NCBI RefSeq assembly: GCF_000190735.1
Contig: NC_015177.1
Span: 4,278,001-4,342,000, forward strand
Source of the DNA: Pseudopedobacter saltans DSM 12145
GTDB taxonomy: Bacteria; Bacteroidota; Bacteroidia; Sphingobacteriales; Sphingobacteriaceae
Length of the DNA: 64,000 bases
Direction of reading: 5' to 3'
Of this stretch, positions 1-64,000 are shown piece by piece. The position numbers were made by a program, and so were the translations under genes. Below the pieces are notes generated by a model. It saw only the letters and a program-made list of their open reading frames with translations. It was not told the DNA's origin and did not search any database. Within the stretch, counting starts at the first letter, position 1, and every line of letters begins with the position of its first letter.

Positions 1-705
1 GAACTGGCGGAATCAACCGGGTCGGCTGTGCTTCCGATTGCTTGCGATATAAGGGATTACGAACAGGTTGAGCTGATGTTGCAAGCTGGTTTGGATAAGT
101 TTGGCAGAATAGATGGCTTATTGAATAATGCTGCAGGTAACTTTATTTCTCCTACTGAGAGACTTTCGTCGAATGCTTTTAGTACAGTAATTGATATTGT
201 TTTAAAGGGGACGGCTAATTGTACTCTGGCTTTTGGAAAGCACTGGATAAAGGAGAAACAACCCGCTTCGGTTTTGAATATTGTTACAACTTATGCTTTC
301 ACCGGTTCGGGATATGTAGTACCTTCCGCTTGTGCCAAAGGAGGCGTTTTGGCTATGACCAGATCTTTGGCTGCTGAATGGGGTAAATATCAAATCAGGA
401 CCAATGCGATTGCTCCGGGGCCATTTCCTACCAAAGGAGCGTGGGATCGTTTGCTACCGGGAGATTTGGCTCAAAAATTTGATTTTAAAAATCGGGTTCC
501 TTTAAAAAGAGTAGGAGAGCACCAGGAACTGGCAAATTTAGCCGCTTATTTACTCTCCGATTATTCGGGATATATCAATGGAGAAGTTATTACAATTGAC
601 GGAGGAGAGTGGCTGCAGGGAGCTGGTCAGTTAAATGGTCTGGAGATAATTCCCGACAATATGTGGGATCAATTGGAGCAAATGATTAGAAATAAAAATA
701 AATAA
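1..705 (+). CDS. SDR-family oxidoreductase, 2,4-dienoyl-CoA reductase-like (5' end missing)
   Basis: C-terminal part of a short-chain dehydrogenase/reductase. The reading frame is open from base 1, so the GTG at 28 is not the true start and the Rossmann glycine motif lies outside the window. Seen: NNAAGNF behind beta-strand 4, the active-site Lys in SACAKGG, the RTNAIAPGPFPTKGAW loop and IDGGEWL near the C-terminus. The Tyr of the usual YxxxK pair is replaced by Ser, a trait of the peroxisomal-type dienoyl-CoA reductase branch, and the PGPxxTKGA loop fits the same branch. By family this enzyme reduces 2,4-dienoyl-CoA with NADPH during unsaturated fatty acid beta-oxidation in the cytoplasm. 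Other acyl-CoA or ketone substrates cannot be excluded. It converges on the aminopeptidase gene with an 11-bp gap. Confidence 0.8.
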   Translation, partial: ELAESTGSAVLPIACDIRDYEQVELMLQAGLDKFGRIDGLLNNAAGNFISPTERLSSNAFSTVIDIVLKGTANCTLAFGKHWIKEKQPASVLNIVTTYAFTGSGYVVPSACAKGGVLAMTRSLAAEWGKYQIRTNAIAPGPFPTKGAWDRLLPGDLAQKFDFKNRVPLKRVGEHQELANLAAYLLSDYSGYINGEVITIDGGEWLQGAGQLNGLEIIPDNMWDQLEQMIRNKNK

Positions 706-716
706 AAAACTCTCTG

Positions 717-3212
717 TTACATTTTTAAAAGTGAGTTGATTTTTTCTTCCGCATATTTTATCTGTTCTTCCGTTTGGGCCTTAATTCCCAAAGTGACTTT
801 TGGAAGCTCTTCTTTCTTGTAGATAATAAAAGTATCTAAAAGGCCAACAACGTATTTATCTATTCCGTAATTTTTGTTTTGTATGCCTATTTTGTAAAGC
901 TCATCAATACTTTCTTTTACCGTTTTTGTGTCTGTTTGCTTAGCAAGCATAACAACGTAGTCCTGTATCATTATAATCTTCTCATTAAGAGAAGCGTCCC
1001 TGAAAGATTTTTGTACGTAATAAAAGTCGTTAGTATCACCGTTGCTGGCATAAATGGAAACTATAGCTGATGTTAATGAACCTTCGGCATCTTTTTCCAG
1101 TTTTCGGGCATTCTCCAGCGCAAGATTAAAATTAAGCGCTGTAAGCGCAGAGAGTGCAGCGGATTGGATTGCGTAAGAATTTTCGTTAAGAGCAGAAACA
1201 AAGAGTTTGGTGAAGTTTTTATCTCTGGTTCGGGCAAGAACGTCAATTGCGGCGGTTCTTACAAGATTTTTAGGATCTTCCTCGGCTAGCTTCTTTAAAG
1301 TATTAATAGCAAATCCCCGATGTGATGTCTTTTGTAAGTTTAAAGATTCAATTGCCTTTATTCTAATTCTATAGGAAGGATCTTGTAAAGCATTTTGTAT
1401 GATTTGGGTTGACTTTTTGTCTGTTAAATTTGCCATTGCGGCCTCCAGAGCTTCTAATCTATCCAGGTAAAGAGGGGCATTTTTCTGCTGAAATGCATAT
1501 TCTTCCATAGATTTATGATCTGTTTTTTTTGCCAATAGAACTTTTTCCGCATCTACGTTAACCAGATCGGGCTTCCTGTCAAGTTTAAAAGTTAGTGTGT
1601 CTATCGATTTAGTAAGAGTAGTAGCCAGTCTTTCAACCTGATTATTGCTGTAAATATCTATTTTAACAGGAAGCGTATATATCTTGTTGCTTTGCAGCTG
1701 TTTTACGAAAACGTATTGTGTTTTGTTCTTTTCATTCCATTGATATTTAATGTCTAATTCCGGGTGGCCATTTCCAAAAAACCACTGGTTAAAGAACCAA
1801 CTCATATCACGGCCCGTAACCTCTTCAATCGCCAGGCGAAATTGATGGGCTTCACCAGTTTTAAACGCATTTTGTTTGAGAAAAAGATGCAACGATTTGA
1901 AGAAGGCTTCTTCTCCAATGTAGCTTCTCAATAAATTTAATATCCTTCCACCTTTTTGGTAAGACACCAAATCGAACATATCTTCCTTATCCCTATAGTA
2001 ATATCTGATTAGATCCTTCTCTTTTGCAGATGAATCATTGAGGTAAGTAAGTAAATCTTCATAGTTTTTTGCATCACCTTCATCTTTACCATATTTATGC
2101 TCTCTCCAGAGCATTTCGCTAAAATTGGCAAAGGATTCGTTAATAGCTAAATTTCCCCAGCTTTCTGCTGTAACATAATCACCAAACCAGTGGTGGAAAA
2201 GTTCATGTGCGATAACATCTTCACCTATATGTTCGTCTTGTATTTCTTTTGAAGTTTGCTGTACGAAGTCGCCATGCAGGGTTGCCGTTGTATTTTCCAT
2301 AGCGCCACTAACATAATCCCTAACAACGATTTGAGCATATTTTTCCCAGGGGTAATCTACGTCCAATTTTTTAGAAAAGAAATCAATCATTTTTGGGGTA
2401 TCCCCAAAAATGGCCTTTGCATGCGGTGCATATTTGGGTTCTAAATAATATTGTACAGGGATATTTTGCCACTTATCCTCAATGATTCTAAAATCGCCGA
2501 CTGCCATCATGAACAAGTAAGGTGCATGAGGCAAAGACATTTTCCAGTAGTCTGTTCTTGTTCCGTTATTATTGGCTCTTTGGTTTATTAGTAATCCATT
2601 AGAGAGTGTCTTGTATTTTGAGGGGACGGTAATATAGATTTCCTGTGTGGTTTTTTGATTAGGACTATCTATGGTAGGAAACCAAACAGACGATGATTCT
2701 GTTTCTCCCTGCGTCCAGATTTGTACTGGTTTTCCTGCAACAGTGCTATCAGGATTGATGAAGTAAAGTCCTTTTGCACTGGTAATTGCTTTACTGCCGT
2801 TTGCTTTTAATTCATCTGGTTTTGCAGTATATTCTATAAAAACTTTGTATTCTTCATTGGATTTATAGCTTTTGTCTAAATTGATTTTTATTGCCAAGCT
2901 ATCGTAAGAATATTTGAGAGGAAGCAGCTCGAGGTCTTTTGCCAAAGCTACCTGTTTTATATCCATTCCTTTTGCATCTAGTTTTAGCGAGTCGGTCTCG
3001 TAAAAATGAGGTTTAAGCGTAATCCAGGCTTTTCCTAAAAGTTGCCTTTTTGAATAGTCGAAATTTACATCAAGTTTAGTATGTATAAGGTTATTAATTT
3101 TCTCCCTTGAAGCCCGGTAAGCATAACTGTTTGTGTTTGAGTTCTGAGCGAATAAACAAATGCTATATATAGATATTAATAAACTTGTTAGAACATATTT
3201 CTTCATCGACAC
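717..3212 (-). CDS. Exported M1-family zinc aminopeptidase with C-terminal HEAT-like region
   Basis: 831-residue gluzincin of peptidase family M1, removing N-terminal residues from peptides, probably in the periplasm because residues 1-22 form a Sec signal ending in LFAQ. Seen: N-terminal beta-saddle domain (about 35-240), exopeptidase motif GAMEN at 303-307, zinc site HELFH at 336-340 and the third ligand Glu359 in NESFANF, which gives the exact HEXXH-X18-E spacing. Residues from about 600 on are helical, with repeated units such as RTAAIDVLARTRD that look like HEAT repeats, as in the C-terminal domain of other M1 enzymes. The ATG at 3212 puts the signal peptide at the N-terminus. The gene is divergent from the TPR gene; the two share a 89-bp intergenic space. 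Confidence 0.93.
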   Translation of the reverse strand: MSMKKYVLTSLLISIYSICLFAQNSNTNSYAYRASREKINNLIHTKLDVNFDYSKRQLLGKAWITLKPHFYETDSLKLDAKGMDIKQVALAKDLELLPLKYSYDSLAIKINLDKSYKSNEEYKVFIEYTAKPDELKANGSKAITSAKGLYFINPDSTVAGKPVQIWTQGETESSSVWFPTIDSPNQKTTQEIYITVPSKYKTLSNGLLINQRANNNGTRTDYWKMSLPHAPYLFMMAVGDFRIIEDKWQNIPVQYYLEPKYAPHAKAIFGDTPKMIDFFSKKLDVDYPWEKYAQIVVRDYVSGAMENTTATLHGDFVQQTSKEIQDEHIGEDVIAHELFHHWFGDYVTAESWGNLAINESFANFSEMLWREHKYGKDEGDAKNYEDLLTYLNDSSAKEKDLIRYYYRDKEDMFDLVSYQKGGRILNLLRSYIGEEAFFKSLHLFLKQNAFKTGEAHQFRLAIEEVTGRDMSWFFNQWFFGNGHPELDIKYQWNEKNKTQYVFVKQLQSNKIYTLPVKIDIYSNNQVERLATTLTKSIDTLTFKLDRKPDLVNVDAEKVLLAKKTDHKSMEEYAFQQKNAPLYLDRLEALEAAMANLTDKKSTQIIQNALQDPSYRIRIKAIESLNLQKTSHRGFAINTLKKLAEEDPKNLVRTAAIDVLARTRDKNFTKLFVSALNENSYAIQSAALSALTALNFNLALENARKLEKDAEGSLTSAIVSIYASNGDTNDFYYVQKSFRDASLNEKIIMIQDYVVMLAKQTDTKTVKESIDELYKIGIQNKNYGIDKYVVGLLDTFIIYKKEELPKVTLGIKAQTEEQIKYAEEKINSLLKM

Positions 3213-3301
3213 CTAAAATATTAAAATAACGAATATATTTCGAATTTTTCATTGTTATGTTGATTTGGTTGAAACAAGTACTTTTTGCTATTATTGCATA
3301 C

Positions 3302-4057
3302 ATGAAAAACTGTTTCCTTTCCTTGTTCTGCTTTTTTTTATTAACTGATTTAGCTAAAGGAGAGGATTTTAAGACAATCATCAAGGGATCTAAAGATGAC
3401 TCTACCGTTGTTGAAGCATATTCCGGATTAATGAAAAGTTTTGAGACCACATCGGTCGATTCGGTGAAATTTTATGCTACTCAAGCCTTACAATATTTTA
3501 GAGACAGAAAATACCCGAAGGGAGAATGTATTATTAACCTTAATATGGCTAATATCCTGCTTTTTCATGGTGGACTGGCCGAAGCGGAGAGCTATTGCAA
3601 AGAAGGTATCGCGATTGCCAAAAAACAAGGGTGGTTAAAGTATCTGGCAAGGGGGTATAACTTGATTACAGTAGTATATGGAAAAAGAGGCGAGTTCGTG
3701 GAATCTACCAGATTCGCCTTGGAAGCCTTAAGAGCAAACGAGAAATTAAATGATAAACGCGGGATTATTGCTTCATATTTAAAACTAAGCGCCATTTCTG
3801 TAGAGTTAAAAAAGTTTAAACAGGCTATTGATTATGCAGATGTGGCAGACTCTATAAATAACGCTACTATAAAATCGGTAGATTTGGAAATAGGGATAAA
3901 CAATAATAAGGCAATTGCTTATGCAGAGATGAAACGTTTAGATGAATCTCTTGCTATGTTTAATAAGATTTATCAGATAGCCATCAATAATCCTGAAATA
4001 GGAAATGGGAACTACTTTTTATTTTACACTAGGGAAAGTGGAAAACTCAAAATATAA
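3302..4057 (+). CDS. Exported TPR-repeat protein, possibly a truncated sensor
   Basis: 251-residue protein with a short signal peptide (MKNCFLSLFCFFLLTDLAKG) followed by about four tetratricopeptide-like helical pairs, for example NMANILLFHGGLAEAESYCKEGIAIAKK and IASYLKLSAISVELKKFKQAIDYADV in part. In Bacteroidetes this architecture usually continues into a membrane helix and a histidine kinase or LuxR-type output domain; here the frame stops directly after the repeats, and the stop codon already overlaps a terminator hairpin. It is therefore either a stand-alone TPR protein or the decayed N-terminal part of a sensor. The ATG at 3302 is preferred over a TTG 45 bp upstream because it starts the signal peptide. 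The binding partner is unknown. Confidence 0.7.
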   Translation: MKNCFLSLFCFFLLTDLAKGEDFKTIIKGSKDDSTVVEAYSGLMKSFETTSVDSVKFYATQALQYFRDRKYPKGECIINLNMANILLFHGGLAEAESYCKEGIAIAKKQGWLKYLARGYNLITVVYGKRGEFVESTRFALEALRANEKLNDKRGIIASYLKLSAISVELKKFKQAIDYADVADSINNATIKSVDLEIGINNNKAIAYAEMKRLDESLAMFNKIYQIAINNPEIGNGNYFLFYTRESGKLKI

Positions 4058-4087
4058 GGCTTAAAGCAATTCTCTGCTTTAAGCCTT
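4056..4087. terminator. Bidirectional terminator hairpin between convergent genes
   Basis: A perfect 13-bp inverted repeat (aaggcttaaagca / tgctttaagcctt) with a 6-nt loop lies between the TPR gene and the bacilliredoxin gene. The TPR stop codon overlaps the left arm. The minus strand has a T-rich run behind the stem; the plus strand has only a short one. Confidence 0.75.
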
Positions 4088-4095
4088 TAAAAATA

Positions 4096-4506
4096 TTAAC
4101 AATATTGTTCAAATGCAACAATCAGGTTATCCGCAATCATTTGTGCACCTCTACCTTCTATTTGGTGTCTTTCAATCATGTGAACTAATTTTCCATCTTT
4201 AAATAAAGCCATAGCTGGTGAAGATGGAGGATAAGGAAGCATATACTCTCTTGCAGCATCGACCGCATCTTTTTCCATTCCAGCAAAAACAGTAACCAAT
4301 TTACCTGGTTTTTTTGTGTTTTCCGCTGCAATTTTAGCGGCAGGTCTTGCATTTGCAGCTGCACAGCCACAAACAGAGTTAACTACAACAAATGTAGTTC
4401 CTGCAGATTCTATTGCGTTCTTCACTTCTTCTGCCGTTTTTAATTCTTCAAAACCTGCATTTGTTAAATCTGCTCTCATTGGAGCAACTAAATATTCTGG
4501 ATACAT
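4096..4506 (-). CDS. BrxA/BrxB (YphP/YqiW) family bacilliredoxin-like protein
   Basis: 136-residue cytoplasmic thioredoxin-fold protein. The motif VCGCAA with Cys46 and Cys48 (CxC) is the family signature; the surrounding TTFVVVNS strand and YPPSSPAMALFKDGK segment also match. In Firmicutes, family members remove bacillithiol from proteins; many Bacteroidetes are thought to make bacillithiol as well, so a similar de-thiolation role is plausible but not shown here. Full length for the family. The gene is monocistronic, between a terminator and the promoter region of ahcY. Confidence 0.88.
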   Translation of the reverse strand: MYPEYLVAPMRADLTNAGFEELKTAEEVKNAIESAGTTFVVVNSVCGCAAANARPAAKIAAENTKKPGKLVTVFAGMEKDAVDAAREYMLPYPPSSPAMALFKDGKLVHMIERHQIEGRGAQMIADNLIVAFEQYC

Positions 4507-4635
4507 TTTAGTAATTGTTTGATTGCTAGTAAATAAATAATTACAAAACTAAGCAATTTTATATTTACCTGCCAAAGTGCCGTTATCAATCAAATGTCAT
4601 AATAGAGATGCGGAGTTTGATATTTTACTAAGGCG

Positions 4636-4666
4636 TTGGTATTGATTAGCTTATTGGCTAACTTTG
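4636..4666 (+). promoter_or_regulatory. Probable ahcY promoter (TTG / TAnnTTTG type)
   Basis: TTG at 4636-4638 and TAACTTTG at 4659-4666 are separated by 20 bp, a good match to the Bacteroidetes primary sigma promoter. Transcription would start about 7 bp downstream, some 10 bp before the ATG at 4684, so the leader is very short. This also argues against translation from the TTG at 4636. Confidence 0.65.
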
Positions 4667-4683
4667 TCGGAAATTATATACAT

Positions 4684-6000
4684 ATGTCATCAGTAGAGAC
4701 AACTTACGTACCTTATAAAGTTAAGGACATTTCCCTTGCAGAATGGGGAAGAAAAGAAATTGAATTGGCAGAGGCAGAAATGCCAGGGCTAATGTCGTTA
4801 AGAAAGGAATTCGGTGCTGCGAAACCTTTAAAAGGAGCCAGAATTGCTGGATGTTTACACATGACTATCCAGACAGCTGTTCTGATTGAAACTCTTGTTG
4901 AATTAGGAGCAGAGGTCACCTGGTCTTCTTGTAATATTTTTTCAACTCAAGATCATGCTGCTGCGGCAATTGCTGCTGCCGGAATTTCTGTTTATGCCTG
5001 GAAAGGTATGAATGAAGAAGAGTTTAACTGGTGTATTGAGCAAACTTTGTATTTTGGAGAAGATCGTCAGCCATTAAACATGATTTTGGATGATGGTGGT
5101 GACTTAACGAATATGGTATTTGACCAATATCCAGAATTAATTGCCGGAATTAGAGGTTTATCAGAAGAGACAACAACCGGAGTACACCGTTTGTATGAGA
5201 GAATGAAAAACGGAACATTGCATTTACCCGCTATTAACGTAAATGACTCTGTGACAAAATCTAAATTCGACAACAAATACGGATGCCGTGAGTCTTTGGT
5301 AGATGCAATCAGAAGGGCAACCGATGTGATGATGGCTGGTAAAGTTGCAGTAGTTGCCGGATATGGTGATGTAGGTAAAGGTTCTGCAGAATCTTTAAAA
5401 AGTGCAGGTGTACGTGTAATCGTTACTGAAATCGATCCTATTTGTGCTTTACAGGCTGCTATGGAAGGCTACGAAGTGAAGAAATTTGCCAATGCGGTAA
5501 AAGAGGCAGATATCGTTGTAACCACGACAGGTAACTGTGATATAGTAAGAGGAGAGCATTTTAAAGTGATGAAGGACAAAGCTATTGTTTGTAACATCGG
5601 TCACTTTGATAATGAAATTGATGTAGCCTGGTTAAACAAAAACTACGGAAATACGAAAGTTGAAATCAAACCTCAGGTTGATAAATATACAATCGATGGT
5701 AAAGACATCATTTTATTGGCTGAAGGTAGATTAGTGAATCTGGGTTGTGCAACCGGACATCCAAGTTTTGTGATGAGTAACTCTTTTACAAACCAAACTT
5801 TAGCACAACTGGAGTTATGGACAAATACTGCTGCTTACGAAAATAAAGTTTATACTTTACCAAAACATTTAGATGAAAAGGTAGCTCGTTTGCATTTAGA
5901 GAAAATAGGTGTAGAGCTGGATGTTTTAGATCCACATCAGGCAGCTTATATAGGTGTTTCGATAGAAGGACCATTTAAGCCGGAGCACTACAGATATTAG
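4684..6000 (+). CDS. ahcY: Adenosylhomocysteinase
   Basis: 438-residue NAD-dependent S-adenosylhomocysteine hydrolase that splits SAH into adenosine and homocysteine and so relieves product inhibition of methyltransferases in the cytoplasm. Seen: substrate-domain motifs [11 protein letters not shown] and [11 protein letters not shown], the NAD-binding [24 protein letters not shown], the [12 protein letters not shown] segment and the diagnostic C-terminus ending in EHYRY. Full family length. The ATG at 4684 ([12 protein letters not shown]) is chosen because the longer TTG start would overlap the promoter. A strong terminator follows, so the gene is probably transcribed alone. Confidence 0.98.
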
Positions 6001-6020
6001 TCGAAATTTATTTTTTGATA

Positions 6021-6057
6021 AAAAGGCAGGTTAATTATATTTAACCTGCCTTTTTTT
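6021..6057 (+). terminator. Rho-independent terminator of ahcY
   Basis: An inverted repeat aggcaggttaa / ttaacctgcct with a 6-nt loop is followed by a run of seven T. Confidence 0.9.
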
Positions 6058-6105
6058 GTTTGGACGCTTTCATCATTTCAGCGAGTTGGAAGCAAAATTG
6101 TGATT

Positions 6106-6813
6106 TTAGACGTTAACACCCGATAAATGTCCAGCCAGAGCGCTTAAAAACATGGCTATAGTTCCCCAAAGTGTAATTCTTATAATTGCTTTCTTTATAC
6201 TTGATCCACCGGTTTTAGCCGCTAAAGCACCTAATATAACCAGGAAGATGATTGCACAGCCATATTGGTAATATACCATACTTTCTAGCGGAAGAAAAAT
6301 GGAAACCAATAATGGGAAAATAGCGCCAAAGGAGAAAGATGCTCCGGAAGCTAGAGCAGCCTGCAATGGGTTTGCCTGATGCAGTTCTGTGATTCCAAGC
6401 TCGTCCCTGATATGTGCATTCAGAACATTATGCTCCGAAAGTTCTTTTGCGACCAAAAGTGCCGTTTCTCGTTTCAGGCCTCTTTCTTCATAAATCTTTG
6501 TCAGCATTTCAAACTCAAACTCGGGCATTTGTTCCAGTTCCAATTTTTCCCGTTCAATATCTGCCTTTTCTATGTCAGTTTGTGAGCTCACAGAAACATA
6601 TTCTCCAGCAGCCATTGAAAGTGCGCCTGCAACTAATCCGGCCAATGAAGCTAAAATAACAGGTTCTCTCGTGGAGCTGGCCGCGGCTACACCGACAGCA
6701 ATACTTGCCGTAGAAAGAATACCATCGTTAGCTCCCAACACAGCAGCTCTAAGCCAGTTGCTTTTTTTTATATAGTGTTTTGCGAGATAATTGTTTATAG
6801 GGTCATTTATCAT
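6106..6813 (-). CDS. VIT1/CCC1-family membrane transporter
   Basis: 235-residue integral membrane protein of the VIT family, whose members move Fe(II) or Mn(II) across membranes. Seen: the conserved first-helix segment LGANDGILSTASIAVGVAAA, the second helix GLVAGALSMAAGEYVSVSSQ with the Met and Glu positions typical of the family, an acidic helical cytoplasmic region (about 85-145) rich in Glu that corresponds to the metal-binding domain, and three further helices at the C-terminus. The ATG at 6813 (MINDPINNYLAKHY) is preferred over an upstream TTG that would overlap the preceding gene. It follows the SdpI-like gene by 13 bp and is probably co-transcribed. Transport direction and metal are inferred from the family only. 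Confidence 0.88.
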   Translation of the reverse strand: MINDPINNYLAKHYIKKSNWLRAAVLGANDGILSTASIAVGVAAASSTREPVILASLAGLVAGALSMAAGEYVSVSSQTDIEKADIEREKLELEQMPEFEFEMLTKIYEERGLKRETALLVAKELSEHNVLNAHIRDELGITELHQANPLQAALASGASFSFGAIFPLLVSIFLPLESMVYYQYGCAIIFLVILGALAAKTGGSSIKKAIIRITLWGTIAMFLSALAGHLSGVNV

Positions 6814-6826
6814 TGGGAATAGGGAA

Positions 6827-7171
6827 TTAATGGTGACCAAACTTTTTCTTTATAGCTCTTTCTGTTTTAAAAATCAATGCTATACAAGCTAAAGCGAGTG
6901 TAGCCAAACATGTTATCATATTGAAAAGATCACTTAGTGGAGAAATCAGAGAGATTAAAGATATAATTAACATGATCGAGCCTAATCTAATCATCTCTCT
7001 TGCGGAGTAAACCTGCGAAAAATTCCATCGCTCCAGCGTTTTCATAGATGAGCGCGTACGATACCCGTAAAAGGCATTTATACTTTTTGGAGGATATTTG
7101 ATTAATATCAATCCACAGATGATAAAAATAACGCCCGACGATGCCAGCAAATAAAAAGAAGGGAGACTCAT
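6827..7171 (-). CDS. SdpI-like small membrane protein
   Basis: 114-residue protein with three predicted membrane helices. The segment PKSINAFYGYRTRSSMKTLE after the first helix is the signature of the SdpI C-terminal (DUF) family: P-x-x-x-N-x-x-Y-G-Y-R-T. In Bacillus, SdpI is an immunity and signalling protein against the SdpC toxin, but short family members such as this are widespread and mostly uncharacterised, and no toxin gene is nearby. It precedes the VIT transporter in the same direction by 13 bp. It could be a general envelope protein. Confidence 0.7.
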   Translation of the reverse strand: MSLPSFYLLASSGVIFIICGLILIKYPPKSINAFYGYRTRSSMKTLERWNFSQVYSAREMIRLGSIMLIISLISLISPLSDLFNMITCLATLALACIALIFKTERAIKKKFGHH

Positions 7172-7202
7172 TATCCTTATTGTTTATTTAAGGATAAGAT
7201 AA

Positions 7203-7232
7203 TAAAAAAGCCGGAATTAATTTCCGGCTCTT
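7203..7232 (-). terminator. Rho-independent terminator of carA
   Basis: An inverted repeat agccggaa / ttccggct (7209-7216 and 7222-7229) is followed on the minus strand by a T-rich tract, just downstream of the carA stop. Confidence 0.85.
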
Positions 7233-7239
7233 AAAATTT

Positions 7240-8340
7240 CTATTTCAACATTTCAACGAAATCATCAAACAGATATCTTGAATCGTGTGGACCTGGAGAA
7301 GATTCCGGGTGATATTGTACCGAGAATGCTTTTTTACCTTTCACTCTGATTCCTTCGATAGATTGATCATTTAAGTTGATGTGGGTAATTTCAACTTTAT
7401 CTGAATTCTTAACTTGGTCAGGAATAACACCAAAACCATGGTTTTGGGAAGTTACTTCACACTTATCTTTAATGATATTTTTAACCGGATGGTTAATTCC
7501 ACGGTGTCCGTTAAACATTTTCATTGTGCCAATACCATTAGCTAAAGCCAATAACTGGTGACCCAAACAAATACCGAACATCGGTTTTTCGGATTTTAGA
7601 ATATCTTTAACAGTTTCAACAGCGTAAGGCATTGCCGCCGGATCACCAGGACCATTACTTACAAAATATCCGTCCGGATTGAATTTTTCCATTTCTTCAA
7701 AAGAAGTTTTTGCGGGGAAAACTTTTGTAAATACGCCTCTCTCGTCAAAATTCCTTAAAATGTTTTTCTTGATACCTAAATCAAGAACCGCCACTTTTAT
7801 TGGAGCATTTTCATCACCGTAAGTGTAAGCTTCTTTTGTACTTACCACAGAGGAAAGCTCTAAGCCTTCCATAGAAGGAACTTCTGCCAATTTAGCCTTC
7901 AATTCATCAATATCGGTTATTTCTGAAGAAATGATAGCATTCATAGCACCCTTGTCTCTGATATATCTTACCAGTTGACGAGTGTCAATGTCAGAAATTC
8001 CTACAATGTTTTCTTCTTGAAAGTAATCTTGAATAGATTTGTCTGCCTGTTTTCTGCTGTAATCAATATTGAAGTTTTTACAAACTAATCCAGCAATTTT
8101 AATGCTTCCAGATTCAACTTCATCTGAGTGAATACCATAGTTGCCAATATGTGCATTGGTTGTAACCATGATTTGGGCATAGTAAGAAGGATCTGTAAAA
8201 ATCTCCTGATACCCAGTCATACCTGTGTTGAAACAGATTTCGCCAGTTGTAGTACCAATTTTTCCGGCAGCTTTTCCATGAAAAACAGTGCCGTCTGCTA
8301 ATAAAAGTACCGCTGGTAGTTTGGTGTAATTTGCGTTCAT
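7240..8340 (-). CDS. carA: Carbamoyl-phosphate synthase, small (glutaminase) subunit
   Basis: 366 residues. The subunit hydrolyses glutamine and channels ammonia to CarB for carbamoyl phosphate, the precursor of arginine and pyrimidines. Seen: CPSase small-chain N-terminal domain (about 8-140) with CFNTGMTGYQEI, then a class I amidotransferase domain with nucleophile Cys258 in FGICLGHQ and the His344/Glu346 pair in YHPES. The oxyanion segment SNGPGDP is also present. Full length. carB is not adjacent; a terminator follows at once, so the large subunit must be encoded elsewhere, a common arrangement in Bacteroidetes. Confidence 0.97.
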   Translation of the reverse strand: MNANYTKLPAVLLLADGTVFHGKAAGKIGTTTGEICFNTGMTGYQEIFTDPSYYAQIMVTTNAHIGNYGIHSDEVESGSIKIAGLVCKNFNIDYSRKQADKSIQDYFQEENIVGISDIDTRQLVRYIRDKGAMNAIISSEITDIDELKAKLAEVPSMEGLELSSVVSTKEAYTYGDENAPIKVAVLDLGIKKNILRNFDERGVFTKVFPAKTSFEEMEKFNPDGYFVSNGPGDPAAMPYAVETVKDILKSEKPMFGICLGHQLLALANGIGTMKMFNGHRGINHPVKNIIKDKCEVTSQNHGFGVIPDQVKNSDKVEITHINLNDQSIEGIRVKGKKAFSVQYHPESSPGPHDSRYLFDDFVEMLK

Positions 8341-8651
8341 TACTGATCGTTATATTTTAAATAAATAAAATTCTGGTGGTTTTGAAAAAAAGAAGGATGG
8401 GGAATAAATCTTCCGAATCTTAAGCTTGAAATAAGAGCTTTCTTATCTTTCATATCGGGGTGCAAATTTAAGGGATTTTCAATAAATTTCTATAATAATA
8501 TTTGAAGTATTTTTACTCTTTTGTCAAAATGCCTGGTAAAGTGGGTTTAAATGTAAATTGTCTGTGTGTAATTCTTCATAATAGAAATATAATACATTCA
8601 ATTTTCTACCTTTGCTTTGTTTTATTTGCTAACTCTTAAAATTAAGCAAAC
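8341..8651. other. Divergent promoter region between carA and panB
   Basis: 311 bp without a gene. On the minus strand TAAATTTG (8463-8470) and on the plus strand TACCTTTG (8607-8614) match the -7 element of Bacteroidetes promoters for carA and panB, respectively, but neither has a clear TTG at the right distance. No riboswitch or repeat was recognised. Confidence 0.4.
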
Positions 8652-9467
8652 ATGTCTGTACATAAGGAAATAAAAAGAGTAACCACTTTCAGTCTGCAAG
8701 AAATGAAGCAAAAAGGAGAGCGTATAGCTATGCTAACAGCTTACGACTATTCTATGGCAACTATTTTGGATGATGCTGGAGTGGATGTGTTATTAGTAGG
8801 TGATTCGGCTTCGAACGTAATGGCCGGACATGAAACTACTCTTCCAATAACCTTAGATCAGATGATTTATCATGCGGCATCGGTTGTACGAGCTGCTAAA
8901 AGAGCATTTGTAGTGGTAGATTTGCCTTTTGGTTCTTATCAGGGAAATTCAAAAGAGGCATTAAGCTCCGCTATCAGAATAATGAAAGAAGCCGGTGCAC
9001 ATGGCGTTAAGCTTGAGGGGGGAATCGAAATTATGGATTCTGTGCAAAGAATAATTACAGCCGGAATTCCGGTGATGGGACATCTGGGCTTAACCCCTCA
9101 GTCTATATATAAATTTGGAACTTATACCGTAAGGGCCAAAGAAGAAGCTGAAGCCAACAAGTTGAGAACAGATGCTCTTGCTTTGCAGGAAGCAGGATGT
9201 TTTGCTATTGTAATGGAGAAAATACCAGCTCAATTAGGAAAGGACGTAACGGAAAGTCTGGATATTCCTACTATTGGTATTGGAGCCGGAGGTTATTGTG
9301 ATGGACAGGTTTTAGTGGTTAATGACATGTTAGGCTTAACAAAAGGTTTCAGACCGAGATTTCTTCGTCAGTACTTAAACTTATATGAAGAAATAAAAGG
9401 CGCTACAGCAGGATACATTGCAGATGTAAAAAGCAACGATTTCCCTAATGAGAAAGAGCAGTATTAG
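8652..9467 (+). CDS. panB: 3-methyl-2-oxobutanoate hydroxymethyltransferase
   Basis: 271 residues. Transfers a hydroxymethyl group from 5,10-methylene-tetrahydrofolate to alpha-ketoisovalerate, the first committed step to pantothenate and CoA. Seen: [15 protein letters not shown], the metal-binding [17 protein letters not shown], the LPFGSYQ segment, [15 protein letters not shown] and the catalytic Glu in VMEKIP, followed by [15 protein letters not shown]. Full family length and a clean ATG. It is not linked to other pantothenate genes here. Confidence 0.97.
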
Positions 9468-9625
9468 CTCATTGAGTTGAATTATTCATTGGTAAATTGC
9501 GTTAATACGGTATATTGCTTTAAGCCCCTAGTTTTCTGTTGGTTCATTAGTAAATTGGTCTTTAGTGCCGCTTTCTCTCCGGAGCCAGACTTCGAACTTT
9601 AGCCTTAAAACTTTAAATTCGCGGA

Positions 9626-10333
9626 ATGAAACAAGATTTTTATGTCATAACCGATAAGGACATTTTATATGAGGATAACCACCTGATAGCGATCTACAAA
9701 AAAGCAGGCTGGATTGTACAGGTTGATGACACAGGAGATCTTTCTCTGGACGAGATGGTTAAAAGCTATATCGCCGAAAAATATAAAAAGCCAAATGGAG
9801 CTTTTTTAGGTGTAGTTCATAGGTTAGACAGACCCGTAAGTGGTGTTATCCTTTTTGCTAAAACATCTAAAGCGTTAGATCGGGTAAACAAAATGTTTAA
9901 AGAAAGGGAAATGCATAAGACTTATTGGGCAGTGGTTAAAAATAAACCATCTAAAATGAGTGGGAACCTGGTGCATTGGTTAGTTAAAAATCCACGTAAG
10001 AATATTACCACAGCATATAATCAAGAAGTGCCAAACGGACAAAGGGCAGAATTGAATTTTAAAGTTATTGGTCATATAGATGGTTATTATGTAATAGAAG
10101 TTGATCCCATTACAGGACGTCCTCATCAGATCAGAGTACAGATGGCAAGTTTAGGAAGTCCTATTGTTGGCGACAACAAATATGGCTATCCAAGAGGTAG
10201 CAGAACAAAAAGTATTTCTCTGCATGCGAAGCGATTAGAGTTTATACATCCTGTGAAAAAAGAAAAGATTGTTATAGAAGCTCCTTTGCCTAAAGATGGC
10301 TTCTGGAATAAATTCACTTCTTTGGAGAAATAA
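9626..10333 (+). CDS. RluA-family pseudouridine synthase
   Basis: 235 residues, without an S4 domain. Isomerises uridine to pseudouridine in structured RNA. Seen: the catalytic motif HRLDRPVSGV with Asp68, FAKTSKALDRVNKMF, and the RNA-contacting PITGRPHQIRVQMASLGSPIVGD region in the second half. The absence of an S4 domain and the short length resemble the RluA/YqcB subgroup rather than RluD, so the target site in rRNA or tRNA is open. The 158-bp gap upstream carries two related short repeats (ttcattggtaaattg, ttcattagtaaattg). The stop codon abuts that of the patatin gene. Confidence 0.92.
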   Translation: MKQDFYVITDKDILYEDNHLIAIYKKAGWIVQVDDTGDLSLDEMVKSYIAEKYKKPNGAFLGVVHRLDRPVSGVILFAKTSKALDRVNKMFKEREMHKTYWAVVKNKPSKMSGNLVHWLVKNPRKNITTAYNQEVPNGQRAELNFKVIGHIDGYYVIEVDPITGRPHQIRVQMASLGSPIVGDNKYGYPRGSRTKSISLHAKRLEFIHPVKKEKIVIEAPLPKDGFWNKFTSLEK

Positions 10334-11365
10334 CTAGATTTTCAATTCTTCGGGATGTCTCCTCAGATCAATTAATTTATCTACAATTCTATCAAGTAAT
10401 AAGTTTCTTTCGCTGATTAGACGATCGGCGAGTGAAACCAATTTTTTGATATTTTTAGGAGTTGCGGCATCCAGGCGTTCGTCTACACTTTGCATATCCT
10501 TTGGTTCCAATCTTATGTACTGCTTGGAAATACCCAGGAAAGAACAAATCTGCATCATATAAAAATGACTTATCTCTGTGGCACCGCTCATCATCATATC
10601 TAATAATGCCGGTACAACAAATAATGCTTTGGTTTGTCTGATTTCATCGCTGTCGTAAGACTTTTTAGAAATACCTGTACCTAAAGAAAGTATATAAACA
10701 TCTTTGGTTACTACTTCACCCGGATCTTTTTTTATTTCTACAAAAGCACTCAGGGTCGGATTGGTAGCAAACATGCCGCCATCTAACAGTGGATATCTAA
10801 CGCCGGCCAGAGAATAAATCTCTGCGACGCTAAAATAGGTTGGAGCTGCGGAAGTTGCCCGACACACGTCTTTTACATAAAAATCTCTATGAGTCCCTCT
10901 CGATTTTGCAGTCGTTTGCCTAAAGAAATGTGCTTTTCTCAGTTCGATGTTGTACGCCGTTATGATACAGGGTTTGATGAGTTCACTAAGTTTAGTTTTC
11001 TTAAAATACTTTTCAAGAATTTCTTCCCACGCTTTGTCATTATATTTTTCTGTTACCCAACCAAAATTGGCTAGTATTTTCTTAAAAGGAGTTGTCTGAA
11101 AAATTTCCGTTCCATGTTTAAGATATAGATCAAGCGCCTCTTCTGCTGAGAATTTAGGGCGGGATGGATCGTGATCGGAAGGACAAAGTAATAGGCTGGT
11201 TAATATTCCACCGGTACTTGTCCCTGCATAAAAGTCAAAATAATCTGTTATTGAAGCATTGGGGTCCTCTGTCTTTGCTCTTAATCTTTCTTCCAAGCTG
11301 ACCAAAATCATCCCGGGAATGATCCCTTTTATTCCGCCTCCATCTATTGATAAGATAACCTTCAT
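10334..11365 (-). CDS. Patatin-like phospholipase
   Basis: 343-residue cytoplasmic acyl hydrolase. Seen: oxyanion motif DGGGIKG (8-14), nucleophile elbow GTSTG with Ser50, and the dyad Asp195 in LLDGGMF. These three make the Ser/Asp catalytic pair complete. The family cleaves acyl chains from phospholipids. The domain resembles the patatins used as effectors in CBASS defence (CapV), but no nucleotide cyclase, HORMA or Trip13 gene lies beside it, and its neighbours are an RNA modification gene and the DsbD genes, so a housekeeping lipase role is the simpler reading. It ends exactly where the RluA gene ends on the other strand. Confidence 0.9.
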   Translation of the reverse strand: MKVILSIDGGGIKGIIPGMILVSLEERLRAKTEDPNASITDYFDFYAGTSTGGILTSLLLCPSDHDPSRPKFSAEEALDLYLKHGTEIFQTTPFKKILANFGWVTEKYNDKAWEEILEKYFKKTKLSELIKPCIITAYNIELRKAHFFRQTTAKSRGTHRDFYVKDVCRATSAAPTYFSVAEIYSLAGVRYPLLDGGMFATNPTLSAFVEIKKDPGEVVTKDVYILSLGTGISKKSYDSDEIRQTKALFVVPALLDMMMSGATEISHFYMMQICSFLGISKQYIRLEPKDMQSVDERLDAATPKNIKKLVSLADRLISERNLLLDRIVDKLIDLRRHPEELKI

Positions 11366-11640
11366 TCAATGGCATAAGTTTAATAACGAACCTAATGTAA
11401 AAATTATTTGATACATTTTTAATATTAATCAAAAATGAAGTGATATGTTCTGTGTTTGGATTAATGTAGAGTTTTGTCAGTATTTAACCAGTTTTACTTC
11501 AAATTAGGGGAATGAGGATGAGTGTAACCAAAATTTTATATCAGAGAAAGGCTATTTGAAACAAATAAGTTAAATTGCAACATTATATACATGAGGCTGA
11601 TTTGGCTAATCTTGATTAGAAATCTTAATATTTACGCTAT

Positions 11641-12087
11641 ATGAAAAATGTATTAATGGCAGTATTTTCTGTTCTTTTCGCAATAGGAGCTCAGGCTCAA
11701 ATTTTAAATCCTGTAAAATGGAGTTATGCAGCAAAAAAAGTAAATGACAAGGAAGCAGTTGTCTTTCTAAAAGCAACCATTCAGCCTGGATGGAATATCT
11801 ATTCTCAGCATGTAGAAGAGGGAGGTCCCATACCAACAAGTTTTAAATTTACAGCAGCAAAGACATTCAGTTTAATCGGAAATGTTATCGAACCTAATCC
11901 TCTGTCTAAATTCGAAAAGACTTTCGGTATGAATGTTACATACTTTCATAATTCTGTTGTTTTTCAACAAAAAATAAAATTAAACGCAAAGGAAGCAGTG
12001 GTTAAAGGAACACTTGAATACATGGCATGTAATGATAAACAGTGTTTACCTCCCAAAGAAATAGATTTTAGTATAGCTGTTAAATAA
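11641..12087 (+). CDS. Periplasmic DsbD N-terminal-type (nDsbD) protein
   Basis: 148 residues with a Sec signal (MKNVLMAVFSVLFAIGAQAQ) and an immunoglobulin-like nDsbD domain. The motif MACNDKQCLPP holds the redox Cys pair (C-x4-C) that accepts electrons from the DsbD membrane domain and passes them to periplasmic thiol proteins. In E. coli this domain is the N-terminus of DsbD; here it is a separate gene 13 bp before the membrane part. The two genes very likely form one operon and a three-part electron relay. Confidence 0.88.
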   Translation: MKNVLMAVFSVLFAIGAQAQILNPVKWSYAAKKVNDKEAVVFLKATIQPGWNIYSQHVEEGGPIPTSFKFTAAKTFSLIGNVIEPNPLSKFEKTFGMNVTYFHNSVVFQQKIKLNAKEAVVKGTLEYMACNDKQCLPPKEIDFSIAVK

Positions 12088-12100
12088 ACTATCTGAGGAT

Positions 12101-13792
12101 ATGAGATTTAAGTTCCCGTCTTTTTTTGCTCTTTTTTTTGTTTGTTTTTTACAATTTGGAAACCTGGAGGCGAAAAATAGTGATACCGTTTCTTTTGAGG
12201 GATTAGAATTTGTTGACATAGATGAAAATGCTGATACACTTGACTCTGCTTCATCAAAGCAAACTACTTTAAAGAATGTATCCGGAGATAAAGAGAATAA
12301 TGGGATAAAAGATCAAGGCACACTTATAGCAAAAGAACAGGAATCAAGGTCTCTCTGGAGTATTTTTATCGCAGGATTTTTAGGTGGATTTGCGGCTTTA
12401 TTGATGCCTTGTATCTTTCCAATGCTACCATTAACGGTAAGTTTTTTTACAAAGAAAAGCCATTCAAAAGCGAAGTCGGTTAGTCAGGCACTTATTTACG
12501 GTCTCTCCATTATTTTGATTTACGTTGTTTTGGGCTTGCTGGTTACCGTAGCTTTTGGAGCTGACGCATTAAATGAGCTCTCGACAAATGGAATATTCAA
12601 TTTTGTTTTTTTCCTCTTGTTAGTGGTTTTTGCGGTTTCATTCTTTGGTGCATTCGAAATTACATTGCCTTCTAAATGGATAAATCGAGTGGATGAGAAA
12701 TCCAATAAAAGTGGTTTTACAGGGCTGTTTTTTATGGCTTTAACTTTGGCATTGGTTTCTTTTTCCTGTACAGGACCAATTATAGGAACTTTATTGGTGC
12801 AGGCAGCTTCGATGGGAGATTTATTGGGTCCAGCTATAGGAATGTTTGGATTTGCCTTAGCGCTTGCCATTCCATTTGCACTTTTTGCAATGTTCCCAAG
12901 TTGGCTTAAAAGTTTACCAAAATCAGGTGGCTGGCTAAACAGTGTGAAAGTAGTTTTAGGTTTTTTAGAATTGGCATTGGCACTTAAATTTTTAAGTAAT
13001 GTCGATTTGGCGTATCATTGGAATTGGTTTGATCGGGAGATCTTCTTAGTATTGTGGATAGTCATATTTGGATTATTAGGGTTATATCTTTTAGGTAAGA
13101 TCCGTTTCTCTCACGATTCTCCGGTTGAATATGTCTCTATTCCAAGATTGTTCCTGGCGATAATCACGCTTTCATTCACAATTTATATGATACCGGGTTT
13201 ATGGGGAGCGCCTTTAAGTTCTATCTCTGCATTTTTGCCGCCTCAGGCTACGCAAGACTTTGATTTATATACTCCTTCTATTTCTGGTGGCGTTTCGACG
13301 GTACAAAAAAGCAATAAATCAAAAAAATATAGCGATATATTCCATGCACCGTTAAATCTGGATACTTTTTTCGATTATGAAGAAGGTATGGCCTATGCAA
13401 AGGAAGTTGATAAACCTGTGATGCTGGATTTTACAGGGCATGCCTGTGTGAACTGCCGTAAAATGGAAGCCAGCGTTTGGCCGGATAAGAATGTATATAG
13501 TCGTTTAGCTAATGATTATGTAATTATTCAGTTATATGTTGATGATAAGACCGCACTTCCTTTAGAAGAACAAACAATTTCTTCTTTTAGCGGAAAGAAA
13601 ATAAAAACGATAGGTAATAAGTGGAGTGATTTTCAGGCCGCTAAATATAATGCCAATTCGCAACCTTATTATGTGCTTTTAGATCATGAAGGAAATGTAC
13701 TTGTGACTCCCATTGGCGCTGATTATAACGCGGAAAGTTATTTGAAGTTTTTAGATAGCGGGCTCGAGAGATTTAAAGCTTCCGGGCGATAA
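12101..13792 (+). CDS. dsbD: DsbD membrane domain with C-terminal thioredoxin domain
   Basis: 563 residues. Moves electrons from cytoplasmic thioredoxin across the inner membrane to the periplasm. Seen: a signal-like N-terminus, about 75 polar residues, eight predicted helices (about 85-375) with the redox cysteines Cys104 in LMPCIFPMLP and Cys223 in FSCTGPI, and a periplasmic thioredoxin domain with the active site C449-V-N-C452 (GHACVNCRKME). The N-terminal nDsbD module is missing because it is encoded by the preceding gene. Substrates may include cytochrome maturation factors or other thioredoxin-like proteins, which the sequence does not show. Confidence 0.93.
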   Translation: MRFKFPSFFALFFVCFLQFGNLEAKNSDTVSFEGLEFVDIDENADTLDSASSKQTTLKNVSGDKENNGIKDQGTLIAKEQESRSLWSIFIAGFLGGFAALLMPCIFPMLPLTVSFFTKKSHSKAKSVSQALIYGLSIILIYVVLGLLVTVAFGADALNELSTNGIFNFVFFLLLVVFAVSFFGAFEITLPSKWINRVDEKSNKSGFTGLFFMALTLALVSFSCTGPIIGTLLVQAASMGDLLGPAIGMFGFALALAIPFALFAMFPSWLKSLPKSGGWLNSVKVVLGFLELALALKFLSNVDLAYHWNWFDREIFLVLWIVIFGLLGLYLLGKIRFSHDSPVEYVSIPRLFLAIITLSFTIYMIPGLWGAPLSSISAFLPPQATQDFDLYTPSISGGVSTVQKSNKSKKYSDIFHAPLNLDTFFDYEEGMAYAKEVDKPVMLDFTGHACVNCRKMEASVWPDKNVYSRLANDYVIIQLYVDDKTALPLEEQTISSFSGKKIKTIGNKWSDFQAAKYNANSQPYYVLLDHEGNVLVTPIGADYNAESYLKFLDSGLERFKASGR

Positions 13793-13879
13793 AATTTATT
13801 CGATTTATTCGATGGGAATTTTACGCACTGGTACCCGGAAGGTATTCAAATGCTTTAATATAGTTTTAATATTTGTAAG

Positions 13880-15760
13880 TTAAGGAGTAAATACTTTTAC
13901 CCTCATTAGTTTCGAGTGATTTTGGTAATACAAATATCCGTCTTCTTTAACTTCAGCAAAACGAGAACTTATTAGAGAATTGTTTTTGGCCAAGATAATT
14001 GCCTTGTTGTCGGACGGATTCAGACAAAACAGTTGCCCATTTTGACTATCTATACCATATATGAGACCGTCTTTTCCCAAACTTTCACTTAATACAATCC
14101 TCGCTCTTTTACCCGACGAGTTTTCTACTGAAGTTTTAGTGATTGTTTTTTTATGTATGGGATCAAAAACATATATTGTGTCAATTGCCGATCCATATAT
14201 CATTCCATTATTGCCAAGTACCGCTTTCCCGTAGGAACTGGCTCCTTTTACAGGTTGTTCAGTATAAATAACTTGCTGTCGAATAGGATCCCATAAAATA
14301 ATAGCTGCCTCCTTTTCTGTTGGTTTCGCACTAGATCCTCCTTGAATAGACGATGTTAGAAAAAGTTCGCCAGTCTCTTTTACTACAGTTATAGACATCA
14401 AACTTTGATTGTGAACTATATTTTGAAAAACTTTGGTCTCTAGTGATTTCGGATTTATCCGTACTAAAGTTCCGCCTAGAAATCCCTTAATTGGAATAGT
14501 AGGACTGTATATATAGCCATCAGGTGCAGGCACTAATTGTAATGGTCTTTCCTGTTTCGCGATGTTGTGTAAACTAGCGACAGCTTTTTGATTTATCGGA
14601 GTACCATCTGTATCTATATCAAAAACATCTATATATCCTCCGGTATAACTGCTTGTGAATAATCGCTTGTTGTAAGCTAAGAGATCATAAGTTTGTACCC
14701 TGCCTCGAGTTAGAAGGCCCAGGTCATTCATTTTACCGTTATTAATATCATATGTGAAGATATGGCCTGGTTTCATTCCGCTTCCGTATAGTTTACCATT
14801 ATAGATATCTCCAATGCTAAATACTTCATGTGCACTGGGTTTAAAACTGCTTTTTACTATTAGCTGTTCCTTGGTTTTCTGATTCTCGAGAACAAGGTTT
14901 CCTTCTTTGTTTAAGTATAAAGCCCGAACGTCTCCGTATAAATTATCAAGAGTTTCAACAGATGTGTTGCGTGTCTTTCCTTCCTCTATCTTATCTTCTG
15001 TGCATAAAAAAACGGTATTACCTTTTTTACCATAAACTTTGCCGTCATTTGCTCGCCAAATTTGGGCAGCTCCATAGGTCATTAATTTTTTTGGTAGAAG
15101 CTGCTTTTTTGTATCGGTCTTAGGGTTATATGACCAAAGCTCTCCGTGTTGCATCCCTGTAGGAAAGTATATAATTCCGTCTTTATCCGATGCAGGATTA
15201 ATGACGTATTCACTTCCGCTGTTTTCAGAAACTCTATCAATTATTTTTACCTCTTCTGTGTTTGGATTAAGTATAGCAACAGATGCCCGAGGGTAAGTAC
15301 CAATATAAATTTTACCATCCGGAGCTATAGTAAAGCTCTTTTTCATCCAATATTGAGCCATACTTTTATTACCTATCGTTTCAATCTTGCCTAAACGGAT
15401 ATCGTATTTTAAAAATTGTCCCTCTTTACCTGTAAATAAGTAAATATAACGTTCAGAGACTTTAAATAATAAAAGAGCATTTGCTTTTCCGTATTTGGCC
15501 AAATCGACTTCAATCAATTTACCATCTTTAATATTTACGCCTATCAATACATTTTTTTCAGCATCAGTAAAAGCACCCCATGCTATAGGCCCAGTTACTT
15601 CGTCTGTGGTCACAAATTCGATATCTAATGGGGTTCTAACAGGTTGTCCCAAATCTTCAAATATGTATGATTTCTGTTGAGCAAAACAAAAGTTTGCCAT
15701 GCTTATAAATAGCAAACATTTTCCTAAGATAATAAACCTAATGATGGTACTAATATTCAT
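13880..15760 (-). CDS. Exported beta-propeller protein of unknown function
   Basis: 626-residue protein with a signal peptide (residues about 1-27, ending in FCFAQ) and about ten or more short blades with recurring patterns such as DGKIYIGTYP, DGIIYFPTG, NGMIYGSAID and DGLIYGIDS. The repeat spacing suggests two beta-propellers of the SMP-30/PQQ-like type. No catalytic or metal site of gluconolactonase or quinoprotein type could be identified. It stands alone between dsbD and prfC, convergent with dsbD. A role in binding a carbohydrate or protein ligand outside the cytoplasm is possible, but no function can be assigned. Confidence 0.75.
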   Translation of the reverse strand: MNISTIIRFIILGKCLLFISMANFCFAQQKSYIFEDLGQPVRTPLDIEFVTTDEVTGPIAWGAFTDAEKNVLIGVNIKDGKLIEVDLAKYGKANALLLFKVSERYIYLFTGKEGQFLKYDIRLGKIETIGNKSMAQYWMKKSFTIAPDGKIYIGTYPRASVAILNPNTEEVKIIDRVSENSGSEYVINPASDKDGIIYFPTGMQHGELWSYNPKTDTKKQLLPKKLMTYGAAQIWRANDGKVYGKKGNTVFLCTEDKIEEGKTRNTSVETLDNLYGDVRALYLNKEGNLVLENQKTKEQLIVKSSFKPSAHEVFSIGDIYNGKLYGSGMKPGHIFTYDINNGKMNDLGLLTRGRVQTYDLLAYNKRLFTSSYTGGYIDVFDIDTDGTPINQKAVASLHNIAKQERPLQLVPAPDGYIYSPTIPIKGFLGGTLVRINPKSLETKVFQNIVHNQSLMSITVVKETGELFLTSSIQGGSSAKPTEKEAAIILWDPIRQQVIYTEQPVKGASSYGKAVLGNNGMIYGSAIDTIYVFDPIHKKTITKTSVENSSGKRARIVLSESLGKDGLIYGIDSQNGQLFCLNPSDNKAIILAKNNSLISSRFAEVKEDGYLYYQNHSKLMRVKVFTP

Positions 15761-15949
15761 GAGTATATTAAAATCTATAATGGTGTACGTACCCGAATGT
15801 GTTAAAAATAGAAAGAATCATTCAGTCTATTTAAAATAACATTCTTGAGTATGGTTATCTAAGTAAAGCAATAATTCCCAAAGTTCAAAACGAAGGAATA
15901 TTTTGAACGAGGTTAAAGCTCTGCTATAAATGAGTTAAAAATCTGCGGA

Positions 15950-17536
15950 CTATCTATCCCACTCAGATGTCTCATGGAATACAATTCCAGGATATTGTTT
16001 AGCCGTATATTCCAAATCCCATGCAGAAGATGAAAAGAATACCGGTCTGTCTTCCTTATCGAAACCAATTCTTGAGGCCTGAGTTCTTAAAAAGTTTTGC
16101 ATATCCGAAGGGTTTTCTGCGGAAACCCAGCTTGCTTTGGAATAGTTTAAACCTCTGAATTGACAAGAAGCACCATATTCATGTAATAAACGGAATTGGA
16201 TAACTTCAAACTGTAGTTCGCCTACTGTACCAATTACTTTTCTGTTCCCCGGATTTACGATGAAAAGCTGAGCTACCCCTTCATCGCTTAATTGCATAAT
16301 ACCTTTTTCCAGCTGTTTAGTTTTCATCGGATCAGTATTCTCTAATTCCCTGAAGATTTCAGGAGAAAAGCTTGGAATGCCTAAGACCTGTAATTTTTCG
16401 CCTTCTGTTAAAGTATCTCCAATCTTAAAGTTTCCCGCGTCGTATAAGCCAATTACATCTCCCGGATAGGCTTCTTCAACCAAACTTTTACTATCGGCCA
16501 TAAAACTTGTTGGCGAAGCAAATTTTAATTTTTTATTCAATCTCGTATGAAGATAGAAAGTGTTTCTTTCAAACTTTCCGGAAGTGACTCTGCAGAATGC
16601 AATCCTATCTCTGTGATTTGGGTCTAAGTTTGCGTGAATTTTGAAAATAAATCCAGTGAATTTCTTTTCTATCGGCTCTATCATTCTAACATCTGATTCA
16701 CGGGCCTGAGGGAAAGGAGCAATTTGAATAAATGTTTCTAAAAGCTCTTTAACCCCAAAATTATTAATAGCTGAACCAAAAAATACGGGAGCTAAATATC
16801 CAGAACGATACAGATTAACGTCAAACGGTTCAAAAACACCTTCAACCAGTTCGGATTCTTCGCGTAATTTATTTGCCGGAACCTCACCAATCAACTGATC
16901 CAATTGAGGATCGGATAAATCATTAATCAGAATGTTATCGTCAGAGATTTCCTTTTTGTTTGCACTATAAAGATTTAAAACTTTATTGTTTAATTGATAA
17001 ACACCCTTAAACCTATCGCCCATTCCAATAGGCCAGCTTAAAGGACGGGTTGAGATATGCAGTTCCTTTTCAACTTCTTCCAATAAATCGAAAGGATCTT
17101 TACCCTCCCGGTCCATTTTATTGATGAATACAATAACCGGAGTGTTACGCATTCTACAAACCTGCATTAATTTTCTGGTTTGTTCCTCCACACCTTTCAC
17201 ACAGTCGATTACCAAAATAACCGAATCAACGGCTGTTAAAGTACGATAAGTGTCTTCCGCGAAATCTTTGTGACCCGGGGTGTCCAGAATGTTGATCTTG
17301 GCACCGTTGTATTCAAATCCCATTACAGAAGTAGCAACCGAAATTCCTCTTTGTTTCTCGATTTCCATAAAATCGGAAGTAGCCGTTTTTTCAGCTTTGT
17401 TTCTTTTAACAGTTCCCGCTTTCTGAATAGCACCTCCAAAAAGTAATAACTTTTCTGTCAGCGTAGTTTTTCCAGCATCGGGGTGACTGATGATACCAAA
17501 GGTTCTTCTCTTATTAATTTCTTGCTCCAACGTCAT
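15950..17536 (-). CDS. prfC: Peptide chain release factor 3
   Basis: 528-residue translational GTPase that recycles RF1/RF2 from the ribosome after termination. Seen: G1 SHPDAGKTT (17-25), G3 [21 protein letters not shown]4 NKMD, and the RF3-specific C-terminal part with TVGELQFEV. The SHPDAGKTT and FAEDTYRTL signatures separate it from EF-G and LepA. Full family length. A well-formed promoter lies directly upstream and the gene stands alone. Confidence 0.97.
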
Positions 17537-17561
17537 CTTATCGGGATTTTTTTTAGTGGCG

Positions 17562-17592
17562 CAAAAATAAGGGAATTAATTGGAGTATCAAA
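17562..17592 (-). promoter_or_regulatory. Probable prfC promoter
   Basis: On the minus strand, TATTTTTG (complement of 17562-17569) and TTG (complement of 17589-17591, within CTTTG) are separated by exactly 19 bp, matching the Bacteroidetes TTG / TAnnTTTG consensus. The start codon of prfC is about 25 bp downstream. Confidence 0.7.
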
Positions 17593-17761
17593 GATCGTAT
17601 ACAATAGGTTACCTATTGAATTAGAAAAGGTTTGCTATGGATGCGTAATTTCTTTATCTGTGATATAATAAGGTTTTAAGGGAGCTCTAAATAAGAGGGT
17701 TATGACGATATGTTTCGAATTCCACATTTTTTGCCGCCTAAGAAACACCGTGTTAGATTTT

Positions 17762-19489
17762 TTAAAATAAGTGCTTATAGTTGGATTTAATAGTGTCAAA
17801 AACTTCGTCCATTTTTCCGCCAAGCATCAATTTGGCCATAGATTTTGTCATGCCAACTATTTGGTTTAACTCTATTTTTGGTGGCATAGCCAATGCATTA
17901 GGATTTGTAAATACATTTAACATATAGGGTCCGTTATGAGCAAAGGCTCTTTTTATGGCCTCTTCTACATCTTCTGGTTTGTGAATATTTTCACTATGTA
18001 TTCCCATGGCTTCGCCAACTTTTGCAAAATCAGGGTTTAACATATCTGTTGCATTGTCTTTTAATCCTGCAACCTGCATTTCCAGTCTAACCATCCCCAA
18101 TGCTCTGTTGTTAAAAATAATGATTTTTATCGGGAGCTTGTATTGATTTATCGTTGCCAGATCGCCCAATAACATAGATAAACCTCCATCTCCACAAAGT
18201 GCTATAACCTGCCTTTCGGGGTGCGAAAGTGCCGCGCCAATTGCCATAGGCATTGCATTCGCCATAGATCCATGGTTGAAAGAGCCCAGCATTTTTCTCC
18301 TTCCGGTAGATCGGATAAACCGGGCTCCCCAAACACAGGACATGCCGGTGTCTACCGTGAAAATTGTATCGTCATCTGCATGATTACAGATAGTAGAGGC
18401 TAAAAATTCGGGCTGTATATTGTCTTCAGAGCCATTGTCTTTTACATAAGTTTCTAAGTTTTCTTTTACTTTTGCGTAAAGTTTAAGCTGGCTTTCAAGA
18501 AAGCTACTGTCTTCCTTCTTATTTAAAAGCGGAATAAGTGCTTTTATCGTATCCGCTACATCTCCACAAAGGCCTAATTCCAATATTGCTCTTCTCCCTA
18601 ATCTTTCAGGAGCGGTGTCTATCTGAACAATCTTGTTTTTGACAGGCATAAAATCTTGATAAGGAAAGTCCGTTCCAAGTAAAATAACCAAATCAGATTC
18701 ATGCATGGCATGATAAGCAGAAGGGAGTCCCAGTAAACCGGTCATTCCTATTTCATTGGGATTATCATGCTGAATAATCATCTTTCCACGAAAGGAATAA
18801 CCAACCGGTGCATTTAAATAATTTGATAATTGAATAATTTCATGATATGCTTTTTCTGCACCAACACCACAGAACAATGTTATTTTGTTGTTTTCGTTAA
18901 TAAGCTGAGCTAATTGGTTTAATTCATTGTCATTTGGCCTGATAACAGGATTGGTAAAGAAAAACTGACTGGATGTCATATTCTCTTCGGCCGGAAGTTC
19001 AGATACATCTCCCGGAAGGCCTATTACCGCTGCACCTTTTTTGCTGATGGCATGTTGTATCGCATTTTGTAATATTCTGGGAGCTTGCTTAGCCGTGGTT
19101 ATCATTTGATTGTACACACTGCAGTCGTCAAAAAGCTTAATTGTATTTGTTTCCTGAAAAAAATCGGTGCCAAATTCGTAGGTGCTAATTGTTGATGCAA
19201 TTACGAGTAGCGGAACATGGGAACGGTTGGCATCGTATACTCCATTAATCAAGTGGACATGTCCCGGACCGCAACTTCCCGCACAACAAGCTAGTCCATC
19301 CAGTTCTGCCTCGGCGGCAGCAGCGTAGGCCCCAACTTCTTCATGTCTTACGTGAATCCATTCAATCTTTCCACTTTTCCTTACAGCTTCATTTAAGTGA
19401 TTCAGGCTATCACCTGTAACGGCATAGATTCTTTTAAGACCTGCATCAATAAGCCTCTCAACTAACTGCTCCGAAACATTTTTACTCAT
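17762..19489 (-). CDS. poxB: Thiamine-diphosphate pyruvate dehydrogenase (quinone), PoxB-like
   Basis: 575 residues. PoxB oxidatively decarboxylates pyruvate to acetate and CO2 and passes electrons to membrane quinone. Seen: N-terminal PYR domain with the catalytic Glu in VRHEEVGAYAA (about residue 50), a central FAD/nucleotide-type domain (about 190-330), and the C-terminal TPP domain with GDGGLSMLLGDLATI and the partner FNN of the GDG-x-NN motif. The last 25 residues (MLGGKMDEVFDTIKSNYKHLF region) resemble the membrane-binding tail of PoxB, which supports this call over acetolactate synthase or oxalyl-CoA decarboxylase. The ATG at 19489 (MSKNVSEQLVERL) is chosen over an upstream TTG. Confidence 0.88.
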   Translation of the reverse strand: MSKNVSEQLVERLIDAGLKRIYAVTGDSLNHLNEAVRKSGKIEWIHVRHEEVGAYAAAAEAELDGLACCAGSCGPGHVHLINGVYDANRSHVPLLVIASTISTYEFGTDFFQETNTIKLFDDCSVYNQMITTAKQAPRILQNAIQHAISKKGAAVIGLPGDVSELPAEENMTSSQFFFTNPVIRPNDNELNQLAQLINENNKITLFCGVGAEKAYHEIIQLSNYLNAPVGYSFRGKMIIQHDNPNEIGMTGLLGLPSAYHAMHESDLVILLGTDFPYQDFMPVKNKIVQIDTAPERLGRRAILELGLCGDVADTIKALIPLLNKKEDSSFLESQLKLYAKVKENLETYVKDNGSEDNIQPEFLASTICNHADDDTIFTVDTGMSCVWGARFIRSTGRRKMLGSFNHGSMANAMPMAIGAALSHPERQVIALCGDGGLSMLLGDLATINQYKLPIKIIIFNNRALGMVRLEMQVAGLKDNATDMLNPDFAKVGEAMGIHSENIHKPEDVEEAIKRAFAHNGPYMLNVFTNPNALAMPPKIELNQIVGMTKSMAKLMLGGKMDEVFDTIKSNYKHLF

Positions 19490-19586
19490 AATTGATGTTT
19501 TTATAAGGGTTAAATGTTTCAACAATAAGGTCTTAAGTTTTGTTTCAACAAAGGGAGGTAGTTGAAAAGGCAGAAGACAAAATAGC

Positions 19587-19619
19587 TTAAAAAAACAGCC
19601 TCACCATATAAGCGAGGCC
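19587..19619 (-). terminator. Rho-independent terminator of ndk
   Basis: On the minus strand a stem of gcctc / gaggc (with flanking partial pairing) closes a loop of about 11 nt and is followed by seven T (complement of 19588-19595). Confidence 0.7.
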
Positions 19620-19666
19620 ATTTCATCAAAACTTAAATAAAGTTCTTTTATATTTTAAATATGGGT

Positions 19667-20086
19667 CTAGTGTCTTTCGAAAGCATTGAAGAAGAAACGT
19701 CCTTCAATTTCAGCATTTTCGTCCGAATCAGAACCATGAACAGCGTTAGCATCAATCGATTTAGCGTATTTGTTACGTATAGTTCCTGGCTCAGCTTTGC
19801 TGGGATCAGTAGCACCAATTAATTTTCTGAAGTCTTCAACCGCATTGTCTTTTTCTAAAATAGCAGCTACAATAGGGCCCGAAGACATGAAGCTTACTAA
19901 TTCTCCGTAAAATGGGCGTTCAGCGTGAACGGCATAAAACTGACCCGCTGTTTCAGCTGTCAAGCTGGTATATTTCATTGCAATAATTTTAAATCCTGCA
20001 GCGATAATATCATTTAAAATAGCCCCAATGTGTCCGTTAGAGACAGCATCAGGTTTAATCATTGTAAAAGTTCTATTAGTAGCCAT
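19667..20086 (-). CDS. ndk: Nucleoside-diphosphate kinase
   Basis: 139 residues. Transfers the gamma-phosphate of ATP to nucleoside diphosphates through a phosphohistidine. Seen: [10 protein letters not shown] at the N-terminus, the catalytic His117 in [12 protein letters not shown], and the RNKYAKSID segment. Full length. The gene is divergent from nrnA across about 100 bp; a TATTTTTG -7-like element (complement of 20103-20110) lies in that space, without a clear -33 element. Confidence 0.97.
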
Positions 20087-20188
20087 AATTTTATTTGTGA
20101 TGCAAAAATAAGTTTTTAAAATTACATCCTGAAGTATTGCACTTAATATTGCAATCTATTGTGTAACTTCGCAGGAATTTTACAATTG

Positions 20189-21199
20189 ATGACTGATTTA
20201 GAAACGCTTAAGGATTTATTAGCAGAACCAAGGAGAATTGTAATTACTACGCATCACCGTCCTGATGGCGACGCAATGGGGTCTTCTTTAGGGTTGTTCA
20301 ACTATTTTATTCAAAAAGGACATTATGTGAAAGTAGTTGCACCAACCGACTACCCGTATTTTTTGCATTGGTTGCCAAATAATCCAGAAGTAATTATTTA
20401 TACCGAGAAAGAAGAAGAAAGTAAAAAGCTGGTTGCAGACGCCGAATTGATTTTCTGTCTGGACTTTAATACACTTTCCAGGATAAATGAATTAGGCGAA
20501 GAGGTTAGAAAATCTGCGGCTAAGAAAGTCATGATCGATCATCATCTGGAACCTGAAGGATTTGATGATTTTAGACACTGGAGTATCAGTGCCTGTGCTA
20601 CCGCACAGTTGGTATATGACTTTATTGTAAATGATCTTAAAGACGGAAAATTTATCAATAAAGATGTAGCAACCTGCCTTTATACAGGAATTATGACGGA
20701 TTCGGGATCTTTTCGTTTTCCTACAGTTACATCAGATTTACATCGGATTGTAGCCAATTTAATTGACGCCGGAGCCGAAAACTGGAGAATCCACCAGTTG
20801 GTTTATGATAATTCGACAGAAGGTAGACTTAAATTTTTGGGCTATTGTTTAAGCAGTAAACTGGAAGTGCTCAGGGAATTCAATACCGCAATAATTTACA
20901 TTTCTAAAGAAGAAATCAGGAAATTTAATATTCAGGTTGGTGAAACTGAAGGAATAGTAAATTATGCTTTATCAATAAACGGAATCAGATTAGCCGCCTT
21001 TATAGTGGAAAGAGATGACAAAGTGAAATTATCATTAAGATCTACAGGAGATTTCCCCGCCAACGAAATTTGTAAAAGGTATTTTGACGGTGGAGGGCAT
21101 AGAAATGCAGCGGGGGGGCAATCTGATTTACCTTTAATAGAAGTAGTTGAGAAATTTAAAAGTATATTGCCGGAATATAAAACCTTATTATTACAGTAA
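20189..21199 (+). CDS. nrnA: Bifunctional oligoribonuclease / PAP phosphatase (DHH family)
   Basis: 336 residues. Degrades nanoRNA to mononucleotides and can convert 3'-phosphoadenosine 5'-phosphate to AMP. Seen: HHRPDGDAMGSS (metal ligands in the His/Asp cluster at 22-28), LDFNTL, the family DHH motif at 117-119, CLYTGIMTDSGSF, and the DHHA1 domain motif GGGHRNAAGG near the C-terminus. The ATG at 20189 is chosen; a TTG 30 bp upstream would sit in the promoter region. It is followed by the FKBP gene, about 90 bp away. Confidence 0.92.
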   Translation: MTDLETLKDLLAEPRRIVITTHHRPDGDAMGSSLGLFNYFIQKGHYVKVVAPTDYPYFLHWLPNNPEVIIYTEKEEESKKLVADAELIFCLDFNTLSRINELGEEVRKSAAKKVMIDHHLEPEGFDDFRHWSISACATAQLVYDFIVNDLKDGKFINKDVATCLYTGIMTDSGSFRFPTVTSDLHRIVANLIDAGAENWRIHQLVYDNSTEGRLKFLGYCLSSKLEVLREFNTAIIYISKEEIRKFNIQVGETEGIVNYALSINGIRLAAFIVERDDKVKLSLRSTGDFPANEICKRYFDGGGHRNAAGGQSDLPLIEVVEKFKSILPEYKTLLLQ

Positions 21200-21289
21200 A
21201 ACAGAAAGTTAAAAAAAGTTAATTTGTATAAAGGATTAAAAGTTTACCTTTATTTAGAATAAGAAATAAAATAGCACATTAGAATTTTA

Positions 21290-22273
21290 ATGAAAAAAGG
21301 ATTATTAATTATGAGTATGGCTGCATTAGGATTTGCAGCTTGTCAAGGAGGTTTTGAAAAAGGGCCTGCAGGTTTGGAATATAAGATTCATACACACGCT
21401 GCCGGAGATTCTATCAAAGAAGGAGACTTCATCAGCTTAAACATTATAGCTAAAACAGACGCAGACTCTGTTTTATATAATTCTTATGAAATGGGCAGAG
21501 CTTCGCAGACATTTGTGCCAAAGCCAATGTATGACGGAGATCTTTTTTATGCGATCATGAAGCTTTCTAAAGGAGATAGCGCTACAATTAAAATTGATAT
21601 TGATTCTGCAGAGAAAAAAGGCCAGCCAAGACCACAAGGTATTAAAGGAAAATACATTATCTATACTTTAAAGGTAGAAGACATTATTAAGAAAGATACT
21701 TCGAACGAGCAGGCTTTCGAGCAAAAAATTCAGGAGTTCTTTAAAACAGAAGGCGAAAAATTACAAAAGTCAGAAGATCCAAAAATTGAAAAATATATCT
21801 CTTCTAATAAGTTAGAAGCGAAAAAACTTCCTTCCGGATTACAAATCGTGACAGAAAAAGAAGGAACTGGAATTCAACCTAAAGTTGGCGATACCGTTAA
21901 AGTTCACTATACAGGTAAATTAACTTCAGGAAAAGTATTTGATACAAGCGTAGCAGAAACAGCTAAGAAAAGTGGTATTTACAATCCAGGAAGAGAACCT
22001 TATAGCACACTAGATTTAGCTATCGGGCAAGGAAATGTAATTCCAGGATTTGATGAAGGTGTACTTACGATGAAAAAAGGTGGCAAATCTATTTTTATTA
22101 TCCCTTCTAAATTAGCTTATGGCGAGCATGGAATGCAGGGAGGAATGATAGGCCCATATACACCACTTGTATTTGAAATAGAATTGGTAGATGTAATCCC
22201 GGGCAAAGGAGCTGCTGCTCCGGCACCAGCTGCAGCCGCGCCTGCAGATCCACATGCGGGACACAATCACTAA
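21290..22273 (+). CDS. FKBP-type peptidyl-prolyl isomerase lipoprotein
   Basis: 327 residues. Lipobox GFAAC with Cys18 predicts a membrane-anchored periplasmic protein. Two FKBP-like regions are visible: a divergent one (about 28-135; GDFISLNIIAK... KGDSATIKID) and a classical one (about 185-300) with GDTVKVHYTGKL, GKVFDTS, FDEGVLTMKKGGKS and the IPSKLAYG motif. The tail is rich in Ala and Pro and ends in HAGHNH, perhaps metal-binding. Family role: cis-trans isomerisation of Xaa-Pro bonds and chaperone action in envelope protein folding. Whether the first domain is active is doubtful because its key aromatic residues are not evident. Confidence 0.92.
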   Translation: MKKGLLIMSMAALGFAACQGGFEKGPAGLEYKIHTHAAGDSIKEGDFISLNIIAKTDADSVLYNSYEMGRASQTFVPKPMYDGDLFYAIMKLSKGDSATIKIDIDSAEKKGQPRPQGIKGKYIIYTLKVEDIIKKDTSNEQAFEQKIQEFFKTEGEKLQKSEDPKIEKYISSNKLEAKKLPSGLQIVTEKEGTGIQPKVGDTVKVHYTGKLTSGKVFDTSVAETAKKSGIYNPGREPYSTLDLAIGQGNVIPGFDEGVLTMKKGGKSIFIIPSKLAYGEHGMQGGMIGPYTPLVFEIELVDVIPGKGAAAPAPAAAAPADPHAGHNH

Positions 22274-22280
22274 AAAATAA

Positions 22281-22317
22281 AACAAAAAAACCTTTCTTTT
22301 CGAAAGGTTTTTTTGTT
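22281..22317 (+). terminator. Rho-independent terminator of the FKBP gene
   Basis: An inverted repeat aaaaaaacctttc / gaaaggttttttt with a 5-nt loop and a T run follows the stop codon. The A run on the left makes it usable from both strands. Confidence 0.9.
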
Positions 22318-22461
22318 TTATCCAGTTGGTTAGTTTTTAGAAGAGGTGAATGCAATTAGTTCTTACTTTTAACCTCTTTTTGAGGTTTCTTCTTCCTTAA
22401 AAATATCAAAGTATCTTGCGGAATGGATACCTTTGGTGCATATATCAAGTTCTGAAATAAA

Positions 22462-23229
22462 ATGATATTAACGGACACCCACACTCATATATATTACGAA
22501 GAAGACTTGGAAAGCAGAGATTCTGTGATCCAGAGATGTATAAATAATCATATTACCAGATTGTTTTTGCCGAATGTCAATACAGATTCGATTCCATTAA
22601 TAGATAATATTTGTGCAGCGTATCCGGGTATGTGTTTCCCTATGTTAGGATTACACCCCTGCGATGTAAAAGAAAGCTATAAAGGGGAGCTTGCTAAAAT
22701 CTATTCAGCTATTGCTGATAGGAAAATTTACGCGATTGGAGAAATAGGTATTGATCTTTATTGGGACAAATCAACTTTAGATATTCAGCGTATTGCTTTC
22801 AAAGAGCAGATTAATTGGGCGAAATCTTTGGAGTTACCTATTGTAATACATTGCAGAGAAGCCTTTGATGAAGTTTTTGAAGTGCTAGAAGAAGAAAAGG
22901 ATGAAAAACTTCGAGGCATTTTTCACTGTTTTACCGGAAACGGGGAGCAAGCACAAAGAGCAATAGATTTGAATTTTTATTTGGGAATAGGAGGTGTGGT
23001 AACTTATAAAAAAGCAGGTCTCGACCAAGTACTCAAATCAGTAGCTCTGGAACATTTAGTACTGGAAACGGATGCACCATATTTAGCCCCTGTACCGTAT
23101 AGAGGTAAGAAAAATGAAAGTTCGTACCTGATATATGTTGCAGACAAGGTAGCCGAAATATACGAAACGACAATAGAACACATTGCAGAAGTAACCACCG
23201 CAAATTCCGTTAAAATATTTGGGGTGTGA
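22462..23229 (+). CDS. TatD-family metal-dependent hydrolase
   Basis: 255-residue cytoplasmic TIM-barrel amidohydrolase. Seen: metal ligands His7 and His9 in TDTHTHIYY, AIGEIGIDLYW with the bridging Glu, IVIHCREA, GIFHCFTGN and ETDAPYLAP with the final Asp. Family members are 3'-5' exonucleases on single-stranded DNA or RNA and D-aminoacyl-tRNA deacylases. Full length. It precedes the asparaginase gene by 45 bp and may share its transcript. Confidence 0.93.
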   Translation: MILTDTHTHIYYEEDLESRDSVIQRCINNHITRLFLPNVNTDSIPLIDNICAAYPGMCFPMLGLHPCDVKESYKGELAKIYSAIADRKIYAIGEIGIDLYWDKSTLDIQRIAFKEQINWAKSLELPIVIHCREAFDEVFEVLEEEKDEKLRGIFHCFTGNGEQAQRAIDLNFYLGIGGVVTYKKAGLDQVLKSVALEHLVLETDAPYLAPVPYRGKKNESSYLIYVADKVAEIYETTIEHIAEVTTANSVKIFGV

Positions 23230-23274
23230 TGTCTTTTTGCATTAATTTGTAACAGACCAGCTTTAAAGTATTAC

Positions 23275-24294
23275 ATGACAAAAATTTTTGTAATTTATAC
23301 AGGTGGAACGATTGGTATGATTACCGATCCAGAAACGGGTGCTTTAAAGCCGTTTACCTTCGAACAGATAGAAGAAAATGTTCCCGAATTGAAACGGATG
23401 AATTGCAAATTAACTATTCATTCTTTTGATCCGATTATAGATTCTTCTAATATGACTCCTGATATTTGGGCATATCTGGCTAAGTTAATAGAGGATAATT
23501 ACGAAGATCATGATGGATTCTTAATTCTGCATGGCTCCGATACGATGGCTTTTACCGCATCTGCATTGAGTTTCATGTTAGAAGGATTAACCAAGCCGGT
23601 AATCTTCACAGGTTCGCAATTGCCAATATCTGAAGTAAGGACAGATGCAAAAGAAAATTTTATTACAGCTTTAGAAATTGCATCGGCTAAGCTTGATGGC
23701 CGGGCTCGTGTGCCCGAAGTTTGTATCTATTTCGAAAATAAGCTGTATAGAGGAAATCGTACATTCAAATATAATTCAGCTAAGTTCGAGGCATTCCGAT
23801 CTCCAAACTATCCGGTTCTGGTAGAGGCAGGTGTGCATATTAAATATAATGATGCCGCTATTGGAAAATGTGAAAATTGTATATTGAAAGTACATTCTAA
23901 CGTTAACAATAATATTGGTGTTTTGAAACTCTATCCGGGAATAAGCCCGGAAATTGTTGATGTTGTTTTAAATTCAGATGCTGAGGCGATTATTATGGAA
24001 AGTTTTGGTACCGGGAACACAACAACAGCAAAGTGGTTTTTGGATAAGTTAGAATCAGCAATAAAAAGAGGTAAGATTATTCTGGATATTTCCCAATGTA
24101 AAGTTGGGTCGGTTGAATTGGGTAGATATGAAACTAGCAGCGAGCTGTTGCGGATGGGCGTCGTGAACGGTTACGACATGACTTTTGAGGCTGCGGTTAC
24201 CAAATTGATGTATTTGCTGGGAAGAAAATATCCAAAAGACAGATTGTTGAGAAGGTTGTCGACCTCAATTAGAGGTGAGCTTACTAAGCATTAA
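23275..24294 (+). CDS. ansA: Type I (cytoplasmic) L-asparaginase
   Basis: 339 residues without a signal peptide. Hydrolyses asparagine to aspartate and ammonia. Seen: the first catalytic Thr in YTGGTIGM (Thr12), the second triad motif LHGSDTMAF (86-92 with Thr90 and Asp89) and the Lys in RTDAKENF. The C-terminal domain (about 215-339) is complete. Lack of a leader and the sequence of the VFTGSQLP-like segment (IFTGSQLP) favour the type I enzyme. It is followed by the DUF4260 gene after 9 bp. Confidence 0.93.
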   Translation: MTKIFVIYTGGTIGMITDPETGALKPFTFEQIEENVPELKRMNCKLTIHSFDPIIDSSNMTPDIWAYLAKLIEDNYEDHDGFLILHGSDTMAFTASALSFMLEGLTKPVIFTGSQLPISEVRTDAKENFITALEIASAKLDGRARVPEVCIYFENKLYRGNRTFKYNSAKFEAFRSPNYPVLVEAGVHIKYNDAAIGKCENCILKVHSNVNNNIGVLKLYPGISPEIVDVVLNSDAEAIIMESFGTGNTTTAKWFLDKLESAIKRGKIILDISQCKVGSVELGRYETSSELLRMGVVNGYDMTFEAAVTKLMYLLGRKYPKDRLLRRLSTSIRGELTKH

Positions 24295-24303
24295 TCAAGA
24301 TAT

Positions 24304-24660
24304 ATGAAGGTTCTTCTAAAATTGGAACAGCTAGCAATTTTTATCATGGCGTTTTTGTTAACGCTATATATAGGTTATCAATGGTGGTTGTTCTTTGCCC
24401 TGCTTTTATTGCCCGATTTAAGTATGCTAGGATACATTTTCGGAAATAAGACGGGAGCATTGATCTACAATTTTTTTCATCATCAGGGAATTGCACTGTT
24501 TTTAATAGCCTTAGGATACGTGGCGATAGATCCGAAAATTACAATGGCAGGCGTTGTCATGTTGGGACATAGCGCAATGGACAGATTATTCGGTTACGGA
24601 CTTAAATATAATAAAGGATTTAAATACACTCATTTAGGAGAGATAGGGCGTGAAAAATAA
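24304..24660 (+). CDS. DUF4260-family membrane protein
   Basis: 118 residues with about four hydrophobic segments (LEQLAIFIMAFLLTLYIG, WWLFFALLLLPDLSMLGYIF, a GIALFLIALGYVAI helix and GVVMLGHSAMDRLFGYGL). The PDLSMLGY, YNFFHHQG and GHSAMDRLFGYGLKY motifs match the uncharacterised DUF4260 family. The conserved His and Asp residues hint at a ligand or metal site within the membrane, but no function is known. It overlaps the next gene by 11 bp, so translation is probably coupled. Confidence 0.75.
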   Translation: MKVLLKLEQLAIFIMAFLLTLYIGYQWWLFFALLLLPDLSMLGYIFGNKTGALIYNFFHHQGIALFLIALGYVAIDPKITMAGVVMLGHSAMDRLFGYGLKYNKGFKYTHLGEIGREK

Positions 24661-25747
24661 AATACAAAATCAACTTCTGAAGATATTTTTTTATAGTATC
24701 ACTGGAACCTTTGTGCTGGCGGCTTGTAATCGCACAGCAAAAAATACGGCGGCAGAAAGTGATTCGACTGCTACAAATGCAGAAGTTGGTATAAAATTTA
24801 ATGGAGATACTTCCAAAACAGGAATGGTTTATATCTCAGGTGGAACTTATATGATGGGGGCGGATAACGATCAGGCCAGTGAAGATGAATATCCAAAACA
24901 TAAAGTTACTGTTTCTCCCTTTTGGATGGATGAGCATGAGGTTACAAATGCTCAATTTGCGGCATTTGTTGAAGCTACAGGCTACATAACTACAGCGGAA
25001 AGAAAGCCGGATTGGGAAGAAATCAAAAAGCAGCTTCCTCCAGGTACACCAAAACCGGATGACAGTAAATTGGTGCCCGCTTCTTTAGTGTTTACTCCAC
25101 CAAATCAGGCTGTTGACTTAAATAACTACGCACAATGGTGGGAGTGGGTTCCTGGTGCTAACTGGAAACACCCGGATGGCCCAGATAGCGATATAAAGGG
25201 CAAAGAGAATTATCCCGTTGTCCAGGTAAGTTGGGATGATGCGATGGCTTATTGTAAATGGGCAGGCAAAGATTTGCCTACAGAAGCAGAATGGGAATTT
25301 GCAGCCAGAGGTGGATTAATCAATAATATTTACCCTTGGGGGAATGAACATATCAGTAAAGGAAAGGCAAAAGCCAATTCATGGGAAGGACATTTTCCCA
25401 ATATAAATACGGCAAAAGACGGGTTTGCAGGTTTAGCCCCTGTGAAATCATATGCTCCTAATGGATATGGACTATATGATATGGCTGGTAACGTTTGGGA
25501 ATGGTGTTCAGATTGGTATCGGAATGATTATTACCAAACATCTACTCAGGCAAATGGTATAAATAATCCAAAGGGACCATCAGACAGCCACGATCCTGAT
25601 GAGCCTTATATTGCAAAAAGAGTTTCGAGAGGTGGATCTTTTATGTGTAATGATAGCTATTGTTCGGGTTATCGTGTAGCAAGAAGAATGAAAACATCTC
25701 CGGATTCGGGAACCAGTAATATGGGATTCAGGTGTGTGAAGCGATAA
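24650..25747 (+). CDS. Formylglycine-generating enzyme (SUMF1 family), lipoprotein
   Basis: 365 residues. Begins with GTG at 24650, inside the upstream gene. Lipobox FVLAAC predicts a lipid anchor, so the enzyme acts outside the cytoplasm. The SUMF1 domain covers about 55-365: GGTYMMGADNDQASEDEYP, WMDEHEVTNAQFAAFV, DLPTEAEWEFAARGG, MAGNVWEWCSDWY and the C-terminal RGGSFMCNDSYCSGYR. Cys333 and Cys338 have the same spacing as the two copper-ligand catalytic cysteines of human FGE, and the SPDSGTSNMGFRC end also matches. It should therefore convert the sulfatase Cys/Ser-type motif Cys to formylglycine rather than be a mere SUMF1-fold protein. No sulfatase is encoded in this window. Confidence 0.9.
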   Translation: MKNKIQNQLLKIFFYSITGTFVLAACNRTAKNTAAESDSTATNAEVGIKFNGDTSKTGMVYISGGTYMMGADNDQASEDEYPKHKVTVSPFWMDEHEVTNAQFAAFVEATGYITTAERKPDWEEIKKQLPPGTPKPDDSKLVPASLVFTPPNQAVDLNNYAQWWEWVPGANWKHPDGPDSDIKGKENYPVVQVSWDDAMAYCKWAGKDLPTEAEWEFAARGGLINNIYPWGNEHISKGKAKANSWEGHFPNINTAKDGFAGLAPVKSYAPNGYGLYDMAGNVWEWCSDWYRNDYYQTSTQANGINNPKGPSDSHDPDEPYIAKRVSRGGSFMCNDSYCSGYRVARRMKTSPDSGTSNMGFRCVKR

Positions 25748-25783
25748 AGAAGTTGAAAGTTTAAAGTAGAGGGTTAAAAGAAA

Positions 25784-25816
25784 AGCATTAGCGGATGTGA
25801 ACGGCTTACTAATGCC
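25784..25816. terminator. Possible bidirectional terminator hairpin
   Basis: gcattag (25785-25791) pairs with ctaatgc (25809-25815) in the gap between convergent genes. The minus strand has a T-rich tract after the stem, so it may serve mainly the EEP gene. No good T run on the plus strand. Confidence 0.5.
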
Positions 25817-25908
25817 TGGTTTATCTTTCGTAAAACTAATAGCTTTCCTGACGACGTTTTGTGACTGAATGTCTTGCATTCGTCCTTTTCAGAAGATGTT
25901 GAGAACAA

Positions 25909-26775
25909 TCATTTTTTAGAATTCCACTCCAGAAAAGTAATAACAGGGAAATGGTCTGAAGGATATTTTCCATGGAAGGTATTTGATAAAATCCCCCACT
26001 TTTTCACTTTGAAATCTTTTGTTGTGAAAATATGATCTATAACATCATTTCCTTTTAAAAGCTCAGCATTTCCATATTCCTGATACGTAGGATTACCTTC
26101 CAATTTAATAGGAGTTTGACTATAGGTATCAAATAAAACATTTGATTGTGCTATTTCTTTATACCATTCTGTACTTGGGTTTCCATTGAAATCTCCGGTT
26201 AAAATAACAGGAGTTCCTTTACGCATATTTTTAATCTTTTCCAGAATAAGTTTACTGCTTTCTTTTCTTGCAATATTTGCCTGATGATCATAATGAGCGT
26301 TATAGCAATAGAGTTTTTTCTTAGTCTTTTTGTCTTTCAGTAAAATCCAGGAACAGACTCTTCTGTATTTCTGCGCATCCCAACCAAAACTAGGTTTTTC
26401 TGGTGTTTCCGAAAGCCAAAAGCTCCCGCTATCCAATAAATCAAATTTGTCTTTTCTATAAAATATTGCGGATTGTTCACCAGTATTTTTACCGTCGTCT
26501 CTTCCAACTCCGTATTCACCATAGTTTGGCAATACTTTTTTCAAATCTTCCAGTTGATGAGCAAATCCTTCTTGCGTTCCCAAAATATCGAATTCATAAA
26601 ATTTTATGATATCACTTATCATTGAGACTCTGTTGGACCATTCGTTGCCAACATCAACTTTAGGGATGTCTAATCTTAAATTGTATGAACCCACCACAAG
26701 TTGTGCCTGAACTGCCAACGCAGAAAATGAAAATAGAGTTAGGGTTAGAATATTTCGATAAAATTTACTCATCAC
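25909..26775 (-). CDS. Exported endonuclease/exonuclease/phosphatase (EEP) family hydrolase
   Basis: 288 residues with a signal peptide ending in ALAVQAQ. The EEP fold is shown by SYNLRLD near the start, LGTQEGF with the metal-binding Glu, YNAHYDHQ with catalytic His, TGDFNGNPST (Asp/Asn) and the SDHFPVITF C-terminal Asp-His pair. Family members cleave phosphodiesters of DNA, sphingolipids or inositol phosphates; the secreted forms in Bacteroidetes have no assigned substrate. The gene is divergent from SusC of PUL1, which starts 173 bp away. Confidence 0.87.
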   Translation of the reverse strand: MMSKFYRNILTLTLFSFSALAVQAQLVVGSYNLRLDIPKVDVGNEWSNRVSMISDIIKFYEFDILGTQEGFAHQLEDLKKVLPNYGEYGVGRDDGKNTGEQSAIFYRKDKFDLLDSGSFWLSETPEKPSFGWDAQKYRRVCSWILLKDKKTKKKLYCYNAHYDHQANIARKESSKLILEKIKNMRKGTPVILTGDFNGNPSTEWYKEIAQSNVLFDTYSQTPIKLEGNPTYQEYGNAELLKGNDVIDHIFTTKDFKVKKWGILSNTFHGKYPSDHFPVITFLEWNSKK

Positions 26776-26830
26776 GAAGACTGTTTATTACAGCCAAATT
26801 AAAAAAATAATAGCTGAATTTCTGTATGTT

Positions 26831-26857
26831 AAGCCAAAATAGTTGAGTATTTGGCTT
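26831..26857. promoter_or_regulatory. Inverted repeat in the divergent EEP/SusC intergenic region
   Basis: aagccaaa (26831-26838) and tttggctt (26850-26857) form a perfect 8-bp inverted repeat with an 11-nt centre about 90 bp upstream of the PUL1 SusC start. The position fits an operator for a PUL regulator, but no regulator gene or matching second copy was seen, so this is a candidate only. Confidence 0.35.
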
Positions 26858-26948
26858 ATTAGATAAACTAATCTCTTGTAAAAAAACAAGTACTTGCATT
26901 GTTGCGATACAACAAAAAAATTATAGACACTATTTAAAATTATTTGCA

Positions 26949-29900
26949 ATGAAAAACAAGTTGAAACCTTTTTCATTGGCCCTTAAATTACCTTTGTTTG
27001 TTTTTACAGGAGTTTTAACGGCTAATGGAAATCCCTATTTGGCAAAAAAATCACTGCGTATAGAAGAAAGCGCTCGGATAGAGACTAAGCTTCAACAGCG
27101 GGAGATCACAATTACCGGAAATGTTTTTGATGATCAAGGTCCATTAGCTGGAGTGTTTGTGAAGGCAGAGGGGACCGGTAATACATCGATTACTGATGTA
27201 AATGGAAACTTTACAATAAAAGCCCTGGCTAACGGTAAGCTAACAGTTAGTTACATAGGTTATGTGCCTCAAACTTTGGATATTAATAATCGGACAAGTA
27301 TTAAGGTGCAATTGGCTGTTGAATCGAAAAATTTAAATGAAGTAGTAGTTGTAGGGTACGGCACACAGAAGAAAGTGAATTTGACGGGGGCGGTTAGTGT
27401 GGTAGGTGGTGAAGAGTTAATCACAAGACAATCTCCAAATACGACATCTTTATTGCAAGGTAGAATGTCCGGAGTGCAGGTTGTTCAGAATACCGGGCAG
27501 CCAGGGGCAGAAAAAGCAAATATCCAAATCAGAGGACAGGGAACATTTTCTGGAGTTGGAAATGACCCCCTGATTTTGATAGATGGAGTTGAAGGTTCAC
27601 TAAACAGTGTGAATCCAAACATGATTGAAAGTATTTCGGTATTGAAGGATGCAGCCTCTGCCTCTATTTATGGTTCCAGAGCAGCAGCTGGGGTTATCTT
27701 AGTAACGACTAAAAATGGTAGGGCTGGCAGGTTAAATGTAGACTATACTTTGAATTTAAGTAATCAAAAAGCGACTTCAATTTATAAAGGAATTACCTAT
27801 TCTCCTGAATATATGGAGCTGTTGAACAAGGCAATTGATCATACGGGTTTAAATGTAGATCAGAAGTACACTCAGGCAGAAATAGATTTATATAGAAATG
27901 GAGATCCTGAATTATATCCCAGCTATAATTGGATGGATGCCGTTTTTAGAACAGCACCCATGCAACAACACTATTTGAGTGTTAATGGGGGACAGGAAAA
28001 AACAACTTATAATTTTGGTTTAGGTTATCTTAATCAGGATGGTATTTTGATCAATACAAATTATAAAAAGTATGACGCTCAATTCAATTTAAATAGCAAT
28101 CTGTCTAATAAGGTTACCTTTGGGACAAATATCGCTTTTTCTCAGGGAGCAAGACATGAGTCTGCATTGAATGGGAACTTTGATGGAAATCCTACTGAAG
28201 ACCAAATTTTAAGTGCTTTAGCAGCGCATCCTACATTTAAACCTACTTTACCAGATGGAAGCGGACGTTTCACAAGTAAAGCTTTTTTAAAGGAAGGAGG
28301 GAATAAAAATCCAGTAGCCATAGCAAATAATGGCGGAAGAGATTTACAGCAGTATTATGCACTAGCTTCCGCTAACCTGAAAGTAGATATTTTACCTGAT
28401 TTGATAGGTGAGGTAAGAGGAGGAGTGAAGTTCAATAATGGTCAAACCGGTGTGCATGTTATTGGCGTACCTACTTATTTGTACATTTTTGATCCAAATC
28501 CAACCGTAAATGACTTTCCACGTAATGGGCAGATAAATGGTACTGTAGGGGAAAATAATATGACTATTAGAGACGAAAGAGATATTCAATATACCTTGTA
28601 TGGAACATTGAAATATCAAAAGACCTTTGCAGAAACACATAATTTCGATATCATGTTGGGAGCGAATCAGGAAAACTTTAAATACAATCGTATGCAAGGT
28701 TTCAAAAGAAATGCGCCTGTTTCGGACTTAAAGGAATTAGCAGGTTATTCTCCAACGGGACAAACGGTCACAGGTTACGCTTGGGAATGGGCTTTACAGT
28801 CAGTATTCGGAAGGTTAAACTACAATTATAAAGAGAAATATCTTTTGGAAGCCAATTTCCGTTACGATGGTTCATCAAGGTTTATTGGAAAAAATAAATG
28901 GGGATTTTTCCCTTCAGCTTCTGTAGGGTGGAGGGTGAATCAGGAAGATTTTCTTAAAGATGTAGAATGGGTTAACAATTTGAAATTGAGAGGATCATGG
29001 GGACAACTGGGAAATCAAAATGTAAATAGGACGATAACTCTTGAGAGCCAGCCTTATCCATACCAGGCAGTATTTACCCCTGGCAACTATTATATAGATG
29101 GCGTATTGCAGCAGGGTTTAAGAGTTGGTGATTTAAATAATGAAAATATCAAATGGGAAACGACAACTATAACGGATATAGGTGTGGATTTTGATTTGTT
29201 AGGAAATAAGCTATTTGGAACTATAGATTGGTATAGAAAATATGCAACAGATATTTTAAGGTCTTTACAAGTTCCTAGCTATATAGGTTTAAATGGGCCA
29301 ACGGTGAATGATGGTGAAATGAAAAATACGGGTCTTGAATTCTTATTAGGATATCAAGATAGAAGCAGAGAATTTAAATATTCTGTCTCAATGAATTTTG
29401 AGACCTATAAGAATACCGTAGTTAAATTTGGAACACGTCAAGTAAACTCGGGTTCAGGTTTATTGACAGAAGAGGGGCTTCCTTACAATTCATACTATAT
29501 GTACATGTTTGACGGTATTTACCAGAATAGTGACGATATCGCAAATTCACCAAAAACGCCAAACTGGGTACCTAAACCGGGAGATATGAAATATAAGGAT
29601 ATCAGTGGTCCAAATGGGACACCAGATGGGATTATTAATGAATACGATAGGGCAGTAGTTGGAGGAGCTTTCCCTAAATTTAATTACGGATTTACTTTCT
29701 CAGCTGAATATAAGCGTTTCGATCTGAGCGCCTTTTTACAAGGTATTGAAGGTAAGAAAATCTACATCAAAGAATGGGGTATTGCTCCATTTAGACAGGG
29801 CAGTGTGCCTTCTACGTATTGGAGAGGAGCCTGGGATGGAGAAGGAACTAGCAATACTATCCCTCACATCTTTAATGAAAATTATACGCCGAATACGCAA

Positions 29901-30152
29901 GTTTCTGATTGGTGGTTGCAAGATGCATCTTATTTAAGATTAAAAAATATACAGCTCGGTTACAGTTTCGCTCCAGAATTGACCAAGAAAGTAGGTATAA
30001 CCAAATTAAGAGCATATCTATCAGGAGATAATCTGGTGACCTTCACAAAATTCTTTGATGGTATTGATCCTGAAAGATCAGCGGCTAATAGCAGAGGAGC
30101 AATTTATCCACAAGCGAAATTGTACTCTTTTGGTTTAAAAGCAACGTTTTAA
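26949..30152 (+). CDS. SusC/RagA-family TonB-linked outer membrane transporter (PUL1)
   Basis: 1067 residues. Imports oligosaccharides through the outer membrane with TonB energy, together with its SusD partner. Seen: N-terminal targeting sequence, CarboxypepD_reg-like domain (about 50-125; ITGNVFDDQGPLAGVFVKAE), the SusC box NEVVVVGYGTQKKVNLTGAV, plug domain with VQIRGQGTFSG-like segment (IQIRGQGTFSG) and LILIDGVEG, then a long beta-barrel ending in a C-terminal Phe (GLKATF). There is no STN domain, so signalling to a FecR-type anti-sigma factor is unlikely. It is 11 bp from SusD. Substrate follows from the downstream enzymes: a fucose- and galactose-bearing glycan. Confidence 0.96.
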   Translation: MKNKLKPFSLALKLPLFVFTGVLTANGNPYLAKKSLRIEESARIETKLQQREITITGNVFDDQGPLAGVFVKAEGTGNTSITDVNGNFTIKALANGKLTVSYIGYVPQTLDINNRTSIKVQLAVESKNLNEVVVVGYGTQKKVNLTGAVSVVGGEELITRQSPNTTSLLQGRMSGVQVVQNTGQPGAEKANIQIRGQGTFSGVGNDPLILIDGVEGSLNSVNPNMIESISVLKDAASASIYGSRAAAGVILVTTKNGRAGRLNVDYTLNLSNQKATSIYKGITYSPEYMELLNKAIDHTGLNVDQKYTQAEIDLYRNGDPELYPSYNWMDAVFRTAPMQQHYLSVNGGQEKTTYNFGLGYLNQDGILINTNYKKYDAQFNLNSNLSNKVTFGTNIAFSQGARHESALNGNFDGNPTEDQILSALAAHPTFKPTLPDGSGRFTSKAFLKEGGNKNPVAIANNGGRDLQQYYALASANLKVDILPDLIGEVRGGVKFNNGQTGVHVIGVPTYLYIFDPNPTVNDFPRNGQINGTVGENNMTIRDERDIQYTLYGTLKYQKTFAETHNFDIMLGANQENFKYNRMQGFKRNAPVSDLKELAGYSPTGQTVTGYAWEWALQSVFGRLNYNYKEKYLLEANFRYDGSSRFIGKNKWGFFPSASVGWRVNQEDFLKDVEWVNNLKLRGSWGQLGNQNVNRTITLESQPYPYQAVFTPGNYYIDGVLQQGLRVGDLNNENIKWETTTITDIGVDFDLLGNKLFGTIDWYRKYATDILRSLQVPSYIGLNGPTVNDGEMKNTGLEFLLGYQDRSREFKYSVSMNFETYKNTVVKFGTRQVNSGSGLLTEEGLPYNSYYMYMFDGIYQNSDDIANSPKTPNWVPKPGDMKYKDISGPNGTPDGIINEYDRAVVGGAFPKFNYGFTFSAEYKRFDLSAFLQGIEGKKIYIKEWGIAPFRQGSVPSTYWRGAWDGEGTSNTIPHIFNENYTPNTQVSDWWLQDASYLRLKNIQLGYSFAPELTKKVGITKLRAYLSGDNLVTFTKFFDGIDPERSAANSRGAIYPQAKLYSFGLKATF

Positions 30153-30163
30153 ATGAAAATTAA

Positions 30164-31630
30164 ATGAAAAAGATTGTAAAAATATTCGCATATATAATAG
30201 CCGGAGGGATATTTTCCTCTTGTTCGGATTATTTAGATAAAAATCCATTAACAGCCCCAAGCTCAAATAAGTTTTTCAATAACGAAGCAGAGGCAAAAAC
30301 GGTTTTAATTGGATGTTATAGCGCTCTAAAAGAGCCAATCATATCAAATGGGCCTAATCAGAGTGGTAATACATTGATGTGGGAGAGCCTTTCAGATAAT
30401 GCTTTAAATACTTCTAATTACGAATCTTTTGATGTAGTAATGCGAGGAGATCATAGTCCATCTACAGGAGGAATTATATCGAAAACATGGGATATTTTCT
30501 TTAAAGGAATAGCTGATTGTAACTATTTTTTGGCGAATATAGATCGGGTTCCGGATTTAAGTCAGGCCAAAAAAGATCCTATGAAAGCGGAAGCTATGTT
30601 CTTAAGAGCATACTATTACAATGAGTTAACTCAATTATATGGTGATTTGCCCTTGAGAACTACCCCGGCTGTACTTGGGGAGGATTTTCAAAATGTACCC
30701 AGATCTCCTAAAAGTGCCATAGTAGCACAAATCTTAAAAGATGTAGATTTTGCTATTCAGAATTTGCCGGCAACACTTTATTCCAATGGAAGACCTGTTC
30801 AAGGATCAGCAATTGTTTTAAAAACCAGGGTATTATTAAATAACGATAAATTTAAAGAGGCCGCAGAGACAGCGTGGTCTTTAATAGGAAGTGCGTCAAA
30901 TCCATTTCAGATTTATAAGAATTATTCGGGAATATTTTTTGGAGAGCAGGTGAACAACCCAGAAATAATGTTTTCCGTTCAGTTTAAAGCCCCGGATGAC
31001 TATCATTCACTCGATCAGGTTATTGGGTCGAGAATGTCGGTATTTCCAACAGTAGAGTTGTTAAATGCCTATGAGCCTAATGATCCACGTAGGACGATGA
31101 CCATCCTGGAACCAGGTCAACCATGGGCATACAATCCAGCGGGTTTTCAAAGTACAGGTAGTAAAGCAGAAAGCGCCATTCCGTTTAATAATCTGGCATT
31201 TAAAAAATGGGTTAATCTATCTATAAACAATGCTTCTGGCGCAACATTAAGTGACCAACACATGGTGAAGATGCGTTACGCTGATTTACTGTTAATGTAC
31301 GCAGAGGCTATGTTTGAAGACGGACAAGGGACAGACCCAAGAGCATTAAAAGCTTTAAATGATGTTAGGGCGAGGCCAGGAGTAAGTATGCCGGCAAAAA
31401 CCGCATTAACCCGAGATATTATAAGAAACGAAAGAAGAGTAGAGTTGGCATTTGAAGGGCTGAGATATAATGACTTGATACGTTGGAAAACTGCTGCACA
31501 GGTTATTCCTACGCTTATTCATAACAAAGCAAATGCGAAAAGAAGATTTAAATCTTATTATTTTCCCGTTCCAATTGGACAAATGGATATAATGAGAAAT
31601 GTCTGGGAACAAAATCCAGATTGGCAATAA
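30164..31630 (+). CDS. SusD/RagB-family surface lipoprotein (PUL1)
   Basis: 488 residues. Lipobox FSSC places it at the outer membrane, where it forms a lid on the SusC channel and captures glycan. Seen: SDYLDKNPLT after the Cys, helical TPR-like repeats (MKAEAMFLRAYYYNELTQLYGD), and the C-terminal signature RNERRVELAFEGLRYNDLIRWK. Length is usual for the family. A terminator follows, so SusCD can be transcribed apart from the enzymes. Confidence 0.96.
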   Translation: MKKIVKIFAYIIAGGIFSSCSDYLDKNPLTAPSSNKFFNNEAEAKTVLIGCYSALKEPIISNGPNQSGNTLMWESLSDNALNTSNYESFDVVMRGDHSPSTGGIISKTWDIFFKGIADCNYFLANIDRVPDLSQAKKDPMKAEAMFLRAYYYNELTQLYGDLPLRTTPAVLGEDFQNVPRSPKSAIVAQILKDVDFAIQNLPATLYSNGRPVQGSAIVLKTRVLLNNDKFKEAAETAWSLIGSASNPFQIYKNYSGIFFGEQVNNPEIMFSVQFKAPDDYHSLDQVIGSRMSVFPTVELLNAYEPNDPRRTMTILEPGQPWAYNPAGFQSTGSKAESAIPFNNLAFKKWVNLSINNASGATLSDQHMVKMRYADLLLMYAEAMFEDGQGTDPRALKALNDVRARPGVSMPAKTALTRDIIRNERRVELAFEGLRYNDLIRWKTAAQVIPTLIHNKANAKRRFKSYYFPVPIGQMDIMRNVWEQNPDWQ

Positions 31631-31645
31631 AACCATGATTTTTAT

Positions 31646-31680
31646 AAAAGGGAATTGGAGTAATCTGATTCCCTTTTTTT
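31646..31680 (+). terminator. Rho-independent terminator after SusD (PUL1)
   Basis: A perfect 10-bp stem aaaagggaat / attccctttt with a 12-nt loop is followed by T residues. Partial read-through is likely, since enzyme genes of the same locus follow. Confidence 0.85.
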
Positions 31681-31767
31681 ATTGCATATATAATATAGTT
31701 AAAAGACAATTTAATTTAATAAAAATACAGGGCGAAGCTTTTCCTTAGTGTTGGAAAATTATAAACT

Positions 31768-33273
31768 ATGAATATTAAAAATAAGCTGTTACCATTAACT
31801 GTGGTCTTATTGGTATCTCAATTTGGATTTGCTCAGAACAAAGATAGTGAAAGAGTAAAGTCAGAACACGGGATGATAAATATTTCCGAAGAAAAATCTT
31901 CCAATAATCAACGAACTAAACATCCGGATGCACAATGGTTTCCCGACGCTGGATTCGGTCTCTTTATTCATTGGGGACTCTCATCTGTGAAAGATTTAGA
32001 TGCGTCCTGGCCAATGATACCAGGCCGTCCTTTAGTAGATAAAAAGTTGGATGAAGGCGAATTACAAAGAGTTGTTAGAGAAAAAGATTACAATTTAAAT
32101 GGGGCACCACCAAAAATTACTCCAAATGAATATTGGGCAATGGCAAAGGAATTTAACCCCCAACAATATGATCCTGATAAATGGATTAAGGCAGCTAAGG
32201 AGGCAGGCTTCACTTATGCTGTGTTAACATCCAGGCATCATGAAGGGTTTGCGATGTGGCCAAGTAACTATGGCAATTTTAGTACAAAGAACTATATGGG
32301 TGGCAAAGATTTAATAAAGCCCTTTGTTGAAGCATGCCGGAAGTACGGGTTGAAAGTAGGACTCTATTATTCACCTCCTGATTGGTACTTTGACAGAGAG
32401 TATATGAGTTTTCTATATGGTAGAGTTTATGGAACAAATCCAGGTTTGCCAAAAGTAGATGGAGATCTTAACCCTAGAACAACATATCCAAACGAAGAGC
32501 AAAAAAGGAAGCATCAGGAAGCCTACGGAGCAATGGTTAAAGGGCAGATAGAAGAATTGCTGACAAACTATGGAAAGATAGACCTGCTTTGGTTTGATGG
32601 TAAGGCACCAATTCCTAATGGAAATAATGTTATTACGCAGGAAGAAATCAGGAGATTGCAACCGGGGATTTTAATGAATCCCAGAATGCATGGTAAAGGA
32701 GATTTTATAACTTTTGAAAGGAATCCTCCCAAGGCGGACCCGGGTAGAGACATATGGGCGGAATTTTGTAATCCATGGACAAACAGCTGGGCAAACAGTA
32801 ATACGGTTCCTTTTAGATCTAACGCGTTTGTTTTGGGCGAACTTGTTGCTGCAAGGGCTTGGGGAGTGAATTACCTGCTTGGCGTAGGGCCTACTAAAGA
32901 GGGCTACTTACCACAACCAGCTTATGATAATATGGAAGTTGTAAGGGATTGGATGAAATTGAATGGAAAATCTATCAAAGGAACAAAAAGACTTCCTCTA
33001 AACGAGTCTGCAAGCGTTCCGGCAACTGCTTTAGGGAATACACGATACCTTTTTGCAATTCCTGAGTTTAAAAATAATGGGAAATTTGATAAAGACATGT
33101 TGCCGCTTAAAGATTTAACAGTGGAACTTACGGCTTCCCAAAATCCGAAATCGGTAAAGTTGTTGGCTACCGGACAAAAACTAGATTATAAGAAAAAAGA
33201 TAAGACTATTCAGATCATGTTGCCAGTTAGTCTGAGGTCAAAGTTGGTTGATGTAGTAGCTGTAGAACTCTGA
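31768..33273 (+). CDS. GH29 alpha-L-fucosidase (PUL1)
   Basis: 501 residues with a signal peptide (ending about GFAQ). Removes terminal alpha-L-fucose. Seen: WFPDAGFGLFIHWG, RHHEGFAMW (family His-His), KYGLKVGLYYS and YGKIDLLWFDG, where Asp277 is the expected nucleophile. The acid/base residue cannot be pinned down without alignment. The C-terminal beta-sandwich (about 400-501) is present. The gene lies 11 bp before the GH27 gene. A related but clearly different GH29 is in PUL2 (52,219). Confidence 0.93.
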   Translation: MNIKNKLLPLTVVLLVSQFGFAQNKDSERVKSEHGMINISEEKSSNNQRTKHPDAQWFPDAGFGLFIHWGLSSVKDLDASWPMIPGRPLVDKKLDEGELQRVVREKDYNLNGAPPKITPNEYWAMAKEFNPQQYDPDKWIKAAKEAGFTYAVLTSRHHEGFAMWPSNYGNFSTKNYMGGKDLIKPFVEACRKYGLKVGLYYSPPDWYFDREYMSFLYGRVYGTNPGLPKVDGDLNPRTTYPNEEQKRKHQEAYGAMVKGQIEELLTNYGKIDLLWFDGKAPIPNGNNVITQEEIRRLQPGILMNPRMHGKGDFITFERNPPKADPGRDIWAEFCNPWTNSWANSNTVPFRSNAFVLGELVAARAWGVNYLLGVGPTKEGYLPQPAYDNMEVVRDWMKLNGKSIKGTKRLPLNESASVPATALGNTRYLFAIPEFKNNGKFDKDMLPLKDLTVELTASQNPKSVKLLATGQKLDYKKKDKTIQIMLPVSLRSKLVDVVAVEL

Positions 33274-33284
33274 TTTTTTAAAAA

Positions 33285-34835
33285 ATGAAAAAAACTTATT
33301 TATCAATATTGATATTAGGGTTTCTTGGAATAAGTAACTCAACTTATGTAAAGGCCCAGCAGTCTGTAAATTCAGAAGCTATTTTGACTCCTAAACATGG
33401 CCCTGAACCAAAAATTAATGGTGCTAAAGTTTTTGGAGTACGCCCGGGACATCCAATAATATACACTATACCAACCTCTGGTCTCAGGCCGATGAAATTC
33501 TCAGTTAAAGGCCTTCCAAAAGGAGTAAGTTTGGATGAAAATACCGGAAGATTGTCGGGTGTAATATCAAAGGCCGGAACTTACAATATGTCCATAAATG
33601 CTCAAAATGCTCATGGGAAGACAAACCGGGATTTTACGATTATAGTTGGTGAAACGATAGCATTAACTCCTCCAATGGGGTGGAACCATTATAATATATA
33701 TGGAACCAGGATTACGCAGGAGCAAGTGTTATTGCAAGCGAAAGCTATGGTTTCAACCGGATTAATTAACCATGGCTGGTCTTATATGAATATAGATGAT
33801 GGTTGGCAGGGAGCAAGAGGAGGTAAACATTTTGCTATTTTACCAGATAGTACTCGTTTTCCAGATATGCAGGGTTTGGTAAATCAAGTGCATGATCTCG
33901 GATTGAAAATTGGTACATATTCAACTCCCTGGGTTGAGTCATACGGACATAGAATAGGAGGTTCCGCTATGAACGCCGAGGGAAAATTTGAAAGAACAAA
34001 AGAAAATATAGCCAGGAATAAGAAGATTTTACCTTATGCAATAGGCGATTATCATTTTTGGAAGAATGACGCAAAACAATTTGCCGAATGGGGATTTGAT
34101 TACCTGAAATACGATTGGAACCCGATAGAGTTAAAGGAAACCAAGGAAATGTATGACGCCTTGAGAGATAGCGGGAGAGATATTGTTTATAGCTTATCGA
34201 ATAGTACGCCTTTTGCGACAATAAAGGAGCTTTCGGAGGTTTCGAACACATGGAGAACAGGAGGAGATATAAAAGACAATTGGAAAAGCTTAAAAAGCAG
34301 AATCTTTACACAGGATAAATGGGCACCATTCGCCAGACCTGGACATTGGAATGATCCGGATATGATGATTGTAGGTGTTGTTGGATGGAATTCTGCCGAA
34401 AAATGGCCTTCCAAGTTAACTCCTGATGAACAATATACGCATATGAGTGCATGGTGTCTCATGTCTGTTCCATTGTTATTAGGTTGTGATATTTCTAAAA
34501 TGGACGATTTTACATTGAACCTTCTTACTAACGATGAAGTCATCGCTGTGAATCAGGATCCTCTGGGAAAACAAGCAACCGTGATAAAAAGAGAGGGAGA
34601 TAAAGGAGTAATGGCTAAAGATTTGGCAGACGGTACTAAAGCAGTTGGCTTATTTAATTTGGAAGATAATGGAGAGCAAACAATTGCATTAAAGTGGTCA
34701 GATTTAGGTATTAAAGGTAAGTATATGGTGCGGGATTTATGGAGACAGAAGGATCTGGGCATTTATGAAAACGAGTTTAAAGCAAATGTAGCAGAGCATG
34801 GTGTGGTCATGATCTCGGTGCGTAGGGTAAAATAA
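33285..34835 (+). CDS. GH27 alpha-galactosidase with N-terminal Ig-like module (PUL1)
   Basis: 516 residues with a signal peptide. Residues about 60-125 form a putative Ig domain (LPKGVSLDENTGRLSG, typical of He_PIG folds). The GH27 barrel starts at TPPMGWNHYNIYG; NIDDGWQG binds galactose, nucleophile Asp277 is in YLKYDWNP and acid/base Asp357 in GHWNDPDMM. A C-terminal beta domain completes the protein. It hydrolyses terminal alpha-galactosides with retention. The MGWNHYNIYG segment differs from the usual MGWNSW, so N-acetylgalactosaminidase or other alpha-galactoside specificity is possible. Confidence 0.92.
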   Translation: MKKTYLSILILGFLGISNSTYVKAQQSVNSEAILTPKHGPEPKINGAKVFGVRPGHPIIYTIPTSGLRPMKFSVKGLPKGVSLDENTGRLSGVISKAGTYNMSINAQNAHGKTNRDFTIIVGETIALTPPMGWNHYNIYGTRITQEQVLLQAKAMVSTGLINHGWSYMNIDDGWQGARGGKHFAILPDSTRFPDMQGLVNQVHDLGLKIGTYSTPWVESYGHRIGGSAMNAEGKFERTKENIARNKKILPYAIGDYHFWKNDAKQFAEWGFDYLKYDWNPIELKETKEMYDALRDSGRDIVYSLSNSTPFATIKELSEVSNTWRTGGDIKDNWKSLKSRIFTQDKWAPFARPGHWNDPDMMIVGVVGWNSAEKWPSKLTPDEQYTHMSAWCLMSVPLLLGCDISKMDDFTLNLLTNDEVIAVNQDPLGKQATVIKREGDKGVMAKDLADGTKAVGLFNLEDNGEQTIALKWSDLGIKGKYMVRDLWRQKDLGIYENEFKANVAEHGVVMISVRRVK

Positions 34836-35090
34836 AAGATGCAGGGAGTCGGAAGGCGGAAGTCCGAAAAGGCTTGTACAAATGCGATAGTCAGCATGTT
34901 TTTGATATATCGTAAAATCTACTGATGAACTAACATAAATAGACTAAGAACTAAAGACGAAAAACTGAGAACTAACCATGCAAATAAAACATATTCAAAA
35001 GACAAAATAGCTGAATGAATAGATTAGAAAATTCTTTTTTATTGTAGGTTGAAACGTCATAGTCTTTGTATTAAGTATTTTGTAGATCAA
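34836..35090. other. Intergenic spacer between GH27 and GH31 with degenerate short repeats
   Basis: 255 bp without a gene. It has ggagtcggaag / ggaagtccg type repeats at the start and agaactaa / gagaactaa repeats at about 34,945-34,975. These look like decayed simple repeats. A GH31 promoter is expected here, but no convincing TTG / TAnnTTTG pair was found. Confidence 0.5.
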
Positions 35091-37250
35091 ATGAACAAGT
35101 TTAAGAAATTAATCCAATTGTTTTGTTTACTGTTTGTCGCCTTGTTTTACACAAGTTCTCACGCTCAAACAGCTAACTGGACAGAAATTTATCCCGGTGT
35201 ATGGAAAGCTATTGTAGGAAAGCCAGAGTCATATGACTTGTTGAAAGCTGCTGGAGCCCAGCCTAATAAGGACGCGCTTTCTAAAACGGAAAAAGTGTCT
35301 TTCCCTTTTGCAAATGGAGGCGTCAGCTTAGAAGTAAGTGGAGGCAAAACCTATTTAAGATTTCCTTTACAGAAGGAGGAACAGCTTTATGGTTTCGGTT
35401 TGAACTTTCAAACTGTACATCAAAGAGGTAAAATATTAGAATTGCATGTGGACCATTACGGCGGTAAGGACAATGGAAGAACACATGCTCCAACACCTTT
35501 TTATGTTTCGTCAAATGGTTACGGAGTTTTTATAAACTCTGCAAGATATATTAAGGTTTGGGCAGGAACAGGTGTTAGAAAAGATAGTGAGAATTTTCCA
35601 ACACCTAAAGATAGAAATACCGATAAAACATGGAGTTCTAGACCTTATTCGGATGCAGTAGAGATTTTGGTACCTGCTGAAGGGGTAGAAGTGTATGTTT
35701 TTGGTGGTCCGAAACCGATAGATGCAGTGAAAAGATACAACCTGTTAAACGGTGGCGGTTATTTGCCTCCACGTTGGGGTTTGGGATTCACTCAACGTGT
35801 AATGACCCGTTATACGGATAAAGATGTAGAGAAAGAGGTTAACGATTTTAAAGAAAAGGGATATCCATTGGATTTTGTTGGCCTGGAACCAGGTTGGCAG
35901 AGCAAAGCTTATCCAGGAACTTTTTCATGGGATAAAAGTAGATATCCAGATCCAACGTCTTTTGTGAAGAAAATGAAAGATCAGGGGATTCGTCTGAATT
36001 TATGGATCAATCCATATATTTCACCCGATGCGCCATTTTATAAGGAAATTAAACCATATACCGGTTCACATACAGTTTGGTTAGGTTTGGTTCCCGATTT
36101 TACGATGGCCGAAGCCAGAAAACCTTTCTTCAATCAACTATTAAAAGATCAGATAGAAAGAGGCGTTAGTGGCTATAAAATTGACGAAGTCGATGGCTAT
36201 GATTATTATTTATGGCCAGATGCTGCAAAATTCCCGTCTGGTTTGAGCGCAGAGCAAATGAGGCAAACTTACGGCTTATTGGTTCAAAGATATAGTGCCG
36301 AGCTTTATAAACAACGAAATGAAAGGACTTTTGGTTTAGTAAGAGCATCTAATGGCGGAGGAACGTCGTTCCCTTATGTAATTTATAATGACTATTACAA
36401 TCACCAGGATTTTATTACTGCTTTAATCAATAGTGGTTTTGCAGGTGTTTTATGGACTCCAGAAGTAAGAGCTTCAAAGAGTGGGGAAGAGTGGTTAAGA
36501 AGATTCCAATCCAATGTCTTTTCTCCAATGGCAATGATTAATGCCTGGGCTAGCGGAACAAAGCCGTGGTCTTATCCGGAAGTTGAGGCAGATGTGAAAA
36601 AGTTTGCTTTGTTGAGAATGCAGATGATGCCTTATTGGTATTCAGCTTTTGCGAGGTATCATTTCGAAGGTATGCCGCCTTTTAGAGGAATGGGATTGGA
36701 AGAAGGATTTAGACAAGATGCTAAGGTAGAAAAGTTAAACAAGGTGAATTTAGAAGAGAACCCTTACGCAGAGGCAGCTTCTAAAGAGATTAAGGATCAA
36801 TATATGGCGGGGGACGATCTTTTAGTGGCTCCAATGTTTGCTGGTGAAAAATCTAGAAAAGTTGTTTTGCCAAAAGGTAAGTGGTATGATTTCTATACAG
36901 GAGAGTATGCTGGTGACGGAGAAGTATTAGATGTTACTCCAGGATTAGATAAAATTCCGGTTTATGTTAGAGATGGAGGAATTGTACCTATGATGCCTGC
37001 TTTATTAAACTCTCCAAAATCAAACCAGAAAGTGGATCTGGAAATTCGCTATTATGGCAATAAACCAGGAGAATTTAAATTGTATGATGATGATGGTGAA
37101 ACATTCAATTATGAAAAAGGAGACTTTTCCTGGAGAACGATAAGGGTGGAAAAAGATAAAAGTGGCAAGGTAAAAGGATCTATATCGGCAGCTGTAAAGG
37201 GTAAAGTAAACACCGTTGGAAAAGTGACATTTACTGCCATGACTAAATAG
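35091..37250 (+). CDS. GH31 glycosidase, probably alpha-galactosidase-type (PUL1)
   Basis: 719 residues with a signal peptide (MNKFKKLIQLFCLLFVALFY...SHAQ). Seen: N-terminal beta-sandwich with YGFGLNFQTVHQRGK, catalytic barrel with GLEPGWQSKAYPG, nucleophile Asp365 in YKIDEVDGYD, SNGGGTSFPYVIYNDYYNHQDF and the distal C-terminal beta domain. The KIDEVDG form of the nucleophile motif and DYYLWPD segment differ from alpha-glucosidases and alpha-xylosidases and resemble the GH31 branch in which alpha-galactosidases of Pseudopedobacter saltans were described; I recall this from the literature and could not check it. The ATG at 35091 is preferred to an upstream TTG. Specificity remains an inference. 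Confidence 0.85.
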   Translation: MNKFKKLIQLFCLLFVALFYTSSHAQTANWTEIYPGVWKAIVGKPESYDLLKAAGAQPNKDALSKTEKVSFPFANGGVSLEVSGGKTYLRFPLQKEEQLYGFGLNFQTVHQRGKILELHVDHYGGKDNGRTHAPTPFYVSSNGYGVFINSARYIKVWAGTGVRKDSENFPTPKDRNTDKTWSSRPYSDAVEILVPAEGVEVYVFGGPKPIDAVKRYNLLNGGGYLPPRWGLGFTQRVMTRYTDKDVEKEVNDFKEKGYPLDFVGLEPGWQSKAYPGTFSWDKSRYPDPTSFVKKMKDQGIRLNLWINPYISPDAPFYKEIKPYTGSHTVWLGLVPDFTMAEARKPFFNQLLKDQIERGVSGYKIDEVDGYDYYLWPDAAKFPSGLSAEQMRQTYGLLVQRYSAELYKQRNERTFGLVRASNGGGTSFPYVIYNDYYNHQDFITALINSGFAGVLWTPEVRASKSGEEWLRRFQSNVFSPMAMINAWASGTKPWSYPEVEADVKKFALLRMQMMPYWYSAFARYHFEGMPPFRGMGLEEGFRQDAKVEKLNKVNLEENPYAEAASKEIKDQYMAGDDLLVAPMFAGEKSRKVVLPKGKWYDFYTGEYAGDGEVLDVTPGLDKIPVYVRDGGIVPMMPALLNSPKSNQKVDLEIRYYGNKPGEFKLYDDDGETFNYEKGDFSWRTIRVEKDKSGKVKGSISAAVKGKVNTVGKVTFTAMTK

Positions 37251-37270
37251 AAATTAAATGATTACATAGA

Positions 37271-37304
37271 AAGGGTGAGCTGATTAATTGGCTCGCCCTT
37301 TTTT
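37271..37304 (+). terminator. Rho-independent terminator ending PUL1
   Basis: aagggtgagc (37271-37280) pairs with gctcgccctt (37291-37300), one G-U pair, 10-nt loop, followed by Ts. Confidence 0.85.
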
Positions 37305-38358
37305 GTTTAACCGTAAGTAGGCAAACTGTAGAAAGTTTAAAAAAAATACACAATTGCAGACGGATTTTAATCTTTGAGAGTCAGCGTTTTGTGGTTGTTT
37401 CGTTAAGGAACTTGAAGAGGGATTCCCCGAATGCTTTCAGCTAGAGCTCGTGTCGTTCAGATAGAATACTTTTAGAGTTGAAACAAAGAACAAGCTTTAT
37501 AAATTATGGAATGGAATTACAAACTCCGGTTTATTAAGCAATTTAGAGTGACGTTGTCGCTAAGCACTCCGGACGGATCGGCTGCATATTATGCTATCGT
37601 CTGGGTAGTTATCTTTTAGAAAGGACAAACGACCCGACTGCTTTCTACCTTATGGTACCAAAGTTCCACTTTCGTACCATAAGGATACTCAATAACAATA
37701 CTCAACATATAAATAAAAGAAAGTTAAAATAGTGATTTTATAGAGCTTTACCTCTATGAACCCTCTACAAACCCTCTATTATCTCACTAATATGTCTCTG
37801 TAATAAATAAGGTGGTTCCGGCTTAAAGAGCCTCTTCTCTGCCGAGAATGTTTTTGCAAAGGAAGCGCTTTTTGTCTGAGTGAGGATCTTTCAGCAGGGA
37901 TAATAACATACCCGATTGCCTTTTCTTTATCAGTGCTAAATGTTAGGTATTTCTCAGCTCACCCGAAAGCGTTTTGGGAATCGCCTTTCTTGTCTGTAGA
38001 GTTCCGAAGGGGCTCTACAGATCAAGCAATACATCGGAGTCTGAGACTCCGTTTCATTTATTAAATCCTTAGATCGCTGTACTAAACTCTAAGGATGCTT
38101 GGAGAACTTTCGAAAGGTAATGATCAAACAAAAATTTGTGGTAGCAATCCAACAATTTGTATAACCAGTACTAATAAGGTAAAATGACTTAATAAAAAGC
38201 TAATACAACAGAATTGGCACATTAGTATAAGCTCTATTTTAGCTACAGATATAAACCATTACTGCTTTTATAAACCGTACTATTTGATTGCAGGATGAAA
38301 ATGTTTTGATTGGAAAGCTCAAATAAAATCTAAATAATAACAAAAACAACAACAAATT
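37305..38358. other. 1.05-kb non-coding region before PUL2 with hairpins and repeat relics
   Basis: No gene. It holds an 11-bp perfect stem ccttatggtac / gtaccataagg (37648-37658, 37674-37684), a diverged copy of the PUL2 repeat (37994-38096) and perhaps a second, more decayed one near 37,520-37,590 (shared aaactccggtttatt). The PUL2 promoter should lie in the last 150 bp, but only weak matches to the consensus are visible there. Confidence 0.6.
37994..38096. repeat. Diverged copy of the PUL2 hairpin repeat
   Basis: Three hairpins in a row: ctgtagag / ctctacag (37994-38001, 38013-38020), cggagtc-tga-gactccg (38035-38051) and atccttaga / tctaaggat (38065-38073, 38088-38096). The last two and the 14-20 nt between them align with ggagttt-n-aaactcc and ccgtagag / ctctacgg of the array at 51-52 kb. 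The stem base change ccg to cct is matched by cgg to agg on the other arm. Confidence 0.65.
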
Positions 38359-41300
38359 ATGTTTAATTCATTACTTAAGCAAAGTAGATGGATGTTTTTT
38401 CTAATAGGATTAGTTCTAGCTCTCACCAGTGCTGCTAGAGCAGAAAGTCAAGCAGAGAAACCCAATTCTACAAGATTCTTCCAAGAAGGGAAAAAGGAGA
38501 TTAGAGGAACAGTTTCCGATACTATCGGGCCCATGCCGGGAGTAGCGGTTTCTGTGAAGAATAATCCCAAAATTGGAACCACAACAGATCTTAATGGTAA
38601 ATATGTTCTAGAGGTTCCGGATGGTTCTGTAATTGTCTTTTCTATGGTAGGTTATACTTCTAAAGAGGTCTCCACCAAAGGAAAGAGCGTGATCAATATG
38701 ACCATGGAAGAGTCATCGCAAATGTTGGATGAAGCCGTAGTAGTTGCATTTGGAACTCAGAAGAAAGAATCTGTGATAGGGTCGATTACTACTATTAATC
38801 CGGCCGAACTTAAAGTTCCCTCCAGTAACCTTACAACTGCATTAGCAGGACGACTTTCCGGAGTGATAGCATATCAAAGATCTGGAGAACCAGGGATGGA
38901 CAATGCAGAATTCTTTATTCGTGGAGCTACGACGTTTGGTTACAAAAAGGATCCTTTGATTTTAATTGATGGAATGGAGTATCAAGTTAAAGATATGGCT
39001 CAATTGACTTTAGATGATATTGAGAGCTTTTCCATTTTAAAAGACGCATCTGCAAATGCTCTATATGGAGCTAGAGGTGCTAATGGTGTTATTTTGATAA
39101 CTACTAAACAAGGTAAAGAAGGTAAGCCAAAAGTAAATGTTCGTTATGAGAATTCTATTTCATCAGCTACAAGGAATATCGAACTGGCTGACCCAATTAC
39201 TTATATGAAGTTGCATAACGAGTCCTATATTACACGGAAGCCTAATGAAGCAACACCTTATTCAAGAAGTAAAGTAGATAATACTATTGCAGGGGTAAAT
39301 CCTACAGTTTTCCCAGCGGTTGACTGGCAAGAAGAATTATTGAAGAATTCTACAATGAACCAGCGTTTGAATCTAAACCTAAGTGGTGGTGGTAAGGTTG
39401 CTTCATATTATGTGTCAGGGGCTATCAATCAGGATAATGGTATTTTAAAAGTAGATAGCCGTAATAATTTTAATAATAATATTGATTTGAAGAAATACAA
39501 TCTGCGTTCTAATATCGGATTGAATCTTACAAAAACAAGCTCCTTTAATATTCGTTTGAATGGAAATTTTGAAGACTATAATGGGCCATTAGACGGAGGT
39601 GAAGGTATTTATCGCAAGATTATGCGTTCTAGTCCTGTACAGTTTCTTCCGTATTATCCTTATGAACCTGGAGTTGGTGGAACCGAGAAGCATATTATGT
39701 TTGGTAATCTAGAATCAGGAAATTACTTGAATCCTTACGCTGATATGGTGAAAGGTTATAAAGAATCAGCTAGGGCATTAATGGTTGCGCAGTTAGAGTG
39801 GAAGCAGGATTTGCCTTTTGTGACTCAGGGACTGAATTTTAACATGATGGGGAATGTCAATCGTGAGTCTTTCTTTGATTTGAGAAGATCTTACAAGCCA
39901 TTCTTTTATACCGCTGGAAGTTATGATAAACTTACGAATTCCTATCGATTAAATCCTTTAAATCCAGATACCGGGACCGATTATCTTGATTTTAATGAAG
40001 GAGATAAAACTGTTTCCTCAGTATTGTATATGCAGTCGGTGCTGAACTATAACCGCACTTTCGAAAAGAAGCATACTGTAGGTGGAACGCTTGTTTCCTT
40101 GTTGAGTTCTAAGCTTGATGGTAATGCCGGAGGCTTACAGGAGTCCTTGGCTGCCCGAAATCTAGGAGTATCAGGAAGAGCAACCTATGGTTATGATAAT
40201 CGATATTTTGCAGAGTTTAATTTCGGATATAATGGTTCTGAAAGATTTTATAAAACAGAGCGTTGGGGTTTCTTTCCTTCAGCAGGTTTAGCGTGGCAAA
40301 TTTCAAACGAAAAGTTTTTTGAGCCTTACAGAGCAACTGTTTCTAAACTTAAAGTTAGAGGTAATTATGGTTTGGTTGGAAACGATGCCATTGGCGATAA
40401 AGATGAAAGATTTTTTTATCTGTCTGAAGTAAACATGAGTAATGGAGGTATGGGAGCTAGTTTTGGTTCTAGGGGTGGATATTCAAGACCAGGTATTTCT
40501 ATTAGTCGTTATGCAAATCCTAATGTTACTTGGGAAACTGCCAAGAACTCAACATTTGGTTTAGAGCTGGGTTTATGGAGCAAACTCGATATTATTGCAG
40601 AGTATTTTACTGAACATAGATCAAATATTCTTATGGACAGAGCTTCAATCCCTAAAACAATGGGTTTACAGGGGAATTTGCCAAAAGCAAATGTTGGCGA
40701 AGCTAAATCTAAATCTTATGAGCTGCAATTAGATTACAACAACGCAGTTAGTAAGAATTTATACATAGGAGTTAGAGGAAATTTTACTTATGCTCGTAAT
40801 AAATATCAAGCCTACGAAGAGCAAGTAAAAGATTATCCATGGGAGTATAAAGTGGGGCATTCTACTTCTCAAACATGGGGATATATAGCTGAGCGTTTAT
40901 TTGTTGACGATGAAGAGGTTAGGAACTCTCCAATTCAGAATTTTTCAAATACGATGGGGGGAGATATCAAATACAAAGATATAAATGGCGATGGTATTAT
41001 CAATGATTTTGATAAGGTGCCACTTGGATATCCTACCCGTCCGGAAATTATCTATGGATTTGGTTTTTCAATCAGCTATAAAGGTTTTGATGCCAATGCA
41101 TTCTTTCAGGGGTCTGCCCGTTCGTCCTTTTGGATAGATGCGAGTGCTACAGCACCATTTGTGGAATACAGGAAAAATAGTAGTGAATTAGCGGGTTATA
41201 AACTTCAAAATCAATTGTTAAAAGCTTATGCAGATAATCACTGGTCTGAACAAAACAGAGATTTATACGCTTTATGGCCACGTTTAAGTCCTACGCTTTC

Positions 41301-41562
41301 CGAAAATGCAAATAATCTACAAACCAGTACTTGGTTTATGCGTAATGGGTCTTTTCTAAGAATAAAGCAAATTGAATTAGGTTATACTTTTCCACAAAAA
41401 TTATCCCAGCGAGCTAAGTTAAGCAATCTCAGATTGTATGCGACAGGAAGCAATATATTTACCTTTAGCAAATTTAAGCTTTGGGATATTGAGATGGGAG
41501 GAAATGGCTTGGGATATCCTGTACAAAGAGTAATTAATTTTGGTTTACAGGTAGGAATATAA
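38359..41562 (+). CDS. SusC/RagA-family TonB-linked outer membrane transporter (PUL2)
   Basis: 1067 residues. Outer membrane glycan importer of the second locus. Seen: signal region, CarboxypepD_reg-like domain (about 45-125; IRGTVSDTIGPMPGVAVSV), SusC box LDEAVVVAFGTQKKESVIGS, plug with FIRGATTFG and LILIDGMEY, and a beta-barrel ending INFGLQVGI. No STN domain. Its sequence differs widely from the PUL1 paralogue despite equal length. It is 11 bp from its SusD. The adjacent lyases indicate an acidic oligosaccharide substrate. Confidence 0.96.
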   Translation: MFNSLLKQSRWMFFLIGLVLALTSAARAESQAEKPNSTRFFQEGKKEIRGTVSDTIGPMPGVAVSVKNNPKIGTTTDLNGKYVLEVPDGSVIVFSMVGYTSKEVSTKGKSVINMTMEESSQMLDEAVVVAFGTQKKESVIGSITTINPAELKVPSSNLTTALAGRLSGVIAYQRSGEPGMDNAEFFIRGATTFGYKKDPLILIDGMEYQVKDMAQLTLDDIESFSILKDASANALYGARGANGVILITTKQGKEGKPKVNVRYENSISSATRNIELADPITYMKLHNESYITRKPNEATPYSRSKVDNTIAGVNPTVFPAVDWQEELLKNSTMNQRLNLNLSGGGKVASYYVSGAINQDNGILKVDSRNNFNNNIDLKKYNLRSNIGLNLTKTSSFNIRLNGNFEDYNGPLDGGEGIYRKIMRSSPVQFLPYYPYEPGVGGTEKHIMFGNLESGNYLNPYADMVKGYKESARALMVAQLEWKQDLPFVTQGLNFNMMGNVNRESFFDLRRSYKPFFYTAGSYDKLTNSYRLNPLNPDTGTDYLDFNEGDKTVSSVLYMQSVLNYNRTFEKKHTVGGTLVSLLSSKLDGNAGGLQESLAARNLGVSGRATYGYDNRYFAEFNFGYNGSERFYKTERWGFFPSAGLAWQISNEKFFEPYRATVSKLKVRGNYGLVGNDAIGDKDERFFYLSEVNMSNGGMGASFGSRGGYSRPGISISRYANPNVTWETAKNSTFGLELGLWSKLDIIAEYFTEHRSNILMDRASIPKTMGLQGNLPKANVGEAKSKSYELQLDYNNAVSKNLYIGVRGNFTYARNKYQAYEEQVKDYPWEYKVGHSTSQTWGYIAERLFVDDEEVRNSPIQNFSNTMGGDIKYKDINGDGIINDFDKVPLGYPTRPEIIYGFGFSISYKGFDANAFFQGSARSSFWIDASATAPFVEYRKNSSELAGYKLQNQLLKAYADNHWSEQNRDLYALWPRLSPTLSENANNLQTSTWFMRNGSFLRIKQIELGYTFPQKLSQRAKLSNLRLYATGSNIFTFSKFKLWDIEMGGNGLGYPVQRVINFGLQVGI

Positions 41563-41573
41563 ACGAGATTATA

Positions 41574-43502
41574 ATGAAAAAGATTAAATTATTAATATTA
41601 ATAGCAGTTACAGGTTTACTTGGCTCTTGTAATAAGTTTTTGGATGTAGTTCCCGACAATATTGCTACAATTGAATATGCTTTTAATTTACGAGCATCTG
41701 CAGAAAAATTCCTTTTTACTTGCTATTCTTATATGCCGGCTAATGGGCATTTTAACACTAATCCCGGTTTCACAGCCGCTGATGAAATATGGTATGCTAA
41801 TCCACCTATGGATGTAAGCACAAACTTTTACAATATAGCTTTAGGACTACAAAATGTTTCCAGTCCTTATGGGAATTTTTGGAGCGGTTCTCGCGGCGGT
41901 AAACCTCTTTTTCAGGGAATCCGCGATTGCAACATCTTCATTGAAAATATCGATAAAGTAACGGAAATGGATGGATGGGAAAAAGGTCGATGGAAAGCGG
42001 AAGCGAAATTTTTAAAAGCATATTACCATTTTTATTTAATGCGTATGTATGGACCTATCCCTATTATTAAAGAAAATTTGCCAATTTCTGCTTCTCCAGA
42101 AGAAGTGAAGGTTTATAGGGAACCAGTTGATGATGTGGTAGCGTATATCGTTCAATTATTGGACGAAGTGTATGAGGATCCTAATTTGCCAGAGACACTT
42201 GGCGGGGCGGAACAATCGGAATTAGGTAGAATAACTAAACCTATAGTTTTAGCATTGAAAGCAAAGGTATTAGTTACCGCCGCAAGCCCATTGTTTAACG
42301 GTAATCCGGAATACGCTGGCTTAAAAGATAAAAGGGGAGTAAATTTATTTAATCCTGTTTATGATCAAAAAAAATGGGAAGTAGCAGCAGAAGCTTGTAA
42401 AACAGCTATTGATTATTGTCATTCATTTGGGTATGCACTTAATGAAACTAAAGGATTGGCAACCTATGTGATCAACGATACTATTGGAACACAATTGAAA
42501 TTGCGTACCGCATTTACCAGCGAAGGAAATACTGAAGTTATTTGGGCAAATACCAACAGTATGGCAGATGTGAATATGCAGCGCTGGTCTATGGGAATTA
42601 TAAAAACAGGAGCAACAAGTGGCAGCGGGCCAAAAGGTTTACTTGCTCCTACTTTAAAAATGGCAGAGACATTTTACACAAGAAATGGTTTGCCAATTAC
42701 AGAAGATAAAAGCTGGGATTATGACGATCGTTATGGATTGAGGGTGTCAAAGGAGGCAGATCGTTACTATGTTGAATTGGATTCCAATACGGTTAAATTA
42801 CATTTCGACAGAGAACCTCGCTTTTATGCCAGTTTGGGTTTTGATCGTGGAATTTGGTTTGGAAATTGGGTAGATAATTACAATGTAACTAAGCCTTTAG
42901 GTTTTATAAGAGGAAGAAGCTCTGAAATTTCTGCAAGACAGGGTATAAGTAATTATTCGATTACAGGTTACTGGATTAAAAAGTTAGTTAATTTAGAAAC
43001 AGCAGTTGCTGCAGATGGGAATATCACCAACAATATTGTGAAGTATCCATGGCCTGAGATACGTTTATCTGATTTATATCTTTTATGTGCCGAAGCCTTG
43101 AATGAAGTCAATGGATATACGTCGGAAACGGTAGGGTATCTTAACGCGGTAAGGGTAAGAGCAGGTATTCCAACGGTAGAAGATTCTTGGGATGGACCCT
43201 TTTCTAAACAAATTGGATACTATAGATCAAAAGAAAACCTGAGAAAAATTATCCACCAAGAGAGAAGTGTAGAATTGGCATTTGAAGGACAACGTTTCTG
43301 GGATTTAAAAAGATGGAAAGAAGCACATAGAGAGCTAAATCAGCCTATACGAGGTTGGGATATTACTCAAAAAAGTGCAAATTCCTATTATAGGCCAGTA
43401 TTATTGTTTAATCAGCATTTTACCATGAAAGAGTATTTGTGGCCGATTGAGACAAAAGAAATGCAGACAAATAGAAATTTGGTTCAAAATGTTGGATGGT
43501 AA
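41574..43502 (+). CDS. SusD/RagB-family surface lipoprotein (PUL2)
   Basis: 642 residues, long for the family. Lipobox LLGSC. Seen: NKFLDVVPDNIATIE at the mature N-terminus, FQGIRDCNIFIENI, WKAEAKFLKAYYHFYLMRMYG helices, and the C-terminal signature HQERSVELAFEGQRFWDLKRWK. The extra length is spread over insertions in the 230-400 and 420-500 regions, which carry glycan-binding loops in other SusD proteins. It works as the lid of the PUL2 SusC. Confidence 0.95.
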   Translation: MKKIKLLILIAVTGLLGSCNKFLDVVPDNIATIEYAFNLRASAEKFLFTCYSYMPANGHFNTNPGFTAADEIWYANPPMDVSTNFYNIALGLQNVSSPYGNFWSGSRGGKPLFQGIRDCNIFIENIDKVTEMDGWEKGRWKAEAKFLKAYYHFYLMRMYGPIPIIKENLPISASPEEVKVYREPVDDVVAYIVQLLDEVYEDPNLPETLGGAEQSELGRITKPIVLALKAKVLVTAASPLFNGNPEYAGLKDKRGVNLFNPVYDQKKWEVAAEACKTAIDYCHSFGYALNETKGLATYVINDTIGTQLKLRTAFTSEGNTEVIWANTNSMADVNMQRWSMGIIKTGATSGSGPKGLLAPTLKMAETFYTRNGLPITEDKSWDYDDRYGLRVSKEADRYYVELDSNTVKLHFDREPRFYASLGFDRGIWFGNWVDNYNVTKPLGFIRGRSSEISARQGISNYSITGYWIKKLVNLETAVAADGNITNNIVKYPWPEIRLSDLYLLCAEALNEVNGYTSETVGYLNAVRVRAGIPTVEDSWDGPFSKQIGYYRSKENLRKIIHQERSVELAFEGQRFWDLKRWKEAHRELNQPIRGWDITQKSANSYYRPVLLFNQHFTMKEYLWPIETKEMQTNRNLVQNVGW

Positions 43503-43524
43503 TAACATTTTAAAACAGAATAAG

Positions 43525-44772
43525 ATGAAAAGAAATATAATTATACTTTTGGTTCTTTTTACAGGTTTGTTATCCCTGCAATCCTGTAAAGAGGAGTTCA
43601 TGAAGCCTATTTATGGCAAAACAGGTGCTCCTGCCTCTATTAAGAATGCCATTGTGGAAAATGTTCCAGGTGGGGCAGTTATAAGTTATACTTTACCTGA
43701 TGATGTCAACTTGTTGTACGTCAAGGCGGTGTATGAGCGTAAAGGGAAAATGGTTGAATCAAAATCATCATTTTATAAAAGAGATGTTGTAGTTGAAGGT
43801 TTGGGCGATACAAATCCAAGGGAAGTGAAGCTATATGCTGTAAGCAGGTCAGAAGAAGCTTCAGAACCGGTATCCGTTACCATTAATCCTTTAGCTCCAC
43901 CAATTTACGATGTATTGGAATCTTTGGATATTAAGGAGTCTTTCGGGGGGATGAATATTAAATTTGAAAACAAAACGTCTACAGGCGAAAGGCCATATAA
44001 TATAATAATAGGCATTGTTGCTTGGGACGAAACTTTGAGTGAATGGAAAGATGTAGATGCCCATTACACTGCTTTACCAGAAGGAGGATTTTCTGTAAGA
44101 GGGCTTGAGGCAGTGGAAAGAAAGTTTGGTTTTTTTGTTAAGGACACCTGGGATAATATCACAGATACGCTTGCTATGAACCTTACGCCAGTATATGAAG
44201 AGCAATTGGGTGCACCAACATATATGAGACAAAAATTCCCAGTACCTCAGATAAGACCACTTCCTGTAGACGGATCGCCGGTAGCGGAACCTGGAAATCT
44301 TAGCTCATGGCCTTTTACAGCTTTATTTGACAATACAATAGGGAATAATGGTTTCCATTCTAATGAAAAGAATCCTCTTCCTGCATGGTTCGCTATGGAT
44401 TTTGGTCAAAAAGTACGTTTAAGTCGTTATAAGCTTTGGCAAAGGATGCATGACGATAACTCAACTTACTTTTATAGTCATGGAAATCCACACGAATGGG
44501 AGATTTGGGCAACTAACACGCCTTCTGATGTGAATAGCTGGGTGATGATAGATCACCGAATTATGCAAAAGCCGTCAGGTCTTCCTATAGGGCAAGTTAC
44601 CAATGATGATGTGGAAATTGCGAGAGCTGGACACGAGTATGAACTACCTCTTGAAACAGAAGCATACAGATATATCGCATGGAAACATATTGATAACTGG
44701 GCATCTATTAACGGAGCGCTAGGTTTCCTACATATGTCAGAATTGAGATTTTGGGGCCAGAAAGTTAAATAA
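43525..44772 (+). CDS. DUF5000/DUF5126-type surface glycan-binding lipoprotein (PUL2)
   Basis: 415 residues in the SusE position. The ATG at 43525 (MKRNIIILLVLFTGLLSLQSC) gives a lipobox LQSC; an upstream start would extend into the SusD gene. Domain order: fibronectin-like region (about 35-130; VISYTLPDDVNLLYVKAVYE), a second beta domain (about 135-225) and a C-terminal discoidin-like DUF5000 domain (about 260-415; WFAMDFGQKVRLSRYKLWQR... HEWEIWATN). Such proteins are thought to hold polysaccharide at the surface. There is no catalytic motif. Confidence 0.82.
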   Translation: MKRNIIILLVLFTGLLSLQSCKEEFMKPIYGKTGAPASIKNAIVENVPGGAVISYTLPDDVNLLYVKAVYERKGKMVESKSSFYKRDVVVEGLGDTNPREVKLYAVSRSEEASEPVSVTINPLAPPIYDVLESLDIKESFGGMNIKFENKTSTGERPYNIIIGIVAWDETLSEWKDVDAHYTALPEGGFSVRGLEAVERKFGFFVKDTWDNITDTLAMNLTPVYEEQLGAPTYMRQKFPVPQIRPLPVDGSPVAEPGNLSSWPFTALFDNTIGNNGFHSNEKNPLPAWFAMDFGQKVRLSRYKLWQRMHDDNSTYFYSHGNPHEWEIWATNTPSDVNSWVMIDHRIMQKPSGLPIGQVTNDDVEIARAGHEYELPLETEAYRYIAWKHIDNWASINGALGFLHMSELRFWGQKVK

Positions 44773-44795
44773 ATGCTAATAATAAATATTTAGTT

Positions 44796-46040
44796 ATGAA
44801 TATAAAAAATTATTTAAAAAATCTCATCGCATTAATGGTGGTTGGAGTCCTCTTCGGATCTTGCCAAAAAATGGATGGAATTTATGAGGATTTTCTAGAA
44901 GGAGGCGAAATCGTTTATAATGGAAAAGCCGAAGGATTGGTCGCACATCCTGGGATTAATCGTATGGAGCTGAAATGGTATATTATCTCAGATCCAAAAA
45001 TAGTGAAAGCCAAGGTGTTTTGGATAAATCCAGTTCACATAGAAGGCGAACCAACCCTGCCAAATCAACGTGCCGCGGGTAAGGATTCTGTTACAATAGA
45101 TATTGTACGTGGCGCTACAACTGACTCAGTTATTACTCTTATAGATAGATTGAAAGAAGGTGTCTACACTTTTTCAGTAGTTATGTACGATAAAAATGGG
45201 CATTCATCTATATCTTCCCAAATTATTGCAGAAGTTTACGGTTCTGTTTTTCAGGGAACAATAAGTAACAGACCCTTAGATGTACCTCTCTTAGATACTA
45301 TTAACAAGAAAAGTAATCTTTATATCCCTTGGTATGGTATATCTCAGCAAGCGGTTAAAATCGATCTTCAATATATTGATGTATCGGGTATAGCGAGAAC
45401 TAAAAGGATAACAAAGGTTAGTAATCCTATTGATCCGAGAAGGCCAATGATTTGGCAGGATAGAGATACAGTTTTTAATTATAAAGAAGGTACAGGTTTT
45501 AGTTATAGAACAGCATATTTGCCAGAACCAAATGCTATTGACACGTTTTACACGGAATATACGTCAATTTCAAAAAGTGCAATAGGATACTATAAATTGC
45601 CTCCACCACCGCCATTGGAGGAGAATCTTGCTCTAGGTAGGCCAGTAACTGTTAGCAGTTCCAGCGGTTCTGCTATTACAGATGGAGATCGGAAAGGAGA
45701 TCCTTCACCTAAATGGCAACCTAGTAGTAGCGAAAGGGCTGACTTAAATGTTTGGTTTTATGTGGATCTAGGTTCTGCTAAAACTTTCAATACGGCAGGT
45801 CTATATATCCCTAAAGCAGCGGGTAACATTCCTTTCTTTGAAATAATGGTTACATCAGAAAGTAGTATAACATCAAGTACAAAATGGACAAGGGTTTATA
45901 GTCAGTTTACGAAACCTAATGCTGAGAATGAAATTACTTTCAATTCTACAACTGCGAGGTTTGTAAAAGTTAGTTTGAATTTGGATAAAGAAAGCACCAA
46001 TATCAACGTTTCCGAGTTTGAGTTATATAACAGACCATAA
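44796..46040 (+). CDS. DUF4998 and F5/8 type C (discoidin) surface lipoprotein (PUL2)
   Basis: 414 residues with lipobox LFGSC. N-terminal DUF4998-like part (about 22-190; KMDGIYEDFLEGGEIVYNGK), a proline-rich linker PPPPPLEE near 270, and a C-terminal discoidin domain (about 278-414; NLALGRPVTVSSSSG ... WFYVDLGSAKTFNTAGLYI), a fold that often binds sugars. It is 23 bp from the previous gene and probably acts with it as second surface glycan-binding protein in place of SusF. Confidence 0.82.
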   Translation: MNIKNYLKNLIALMVVGVLFGSCQKMDGIYEDFLEGGEIVYNGKAEGLVAHPGINRMELKWYIISDPKIVKAKVFWINPVHIEGEPTLPNQRAAGKDSVTIDIVRGATTDSVITLIDRLKEGVYTFSVVMYDKNGHSSISSQIIAEVYGSVFQGTISNRPLDVPLLDTINKKSNLYIPWYGISQQAVKIDLQYIDVSGIARTKRITKVSNPIDPRRPMIWQDRDTVFNYKEGTGFSYRTAYLPEPNAIDTFYTEYTSISKSAIGYYKLPPPPPLEENLALGRPVTVSSSSGSAITDGDRKGDPSPKWQPSSSERADLNVWFYVDLGSAKTFNTAGLYIPKAAGNIPFFEIMVTSESSITSSTKWTRVYSQFTKPNAENEITFNSTTARFVKVSLNLDKESTNINVSEFELYNRP

Positions 46041-46057
46041 GTAAAATAATACTAAAG

Positions 46058-46103
46058 TTTTGAGTCAACAACGGAAGATAGCTTCTGTATTGTTGACTCA
46101 AAC
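46058..46103. other. Long hairpin between binding-protein and PL6 genes
   Basis: A 13-bp stem tttgagtcaacaa / ttgttgactcaaa encloses a loop that itself can pair (ggaag / cttct). There is no T run, so it may stabilise or process the mRNA between the surface proteins and the lyases rather than terminate it. Confidence 0.5.
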
Positions 46104-46130
46104 TATTTATAATGAGTAAGGAATTCGACT

Positions 46131-47885
46131 ATGAATATTAAAAAGTATCTTTCAGGAAGTCTTTTAATAATAACTTTTTTGATTCCAATTATCGTTTTTT
46201 CAGCATGTAAAAAAAATACTTCTGCTAAAGAAGAGCCAGTAATAAAATACGCTGAAAAAATTGAAATAAGAGTCAGTAATGAAATGCCAAGAATAGGGGA
46301 GTCTGTGAGTTTTATTCCCATTTACTCCGATAAGGCCGATCGAATTGTATGGAGTGTTGACAATATCAACGTTCCAGCAAATACTGAAGGAGCAATTGAA
46401 TACGTATTTAAAGACGAAAAAGAACATGTTTTTAAGGTTACTTGTAGTGCGGGGAGTAATACCTTTTCATCTACCAAAAAAATCAAGGCATCTTTAGATA
46501 ACGTTTTGGTGAATAAAGATTTAATACCTGCCGGGGGGAATTTAATATTTTGTTCGAATTGGGAAAGCTTTGCCAGTGCTGTAGCTGTAGCGAAAGCCGG
46601 TGATGTTATTCAATTAAAAAATGGGACATATACTGGAAGTCTCACGATAGCTAATAGTGGGGCAGAAGCGAAACCAATAGTTATAGTGCCTGAAACTCGA
46701 GGTGGAGTAATTTTGCAAGGAGACAGCAAATGGAATATTAATGGAAAATATATTACAGTTGATGGGTTTTATTTTTCAAAAGGAACCAGCACCCATCCAA
46801 TTTCATTTGGTCAATCTTCCAGTTTTTGCAGATTTATAAATAGTGCTATCGTTGGCTGGAATCTTGGAGGGGGAGATACTCGACTTGTTACTATACGTGG
46901 TACGAAGAATGAAGTAGGTAACTGTGTTTTAAGACAGAAAAATACTGCGGGTATGATGTTGGAAGTGGTAAGAGAGACCTCAGCGCGGAATGATCATCTT
47001 ATTCATCATGTGTATTTTGGCTATTTTAAAGACCCAGGCTCAGGGAATGGATTCGAGACCGTTAGAATCAGTACGAGCGGGCAATCGCTTTCTTCAAGTT
47101 ATACAACTTTAGAGAACTGTGTCTTTGAACGTTGTGACGGTGAGGCGGAAATTGTGTCAAGTAAATGCGGACATAATACCTACCGTAATAATACTTTCTT
47201 GAATTCGGATGGTGCACTTACGCTGAGACATGGGCATGATTGTCTGGTTGAAGGTAATTTCTTTATCAATACCAAAGGGACACCAAGCAGTAGATGCAAT
47301 GGAATTAGGGTAATTGGAGAAAGGCATACTGTAAGAAATAATTATTTCTATAATTTGCCATCCGGAGCTCAGGCGATCCAGGTAGAATACGGTAATGAAG
47401 TTCCACATGATCTTAATCAATACGACCAGGTAAAGGACGCTCTTATAGAGTATAATACGGTATATAACTGCGACAAAGGCATAAGATTGGGCGCTAGTAG
47501 AAACACCGGACAAACTCCACCCAAAACATTGCCTCCTGGAGGGGTTTTTAAGAATAATTTAATAGTTAGCTCTGCGGGTAGCGGAAATTCTATGGAAATA
47601 GAAGGTGAAATAATAACTGGAAATCTTTTTAGTTATACTGATAACGTTGTGGCCGGTAAAAATAAGATCGTTCCTGCAATCCTTCCGTCAGGCCTTCAAT
47701 ATATCACAAGTGTTGCTATGAAAGCAGATGGGACGGGTATTTACAGACCAACAGATTCGAATATAAAAAGTGGCGTACAGCAAACAGCAAACTTTAAGCC
47801 GTTGAATATAGTCGACATTGTACCCGAATGGGTAAAATTGAAGATAGATAGTGGAGATCGTGAGTTTTCGGGCGAACCATGGTAG
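46131..47885 (+). CDS. PL6-family polysaccharide lyase lipoprotein (PUL2)
   Basis: 584 residues. Lipobox VFSAC (Cys26) predicts surface or periplasmic anchoring. An extra beta domain (about 40-120) precedes the parallel beta-helix (about 135-520). The catalytic pair of PL6 is present: Lys345 in EIVSSKCGHN and Arg366-His367 in LTLRHGHD, 21 residues apart as in chondroitinase B of Pedobacter heparinus. PL6 enzymes cleave alginate or dermatan sulfate by beta-elimination at C5 of a uronate. Which polymer is cut here is unknown; the GH28-like and GH29 neighbours are not usual for alginate loci. Confidence 0.88.
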   Translation: MNIKKYLSGSLLIITFLIPIIVFSACKKNTSAKEEPVIKYAEKIEIRVSNEMPRIGESVSFIPIYSDKADRIVWSVDNINVPANTEGAIEYVFKDEKEHVFKVTCSAGSNTFSSTKKIKASLDNVLVNKDLIPAGGNLIFCSNWESFASAVAVAKAGDVIQLKNGTYTGSLTIANSGAEAKPIVIVPETRGGVILQGDSKWNINGKYITVDGFYFSKGTSTHPISFGQSSSFCRFINSAIVGWNLGGGDTRLVTIRGTKNEVGNCVLRQKNTAGMMLEVVRETSARNDHLIHHVYFGYFKDPGSGNGFETVRISTSGQSLSSSYTTLENCVFERCDGEAEIVSSKCGHNTYRNNTFLNSDGALTLRHGHDCLVEGNFFINTKGTPSSRCNGIRVIGERHTVRNNYFYNLPSGAQAIQVEYGNEVPHDLNQYDQVKDALIEYNTVYNCDKGIRLGASRNTGQTPPKTLPPGGVFKNNLIVSSAGSGNSMEIEGEIITGNLFSYTDNVVAGKNKIVPAILPSGLQYITSVAMKADGTGIYRPTDSNIKSGVQQTANFKPLNIVDIVPEWVKLKIDSGDREFSGEPW

Positions 47886-47947
47886 GCAATATTTGAGAAT
47901 AGTAGGCTTATACCGTTTAATTTTTCTTCCAAAATCCGTATTATCTT

Positions 47948-47976
47948 AAACCCCGATTAAAATAACGGGGTTTCTT
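47948..47976 (+). terminator. Rho-independent terminator after the first PL6 gene
   Basis: aaaccccg (47948-47955) pairs with cggggttt (47966-47973), 10-nt loop, followed by a T-rich tract. Confidence 0.8.
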
Positions 47977-48009
47977 TTATTTTAAAATCTGAAAATCAAT
48001 TTAGTTCGT

Positions 48010-50928
48010 ATGTTATCCAAATTTAACAAAAGCAGATTTCTTACTTTAGTTTTAGTCGGAGGTATTTGGGGTATTCTCTGTAATCCAGCGAAGGCCATAA
48101 GCAGTTTTTCTGGTGAATTAGGCCCTAGTGTCAGGTATTTAAAAGATAAGGAGTTAATAGTCAATAAAGGATCTACTTATTCCTATTCCGTAGATACTCC
48201 GGAAGGACAAGGACTAATTTCAACTATTCCCAGCGTAAAGCAATTGTCTGAACAATTAAGGCAGGGAATTAAGCCTACAGAAAGTATTGCAATCTTTAAA
48301 GCAGGACAGCAAAAATCTGAACAGGATTTGGTAGAAGAAGGAGATGTGGTGCATTTCTCGAACGGTAAAAAGCTAGTAGTTAGATTAGAGAGTGGAGCGT
48401 TAAACGGAAAGCTAACCATAGTAAATCCTCAAATTACGCAATCCGAAAAGCAAGAGATTGTTTTAAATTTTAAAGCCGGCCAACGAAGTCCTAATGCAAG
48501 TTTCGAATTGATTATACCTAAAGAAATACCAGTAAAAGTTGAGGATATCTACGTTAATATTATTGGCAGGGGAGAAGTACAATTGGCAAATTTAGATAAA
48601 CAGTCTATTGGTCGTGTAGGAACAAATTATTCATATAGTAAAGTAGGAATTTCTGAAGTAGCAACGCGAGGAGATGGCTCTAAGCTGATAAGATTAGATG
48701 CTTTGGATTTAAGACCGGATAATGGGATAGATGTACAATTGAAATTTAAAAATGTTACTGCTACCAAAATTGGAAATTACATTTTCAAATCAAGGTATTT
48801 TATTACAGAACCAGAAAAGCTTGCTAGTTCTGGAGAAGGTTCGGAAACAGCAACAATACAAGTTGTAAATACTATAGCTGATTTTCGGAAAGTTATAGAC
48901 AATACTCCATTCAGCCAGCAGAATAGCAAAACACTACAACTAGATTGGACCTCGTCACAAAAAGGGCTTCGGGTTTATCAATCATTAGACAAAGGAAAGA
49001 CCTGGAGTGTATCTAAAACAACCGAAGCTAATGGAAAAACTAAAGTTCTGGACTTAATTGAGGGAAAGCCATATCAGTTTCAGTTATTTAATGCAGCAAA
49101 GAAGCCTGTTTCTAAAATAATATCGCATTTCGCTGGAAAACAAGATGTGAAAATCTTTGGTGTAAAAGGTGACGGTATTGCAGATGATACAGATAAAATA
49201 AATGAAGTTATCGCTAAAGTTAGTAAGAATGGCGGTGGGATTTTACTTTTCGATAAGGGAACTTTTTTGGTTAGAACGGTACAGCTTAAAAGTAATGTTT
49301 GGTTGTATGTAGCAAAGGGGGCCACTATCAAAGCTATAAAAGGGGCCGATTCTCCGGAACTAACCTGGTTTAGCGACAGAAAATACAGGTCAGGCTTGTC
49401 ACCTACGGATAAAGGACCATACGAAAATCCTGAAAATTGGCTAACAAAGCAGGACGTAGGGCATACTTATTTTAAAAATGCGATGTTTTTTGCGGAAAGA
49501 GAAGATAACATTAAAATCATTGGAAACGGGCGAATTACTGGAGATGGAAATCTAGTGACCAGTGATAAAGTGATGAACAATGATGCAAATAACCGGGCTG
49601 ATAAAATGTTTGCTTTAAAGCTTTGTACAAACATAGAAATTGGCGGAATAGAACGCAAAGAAGATTTGTGGTATGACGAGGGTAAAGATCAACCATATTA
49701 TATACAAGCAAACGGAGCGAAAGATTTCGATGTAGAAAATATGTTGGATATTGATCGAGGCGGACATTTCGTGTTATTGGCTACCGGAACAGATCATATT
49801 TTTGTACATAATACCTATTTTGGAAAATACAATACATCTAACGTACGTGATATTTACGATTTTATGGCTTGTAACGATGTTACGGCTACAAATATTTATT
49901 GTAAGGTAAGCTCTGATGATATTGTAAAACCAGGTTCTGACTGTTCTTTAGGATTTACCAGGTCTGCAAAGAAATTTAGAGTAAGAAATATAATTGGAGA
50001 TACAAACTGTAACTTGTTCCAAATCGGTTCTGAAACTGCAGATGATATAATGGATGCATGTGTAGATAATATTTTTGTATTAGGGGCAAATAAGGCTGGT
50101 TTTTCAATTTCTACTAACGATGGCGCTCATATAAAAGATATTCACTTGAATTGCGGTCATACAGGAATCTTACACTCTCGTTCACAAATGAGAAGAACAA
50201 CTACCCCTTTCTTCATCTCCATATCAAACAGGGCAAGAATATTAGGTGCAACTGTAAGTAGACATAAGTTTGAGGAAAATGGAGTGAAGCATGACGAGCT
50301 GCTCGTAAATAATGTGAATATAGGGAAGGTAGAAAATATCATTTTAAATGGTGTGGATATTACTGAGGTTTATGGAGGAAGTTCTTTTGGAAATGCAACG
50401 GTAAGATGGAAAGCCTATGACGGAAAGCAAAGAAAAGCAACAGCAATAGTAGCAGGATATGCTTTGCCAGATAATTCTACCGTAGAGGGTGGTTTAGGCT
50501 TTAAACTTCCTAATGGTGAGCATACTGGTTATATCCAGAATATTAGTTTTAATGATGTTCATATTTTATACAAAGGAGGGAATCCTGCGTCGGATAGAGA
50601 GAGAATACCACAAGAGCTTGGAGTTGGGCAATACAATGTGTCTAATTTAGGAGTGCAACCATCTTATGGGCTGTGGGCTCGTCATGCAAAAAATGTCGAG
50701 ATCAAAAATAGCTCTTTCAATTTTGAAGCTAATGACGATAGATATGTCTTGTTTTTTGACGATGTAAAAGGAGCTAAAATAACGGATGTTGAAATGATGA
50801 AAGGGAAGGACAGTAAAGAGTTAATTGGTGAAAAAGATTCGGATAATATTAGCGTAAAAAATGCGGTATATTATAGTGAGAGATGGAAAGGAACCCCGTA
50901 TAAATTGGATAAAGACGGAAGACCGTAG
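48010..50928 (+). CDS. GH28-like beta-helix protein with large unassigned N-terminus (PUL2)
   Basis: 972 residues with a signal peptide (ends about NPAKA). Residues about 30-290 are beta-rich and match nothing I recognise; about 300-375 look like a fibronectin-type module (LQLDWTSSQKGLRVYQSLDKGKTW). From about 379 a right-handed beta-helix of pectate-lyase/GH28 type follows (VKIFGVKGDGIADDTDKINEV), with an Asp pair in KVSSDDIVKPGSD and the C-terminal SYGLWARHAKNVEIKN coil also found in the gene at 53,681. Canonical GHG and RIK motifs of polygalacturonase are not evident. Probably an exported galacturonidase-like or lyase enzyme; activity is unproven. The last codons are duplicated 907 bp downstream. 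Confidence 0.75.
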   Translation: MLSKFNKSRFLTLVLVGGIWGILCNPAKAISSFSGELGPSVRYLKDKELIVNKGSTYSYSVDTPEGQGLISTIPSVKQLSEQLRQGIKPTESIAIFKAGQQKSEQDLVEEGDVVHFSNGKKLVVRLESGALNGKLTIVNPQITQSEKQEIVLNFKAGQRSPNASFELIIPKEIPVKVEDIYVNIIGRGEVQLANLDKQSIGRVGTNYSYSKVGISEVATRGDGSKLIRLDALDLRPDNGIDVQLKFKNVTATKIGNYIFKSRYFITEPEKLASSGEGSETATIQVVNTIADFRKVIDNTPFSQQNSKTLQLDWTSSQKGLRVYQSLDKGKTWSVSKTTEANGKTKVLDLIEGKPYQFQLFNAAKKPVSKIISHFAGKQDVKIFGVKGDGIADDTDKINEVIAKVSKNGGGILLFDKGTFLVRTVQLKSNVWLYVAKGATIKAIKGADSPELTWFSDRKYRSGLSPTDKGPYENPENWLTKQDVGHTYFKNAMFFAEREDNIKIIGNGRITGDGNLVTSDKVMNNDANNRADKMFALKLCTNIEIGGIERKEDLWYDEGKDQPYYIQANGAKDFDVENMLDIDRGGHFVLLATGTDHIFVHNTYFGKYNTSNVRDIYDFMACNDVTATNIYCKVSSDDIVKPGSDCSLGFTRSAKKFRVRNIIGDTNCNLFQIGSETADDIMDACVDNIFVLGANKAGFSISTNDGAHIKDIHLNCGHTGILHSRSQMRRTTTPFFISISNRARILGATVSRHKFEENGVKHDELLVNNVNIGKVENIILNGVDITEVYGGSSFGNATVRWKAYDGKQRKATAIVAGYALPDNSTVEGGLGFKLPNGEHTGYIQNISFNDVHILYKGGNPASDRERIPQELGVGQYNVSNLGVQPSYGLWARHAKNVEIKNSSFNFEANDDRYVLFFDDVKGAKITDVEMMKGKDSKELIGEKDSDNISVKNAVYYSERWKGTPYKLDKDGRP

Positions 50929-50978
50929 TCCGAAGTCGATGAGAAGTAAGGTAATTGTCTAAGGGTACGTACTGGTGC
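50907..50978 (+). repeat. 72-bp segment duplicated at 51814-51885 (copy 1)
   Basis: Begins inside the last seven codons of the 972-residue gene and runs past its stop codon (ggataaagacggaag ... actggtgc). An identical segment lies 907 bp downstream between repeat units 3 and 4. Confidence 0.9.
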
Positions 50979-51549
50979 TAGCCTACCCTGTCCTTAGTCT
51001 TGTGTGAAAGGAAAAGAAAGAGGAGACTACGGATTGTTAAATAGCAAAGAGTCTCCGACTCGTTATCAGCTTAAAACTACTGTACCCAATGTGGTTAAGA
51101 AATATGAATAAGACAAAGGAGTTTTAAACTCCTGTTTATTTGAAAATCCGTAGAGACGCTATGCTTAACTCTACGGACAGCTATGGGGAGATGATTGTCT
51201 AAAAGATTATATATTACTGGTGCCAGAAAGTCCTATCCTGTCCTTAGTCTTGTGTGAAAGGAAAGGAAAGAGGGGACTACGGATTGTTAAATAGCAAAGA
51301 GTCTCCGACTCGTTATCAGCTTAAAACTACTGTACCCAATGTGGTTAAGAAATATGAATAAGACAAAGGAGTTTCAAACTCCTGTTTATTTGAAAATCCG
51401 TAGAGACGCTATGCTTAACTCTACGGACAGCTATGGGGAGATGATTGTCTAAAAGATTATATATTACTGGTGCCAGAAAGTCCTATCCTGTCCGTAGTCT
51501 TGTGTGAAAGGAAAGGAAAGAGGAGACTACGGATTGTTAAATAGCAAAG

Positions 51550-51687
51550 CGGCTGTCTAAAAAGCCAAACATCATCGTCATTGCGAGGTAACGAAGCAAT
51601 CTAATGATGTCAAAAACGCAGATTGCTTCGTCATACTTCCTCGCAATGACGTGTTTTTTAGTATTCGATAACCTTTTTGGACAGCCT
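51550..51687. mobile_element. MITE-like element inside repeat unit 3
   Basis: About 137 bp with imperfect terminal inverted repeats (ggctgtctaaaaag at the left, complement of ctttttggacagcc at the right) and a large internal palindrome: cgtcattgcgagg... at 51576-51602 against 51620-51651. No coding sequence. It replaces the 11 bp agtctccgact found in the other units. The CGTCATTGCGAGG ... GAAGCAATCT core is a motif seen in short repeats of many bacteria. Confidence 0.82.
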
Positions 51688-51813
51688 CGTTATCAGTTTA
51701 AAACTACTGTACCCAATGTGGTTAAGCAATATGAATAAGACAAAGGAGTTTTAAACTCCTGTTTATTTGAAAATCCGTAGAGACGCTATGCTTAACTCTA
51801 CGGACAGCTATGG

Positions 51814-51885
51814 GGATAAAGACGGAAGACCGTAGTCCGAAGTCGATGAGAAGTAAGGTAATTGTCTAAGGGTACGTACTGGTGC
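51814..51885 (+). repeat. 72-bp segment duplicated from 50907-50978 (copy 2)
   Basis: Identical to copy 1, including codons for DKDGRP and the stop, but out of any gene. It sits where units 1 and 2 have the ggagatgattgtctaaaaga spacer. Confidence 0.9.
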
Positions 51886-52218
51886 CAGAAAGTCCTATCC
51901 TGTCCGTAGTCTTGTGTGAAAGGAAAGAGGAGGCTACGGATTGTTAAATAGCAAAGGGTCTCCGACTCGTTATCAGCTTAAAACTACTGTACCCAATGTG
52001 GTTAAGAAATATGAATAAGACAAAGGAGTTTCAAACTCCTGTTTATTTGAAAATCCGTAGAGACGCTATGCTTAACTCTACGGACAGCTATGGTTTTTTC
52101 CCTGTTGAGGAATATATTTAGTTTGTGCTGGAAAGAGAAAAATGCTTATAAAGCATAATGAATTGCAAAAATAACTAAGTCTTTTATGAATAAAAATCAC
52201 CTCCTTGCATAAAGTAAG

Positions 52219-53667
52219 ATGTTTAATTTATTTGATATAGGAGTGAAAAGAGTTTTAAGTTTTTTTGTATTGATAATCTTTGGTTTGCATTCTTTTGGAC
52301 AAACGGACAAAAGTAAAGGCGATCGCATGCACTGGTGGCGGGAAGCAAGGTTCGGGATGTTTATTCATTGGGGTGTTTATGCTGTCCCTGCTGGAAACTA
52401 TAATGGACATCAGATAAAAGGGATTGGTGAATGGATTATGAATTTTGCTAAAATTCCGGTAAAGGATTATAAAGAATATGCAAAAGGTTTTAATCCGGTA
52501 AAATATGATGCAGATGCTTGGGTGAAGTTGGCAAAGGATGCTGGGATGAAATATATCATCATCACAGCAAAACATCATGACGGATTTGCTTTGTTTGACT
52601 CAAAAGTAACCGACTGGGATATTGTTGATGCTACGCCATACAAAAAAGATTTGATCGCGCCGTTAGCAGAGGCTTGCAGGAAATATGGCGTAAAATTAGG
52701 ATTATATTATTCCCAAAATCAGGATTGGGTTCACCCTGGTGGAGCGGCTTATTGGAGAGCTGCTAATCGAGGTTACGATAAAATGCCTAATGCTGCAAAA
52801 ATGGATGAGTTTACCAAAGCTAATGATGGACACTGGGATTCTCTTCAACTGAGTAAAACTTTCAATGAGTATGTTGACGGGATAGCGATACCTCAAATCA
52901 AAGAGATACTAACTAAATACGGAGATATTGCTGTTTTATGGTGGGATACACCCAGAGGGATGGATGCCGTTACAGCTGGAAAAATGAACGATTTGTTAAA
53001 GCTTCAGCCTAATATCATTACAAATAATAGGTTGATGGAGGGAGCATTTCAGGGAGATACCAAGACTCCTGAACAGAGGATCCCTACATTGAAAGAACTG
53101 GATGGAACAGATTGGGAAACCTGTATGACCATGAATGATACCTGGGGATACAAAAGCTTCGATCAGAATTGGAAATCGACAGAAACTTTAATTAGAAATC
53201 TGGTTGACATAGCTTCTAAAGGCGGAAATTACTTGTTGAATATTGGTCCTAAGGCAGACGGTGAGATTCCGTTAGAAAGTATAAATCGCTTAAAAGAAAT
53301 TGGAGATTGGATGAAGATTAATAGTCAGGCGATTTATGCTACTCATGCGGGACCCTTTCAATCTCTTTCATGGGGTAGGTCCACTATGAAAAATACAGAT
53401 AATCAAACCATACTTTACCTTACAGTTTTCGATTGGCCGTCAAATGGAGAGTTGACTATCCCAACTATTAAAAATAAAATTAAGTCGGTCGAATTGTTAG
53501 GCGCATCGAAGACCAAATTGGAAATCAATCAATCAACTATAAAAAATTTACCACAACAACCGATAAATAAGATCGCTACTGTAATAAAACTTACAATAGA
53601 GGGCAAAATAGCAGTAAATAATTTCACTGCGACCGAAGAGATGAATGTTGGCGAAATGGCTAAATAA
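52219..53667 (+). CDS. GH29 alpha-L-fucosidase (PUL2)
   Basis: 482 residues with a signal peptide (ending about HSFGQ). Seen: WWREARFGMFIHWGVYAVPAG, AKHHDGFALFDS, KYGVKLGLYYSQ and DIAVLWWDTP with the nucleophile Asp243. The KGGNYLLNIGPKADGEIP segment is typical of GH29. A C-terminal beta domain (about 380-482) is present. It removes terminal alpha-L-fucose, here probably from an acidic oligosaccharide. It differs strongly from the PUL1 GH29 and begins a tight gene run of six that reaches 60,413. Confidence 0.92.
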   Translation: MFNLFDIGVKRVLSFFVLIIFGLHSFGQTDKSKGDRMHWWREARFGMFIHWGVYAVPAGNYNGHQIKGIGEWIMNFAKIPVKDYKEYAKGFNPVKYDADAWVKLAKDAGMKYIIITAKHHDGFALFDSKVTDWDIVDATPYKKDLIAPLAEACRKYGVKLGLYYSQNQDWVHPGGAAYWRAANRGYDKMPNAAKMDEFTKANDGHWDSLQLSKTFNEYVDGIAIPQIKEILTKYGDIAVLWWDTPRGMDAVTAGKMNDLLKLQPNIITNNRLMEGAFQGDTKTPEQRIPTLKELDGTDWETCMTMNDTWGYKSFDQNWKSTETLIRNLVDIASKGGNYLLNIGPKADGEIPLESINRLKEIGDWMKINSQAIYATHAGPFQSLSWGRSTMKNTDNQTILYLTVFDWPSNGELTIPTIKNKIKSVELLGASKTKLEINQSTIKNLPQQPINKIATVIKLTIEGKIAVNNFTATEEMNVGEMAK

Positions 53668-53680
53668 TAAAATAAAAGAA

Positions 53681-55252
53681 ATGAACATTAAGAAAAGCAG
53701 TGTACTTACACTTGGAATTATTTTGGCAAATTTATTTGCTTTTGCAGGAAACTATAATATTAAAGATTTCGGAGCAGTTGGCGATGGAATAACACTTAAT
53801 ACGCTATTTATACAAAAGGCCATCGATAAATGTAACAATGATGGTGGCGGTAAGGTTATATTTCCTGCAGGGAGATTTCTTTCAGGTACGGTAGAGTTAA
53901 AAGATAATGTAACGCTGCATTTCGAAAAAAATGCGGAGCTTGTAGGTAGTACAGACTTAAAAGATTATAGAAATCTGGACCCTTTCACCGAAGGTTTAGG
54001 TATTGATGTGGGATGGGCATTGCTTGTTGCAGTGGATGCAAAAAATATTGGTCTTGAAGGTGAAGGTGTTATCGATGGACAAGGTACTGCGCTAAAAGAA
54101 AAACATATTCTGACAGACACAAGGCCAGAAGGCAAGCGTTGGGGCTTAAGACCATTCTTATTACGTATTGTTCGTTGTACTAATGTTAATGTGAAGGATG
54201 TTACATTAAAATATGCAGGAGCTTGGACCTCTCATTATTTTCAAAGTAGAAAAATCAATATTGAAAATGTGACCATTAGAAGTATAGGCGTTGCACATAA
54301 TGATGGGATTGGTATTGACGGTTGTCAAGAAGTACGTATAAAAGGTTGCGATGTGGTTAGTGGAGATGATGCCTTAGTTTTTAAAACGACTTCCAGTAAA
54401 ATGGGCTGTAAGGATATTGTTGTTTCTGATATGAAGCTAAAAAGTAACCAGGGAGCTATCAAATTTGGAACAGAATCTATGGCTCCATTTGAGAATATTA
54501 AAATTTCAAATTGTTATATCTATGATACTAAAAATGGCGGTATAAAATTACTGACTGTAGATGGTGCTCATATCAGGAATGTAGAAATTTCGGATATTGT
54601 TATGAAAAATGTAAAAACGCCGATGCTATTTAGACTGGGATCTAGATTGAGCGTTTTTAGAAAAGGACAAGATACGCAACAGACTACAGGAACTTTTGAG
54701 AATGTAGTAATTAAAAATGTTAAAGCTGATGCTGCAGCAGATGCACAATTGACACCGGCTTCCGGTATCTTAATTACTGGTGTACCCGGACATTATATTA
54801 CCAATTTAACATTGGAGAATATCGAGATTAATTTAGACGGTAAAGGAACAAAAGAAAATGCAAGACATGAGGTTCCGGAAGCCATTAATCAATATCCAGA
54901 GGTTAAAACTTTTGGTCCAACTATCCCAGCCTATGGCGTATGGGCTAGACACGCAAGAGGATTGGTGTTGAAAAATATCAAATTTAATTTAGCAAATAAT
55001 GATGTTAGACCAGCGCTAATTTGTGATGACTGTGAGAATGTTATTGCAACAGATTGGTCTCTGACAAAAACTGAAGGTTCAGAATCTGTAGTAAGATTGA
55101 ATGATGTGAAAGGTGCTAACATCAGTAATTTTAAAGTAAACGGAGCTACCGCCGAAGCTTTTATCAGAACAGAAGGAAATACCGCAAATGTTGTTTCTAA
55201 AAACAATCAGATTAAAGGAATAAAAAAAGAATTAGTTAAGGCCACGAAATAG
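53681..55252 (+). CDS. GH28-family (polygalacturonase-like) enzyme (PUL2)
   Basis: 523 residues with a signal peptide (to about FAFAG). Right-handed beta-helix starting NIKDFGAVGDGITLNTLFIQ. Acidic motifs HNDGIGIDG (Asp208, Asp213) and SGDDALVFKT (Asp229, Asp230) stand at the places of NTDG and DD in polygalacturonase, but the catalytic-His motif GHG is replaced by NQGAIKFGTES and RIK by GGIKL. This is a separate GH28 branch common in Bacteroidetes PULs, and its substrate may be another uronide than homogalacturonan. The ATG at 53681 begins the signal peptide, 13 bp after the GH29 stop. Confidence 0.82.
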   Translation: MNIKKSSVLTLGIILANLFAFAGNYNIKDFGAVGDGITLNTLFIQKAIDKCNNDGGGKVIFPAGRFLSGTVELKDNVTLHFEKNAELVGSTDLKDYRNLDPFTEGLGIDVGWALLVAVDAKNIGLEGEGVIDGQGTALKEKHILTDTRPEGKRWGLRPFLLRIVRCTNVNVKDVTLKYAGAWTSHYFQSRKINIENVTIRSIGVAHNDGIGIDGCQEVRIKGCDVVSGDDALVFKTTSSKMGCKDIVVSDMKLKSNQGAIKFGTESMAPFENIKISNCYIYDTKNGGIKLLTVDGAHIRNVEISDIVMKNVKTPMLFRLGSRLSVFRKGQDTQQTTGTFENVVIKNVKADAAADAQLTPASGILITGVPGHYITNLTLENIEINLDGKGTKENARHEVPEAINQYPEVKTFGPTIPAYGVWARHARGLVLKNIKFNLANNDVRPALICDDCENVIATDWSLTKTEGSESVVRLNDVKGANISNFKVNGATAEAFIRTEGNTANVVSKNNQIKGIKKELVKATK

Positions 55253-55260
55253 TTTAGAAG

Positions 55261-56790
55261 ATGCGATTTATATCAACAATATTAATGCAATTGGTTTTTG
55301 CCGGAATCATTCAGGCACAAACTGTAGTTCCACTTTGGTCTGATTATGTTAAGGATAAAAAGGAGGGAAAAGTTCCGTTCTTGCCTGATTTTTCATTCGC
55401 TGGGTATCATTTTTCTGAAAAAGCTATTCCCGATGTTAGCAAGCGTAAATATTTCAATGTGGTTGATTTTGGTGCAAAACCAAATGACGATATCTCTGAT
55501 GAAGTAGGTATTCAAAAAGCTATTAATGCTGCTGAGGAAAATCCAGGTGGTGGAGTTGTGTTTTTTCCAAAGGGAAAATTCATTATTAATGGAGACACTT
55601 TAAAGAGATATCAAATCAGAGTTACAAAGAGTAATATTGTGTTGAAAGGAAGTGGCGCAGGTATTGGTGGAACTGAAATACATCAGCCAAAGATGTGGGT
55701 AAATAACCGCTCTATCCTCTTTAAATCAGAAACAAATAGATCTGATAAATTAGCAACCATTACGAAGGATGCTCCGAGAGAAACTTTTGTTGTTGAAGTC
55801 GATAATGCGAGTAAGCTAAAACCTGGTCAAGATGTTATCGTTCGTCATAGAAGCGAGGAATATACCAGGAAATACTTTGCTCCTCAGGATTTGAAACCAC
55901 AATGGACGAGACTGTTTGGGCCTAATGGCGGAATGCAGATCATAGAAATACATACTATAAAAAACGTTAACGGAAATAAAGTGACTTTTCATAATCCGTT
56001 GCACTTAGATATTACTTTAGTAAAATCAGCTCCTTTTGAATTATATAATTATTCTGCGTTAGAAGAATGCGGTGTGGAAGATATTTTGTTTTCATCAGAT
56101 TGGAAATCTTATCCGGAAGAGTTCGTTCATCATAAAAATGCTATTCATGACAATGCTTATTTAGCGATTGGAATGGAAAATGTGAAAAATAGTTGGGTGA
56201 GAAACTGTGAATTTAGGGACTGGAATGATTGCTTGTTTTTTAGAGCGGGATATGCTGTTACTGTAGAGAATGTAAAATTTACAGGTAAAAAGGGCCATAC
56301 TTCGCTTCATGCAAGATCTGGTAATGGTGTTTTAGTTAAGAAATGCAGTTTCAATGGAGCACAACATCATGGGCCTGGAACGGGATATGGTGCTGCCGGA
56401 ACTGTTGTTACGCAATGTCAAATGGACAGGGATCAGCATTTCGATAGTCACGGAGGGCAGCCTTATGCTACTTTGCTTGATGACATTGATGGGGGAATAT
56501 TTACCAACCTGGGTGGTCCAGAAGCGGGACATCCTCACCATGGACAGTTTATGGTTTTCTGGAACTTCATACACAAATCATCTAAGGATTTTCATTACAA
56601 TTTTTGGGATATGCAAAGAAGAAGGAACTATACTATGGCCCATCCAATTTTGGTAGGTTTCCAGGCAGATACAAAAGTGACCTTTGAAAATGAGGGAATG
56701 AATGTTTTGTTTAACAAGGTGGTAAAACCACAATCTTTATTTGAAGCACAATTGGCTTTGAGACTAACAGGCAAGGATATAGCTAAATAA
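55261..56790 (+). CDS. Pectate-lyase-3 / DUF4955-like beta-helix protein (PUL2)
   Basis: 509 residues with a signal peptide (MRFISTILMQLVFAGIIQAQ). Residues about 65-110 form the start of a Pectate_lyase_3 helix (YFNVVDFGAKPNDDISDEVGIQKAI), followed by rungs with WVRNCEFRDWNDC and HARSGNGVLVKKCSF. The C-terminal 150 residues contain HFDSHGGQPYATLLDD and HPHHGQFMVFWNF and resemble DUF4955. Clusters of His and Asp in that part may be catalytic or metal-binding. No known activity; a lyase or hydrolase on the PUL2 glycan is the natural guess. 8 bp after the GH28 gene. Confidence 0.72.
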   Translation: MRFISTILMQLVFAGIIQAQTVVPLWSDYVKDKKEGKVPFLPDFSFAGYHFSEKAIPDVSKRKYFNVVDFGAKPNDDISDEVGIQKAINAAEENPGGGVVFFPKGKFIINGDTLKRYQIRVTKSNIVLKGSGAGIGGTEIHQPKMWVNNRSILFKSETNRSDKLATITKDAPRETFVVEVDNASKLKPGQDVIVRHRSEEYTRKYFAPQDLKPQWTRLFGPNGGMQIIEIHTIKNVNGNKVTFHNPLHLDITLVKSAPFELYNYSALEECGVEDILFSSDWKSYPEEFVHHKNAIHDNAYLAIGMENVKNSWVRNCEFRDWNDCLFFRAGYAVTVENVKFTGKKGHTSLHARSGNGVLVKKCSFNGAQHHGPGTGYGAAGTVVTQCQMDRDQHFDSHGGQPYATLLDDIDGGIFTNLGGPEAGHPHHGQFMVFWNFIHKSSKDFHYNFWDMQRRRNYTMAHPILVGFQADTKVTFENEGMNVLFNKVVKPQSLFEAQLALRLTGKDIAK

Positions 56791-56798
56791 TTAAGATT

Positions 56799-58229
56799 AT
56801 GATGAAAACAGGAAAATTATTAGCTATACTCTTTTTTTTAACAAGTGGTGTTGTTGCTAAAAATATTCAAGTAAAAAATGCTTCAGAACTGAATAAGGCC
56901 ATTGGTTCTGCGGTTGCGGGTGATGCGATTTTAATGCAACCGGGTGAGTGGAAGGATGTAAAAATACTATTCAATTCCAAAGCAAGTAAAGCCAAGCCAA
57001 TTACGCTGAAAGCTGATCAAGCCGGCAAGGTTATGTTGTCCGGAGAATCTTCTTTAAGTTTCGATGCTCCATATTTAGTGGTGGAAGGCTTACTTTTTAA
57101 AGATGGAAGTTTAAAAAAAGGCAGCGTAATTCAGTTTAATTCTGATTACTGCAAATTGGAAAATACAGCTATTGTAGATTTTAATCCCTCACAAAAATCA
57201 ACGGGTTACTATTGGGTATTGTTTAGAGGAAATAACAATTTAATGCAGTATTGCTCTTTTAAAGGCAAGAATAATATGCAACCTTTAGTAGGCAATGATC
57301 AGGATAATTCCAGATATAATACAGTTCAATACTGTTATTTTAAAGATATCCCATATACACCAGATAATGGCAGAGAGATATTCAGAATATGGGGATATGG
57401 CAGAAGTGAAGAGACTGGTGATGATGGGGCATTTTTTACAATCAAAAATAATCTTTTCGAGAGGGCTCATGGTGAGGGGATGGAAATTATTTCATTAAAA
57501 TCTAACCGTAACAAAGTTATAGGCAATACCGTGATTTCTACAAAAGGTGGAATTGTTGGCAGAAGCGGAAATTTCAACACTATTGAAGAAAATTTCATTT
57601 TTGGGGAAAACGAGAAAGGAAGTTATGGTATCCGATTGGCGGGACAGGGCCACCACGTAGTAAATAATTATGTGCGAGATGTTGATGGCGACGGTTTGAT
57701 TTTGATTTGTGGTGAATATATCGAAAAAGCGCTAACTGATAAATATGAGCCTATATTAAGAGCGGGGACCCCTTTGGGAAGAGTTCCAAGATACGGACAT
57801 GTAAAGGATGGGCTTTATGTGAATAATACATTTTTAAATGTAGGCGGTGCAGGAATTAATATTGGCGGAAGTTACAATGGTAATCCAGGTGCGGACCAAA
57901 GGATGCTTTTGCCGGAGAACAATACAATTACCCATAACATTATTTCCACCAAAAGCGGTAAAAATGCAATTCAAGCTACATCGCCCTCTCAGAATCCAAT
58001 TTTGGCAAACTTTAAATTTAAATCTAATATACTGGGCTCTAATTTGGTGTACGATAACGGCGCAGAGCCTGACAGTGGTGTGAAGGAAACCCCAATAACA
58101 ATAAATGGGAAGGAGTATAAAATACCATTTGCAAGTAAAAAGGATACATTAATTACTTCAAAACCAGGTGTTAGAATTAAGAACAAGCCATTATCATCGA
58201 AAGAAGTAGGTGTTAAGTGGTCAATCTAA
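56799..58229 (+). CDS. PL6-family polysaccharide lyase with altered active-site His (PUL2)
   Basis: 476 residues, Sec signal ending at about VVAKN. A compact PL6 parallel beta-helix without the extra N-terminal domain of the first PL6. Catalytic Lys234 in IISLKSNRN and Arg255 in GGIVGRSGN keep the 21-residue spacing of PL6, but the His that normally follows the Arg is Ser256. The enzyme may therefore have a different uronate preference or reduced activity. 8 bp after the DUF4955-like gene. By family it should cut alginate- or dermatan-like linkages; substrate not established. Confidence 0.83.
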   Translation: MMKTGKLLAILFFLTSGVVAKNIQVKNASELNKAIGSAVAGDAILMQPGEWKDVKILFNSKASKAKPITLKADQAGKVMLSGESSLSFDAPYLVVEGLLFKDGSLKKGSVIQFNSDYCKLENTAIVDFNPSQKSTGYYWVLFRGNNNLMQYCSFKGKNNMQPLVGNDQDNSRYNTVQYCYFKDIPYTPDNGREIFRIWGYGRSEETGDDGAFFTIKNNLFERAHGEGMEIISLKSNRNKVIGNTVISTKGGIVGRSGNFNTIEENFIFGENEKGSYGIRLAGQGHHVVNNYVRDVDGDGLILICGEYIEKALTDKYEPILRAGTPLGRVPRYGHVKDGLYVNNTFLNVGGAGINIGGSYNGNPGADQRMLLPENNTITHNIISTKSGKNAIQATSPSQNPILANFKFKSNILGSNLVYDNGAEPDSGVKETPITINGKEYKIPFASKKDTLITSKPGVRIKNKPLSSKEVGVKWSI

Positions 58230-58257
58230 TAAAAATAGTATAGAAGTGATAATTACA

Positions 58258-58725
58258 ATGATGAAGAAACTTATTCTTTTTTTTCTACCGTTTATCCTCT
58301 TGATATCTTGTAAAAAAGATTCGGAATTGTATAAATACAATAAAGATTTGGTGGGGATCTGGAGTTTAACGTCTAACAAAATTGTTTATTATTCTGCCAG
58401 CGGACAAAAGCTGCATGAAGAGGAGCTGGCGGGGGAGGGGACATTTTCTTCTGTGCAATTTAAAAGTGACGTAACCGCTTATTTGAATGTTAAAGAGGGT
58501 GAGGGGTATAATTCGGCTTATGATATTGTGACCTTAGAAAATAAGAAATATATGGAGTTTTACAGTTTTGCAATTTTTAATAGCCAGTATTTTGAGATTC
58601 AATCAAAAAATGCAACTAACATGGTTTGGAAAATGAAGTTTTCGCAAGTTGAATATGATGATGAATCGGGAGGAACTTCGATTGCAGATTATGCTATCCT
58701 TACTCTCAATCTAATGAAAAATTAA
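58258..58725 (+). CDS. Small lipoprotein of unknown function (PUL2)
   Basis: 155 residues. The start at 58258 (MMKKLILFFLPFILLISC) gives a clear lipobox LISC; ATG at 58261 is equally possible, while a GTG at 58210 would overlap the PL6 gene. The mature part resembles small lipocalin-like proteins: YNKDLVGIWSLTSNKIVYY, GEGTFSSVQFKSDVTAYLN, MVWKMKF. It is beta-rich and about the length of a lipocalin-like domain. It may bind a ligand at the surface; function unknown. It lies between the second PL6 and the Tat-type GH28-like gene. Confidence 0.65.
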   Translation: MMKKLILFFLPFILLISCKKDSELYKYNKDLVGIWSLTSNKIVYYSASGQKLHEEELAGEGTFSSVQFKSDVTAYLNVKEGEGYNSAYDIVTLENKKYMEFYSFAIFNSQYFEIQSKNATNMVWKMKFSQVEYDDESGGTSIADYAILTLNLMKN

Positions 58726-58736
58726 AACTTGAAAGA

Positions 58737-60413
58737 ATGAAACCAGTTAACCAAAATCAAAACGAAACCTTAACAAGGAGAAAATGGTTAGGAAAGCTAT
58801 CTGTACCAGCTGCTGCTGTATTAGGTGTGCCACTTTTAGGAAATGAGGTTTTTGCTGCAAGAAAAGAAGAGCAGCCTTTGAGTTCTTTGGGGCAAAAAAT
58901 TTTTAATGTAAAAGATTTTGGTGCGAAAGGCGACAGTACAACTTTAGATACTGTGGCGGTACAAACGGCAATAGATAAGTGTGCTGAAGCCAAAGAGGGG
59001 ATAGTCTTAATTCCGGAGGGAACATTTATCATTGGAACAATACGTCTGAAAGATTACGTTACACTGCATTTGTCTGCTGGAGGGGTTCTCAAAGGAAGTC
59101 CGAAGCGGGAAGATTATACAGCGGGAGAGGGCATTCCAACCGGGAATGGAAATATTGTGATGCTTTATGCTAGCAATGCCAGGAACGTTTCTATAACCGG
59201 CACCGGGACAATAGATGGAAATGGAGAGGCGTTTTTTACAGGTAAGGGAGATAACACCGGACCAAATTCTACCGGAGGTGGGTATTTTGACAGGCCCCAT
59301 CTCTTGATATTTTATAAATGTAACCAGTTGAGACTTGAGGATACCTTTTATACAAAAAGTGCTTATCACTGTTTTAGAATATTACAATGTGAACAGGTAG
59401 ATATAAATGGTGTGGTTATATATAATCGCGTTAACCGGAATAACGACGGTTTTCATTTTAACAGCTGTAAATATGTTCACGTTACCAATTGTGATGTGAG
59501 ATGTCAGGATGATGCCTGTGCCTTATTTGGGAGCAATCAATTCGTGACAATCAGTAATTCTTCATTCAGTACACGCTGGTCTATTTTTAGATTTGGGAGT
59601 GGAGATCCGCAGAACATTACCATTTCCAATTGTATTATTTACGACACTTATGGCTGTGCTATTAAAATCAGTTCGGGAAATGTAAGGCTGGAGAATTTCA
59701 TATTTAGTAATATCGTGATGCGGAATGTGACAGGCCCAATTGGTATAGGCTTTGGTGGTTCCACGAATGCGCAGGATAAAGTATATATGAAGAACCTGAT
59801 TTTTAGTTCGATTACTGCACAGGTTGTTAATAAGCCGCAAGAGCATCCAGATATTAAATTTTCTCTGAATATATTTCCGGGCGAGCACTACAGTTGCATT
59901 ACCTTAAATGCACTAAAGGGACATTATATAGAGAATGTTACTTTTAGCGATATACATGTACAATATCAGGGAGGAGGTTCTAAAGAACTGGCTCAGAAAC
60001 AAAATATTCCTCAGAAATCCAGAGAGTATTTTACCGTTTGGGAAGAAGAACCTTTCGGTCCGCCTGCATATGGTTTTTATGCCAGAAATGTCAAAAATTT
60101 GAGATTGAATAACATCCGATTGGAATACGATGAGCCTGATGCAAGGTCTGCAATGATTCTGGAAAATGTACAGGAAGCACAAATGGGAAATATTGCCTTG
60201 AAGGGCGGCATGGAAGCGGAAGCTACCATTCAACTTAAAGGTTGTAGTGATATTATTTTTACAAGTCCAATGTTGTTGTCCTCTTCTCAGGCTTTTTTAA
60301 AGTTGGAAGAATCGAAAAATATAGTTGTAGATGGTGGGTTAATCCAAAAAGCAAAAAAGAAAGTAGTTTTTGGTAAAAACAGCAGCATTAAAGATATTCT
60401 ATTACGAGTTTAG
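58737..60413 (+). CDS. GH28-like enzyme with Tat-type signal (PUL2)
   Basis: 558 residues. The N-terminus NETLTRRKWLGKLSVPAAAV has the twin-Arg pattern of a Tat signal followed by a hydrophobic stretch to about NEVFA. The beta-helix begins at FNVKDFGAKGDSTTLDTVAVQ. Acidic motifs NNDGFHFN and RCQDDACALFG are where GH28 has NTDG and DD; a STRWSIFRFGSGD segment takes the place of GHG. Probably acts on a uronic acid linkage after folding in the cytoplasm, perhaps with a cofactor. It is the last gene of the locus and a terminator follows. Confidence 0.78.
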   Translation: MKPVNQNQNETLTRRKWLGKLSVPAAAVLGVPLLGNEVFAARKEEQPLSSLGQKIFNVKDFGAKGDSTTLDTVAVQTAIDKCAEAKEGIVLIPEGTFIIGTIRLKDYVTLHLSAGGVLKGSPKREDYTAGEGIPTGNGNIVMLYASNARNVSITGTGTIDGNGEAFFTGKGDNTGPNSTGGGYFDRPHLLIFYKCNQLRLEDTFYTKSAYHCFRILQCEQVDINGVVIYNRVNRNNDGFHFNSCKYVHVTNCDVRCQDDACALFGSNQFVTISNSSFSTRWSIFRFGSGDPQNITISNCIIYDTYGCAIKISSGNVRLENFIFSNIVMRNVTGPIGIGFGGSTNAQDKVYMKNLIFSSITAQVVNKPQEHPDIKFSLNIFPGEHYSCITLNALKGHYIENVTFSDIHVQYQGGGSKELAQKQNIPQKSREYFTVWEEEPFGPPAYGFYARNVKNLRLNNIRLEYDEPDARSAMILENVQEAQMGNIALKGGMEAEATIQLKGCSDIIFTSPMLLSSSQAFLKLEESKNIVVDGGLIQKAKKKVVFGKNSSIKDILLRV

Positions 60414-60508
60414 TTTTAGTACAAGTTCTTTTCTTTTAAGCCCTATCTAAAATTTCCTTCCTTGGGCCTGTAATTGGTGAACAAAAGAGAGAAGCTATAC
60501 TCTTTTGA

Positions 60509-60539
60509 GAGCTGGCTAAGCAAAAGCCGGCTCTTTTTT
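60509..60539 (+). terminator. Rho-independent terminator ending PUL2
   Basis: gagctggct (60509-60517) pairs with agccggctc (60525-60533), one G-U pair, followed by a T run. A weaker hairpin caaaaga / tcttttg precedes it. On the minus strand it may also end the acyltransferase gene, whose stop is adjacent. Confidence 0.85.
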
Positions 60540-61605
60540 ATTTCCTGTTAATGAGGTATTTTCTAACAGGTTTATCGTATAAAATCATAATCAGATAAGC
60601 GAATAGTATTAAGAAAATAACTCCACCTATAACAACAAAAGTAAGTTGAGTAGAATCGGGTTTATAGGTATTTAAATAACCGGCAAAAATCCATAGAGCC
60701 CAGTAGTGAGTCATATATAATGGATAAGATATATCTCCTAAAAATTTGCAAATGGTTTTACCTTTCGAAATAGTGGCCCCCGCTCCCAGCGATACCAGAA
60801 GAGGGAAATAGATTAATACGATTAATAATTCGGTTAACCAATTGAAAGAAAAGTGGGGCGCTATAAATGCACCAATTAATAATATAGACAAGCCTAAAAA
60901 TCCCAACCTGTTTTTTAAAATCCAATTACTTCTGTAGATGAATAATCCTGCTAGAAATGAATAGGAAATACGGGCAGAGCCTTGCCAGAAATTATCGCCA
61001 CTCCAGCCTCCTGCAAGGTTGCCAGAAGTATAAGCAACATAAATTAACCCAATGGCGGAAATGAGGAGCAATGCGGGAAGATATCTTCTGTTTATTTTAT
61101 ATAGCACAAAAACGTATGTAATATTGGCAATATATTCCCAGAAGAGAGACCAGGCTGGTGCATTCAATCCAAATAAATTGAAATAGCGATCTTCCATTAT
61201 AGGAAGGGGGATTAAAAATACTGTCGACAGAAATAGCAGTGCAATTTTGCCAATGCTATACGTTTGTGCAGCAATAGAGAAAGGATCAAAGAGAAAGCCT
61301 AATAGACCTAATATAGCTCCTATTATAACCAAAGGATGTAACCTGATTAATCTCCTTTTCAAAAAATGCCAGATGCCCATTTGTTCTAAACGCTGATCGT
61401 AAGCATAAGCTATTACAAAACCAGAAAGGCAAAAGAAAAAATCGACTGCTAAAAACCCATGTCCAATAAATAGTTTGCTATAGTCAAAAATTATGCATTC
61501 GGCAAAATGGAAAATTACAACACATACAGCTGCGATGCCTCTTAAGCCATCAAGAATTTGGAAATGTTGTTTTGTCTTTAAAGTATCTGGGTTAATGCTA
61601 TTCAT
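60538..61605 (-). CDS. Acyltransferase-3 family membrane protein
   Basis: 355 residues with about ten membrane helices. Seen: QILDGLRGIAAVCVVIFHFAE with the catalytic His of the family, DFFFCLSGFVIAYAY and KRRLIRLHPLVIIG (the Arg-rich loop). Such proteins transfer acetyl or other acyl groups to extracytoplasmic sugars, e.g. O-acetylation of surface polysaccharides. The gene is convergent with PUL2 and not part of its operon. No cofactor motif beyond the family is visible. Confidence 0.88.
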   Translation of the reverse strand: MNSINPDTLKTKQHFQILDGLRGIAAVCVVIFHFAECIIFDYSKLFIGHGFLAVDFFFCLSGFVIAYAYDQRLEQMGIWHFLKRRLIRLHPLVIIGAILGLLGFLFDPFSIAAQTYSIGKIALLFLSTVFLIPLPIMEDRYFNLFGLNAPAWSLFWEYIANITYVFVLYKINRRYLPALLLISAIGLIYVAYTSGNLAGGWSGDNFWQGSARISYSFLAGLFIYRSNWILKNRLGFLGLSILLIGAFIAPHFSFNWLTELLIVLIYFPLLVSLGAGATISKGKTICKFLGDISYPLYMTHYWALWIFAGYLNTYKPDSTQLTFVVIGGVIFLILFAYLIMILYDKPVRKYLINRK

Positions 61606-61995
61606 CTCGGGTTTAATGGATCAAGTAGCTAATATTGGAAAAATATTAAGTAAAACAAACCTGATTTGTAATATGTCAAGATTGTAAAATAATACAGAAT
61701 ACTTTAAACAAGTAAGCTTTGTTATTATAATGAAGCATCTCTAAAGCATCTCTTAACGAAAGATGAACGAAGGATGGAACTACTCAAACGATTCCTCAAT
61801 AAACAAGTGTTTAACAAAGGAGACTGAAGGATAGATACACAACTATGTAAATATCGAAGGTTTAATCTCTGAAATTAATCTGTTTAATAAATGATTTTAA
61901 TATGATAAAACAATAAAAGACAAATTTGTCTTTTATTGTTTTTATACCTCTCTTTGTAGAGTAGTAAACTGAAATAATAATTAAAAATTAAAACG
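61606..61995. other. Divergent intergenic region between acyltransferase and the RIC operon
   Basis: 390 bp without a gene. The right third holds the palindrome and promoter described separately. The left part has related agcatctctaaagcatctctt repeats around 61,735-61,760 and no other recognised element. Confidence 0.55.
61907..61942. promoter_or_regulatory. Perfect 36-bp palindrome over the RIC promoter (candidate operator)
   Basis: Two 18-bp arms (left arm aaaacaataaaagacaaa) meet without a loop at 61924/61925. TTTG at 61925-61928 could be the -33 element and TCTCTTTG at 61949-61956 the -7 element (20-bp spacing), with the start codon 40 bp further on. A dimeric regulator bound here would cover the -33 region. 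The sequence is not the FNR consensus. Confidence 0.6.
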
Positions 61996-62949
61996 ATGGT
62001 AACAGTTGAGATTCTGGATGTGACGCAAATAGAGCCAAAGCTCAAACATCCAACTATTTTCAAACACTTTGATGAGCTTGATGCGGGCGAAAGTTTCATT
62101 ATAGACAATGACCATGACCCGAAACCTTTGTATTACCAGCTTTTAGGCGAACGTGGAAATATTTTTACATGGGAATACCTGTCTCAAGGGCCAGTTCGCT
62201 GGCAGGTAAGGATAGCAAAGCGTACTAAAGAAGATAATGGGGAAACAATAGGCGAGATTGCGGCTAAAGATATGCGGAAAGTTGCCGTGTTTAAAGAAAA
62301 AGGTATTGATTATAGCTGCGGAGGTAATAAAACTTTGAAAGAAGTGAGTGCCGAAGTAAATATAGATGAAGAAGAATTGAAACAAGCTTTGGAAGATGCA
62401 GTGAACAGACCATTATCAGCTTCTCAGAATTTTAATGATTGGGATCTGGACTTTTTAGCGGATTATATCAGTAAAACTCATCATCGTTATGTAATGGAAA
62501 ATCTGGAAATTATTGGCGGATTGGCAGAAAAAGTAGCGCAGCATCACGGAGAACATCATCCTCAGCTGATTCGATTGGAACAATCGGTTAAGCTTTTTCT
62601 GCAAAGTCTGACAGTGCATATCAGGAAAGAGGAACAGGCTATTTTTCCGATAATAAAACAATTGGTGGCTAAGGAAATCGATAAATCTGTTCATGTTACA
62701 GAACCGGCACTTCTAAAGCAATCAGCTTTATTGTTGGAGAAAGAACATTCTATTTTTGCAGAGGATCTTCAATATTTCAGAAAATTGGCTAACAATTATC
62801 AACTACCGGAAGATGCCTGTAATTCGTTCGCCTATTTCTATCATAAATTACAGGAATTGGAAAATGATCTGCAACAGTATATGCATTTAGAAAATAATAT
62901 ACTTTTTCCTAAAGTGGTTACTTTAGAACAGGAGGTTTCAGCGTCTTAG
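61996..62949 (+). CDS. ric: RIC/ScdA/YtfE-type di-iron protein with N-terminal DUF2249
   Basis: 317 residues, cytoplasmic. Domain order: DUF2249 (about 3-72; EPKLKHPTIFKHFDELDAGESF, YLSQGPVRWQVRI), DUF542/ScdA_N (about 83-140) with the motif DYSCGG (Cys108), and a hemerythrin-like domain (about 155-305) with the His/Glu ligands in KTHHRYV, HHGEHHP, HIRKEEQAI and KEHSIF. RIC proteins help repair iron-sulfur clusters damaged by nitric oxide or oxidants. Fusion of DUF2249 to RIC is a variant of the family. The next gene also contains DUF2249, 23 bp downstream, so both probably act together. Confidence 0.9.
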   Translation: MVTVEILDVTQIEPKLKHPTIFKHFDELDAGESFIIDNDHDPKPLYYQLLGERGNIFTWEYLSQGPVRWQVRIAKRTKEDNGETIGEIAAKDMRKVAVFKEKGIDYSCGGNKTLKEVSAEVNIDEEELKQALEDAVNRPLSASQNFNDWDLDFLADYISKTHHRYVMENLEIIGGLAEKVAQHHGEHHPQLIRLEQSVKLFLQSLTVHIRKEEQAIFPIIKQLVAKEIDKSVHVTEPALLKQSALLLEKEHSIFAEDLQYFRKLANNYQLPEDACNSFAYFYHKLQELENDLQQYMHLENNILFPKVVTLEQEVSAS

Positions 62950-62972
62950 ATCGACACTAATTGAATGGCGTT

Positions 62973-63800
62973 ATGGAAAGTAAAACGAAAATAAATGATA
63001 ATACAAGTATATCCGAGATTATCAAAACCGAAAAGGCAGCAATAGATGCCATTGCTGAAGTTTCTAAACCTTTACAGCGTTTGAAAATCCCAGTACTCAG
63101 AAAGGTTATGGCTTCAAGGGTTACTATTGCAGAAGCTGCAAAAATGGGCAGGACGACTGTTGCCGATATTGTTAAAGCTTTGGAACCATTAGGTTTTGAA
63201 TACGAAGCGGTTGATCAGGAAAGAGAATCAAATGATTTAAAACCCCAATGGTTAAATGCTGCAGATCGGGAGGCTATTAAATGGTTTGATGTTCGTTCTA
63301 TTATAGAATCAGGAACCGATCCTCTAAAGGAAATACTTGGTGTTTTTAAAGAGATAAAGCCCGGTAATATTCTGTGTATTATTAATAATTTTGTTCCTAC
63401 ACCTTTAATTCATTTGCTGAAACAGGAAAAGGCCGAAGCAAGTTTTGTTGATACCATGAGTGATACTGAGTACCATACTTATTTTCTGAAAAAAGCCGAA
63501 TCTCAATTGGATAAGAAAAGAAGCAATGATAAGATAATTATGGATGATGCCGATTCCTTTAATCGTATTTGTCAAAGCTTTGCAAAGGAAAAAGTCAGGG
63601 AAATTGACGTTCGGGAATTGGAAATGCCTTTGCCTATGCAAACTATTTTAAGTAATCTGGAAGATTTAGCTAAACGCGAAGTATTATTTGTACATCACAA
63701 ACGGGTACCGGTATACCTTTTAGAAGAATTGGCAGACAGAGATTTGGAAATCCATATTTATAATGTGGAAGAAGGAAATGTGAAGATGCTTTTATTTTAA
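62973..63800 (+). CDS. DUF2249-containing protein (two copies) with helical N-terminal domain
   Basis: 275 residues, cytoplasmic. N-terminal helical domain (about 8-75; IKTEKAAIDAIAEVSKPLQRLKIP, MGRTTVADIVKALEPLGFE), resembling DUF1858, then a DUF2249 domain (about 90-170; WFDVRSIIESGTDPLKEILGVF) and a second, weaker one at the C-terminus (about 205-275; REIDVRELEMPLPMQTIL). The ATG at 62973 is preferred to a TTG at 62961. Genes of this type lie near denitrification or NO-response genes in many bacteria; exact role unknown. The preceding neighbour is the RIC gene. Confidence 0.75.
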   Translation: MESKTKINDNTSISEIIKTEKAAIDAIAEVSKPLQRLKIPVLRKVMASRVTIAEAAKMGRTTVADIVKALEPLGFEYEAVDQERESNDLKPQWLNAADREAIKWFDVRSIIESGTDPLKEILGVFKEIKPGNILCIINNFVPTPLIHLLKQEKAEASFVDTMSDTEYHTYFLKKAESQLDKKRSNDKIIMDDADSFNRICQSFAKEKVREIDVRELEMPLPMQTILSNLEDLAKREVLFVHHKRVPVYLLEELADRDLEIHIYNVEEGNVKMLLF

Positions 63801-63864
63801 ATGTCGTTATTCGTCTATCGTCTATCAAATAACGAGTATCGAAAAACGAACAACCAGTAATTAA

Positions 63865-64000
63865 ATGTCAGATATAGATATAGGAAAAACGGTAGATGGG
63901 AGCGTAGTGCTTCCGTTTTATGCAACGGCTTCCGTAGTTTTTTGTGTGCTTTGCCTGCTGTTATTCATTGGAGCAGATAGTCTGTCTACTCATTATTTTA
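63865..64000 (+). CDS. Membrane protein, 5' part only (cut by window end)
   Basis: First 45 codons: MSDIDIGKTVDGSVVLPFYA followed by a hydrophobic helix (ASVVFCVLCLLLFIGAD). The position behind RIC and DUF2249 genes and the N-terminus suggest the heme-copper-oxidase-like or NnrS-like membrane proteins that accompany these genes in Bacteroidetes, but that is a guess from a fragment. Confidence 0.6.
   Translation, partial: MSDIDIGKTVDGSVVLPFYATASVVFCVLCLLLFIGADSLSTHYF

Follow-up and report, generated by a model that had tools for sequence, protein, structure and literature searches.

A PL6-, GH28- and PL29-like-encoding locus of Pseudopedobacter saltans as a possible part of a dispersed system for a fucosylated uronic-acid polymer

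The window analysed here, a 64,000-nucleotide stretch of the Pseudopedobacter (Pedobacter) saltans genome, displays two adjacent polysaccharide utilization loci, PUL1 and PUL2 (Table 1). In PUL2 (38359-60413) a tandem SusC/SusD pair is accompanied by co-directional CAZyme genes, all twelve genes being on the + strand. Pfam and NCBIfam scans confirmed the content given by the original prediction, namely SusC/SusD, two binding lipoproteins, two PL6 proteins, a GH29 and a DUF4955 protein, as well as the reported absence of sulfatase, GH88/GH105, PL1 and PL9 from the span. PL11, CE8 and GH78 were likewise not found in PUL2, which thus contains none of the families that mark a pectin PUL (PL1/PL9/PL11, CE8, GH78 or GH105), nor the sulfatases and GH88 expected of a glycosaminoglycan PUL, nor, among the genes of 38359-60413, a PL15/PL17 exolyase for alginate oligomers.

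Table 1. Features of PUL1 and PUL2, in positions of the window.
Feature	Position	Strand	Basis
PUL1 SusC, TonB-dependent outer-membrane transporter	26949-30152	+	PF07715 (E 8.2e-20), PF13715
PUL1 SusD	30164-31630	+	PF07980 (E 6.4e-31)
PUL1 GH29 alpha-L-fucosidase	31768-33273	+	PF01120 (E 3.2e-61)
PUL1 GH27 (alpha-galactosidase family)	33285-34835	+	PF16499 (E 5.6e-41)
PUL1 GH31, PsGal31A (Pedsa_3617)	35049-37250	+	Top PDB match 4xpo
PUL2 SusC	38359-41562	+	PF07715, PF13715; orthologs 76% in G003 (Parapedobacter soli), 67% in G011
PUL2 SusD (SusD2)	41574-43502	+	PF07980 (E 7.9e-59); orthologs about 78-79% in G003, 61% in G011
Surface glycan-binding lipoprotein, DUF4959-DUF5126-DUF5000	43525-44772	+	Domain scan; lipobox by eye
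Surface glycan-binding lipoprotein, DUF4998 + F5/8 type C (discoidin-like)	44796-46040	+	Domain scan; lipobox by eye
PL6a, probable lipoprotein, predicted polysaccharide lyase	46131-47885	+	PF14592 (E 2.9e-66)
GH28-like a, 972 aa	48010-50928	+	PF12708 (27.3 bits); BT4146-type NCBIfam similarity
Repeat array, no long ORF	50929-52218 (1,290 bp)		Imperfect tandem units of ~250-280 bp
GH29 alpha-L-fucosidase	52219-53667	+	PF01120 (E 5.4e-89); best PDB match 9s0x, alpha-L-fucosidase
GH28b	53681-55252	+	PF00295 (E 1.1e-19); 71% ortholog in G011
DUF4955 / PL29 (BT3328)-like right-handed beta-helix, predicted lyase	55261-56790	+	PF16315 (E 3.2e-35)
PL6b, Pedsa3628	56799-58229	+	PDB 7o79 match; cloning primers
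155-aa lipoprotein, family-less	58258-58725	+	Null profile searches (see text)
GH28c, Tat-like N-terminus (by eye)	58737-60413	+	PF00295 (E 1.4e-25); 61% ortholog in G011

The assignment of three GH28-like proteins stands firmly for two of them, GH28b and GH28c scoring 71.2 and 90.6 bits against Glyco_hydro_28 (PF00295, cut-off 22.9), and weakly for GH28-like a, which misses that profile, has PF12708 as its sole Pfam match (27.3 bits, cut-off 27) and resembles the BT4146-type NCBIfam model (E 1.8e-47) at a score far under the model cut-off. All three retain candidate Asp motifs in a pattern search, and the best PDB match of GH28c is the exo-polygalacturonosidase 3jur (E 4.8e-21). Two features on which the original prediction was silent are the 155-aa lipoprotein, with no match in Pfam, NCBIfam or PHROGs, and the 1,290-bp gap upstream of the GH29 gene. 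The gap holds a tandem repeat (period 250, 2.3 copies at 50982-51549) that is dispersed, with 24 matches genome-wide, five of them inside the gap. A pseudogene hiding a GH88 or sulfatase was considered there and rejected, since six-frame translation gives a repeated unit interrupted by stops and the repeats were confirmed.

Both PL6 proteins belong to their family by Chondroitinas_B (PF14592; 224.7 bits for PL6a and 201.1 bits for PL6b, cut-off 24). In an alignment of 25 rows, 24 of them distinct, they retain the Asn/Glu/Lys/Arg positions that we take to be the PL6 Ca ligands and catalytic Lys/Arg. The best PDB match of PL6a is the alginate lyase 7o84 (E 4.6e-51), while PL6b aligns with PDB 7o79 over 455 residues with zero differences and its gene is matched exactly by the published cloning primers of Pedsa3628. 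The in vitro activity of this protein is thus established from the work of others, who report Pedsa3628 as a purified PL6_1 enzyme and a strict endo poly-MG alginate lyase (PMC4954714). A PL6 tree was set aside as a guide to substrate, because PL6b and Pedsa3807 form long branches and the position of PL6b beside PL6a is unreliable; the names Pedsa0631, 0632 and 3807 in this tree were assigned by locus order, primers matched by eye and best chondroitinase-B score.

The DUF4955 protein, earlier described as a helix protein of no placed family, is a PL29/BT3328-like beta-helix homologous to BT3328. It matches NF058554 (BT3328, PL29) with E 6.7e-72 and 242.9 bits, below the curated cut-off of 1100, over positions 309-829 of 840, which are the C-terminal two thirds; its role as a lyase is predicted from this homology. 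In PUL1, the GH31 protein matches 4xpo over residues 35-733 with 1633.6 bits, approximately the bits per residue of a self-match, and its identity with PsGal31A was judged from score and species; the original PsGal31A paper reportedly remarks on fucosidase genes nearby. The activity known in vitro is again due to others: PsGal31A (Pedsa_3617) is reported as a crystallised alpha-galactosidase with fucose at +1 (PMC9491548).

Orthologs of both loci are found together in related genomes. One contiguous stretch of G011 reads SusC-(678 aa, unlabelled)-GH95-GH31 (76%)-PL38-like-GH29-GH88-PL6 (34%)-mutarotase-like-GH3, continues with SusC2 (67%)-SusD2 (61%)-DUF4959-DUF4998, and ends with PL6a (61%, other strand; 61-64% identity for this ortholog) and GH27 (64%)-GH29-GH28b (71%)-PL29 (74%)-U335-GH28c (61%), so that the relative of the PUL1 GH27 adjoins the PUL2-type genes GH29-GH28b-PL29. 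In Parapedobacter soli (G003), SusC2 (76%)/SusD2 are flanked by GH31-PL38-like-GH88 on one side and PL29-GH28a-GH95-GH29 on the other. In Desertivirga arenae (G031), a PUL1-type SusC (66%)/SusD and GH31 (77%) are joined to PL38-like-GH29-GH88-PL6-GH29, with PL29 and GH28a ~23 kb away; the SusC lies near GH95, GH2 and GH31, and the SusD relative is split over two stretches (72% over 293 aa in L203, beside GH31; 59% over 194 aa in L059). Several relatives carry much of the gene set in one run of ~20-40 kb, including the PL38-like lyase and GH88. GH28-like a has relatives near PL29 in L041 (57%) and L047 (54%) and one in L058 of G011 (59%), and of 17 loci examined in relatives, 11 have a relative of the PUL2 GH29 (54-60%) close to PL29. 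The PL38-like genes match PF05426 (E 1.8e-91), a profile that presumably also covers PL5, and their nearest PDB entries, 3nfv and 8bdq-type, are ones we take to be PL38. Because orthologous blocks recur in other genomes, the arrangement of PUL2 goes beyond chance; its earlier reading as a self-contained system does not hold, as its pieces and the PUL1 GH31 adjoin PL38-like, GH88, GH95, GH29 and PL6 genes in relatives.

GH31 is present in 17 of the 18 genomes with a PL29-like ortholog and in 52 of 301 overall (Fisher 1.4e-13, a test that ignores phylogeny). Within 10 kb of 53 GH31 loci in relatives we found GH88 in 37, GH95 in 36, GH29 in 31, PL6 in 23, PL38-like in 22 and a GH28b-type gene in 8 (50-67% identity), where neighbours were labelled by BLAST with a small set of reference proteins and families outside it are uncounted. 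Each neighbour family occurs in at most one of 20 control loci, drawn from loci with a strong SusD2 match and assessed across their full 20 kb; the single control GH31 arises from L266, which overlaps a GH31 locus, and the single GH88 and GH2 (25-36%, L264) and GH29 (26%, L258) are weak matches. SusD2 itself was dropped as a substrate marker, its homologs being in 181 of the 301 genomes at E 1e-40, and only its closest matches were used. Among the 53 loci, 12 were fetched for a linked PL29 and 7 were among the closest GH31 matches without one. The remaining 34, fetched irrespective of PL29, give lower counts at the same distance, with GH88 in 19, GH95 in 19, GH29 in 14, PL6 in 10, GH28 in 7, PL38-like in 7 and PL29 in none, the last two counts speaking against a single system. 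The same direction is indicated by PL6b, whose best relatives in the mapped loci reach 31-37% with no close ortholog among them, and by four relatives of the same genus in which the PL29-like ortholog adjoins a sulfatase and GH43 instead.

Three further sites of the P. saltans genome, unlinked to PUL1 and PUL2, hold related genes of the PL38-like, GH88, GH2, GH95 and UxaA/SDR kinds. Among these genes are a GH2-PL38-like-GH88 group (65-68%), a GH88 (71%) with UxaA/SDR (67%), and two GH95, and the PL38-like genes lie at 1.056 and 1.759 Mb. The toolkit is spread across four or more places on the chromosome in this species and clustered in relatives. The lack of GH88 in PUL2 had been taken as a clue to the substrate; with GH88 near 37 of the 53 GH31 loci, and with the closest GH88 relatives in P. 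saltans at two unlinked sites (17 PF07470 matches in the genome), dispersal accounts for it better than an unusual target does.

What is observed is the set of genes and, in relatives, their orthologs and how these are linked; we infer the joint action of the scattered genes, the order of attack, the cell compartments and the substrate. We give an even chance to PUL1 and PUL2 being parts of one dispersed catabolic system, whose target would be a fucosylated, alpha-galactosylated, glucuronan-like uronic-acid heteropolymer. Fucose is probably included, as the original prediction of a fucosylated acidic target had it, given the GH29 here, GH29/GH95 beside orthologs and fucose-type catabolic genes in some relatives. 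The polymer would be captured by SusC/SusD and the two surface lipoproteins, and its uronan backbone cut by beta-elimination through the surface PL6 and PL29-like beta-helix proteins, with the PL38-like lyase encoded elsewhere. GH29/GH95 would remove alpha-L-fucose, GH31/GH27 would take off alpha-galactose, which the PsGal31A complex suggests is attached to fucose, GH88 would release unsaturated uronate, and the fucose-type catabolic genes would take the fucose.

Mucoromycota walls contain chitosan and fucose-containing polyuronides, and for a Mucor glycuronan a ratio Fuc:Man:Gal:GlcA of 5:1:1:6 is reported. A fucose-rich glucuronan of the Mucoromycota wall or exopolysaccharide is the identity that we favour for the substrate, as a possibility that is unproven and less than probable. 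The fucose at +1 of PsGal31A and the presence of a K1-capsule-specific depolymerase among the profile matches of the PL29-like family are in keeping with it. Slightly more tentatively still, this could be the first recognised Bacteroidota system for Mucoromycota fucosylated glucuronan (mucoran/glycuronan), built on a conserved toolkit (GH95-GH31-PL38-GH29-GH88-PL6-PL29) shared by soil Sphingobacteriaceae and Chitinophagaceae, and the toolkit's PL29-like and PL6 proteins might be lyases, or a C5-epimerase/lyase pair, of new specificity. PL38 members with beta-1,4-glucuronan activity are reported (PMC13027841), although the family also holds alginate and hyaluronan enzymes. Against the fungal polymer, GlcA is reported as undetected in a solid-state NMR study of Mucorales, and neither fucose nor GlcA as identified in another. 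Furthermore, characterised PL6 enzymes are described as requiring L-guluronate at +1 (alginate) or acting on iduronate-containing dermatan (PMC4954714), in tension with mucoran, for which the accessible accounts of composition name no L-uronate, and the activity known for purified Pedsa3628 is on poly-MG alginate. Mannosidase was not among the matches in a general scan of relatives' proteins, though mannose is present in mucoran, and GH28c is unexplained by a glucuronan target.

As an alternative to a fungal wall polymer, a capsule or exopolysaccharide of bacteria that is made up of glucuronic acid and fucose, like the Klebsiella K1 capsule, is an unlikely target. The K1 capsule repeat is GlcA-Fuc-Glc, and the PL29-like family profile matches the K1-capsule-specific depolymerase 9k4a (E 1.9e-7) at profile positions 151-380, where the other 20 PDB matches listed for it have their best stretches in the N-terminal motif. 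The K1 capsule lyase 7w1d is also among the closest folds of the PL29-like structure model (pLDDT 93.2; Z 26.3 over 340 residues), but phage protein, alginate epimerase and polygalacturonase folds score nearly as high (Z 20-27). A fold-based call of function (Foldseek/VIA) was dropped, as many beta-helix families lie within a few Z units and lyase, epimerase and hydrolase are not separable. PsGal31A, moreover, suggests alpha-galactose on fucose, and we know of none in the K1 capsule.

A pectic target that carries fucose (RG-I/RG-II or xylogalacturonan) and is depolymerised mainly by the GH28 enzymes is, in our view, distinctly unlikely. The three GH28-like proteins are akin to BT4146-type rhamnogalacturonidases, at scores far below the model cut-off, and both the GH29 and the GH28b-type genes near GH31 would fit; yet PUL2 has no match to PL1, PL9, PL11, GH78, GH105 or CE8, GH28 matches are missing from the 10-kb surroundings of 45 of the 53 GH31 loci, and among the mapped loci GH28c is seen above 50% in G011 only. 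That PUL2 is an accessory alginate locus is very unlikely, in spite of the poly-MG activity of PL6b and the alginate lyases that are the best solved relatives of PL6a. The genome has other alginate genes, with an alginate-type locus at 0.77 Mb (Pedsa0631/0632, primers matched by eye) bearing its own SusC/SusD, and Pedsa1196, a reported PL17 poly-M exolyase (PMC5966431); GH29, GH27, GH31 and GH28 have, as general knowledge, no known part in alginate use, and the 24 loci listed at at least 55% identity belong, by genus name, largely to terrestrial bacteria. Finally, a glycosaminoglycan target is highly improbable: PL6 (dermatan), PL29 (BT3328, through the NF058554 homology) and PL38 (RiPL38, one member being reported to act on hyaluronan) all include such lyases, and Pedsa3807 of P. 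saltans is reported as a dermatan sulfate lyase (PMC4954714), but 52 of the 53 GH31 loci lack a sulfatase match within 10 kb (one sulfatase reference), the scans of PUL1 and PUL2 gave no hexosaminidase match, and fucosidases and alpha-galactosidases are generally atypical of this use.

One dispersed system for a fucosylated, glucuronan-like polymer would bring two separately solved enzymes together, giving a directly testable substrate, and would give a reason for finding a strict poly-MG lyase ~20 kb from a fucose-binding alpha-galactosidase. Dispersal in one species and clustering in relatives also implies that predictions of substrate can go astray when they rely on a gene being missing from a locus. 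In the literature searched we found no description of bacterial recycling of Mucoromycota uronides.

The claim that PUL2 has no characterised counterpart is true in so far as the literature searched yielded no account of a PUL with this gene set, and has to be qualified for single proteins, since PL6b has been purified and crystallised and the adjacent PUL1 GH31 is a crystallised alpha-galactosidase. PsGal31A (PDB 4xpo) is the protein of 35049-37250, known as a single enzyme. Pedsa3628 (PDB 7o79), the protein of 56799-58229, is known solely as an alginate-degrading enzyme, and the accessible text of its description (PMC4954714) does not discuss the PUL around it. Two toolkit enzymes have been studied singly; as a set, the toolkit does not seem to have been described. 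The DUF4955 protein is homologous to the C-terminal part of BT3328, the PL29 hyaluronan/chondroitin lyase of B. thetaiotaomicron, and is without its N-terminal part; the sulfatases and GH88 of a glycosaminoglycan PUL are missing from PUL2. PL38-like genes, present in the relatives' loci and unlinked here, recall the glucuronan lyases CUL-I (Brevundimonas) and TpPL38A (Trichoderma parareesei), which are described, in the portion of the source consulted, as single enzymes and not as part of a SusCD locus with fucosidases (PMC13027841). With Bacteroidota alginate loci PUL2 has PL6 and SusCD in common, but in place of a PL17 exolyase it displays, together with PUL1, fucosidases and alpha-galactosidases.

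Annotation and profile scans resolve PUL2 into twelve genes that all run in one direction, with its SusC and SusD (SusC2/SusD2) first. The profile scans bear out the gene list of the original prediction (two PL6, three GH28-like proteins, a GH29, a DUF4955 protein and two binding lipoproteins), GH28a, the 972-aa GH28-like protein, being marginal as GH28; the interpretation, that absent GH88/GH105, sulfatase and PL1/PL9 genes pointed to an unusual acidic fucosylated target, is supported in part only. Two features had been overlooked, a small lipoprotein and a repeat-filled gap. What fills the gap is a dispersed repeat that gives 24 genome-wide matches, five of them inside the gap; the array, which includes a duplicate of the preceding GH28-like gene's 3' end, interrupts the gene run. 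A hidden gene was ruled out there, the content being an imperfect tandem repeat array. The window covers 4,278,001–4,342,000 of a single 4.635-Mb contig. By eye, the GH28-like protein GH28c has a Tat-like twin-arginine N-terminus. Upstream of the neighbouring PUL1 lies a formylglycine-generating-enzyme-like (FGE-sulfatase) domain protein; no sulfatase was seen among the neighbours scanned.

NCBIfam NF058554, which models the BT3328 family of PL29 hyaluronan lyases, aligns to the DUF4955 (PL29-like) protein with an E value of 6.7e-72 over model positions 309–829 of 840; because the score lies far below the curated cut-off, the protein is classed from its sequence as a homolog rather than a certified member. 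Its AlphaFold model (pLDDT 93.2, 30 alignment rows) is a right-handed beta-helix. VIA-align places nearest to it the solved folds of a phage protein, an alginate epimerase/lyase and a Klebsiella K1 capsule lyase (Z 26–27, the last over 340 residues); polygalacturonases reach a Z of about 20–23.5. With the family profile, 20 of the 21 listed PDB matches are best in the N-terminal motif, while the K1-capsule-specific depolymerase 9k4a matches positions 151–380 (E 1.9e-7). A lyase role is favoured, with a C5-epimerase as a conceivable second reading. Relatives at E 1e-20 occur in 30 of 301 family genomes, and close orthologs (57–100% identity) in 18, P. saltans counted.

Stretches of 20 kb were mapped around 17 of these 18 orthologs, the window's own copy left out. 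PL6, GH88, a GH31 of the type of PsGal31A (the PUL1 alpha-galactosidase) and a PF05426 lyase recur nearby, and a GH29 of 54–60% identity is found in 11 of the 17 loci. The nearest PDB entries to the PF05426 lyases are 3nfv and 8bdq-type, and we take these enzymes to be PL38-like. Among 80 listed of 539 matches in a named collection, 24 loci have a PL29-like identity of at least 55%; within up to 10 kb on each side, the GH29 is present in 14 of them, and GH31 together with the PL38-like gene in 10. One genome (G011) holds in a single stretch relatives of SusC2/SusD2, both lipoproteins, PL6a, GH27, GH29, GH28b, PL29, GH28c and GH31, together with PL38-like, GH88, GH95 and GH3 genes, and a GH28a relative (59%) about 20 kb beyond. 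In Parapedobacter soli (G003), SusC2/SusD2 orthologs (76–79%) are flanked by GH31-PL38-like-GH88 and, at the opposite end, by PL29-GH28a-GH95-GH29; in Desertivirga arenae (G031), PUL1-type SusC/SusD and GH31 are joined to PL38-like-GH29-GH88-PL6-GH29. In four relatives of one genus (L052–L055) the PL29-like ortholog (58–61%) stands beside SusC/SusD, a sulfatase and a GH43, which suggests its use on a different, sulfated polymer.

A PsGal31A-type GH31 (E 1e-150) is present in 52 of the 301 genomes, and in 17 of the 18 with a PL29-like ortholog (Fisher p 1.4e-13, phylogeny uncorrected). Within 10 kb of the GH31 at 53 loci, own locus left out, we counted GH88 (37), GH95 (36), GH29 (31), PL6 (23), PL38-like (22), GH2 (17), DUF4955-like (12), PL29 (8) and sulfatase (1), as well as GH28 of the GH28b type (8 loci, 50–67% identity), versus 0 or 1 for each family at 20 control SusD loci. 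Counts are lower at 34 GH31 loci chosen regardless of PL29 (GH88 19, GH95 19, GH29 14, PL6 10, PL38-like 7), none of which has PL29 within 10 kb. The linkage of these families is therefore real; the PL29-like member is restricted to a subset, and the GH28b genes tie PUL2 to PUL1 slightly more firmly.

P. saltans has a single GH31 of this type, and counterparts of other linked genes lie at unlinked sites. PUL2 is best read as a fragment of a multi-site system. The missing GH88, once read as a clue to an unusual target, finds a possible answer in this dispersal, since close GH88 relatives sit at unlinked sites, paired by identity rather than by tree in a genome with 17 PF07470 matches. Elsewhere, a PL38-like gene (59% to relatives') accompanies another SusC/SusD at locus L194, which could serve the same or a related substrate. 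Another PL6-rich PUL (L191 and L192) has SusC/SusD and three PL6 genes followed, by eye, by an epimerase, DapA-like and NagA/NagB-like enzymes and two LacI-type regulators, and may target a uronate-amino sugar polymer.

Positions of the features discussed (window nucleotides, or Mb of the P. saltans genome)
Feature	Position	Remark
FGE-sulfatase domain protein	24650-25747	
PUL1	26949-37250	adjoins PUL2; SusC, SusD, GH29, GH27, GH31
PUL2	38359-60413	
Repeat-filled gap	50929-52218	1.29 kb; imperfectly repeated units of about 250-280 bp in tandem
DUF4955 (PL29-like) protein	55261-56790	
Small lipoprotein	58258-58725	between PL6b and GH28c; family unassigned
GH28c	58737-60413	
Two GH95, ricin-type lectin protein, BNR_4 protein	near 0.538-0.546 Mb	lectin and BNR_4 71% and 70%
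UxaA + SDR	near 0.608-0.610 Mb	67% identity to relatives
GH88	near 0.615 Mb	71% identity to relatives' gene
L191 + L192	0.878-0.918 Mb	
GH2-PL38-like-GH88 together	near 1.054-1.059 Mb	65-68% identity to relatives' genes
L194	1.750-1.770 Mb	

Fucose in the target is indicated by GH29, GH95 and a catabolic gene run in relatives, which in Pedobacter nanyangensis (L042/L090) comprises MFS, altronate-dehydratase-like, SDR, FAH-like and mutarotase-like genes (the last three by eye). The PsGal31A complex points to alpha-galactose on fucose, and PL6, PL29-like, PL38-like and GH88 to a uronan backbone; GH88 would imply an unsaturated uronate still bound to a different sugar and hence a heteropolymer. 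The Mucorales compositions given in excerpts of PMC6433966 (glycuronan, Fuc:Man:Gal:GlcA 5:1:1:6; exopolysaccharide, mainly beta-1,4-GlcA at 32–55%, with Fuc 9–25%, Gal 4–13% and Man 8–30%) and of PMC11437000 (Rhizopus oryzae walls, Fuc 20%, GlcA 3–23%, Gal 12%) match this target. Against a Mucorales polymer stand the PL6 chemistry, which in the excerpted PMC4954714 requires an L-uronate at +1, the lack of a mannosidase among the relatives' proteins scanned, the excerpts of two studies in which GlcA was undetected in Mucorales walls, and GH28c, which it leaves unexplained. PL6b shows no difference from PDB 7o79 across 455 residues, and the pedsa3628 primers printed in the same excerpts of PMC4954714 match its mature ends exactly, so the genome is that of Pedobacter (Pseudopedobacter) saltans or of a nearly identical strain; purified Pedsa3628 is described there as a strict endo poly-MG alginate lyase releasing delta-M and delta-MGM. 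Alginate is an unlikely main target because Pedsa0631/0632, which have a SusC/SusD to themselves, and Pedsa1196, a PL17 according to an excerpt of PMC5966431, are also encoded in P. saltans.

No published description of the gene set was found in the literature searched. The proposed fucosylated, alpha-galactosylated uronan system draws on known enzyme families, two of its members having been characterised before; as a multi-site carbohydrate system it is real and apparently undescribed.
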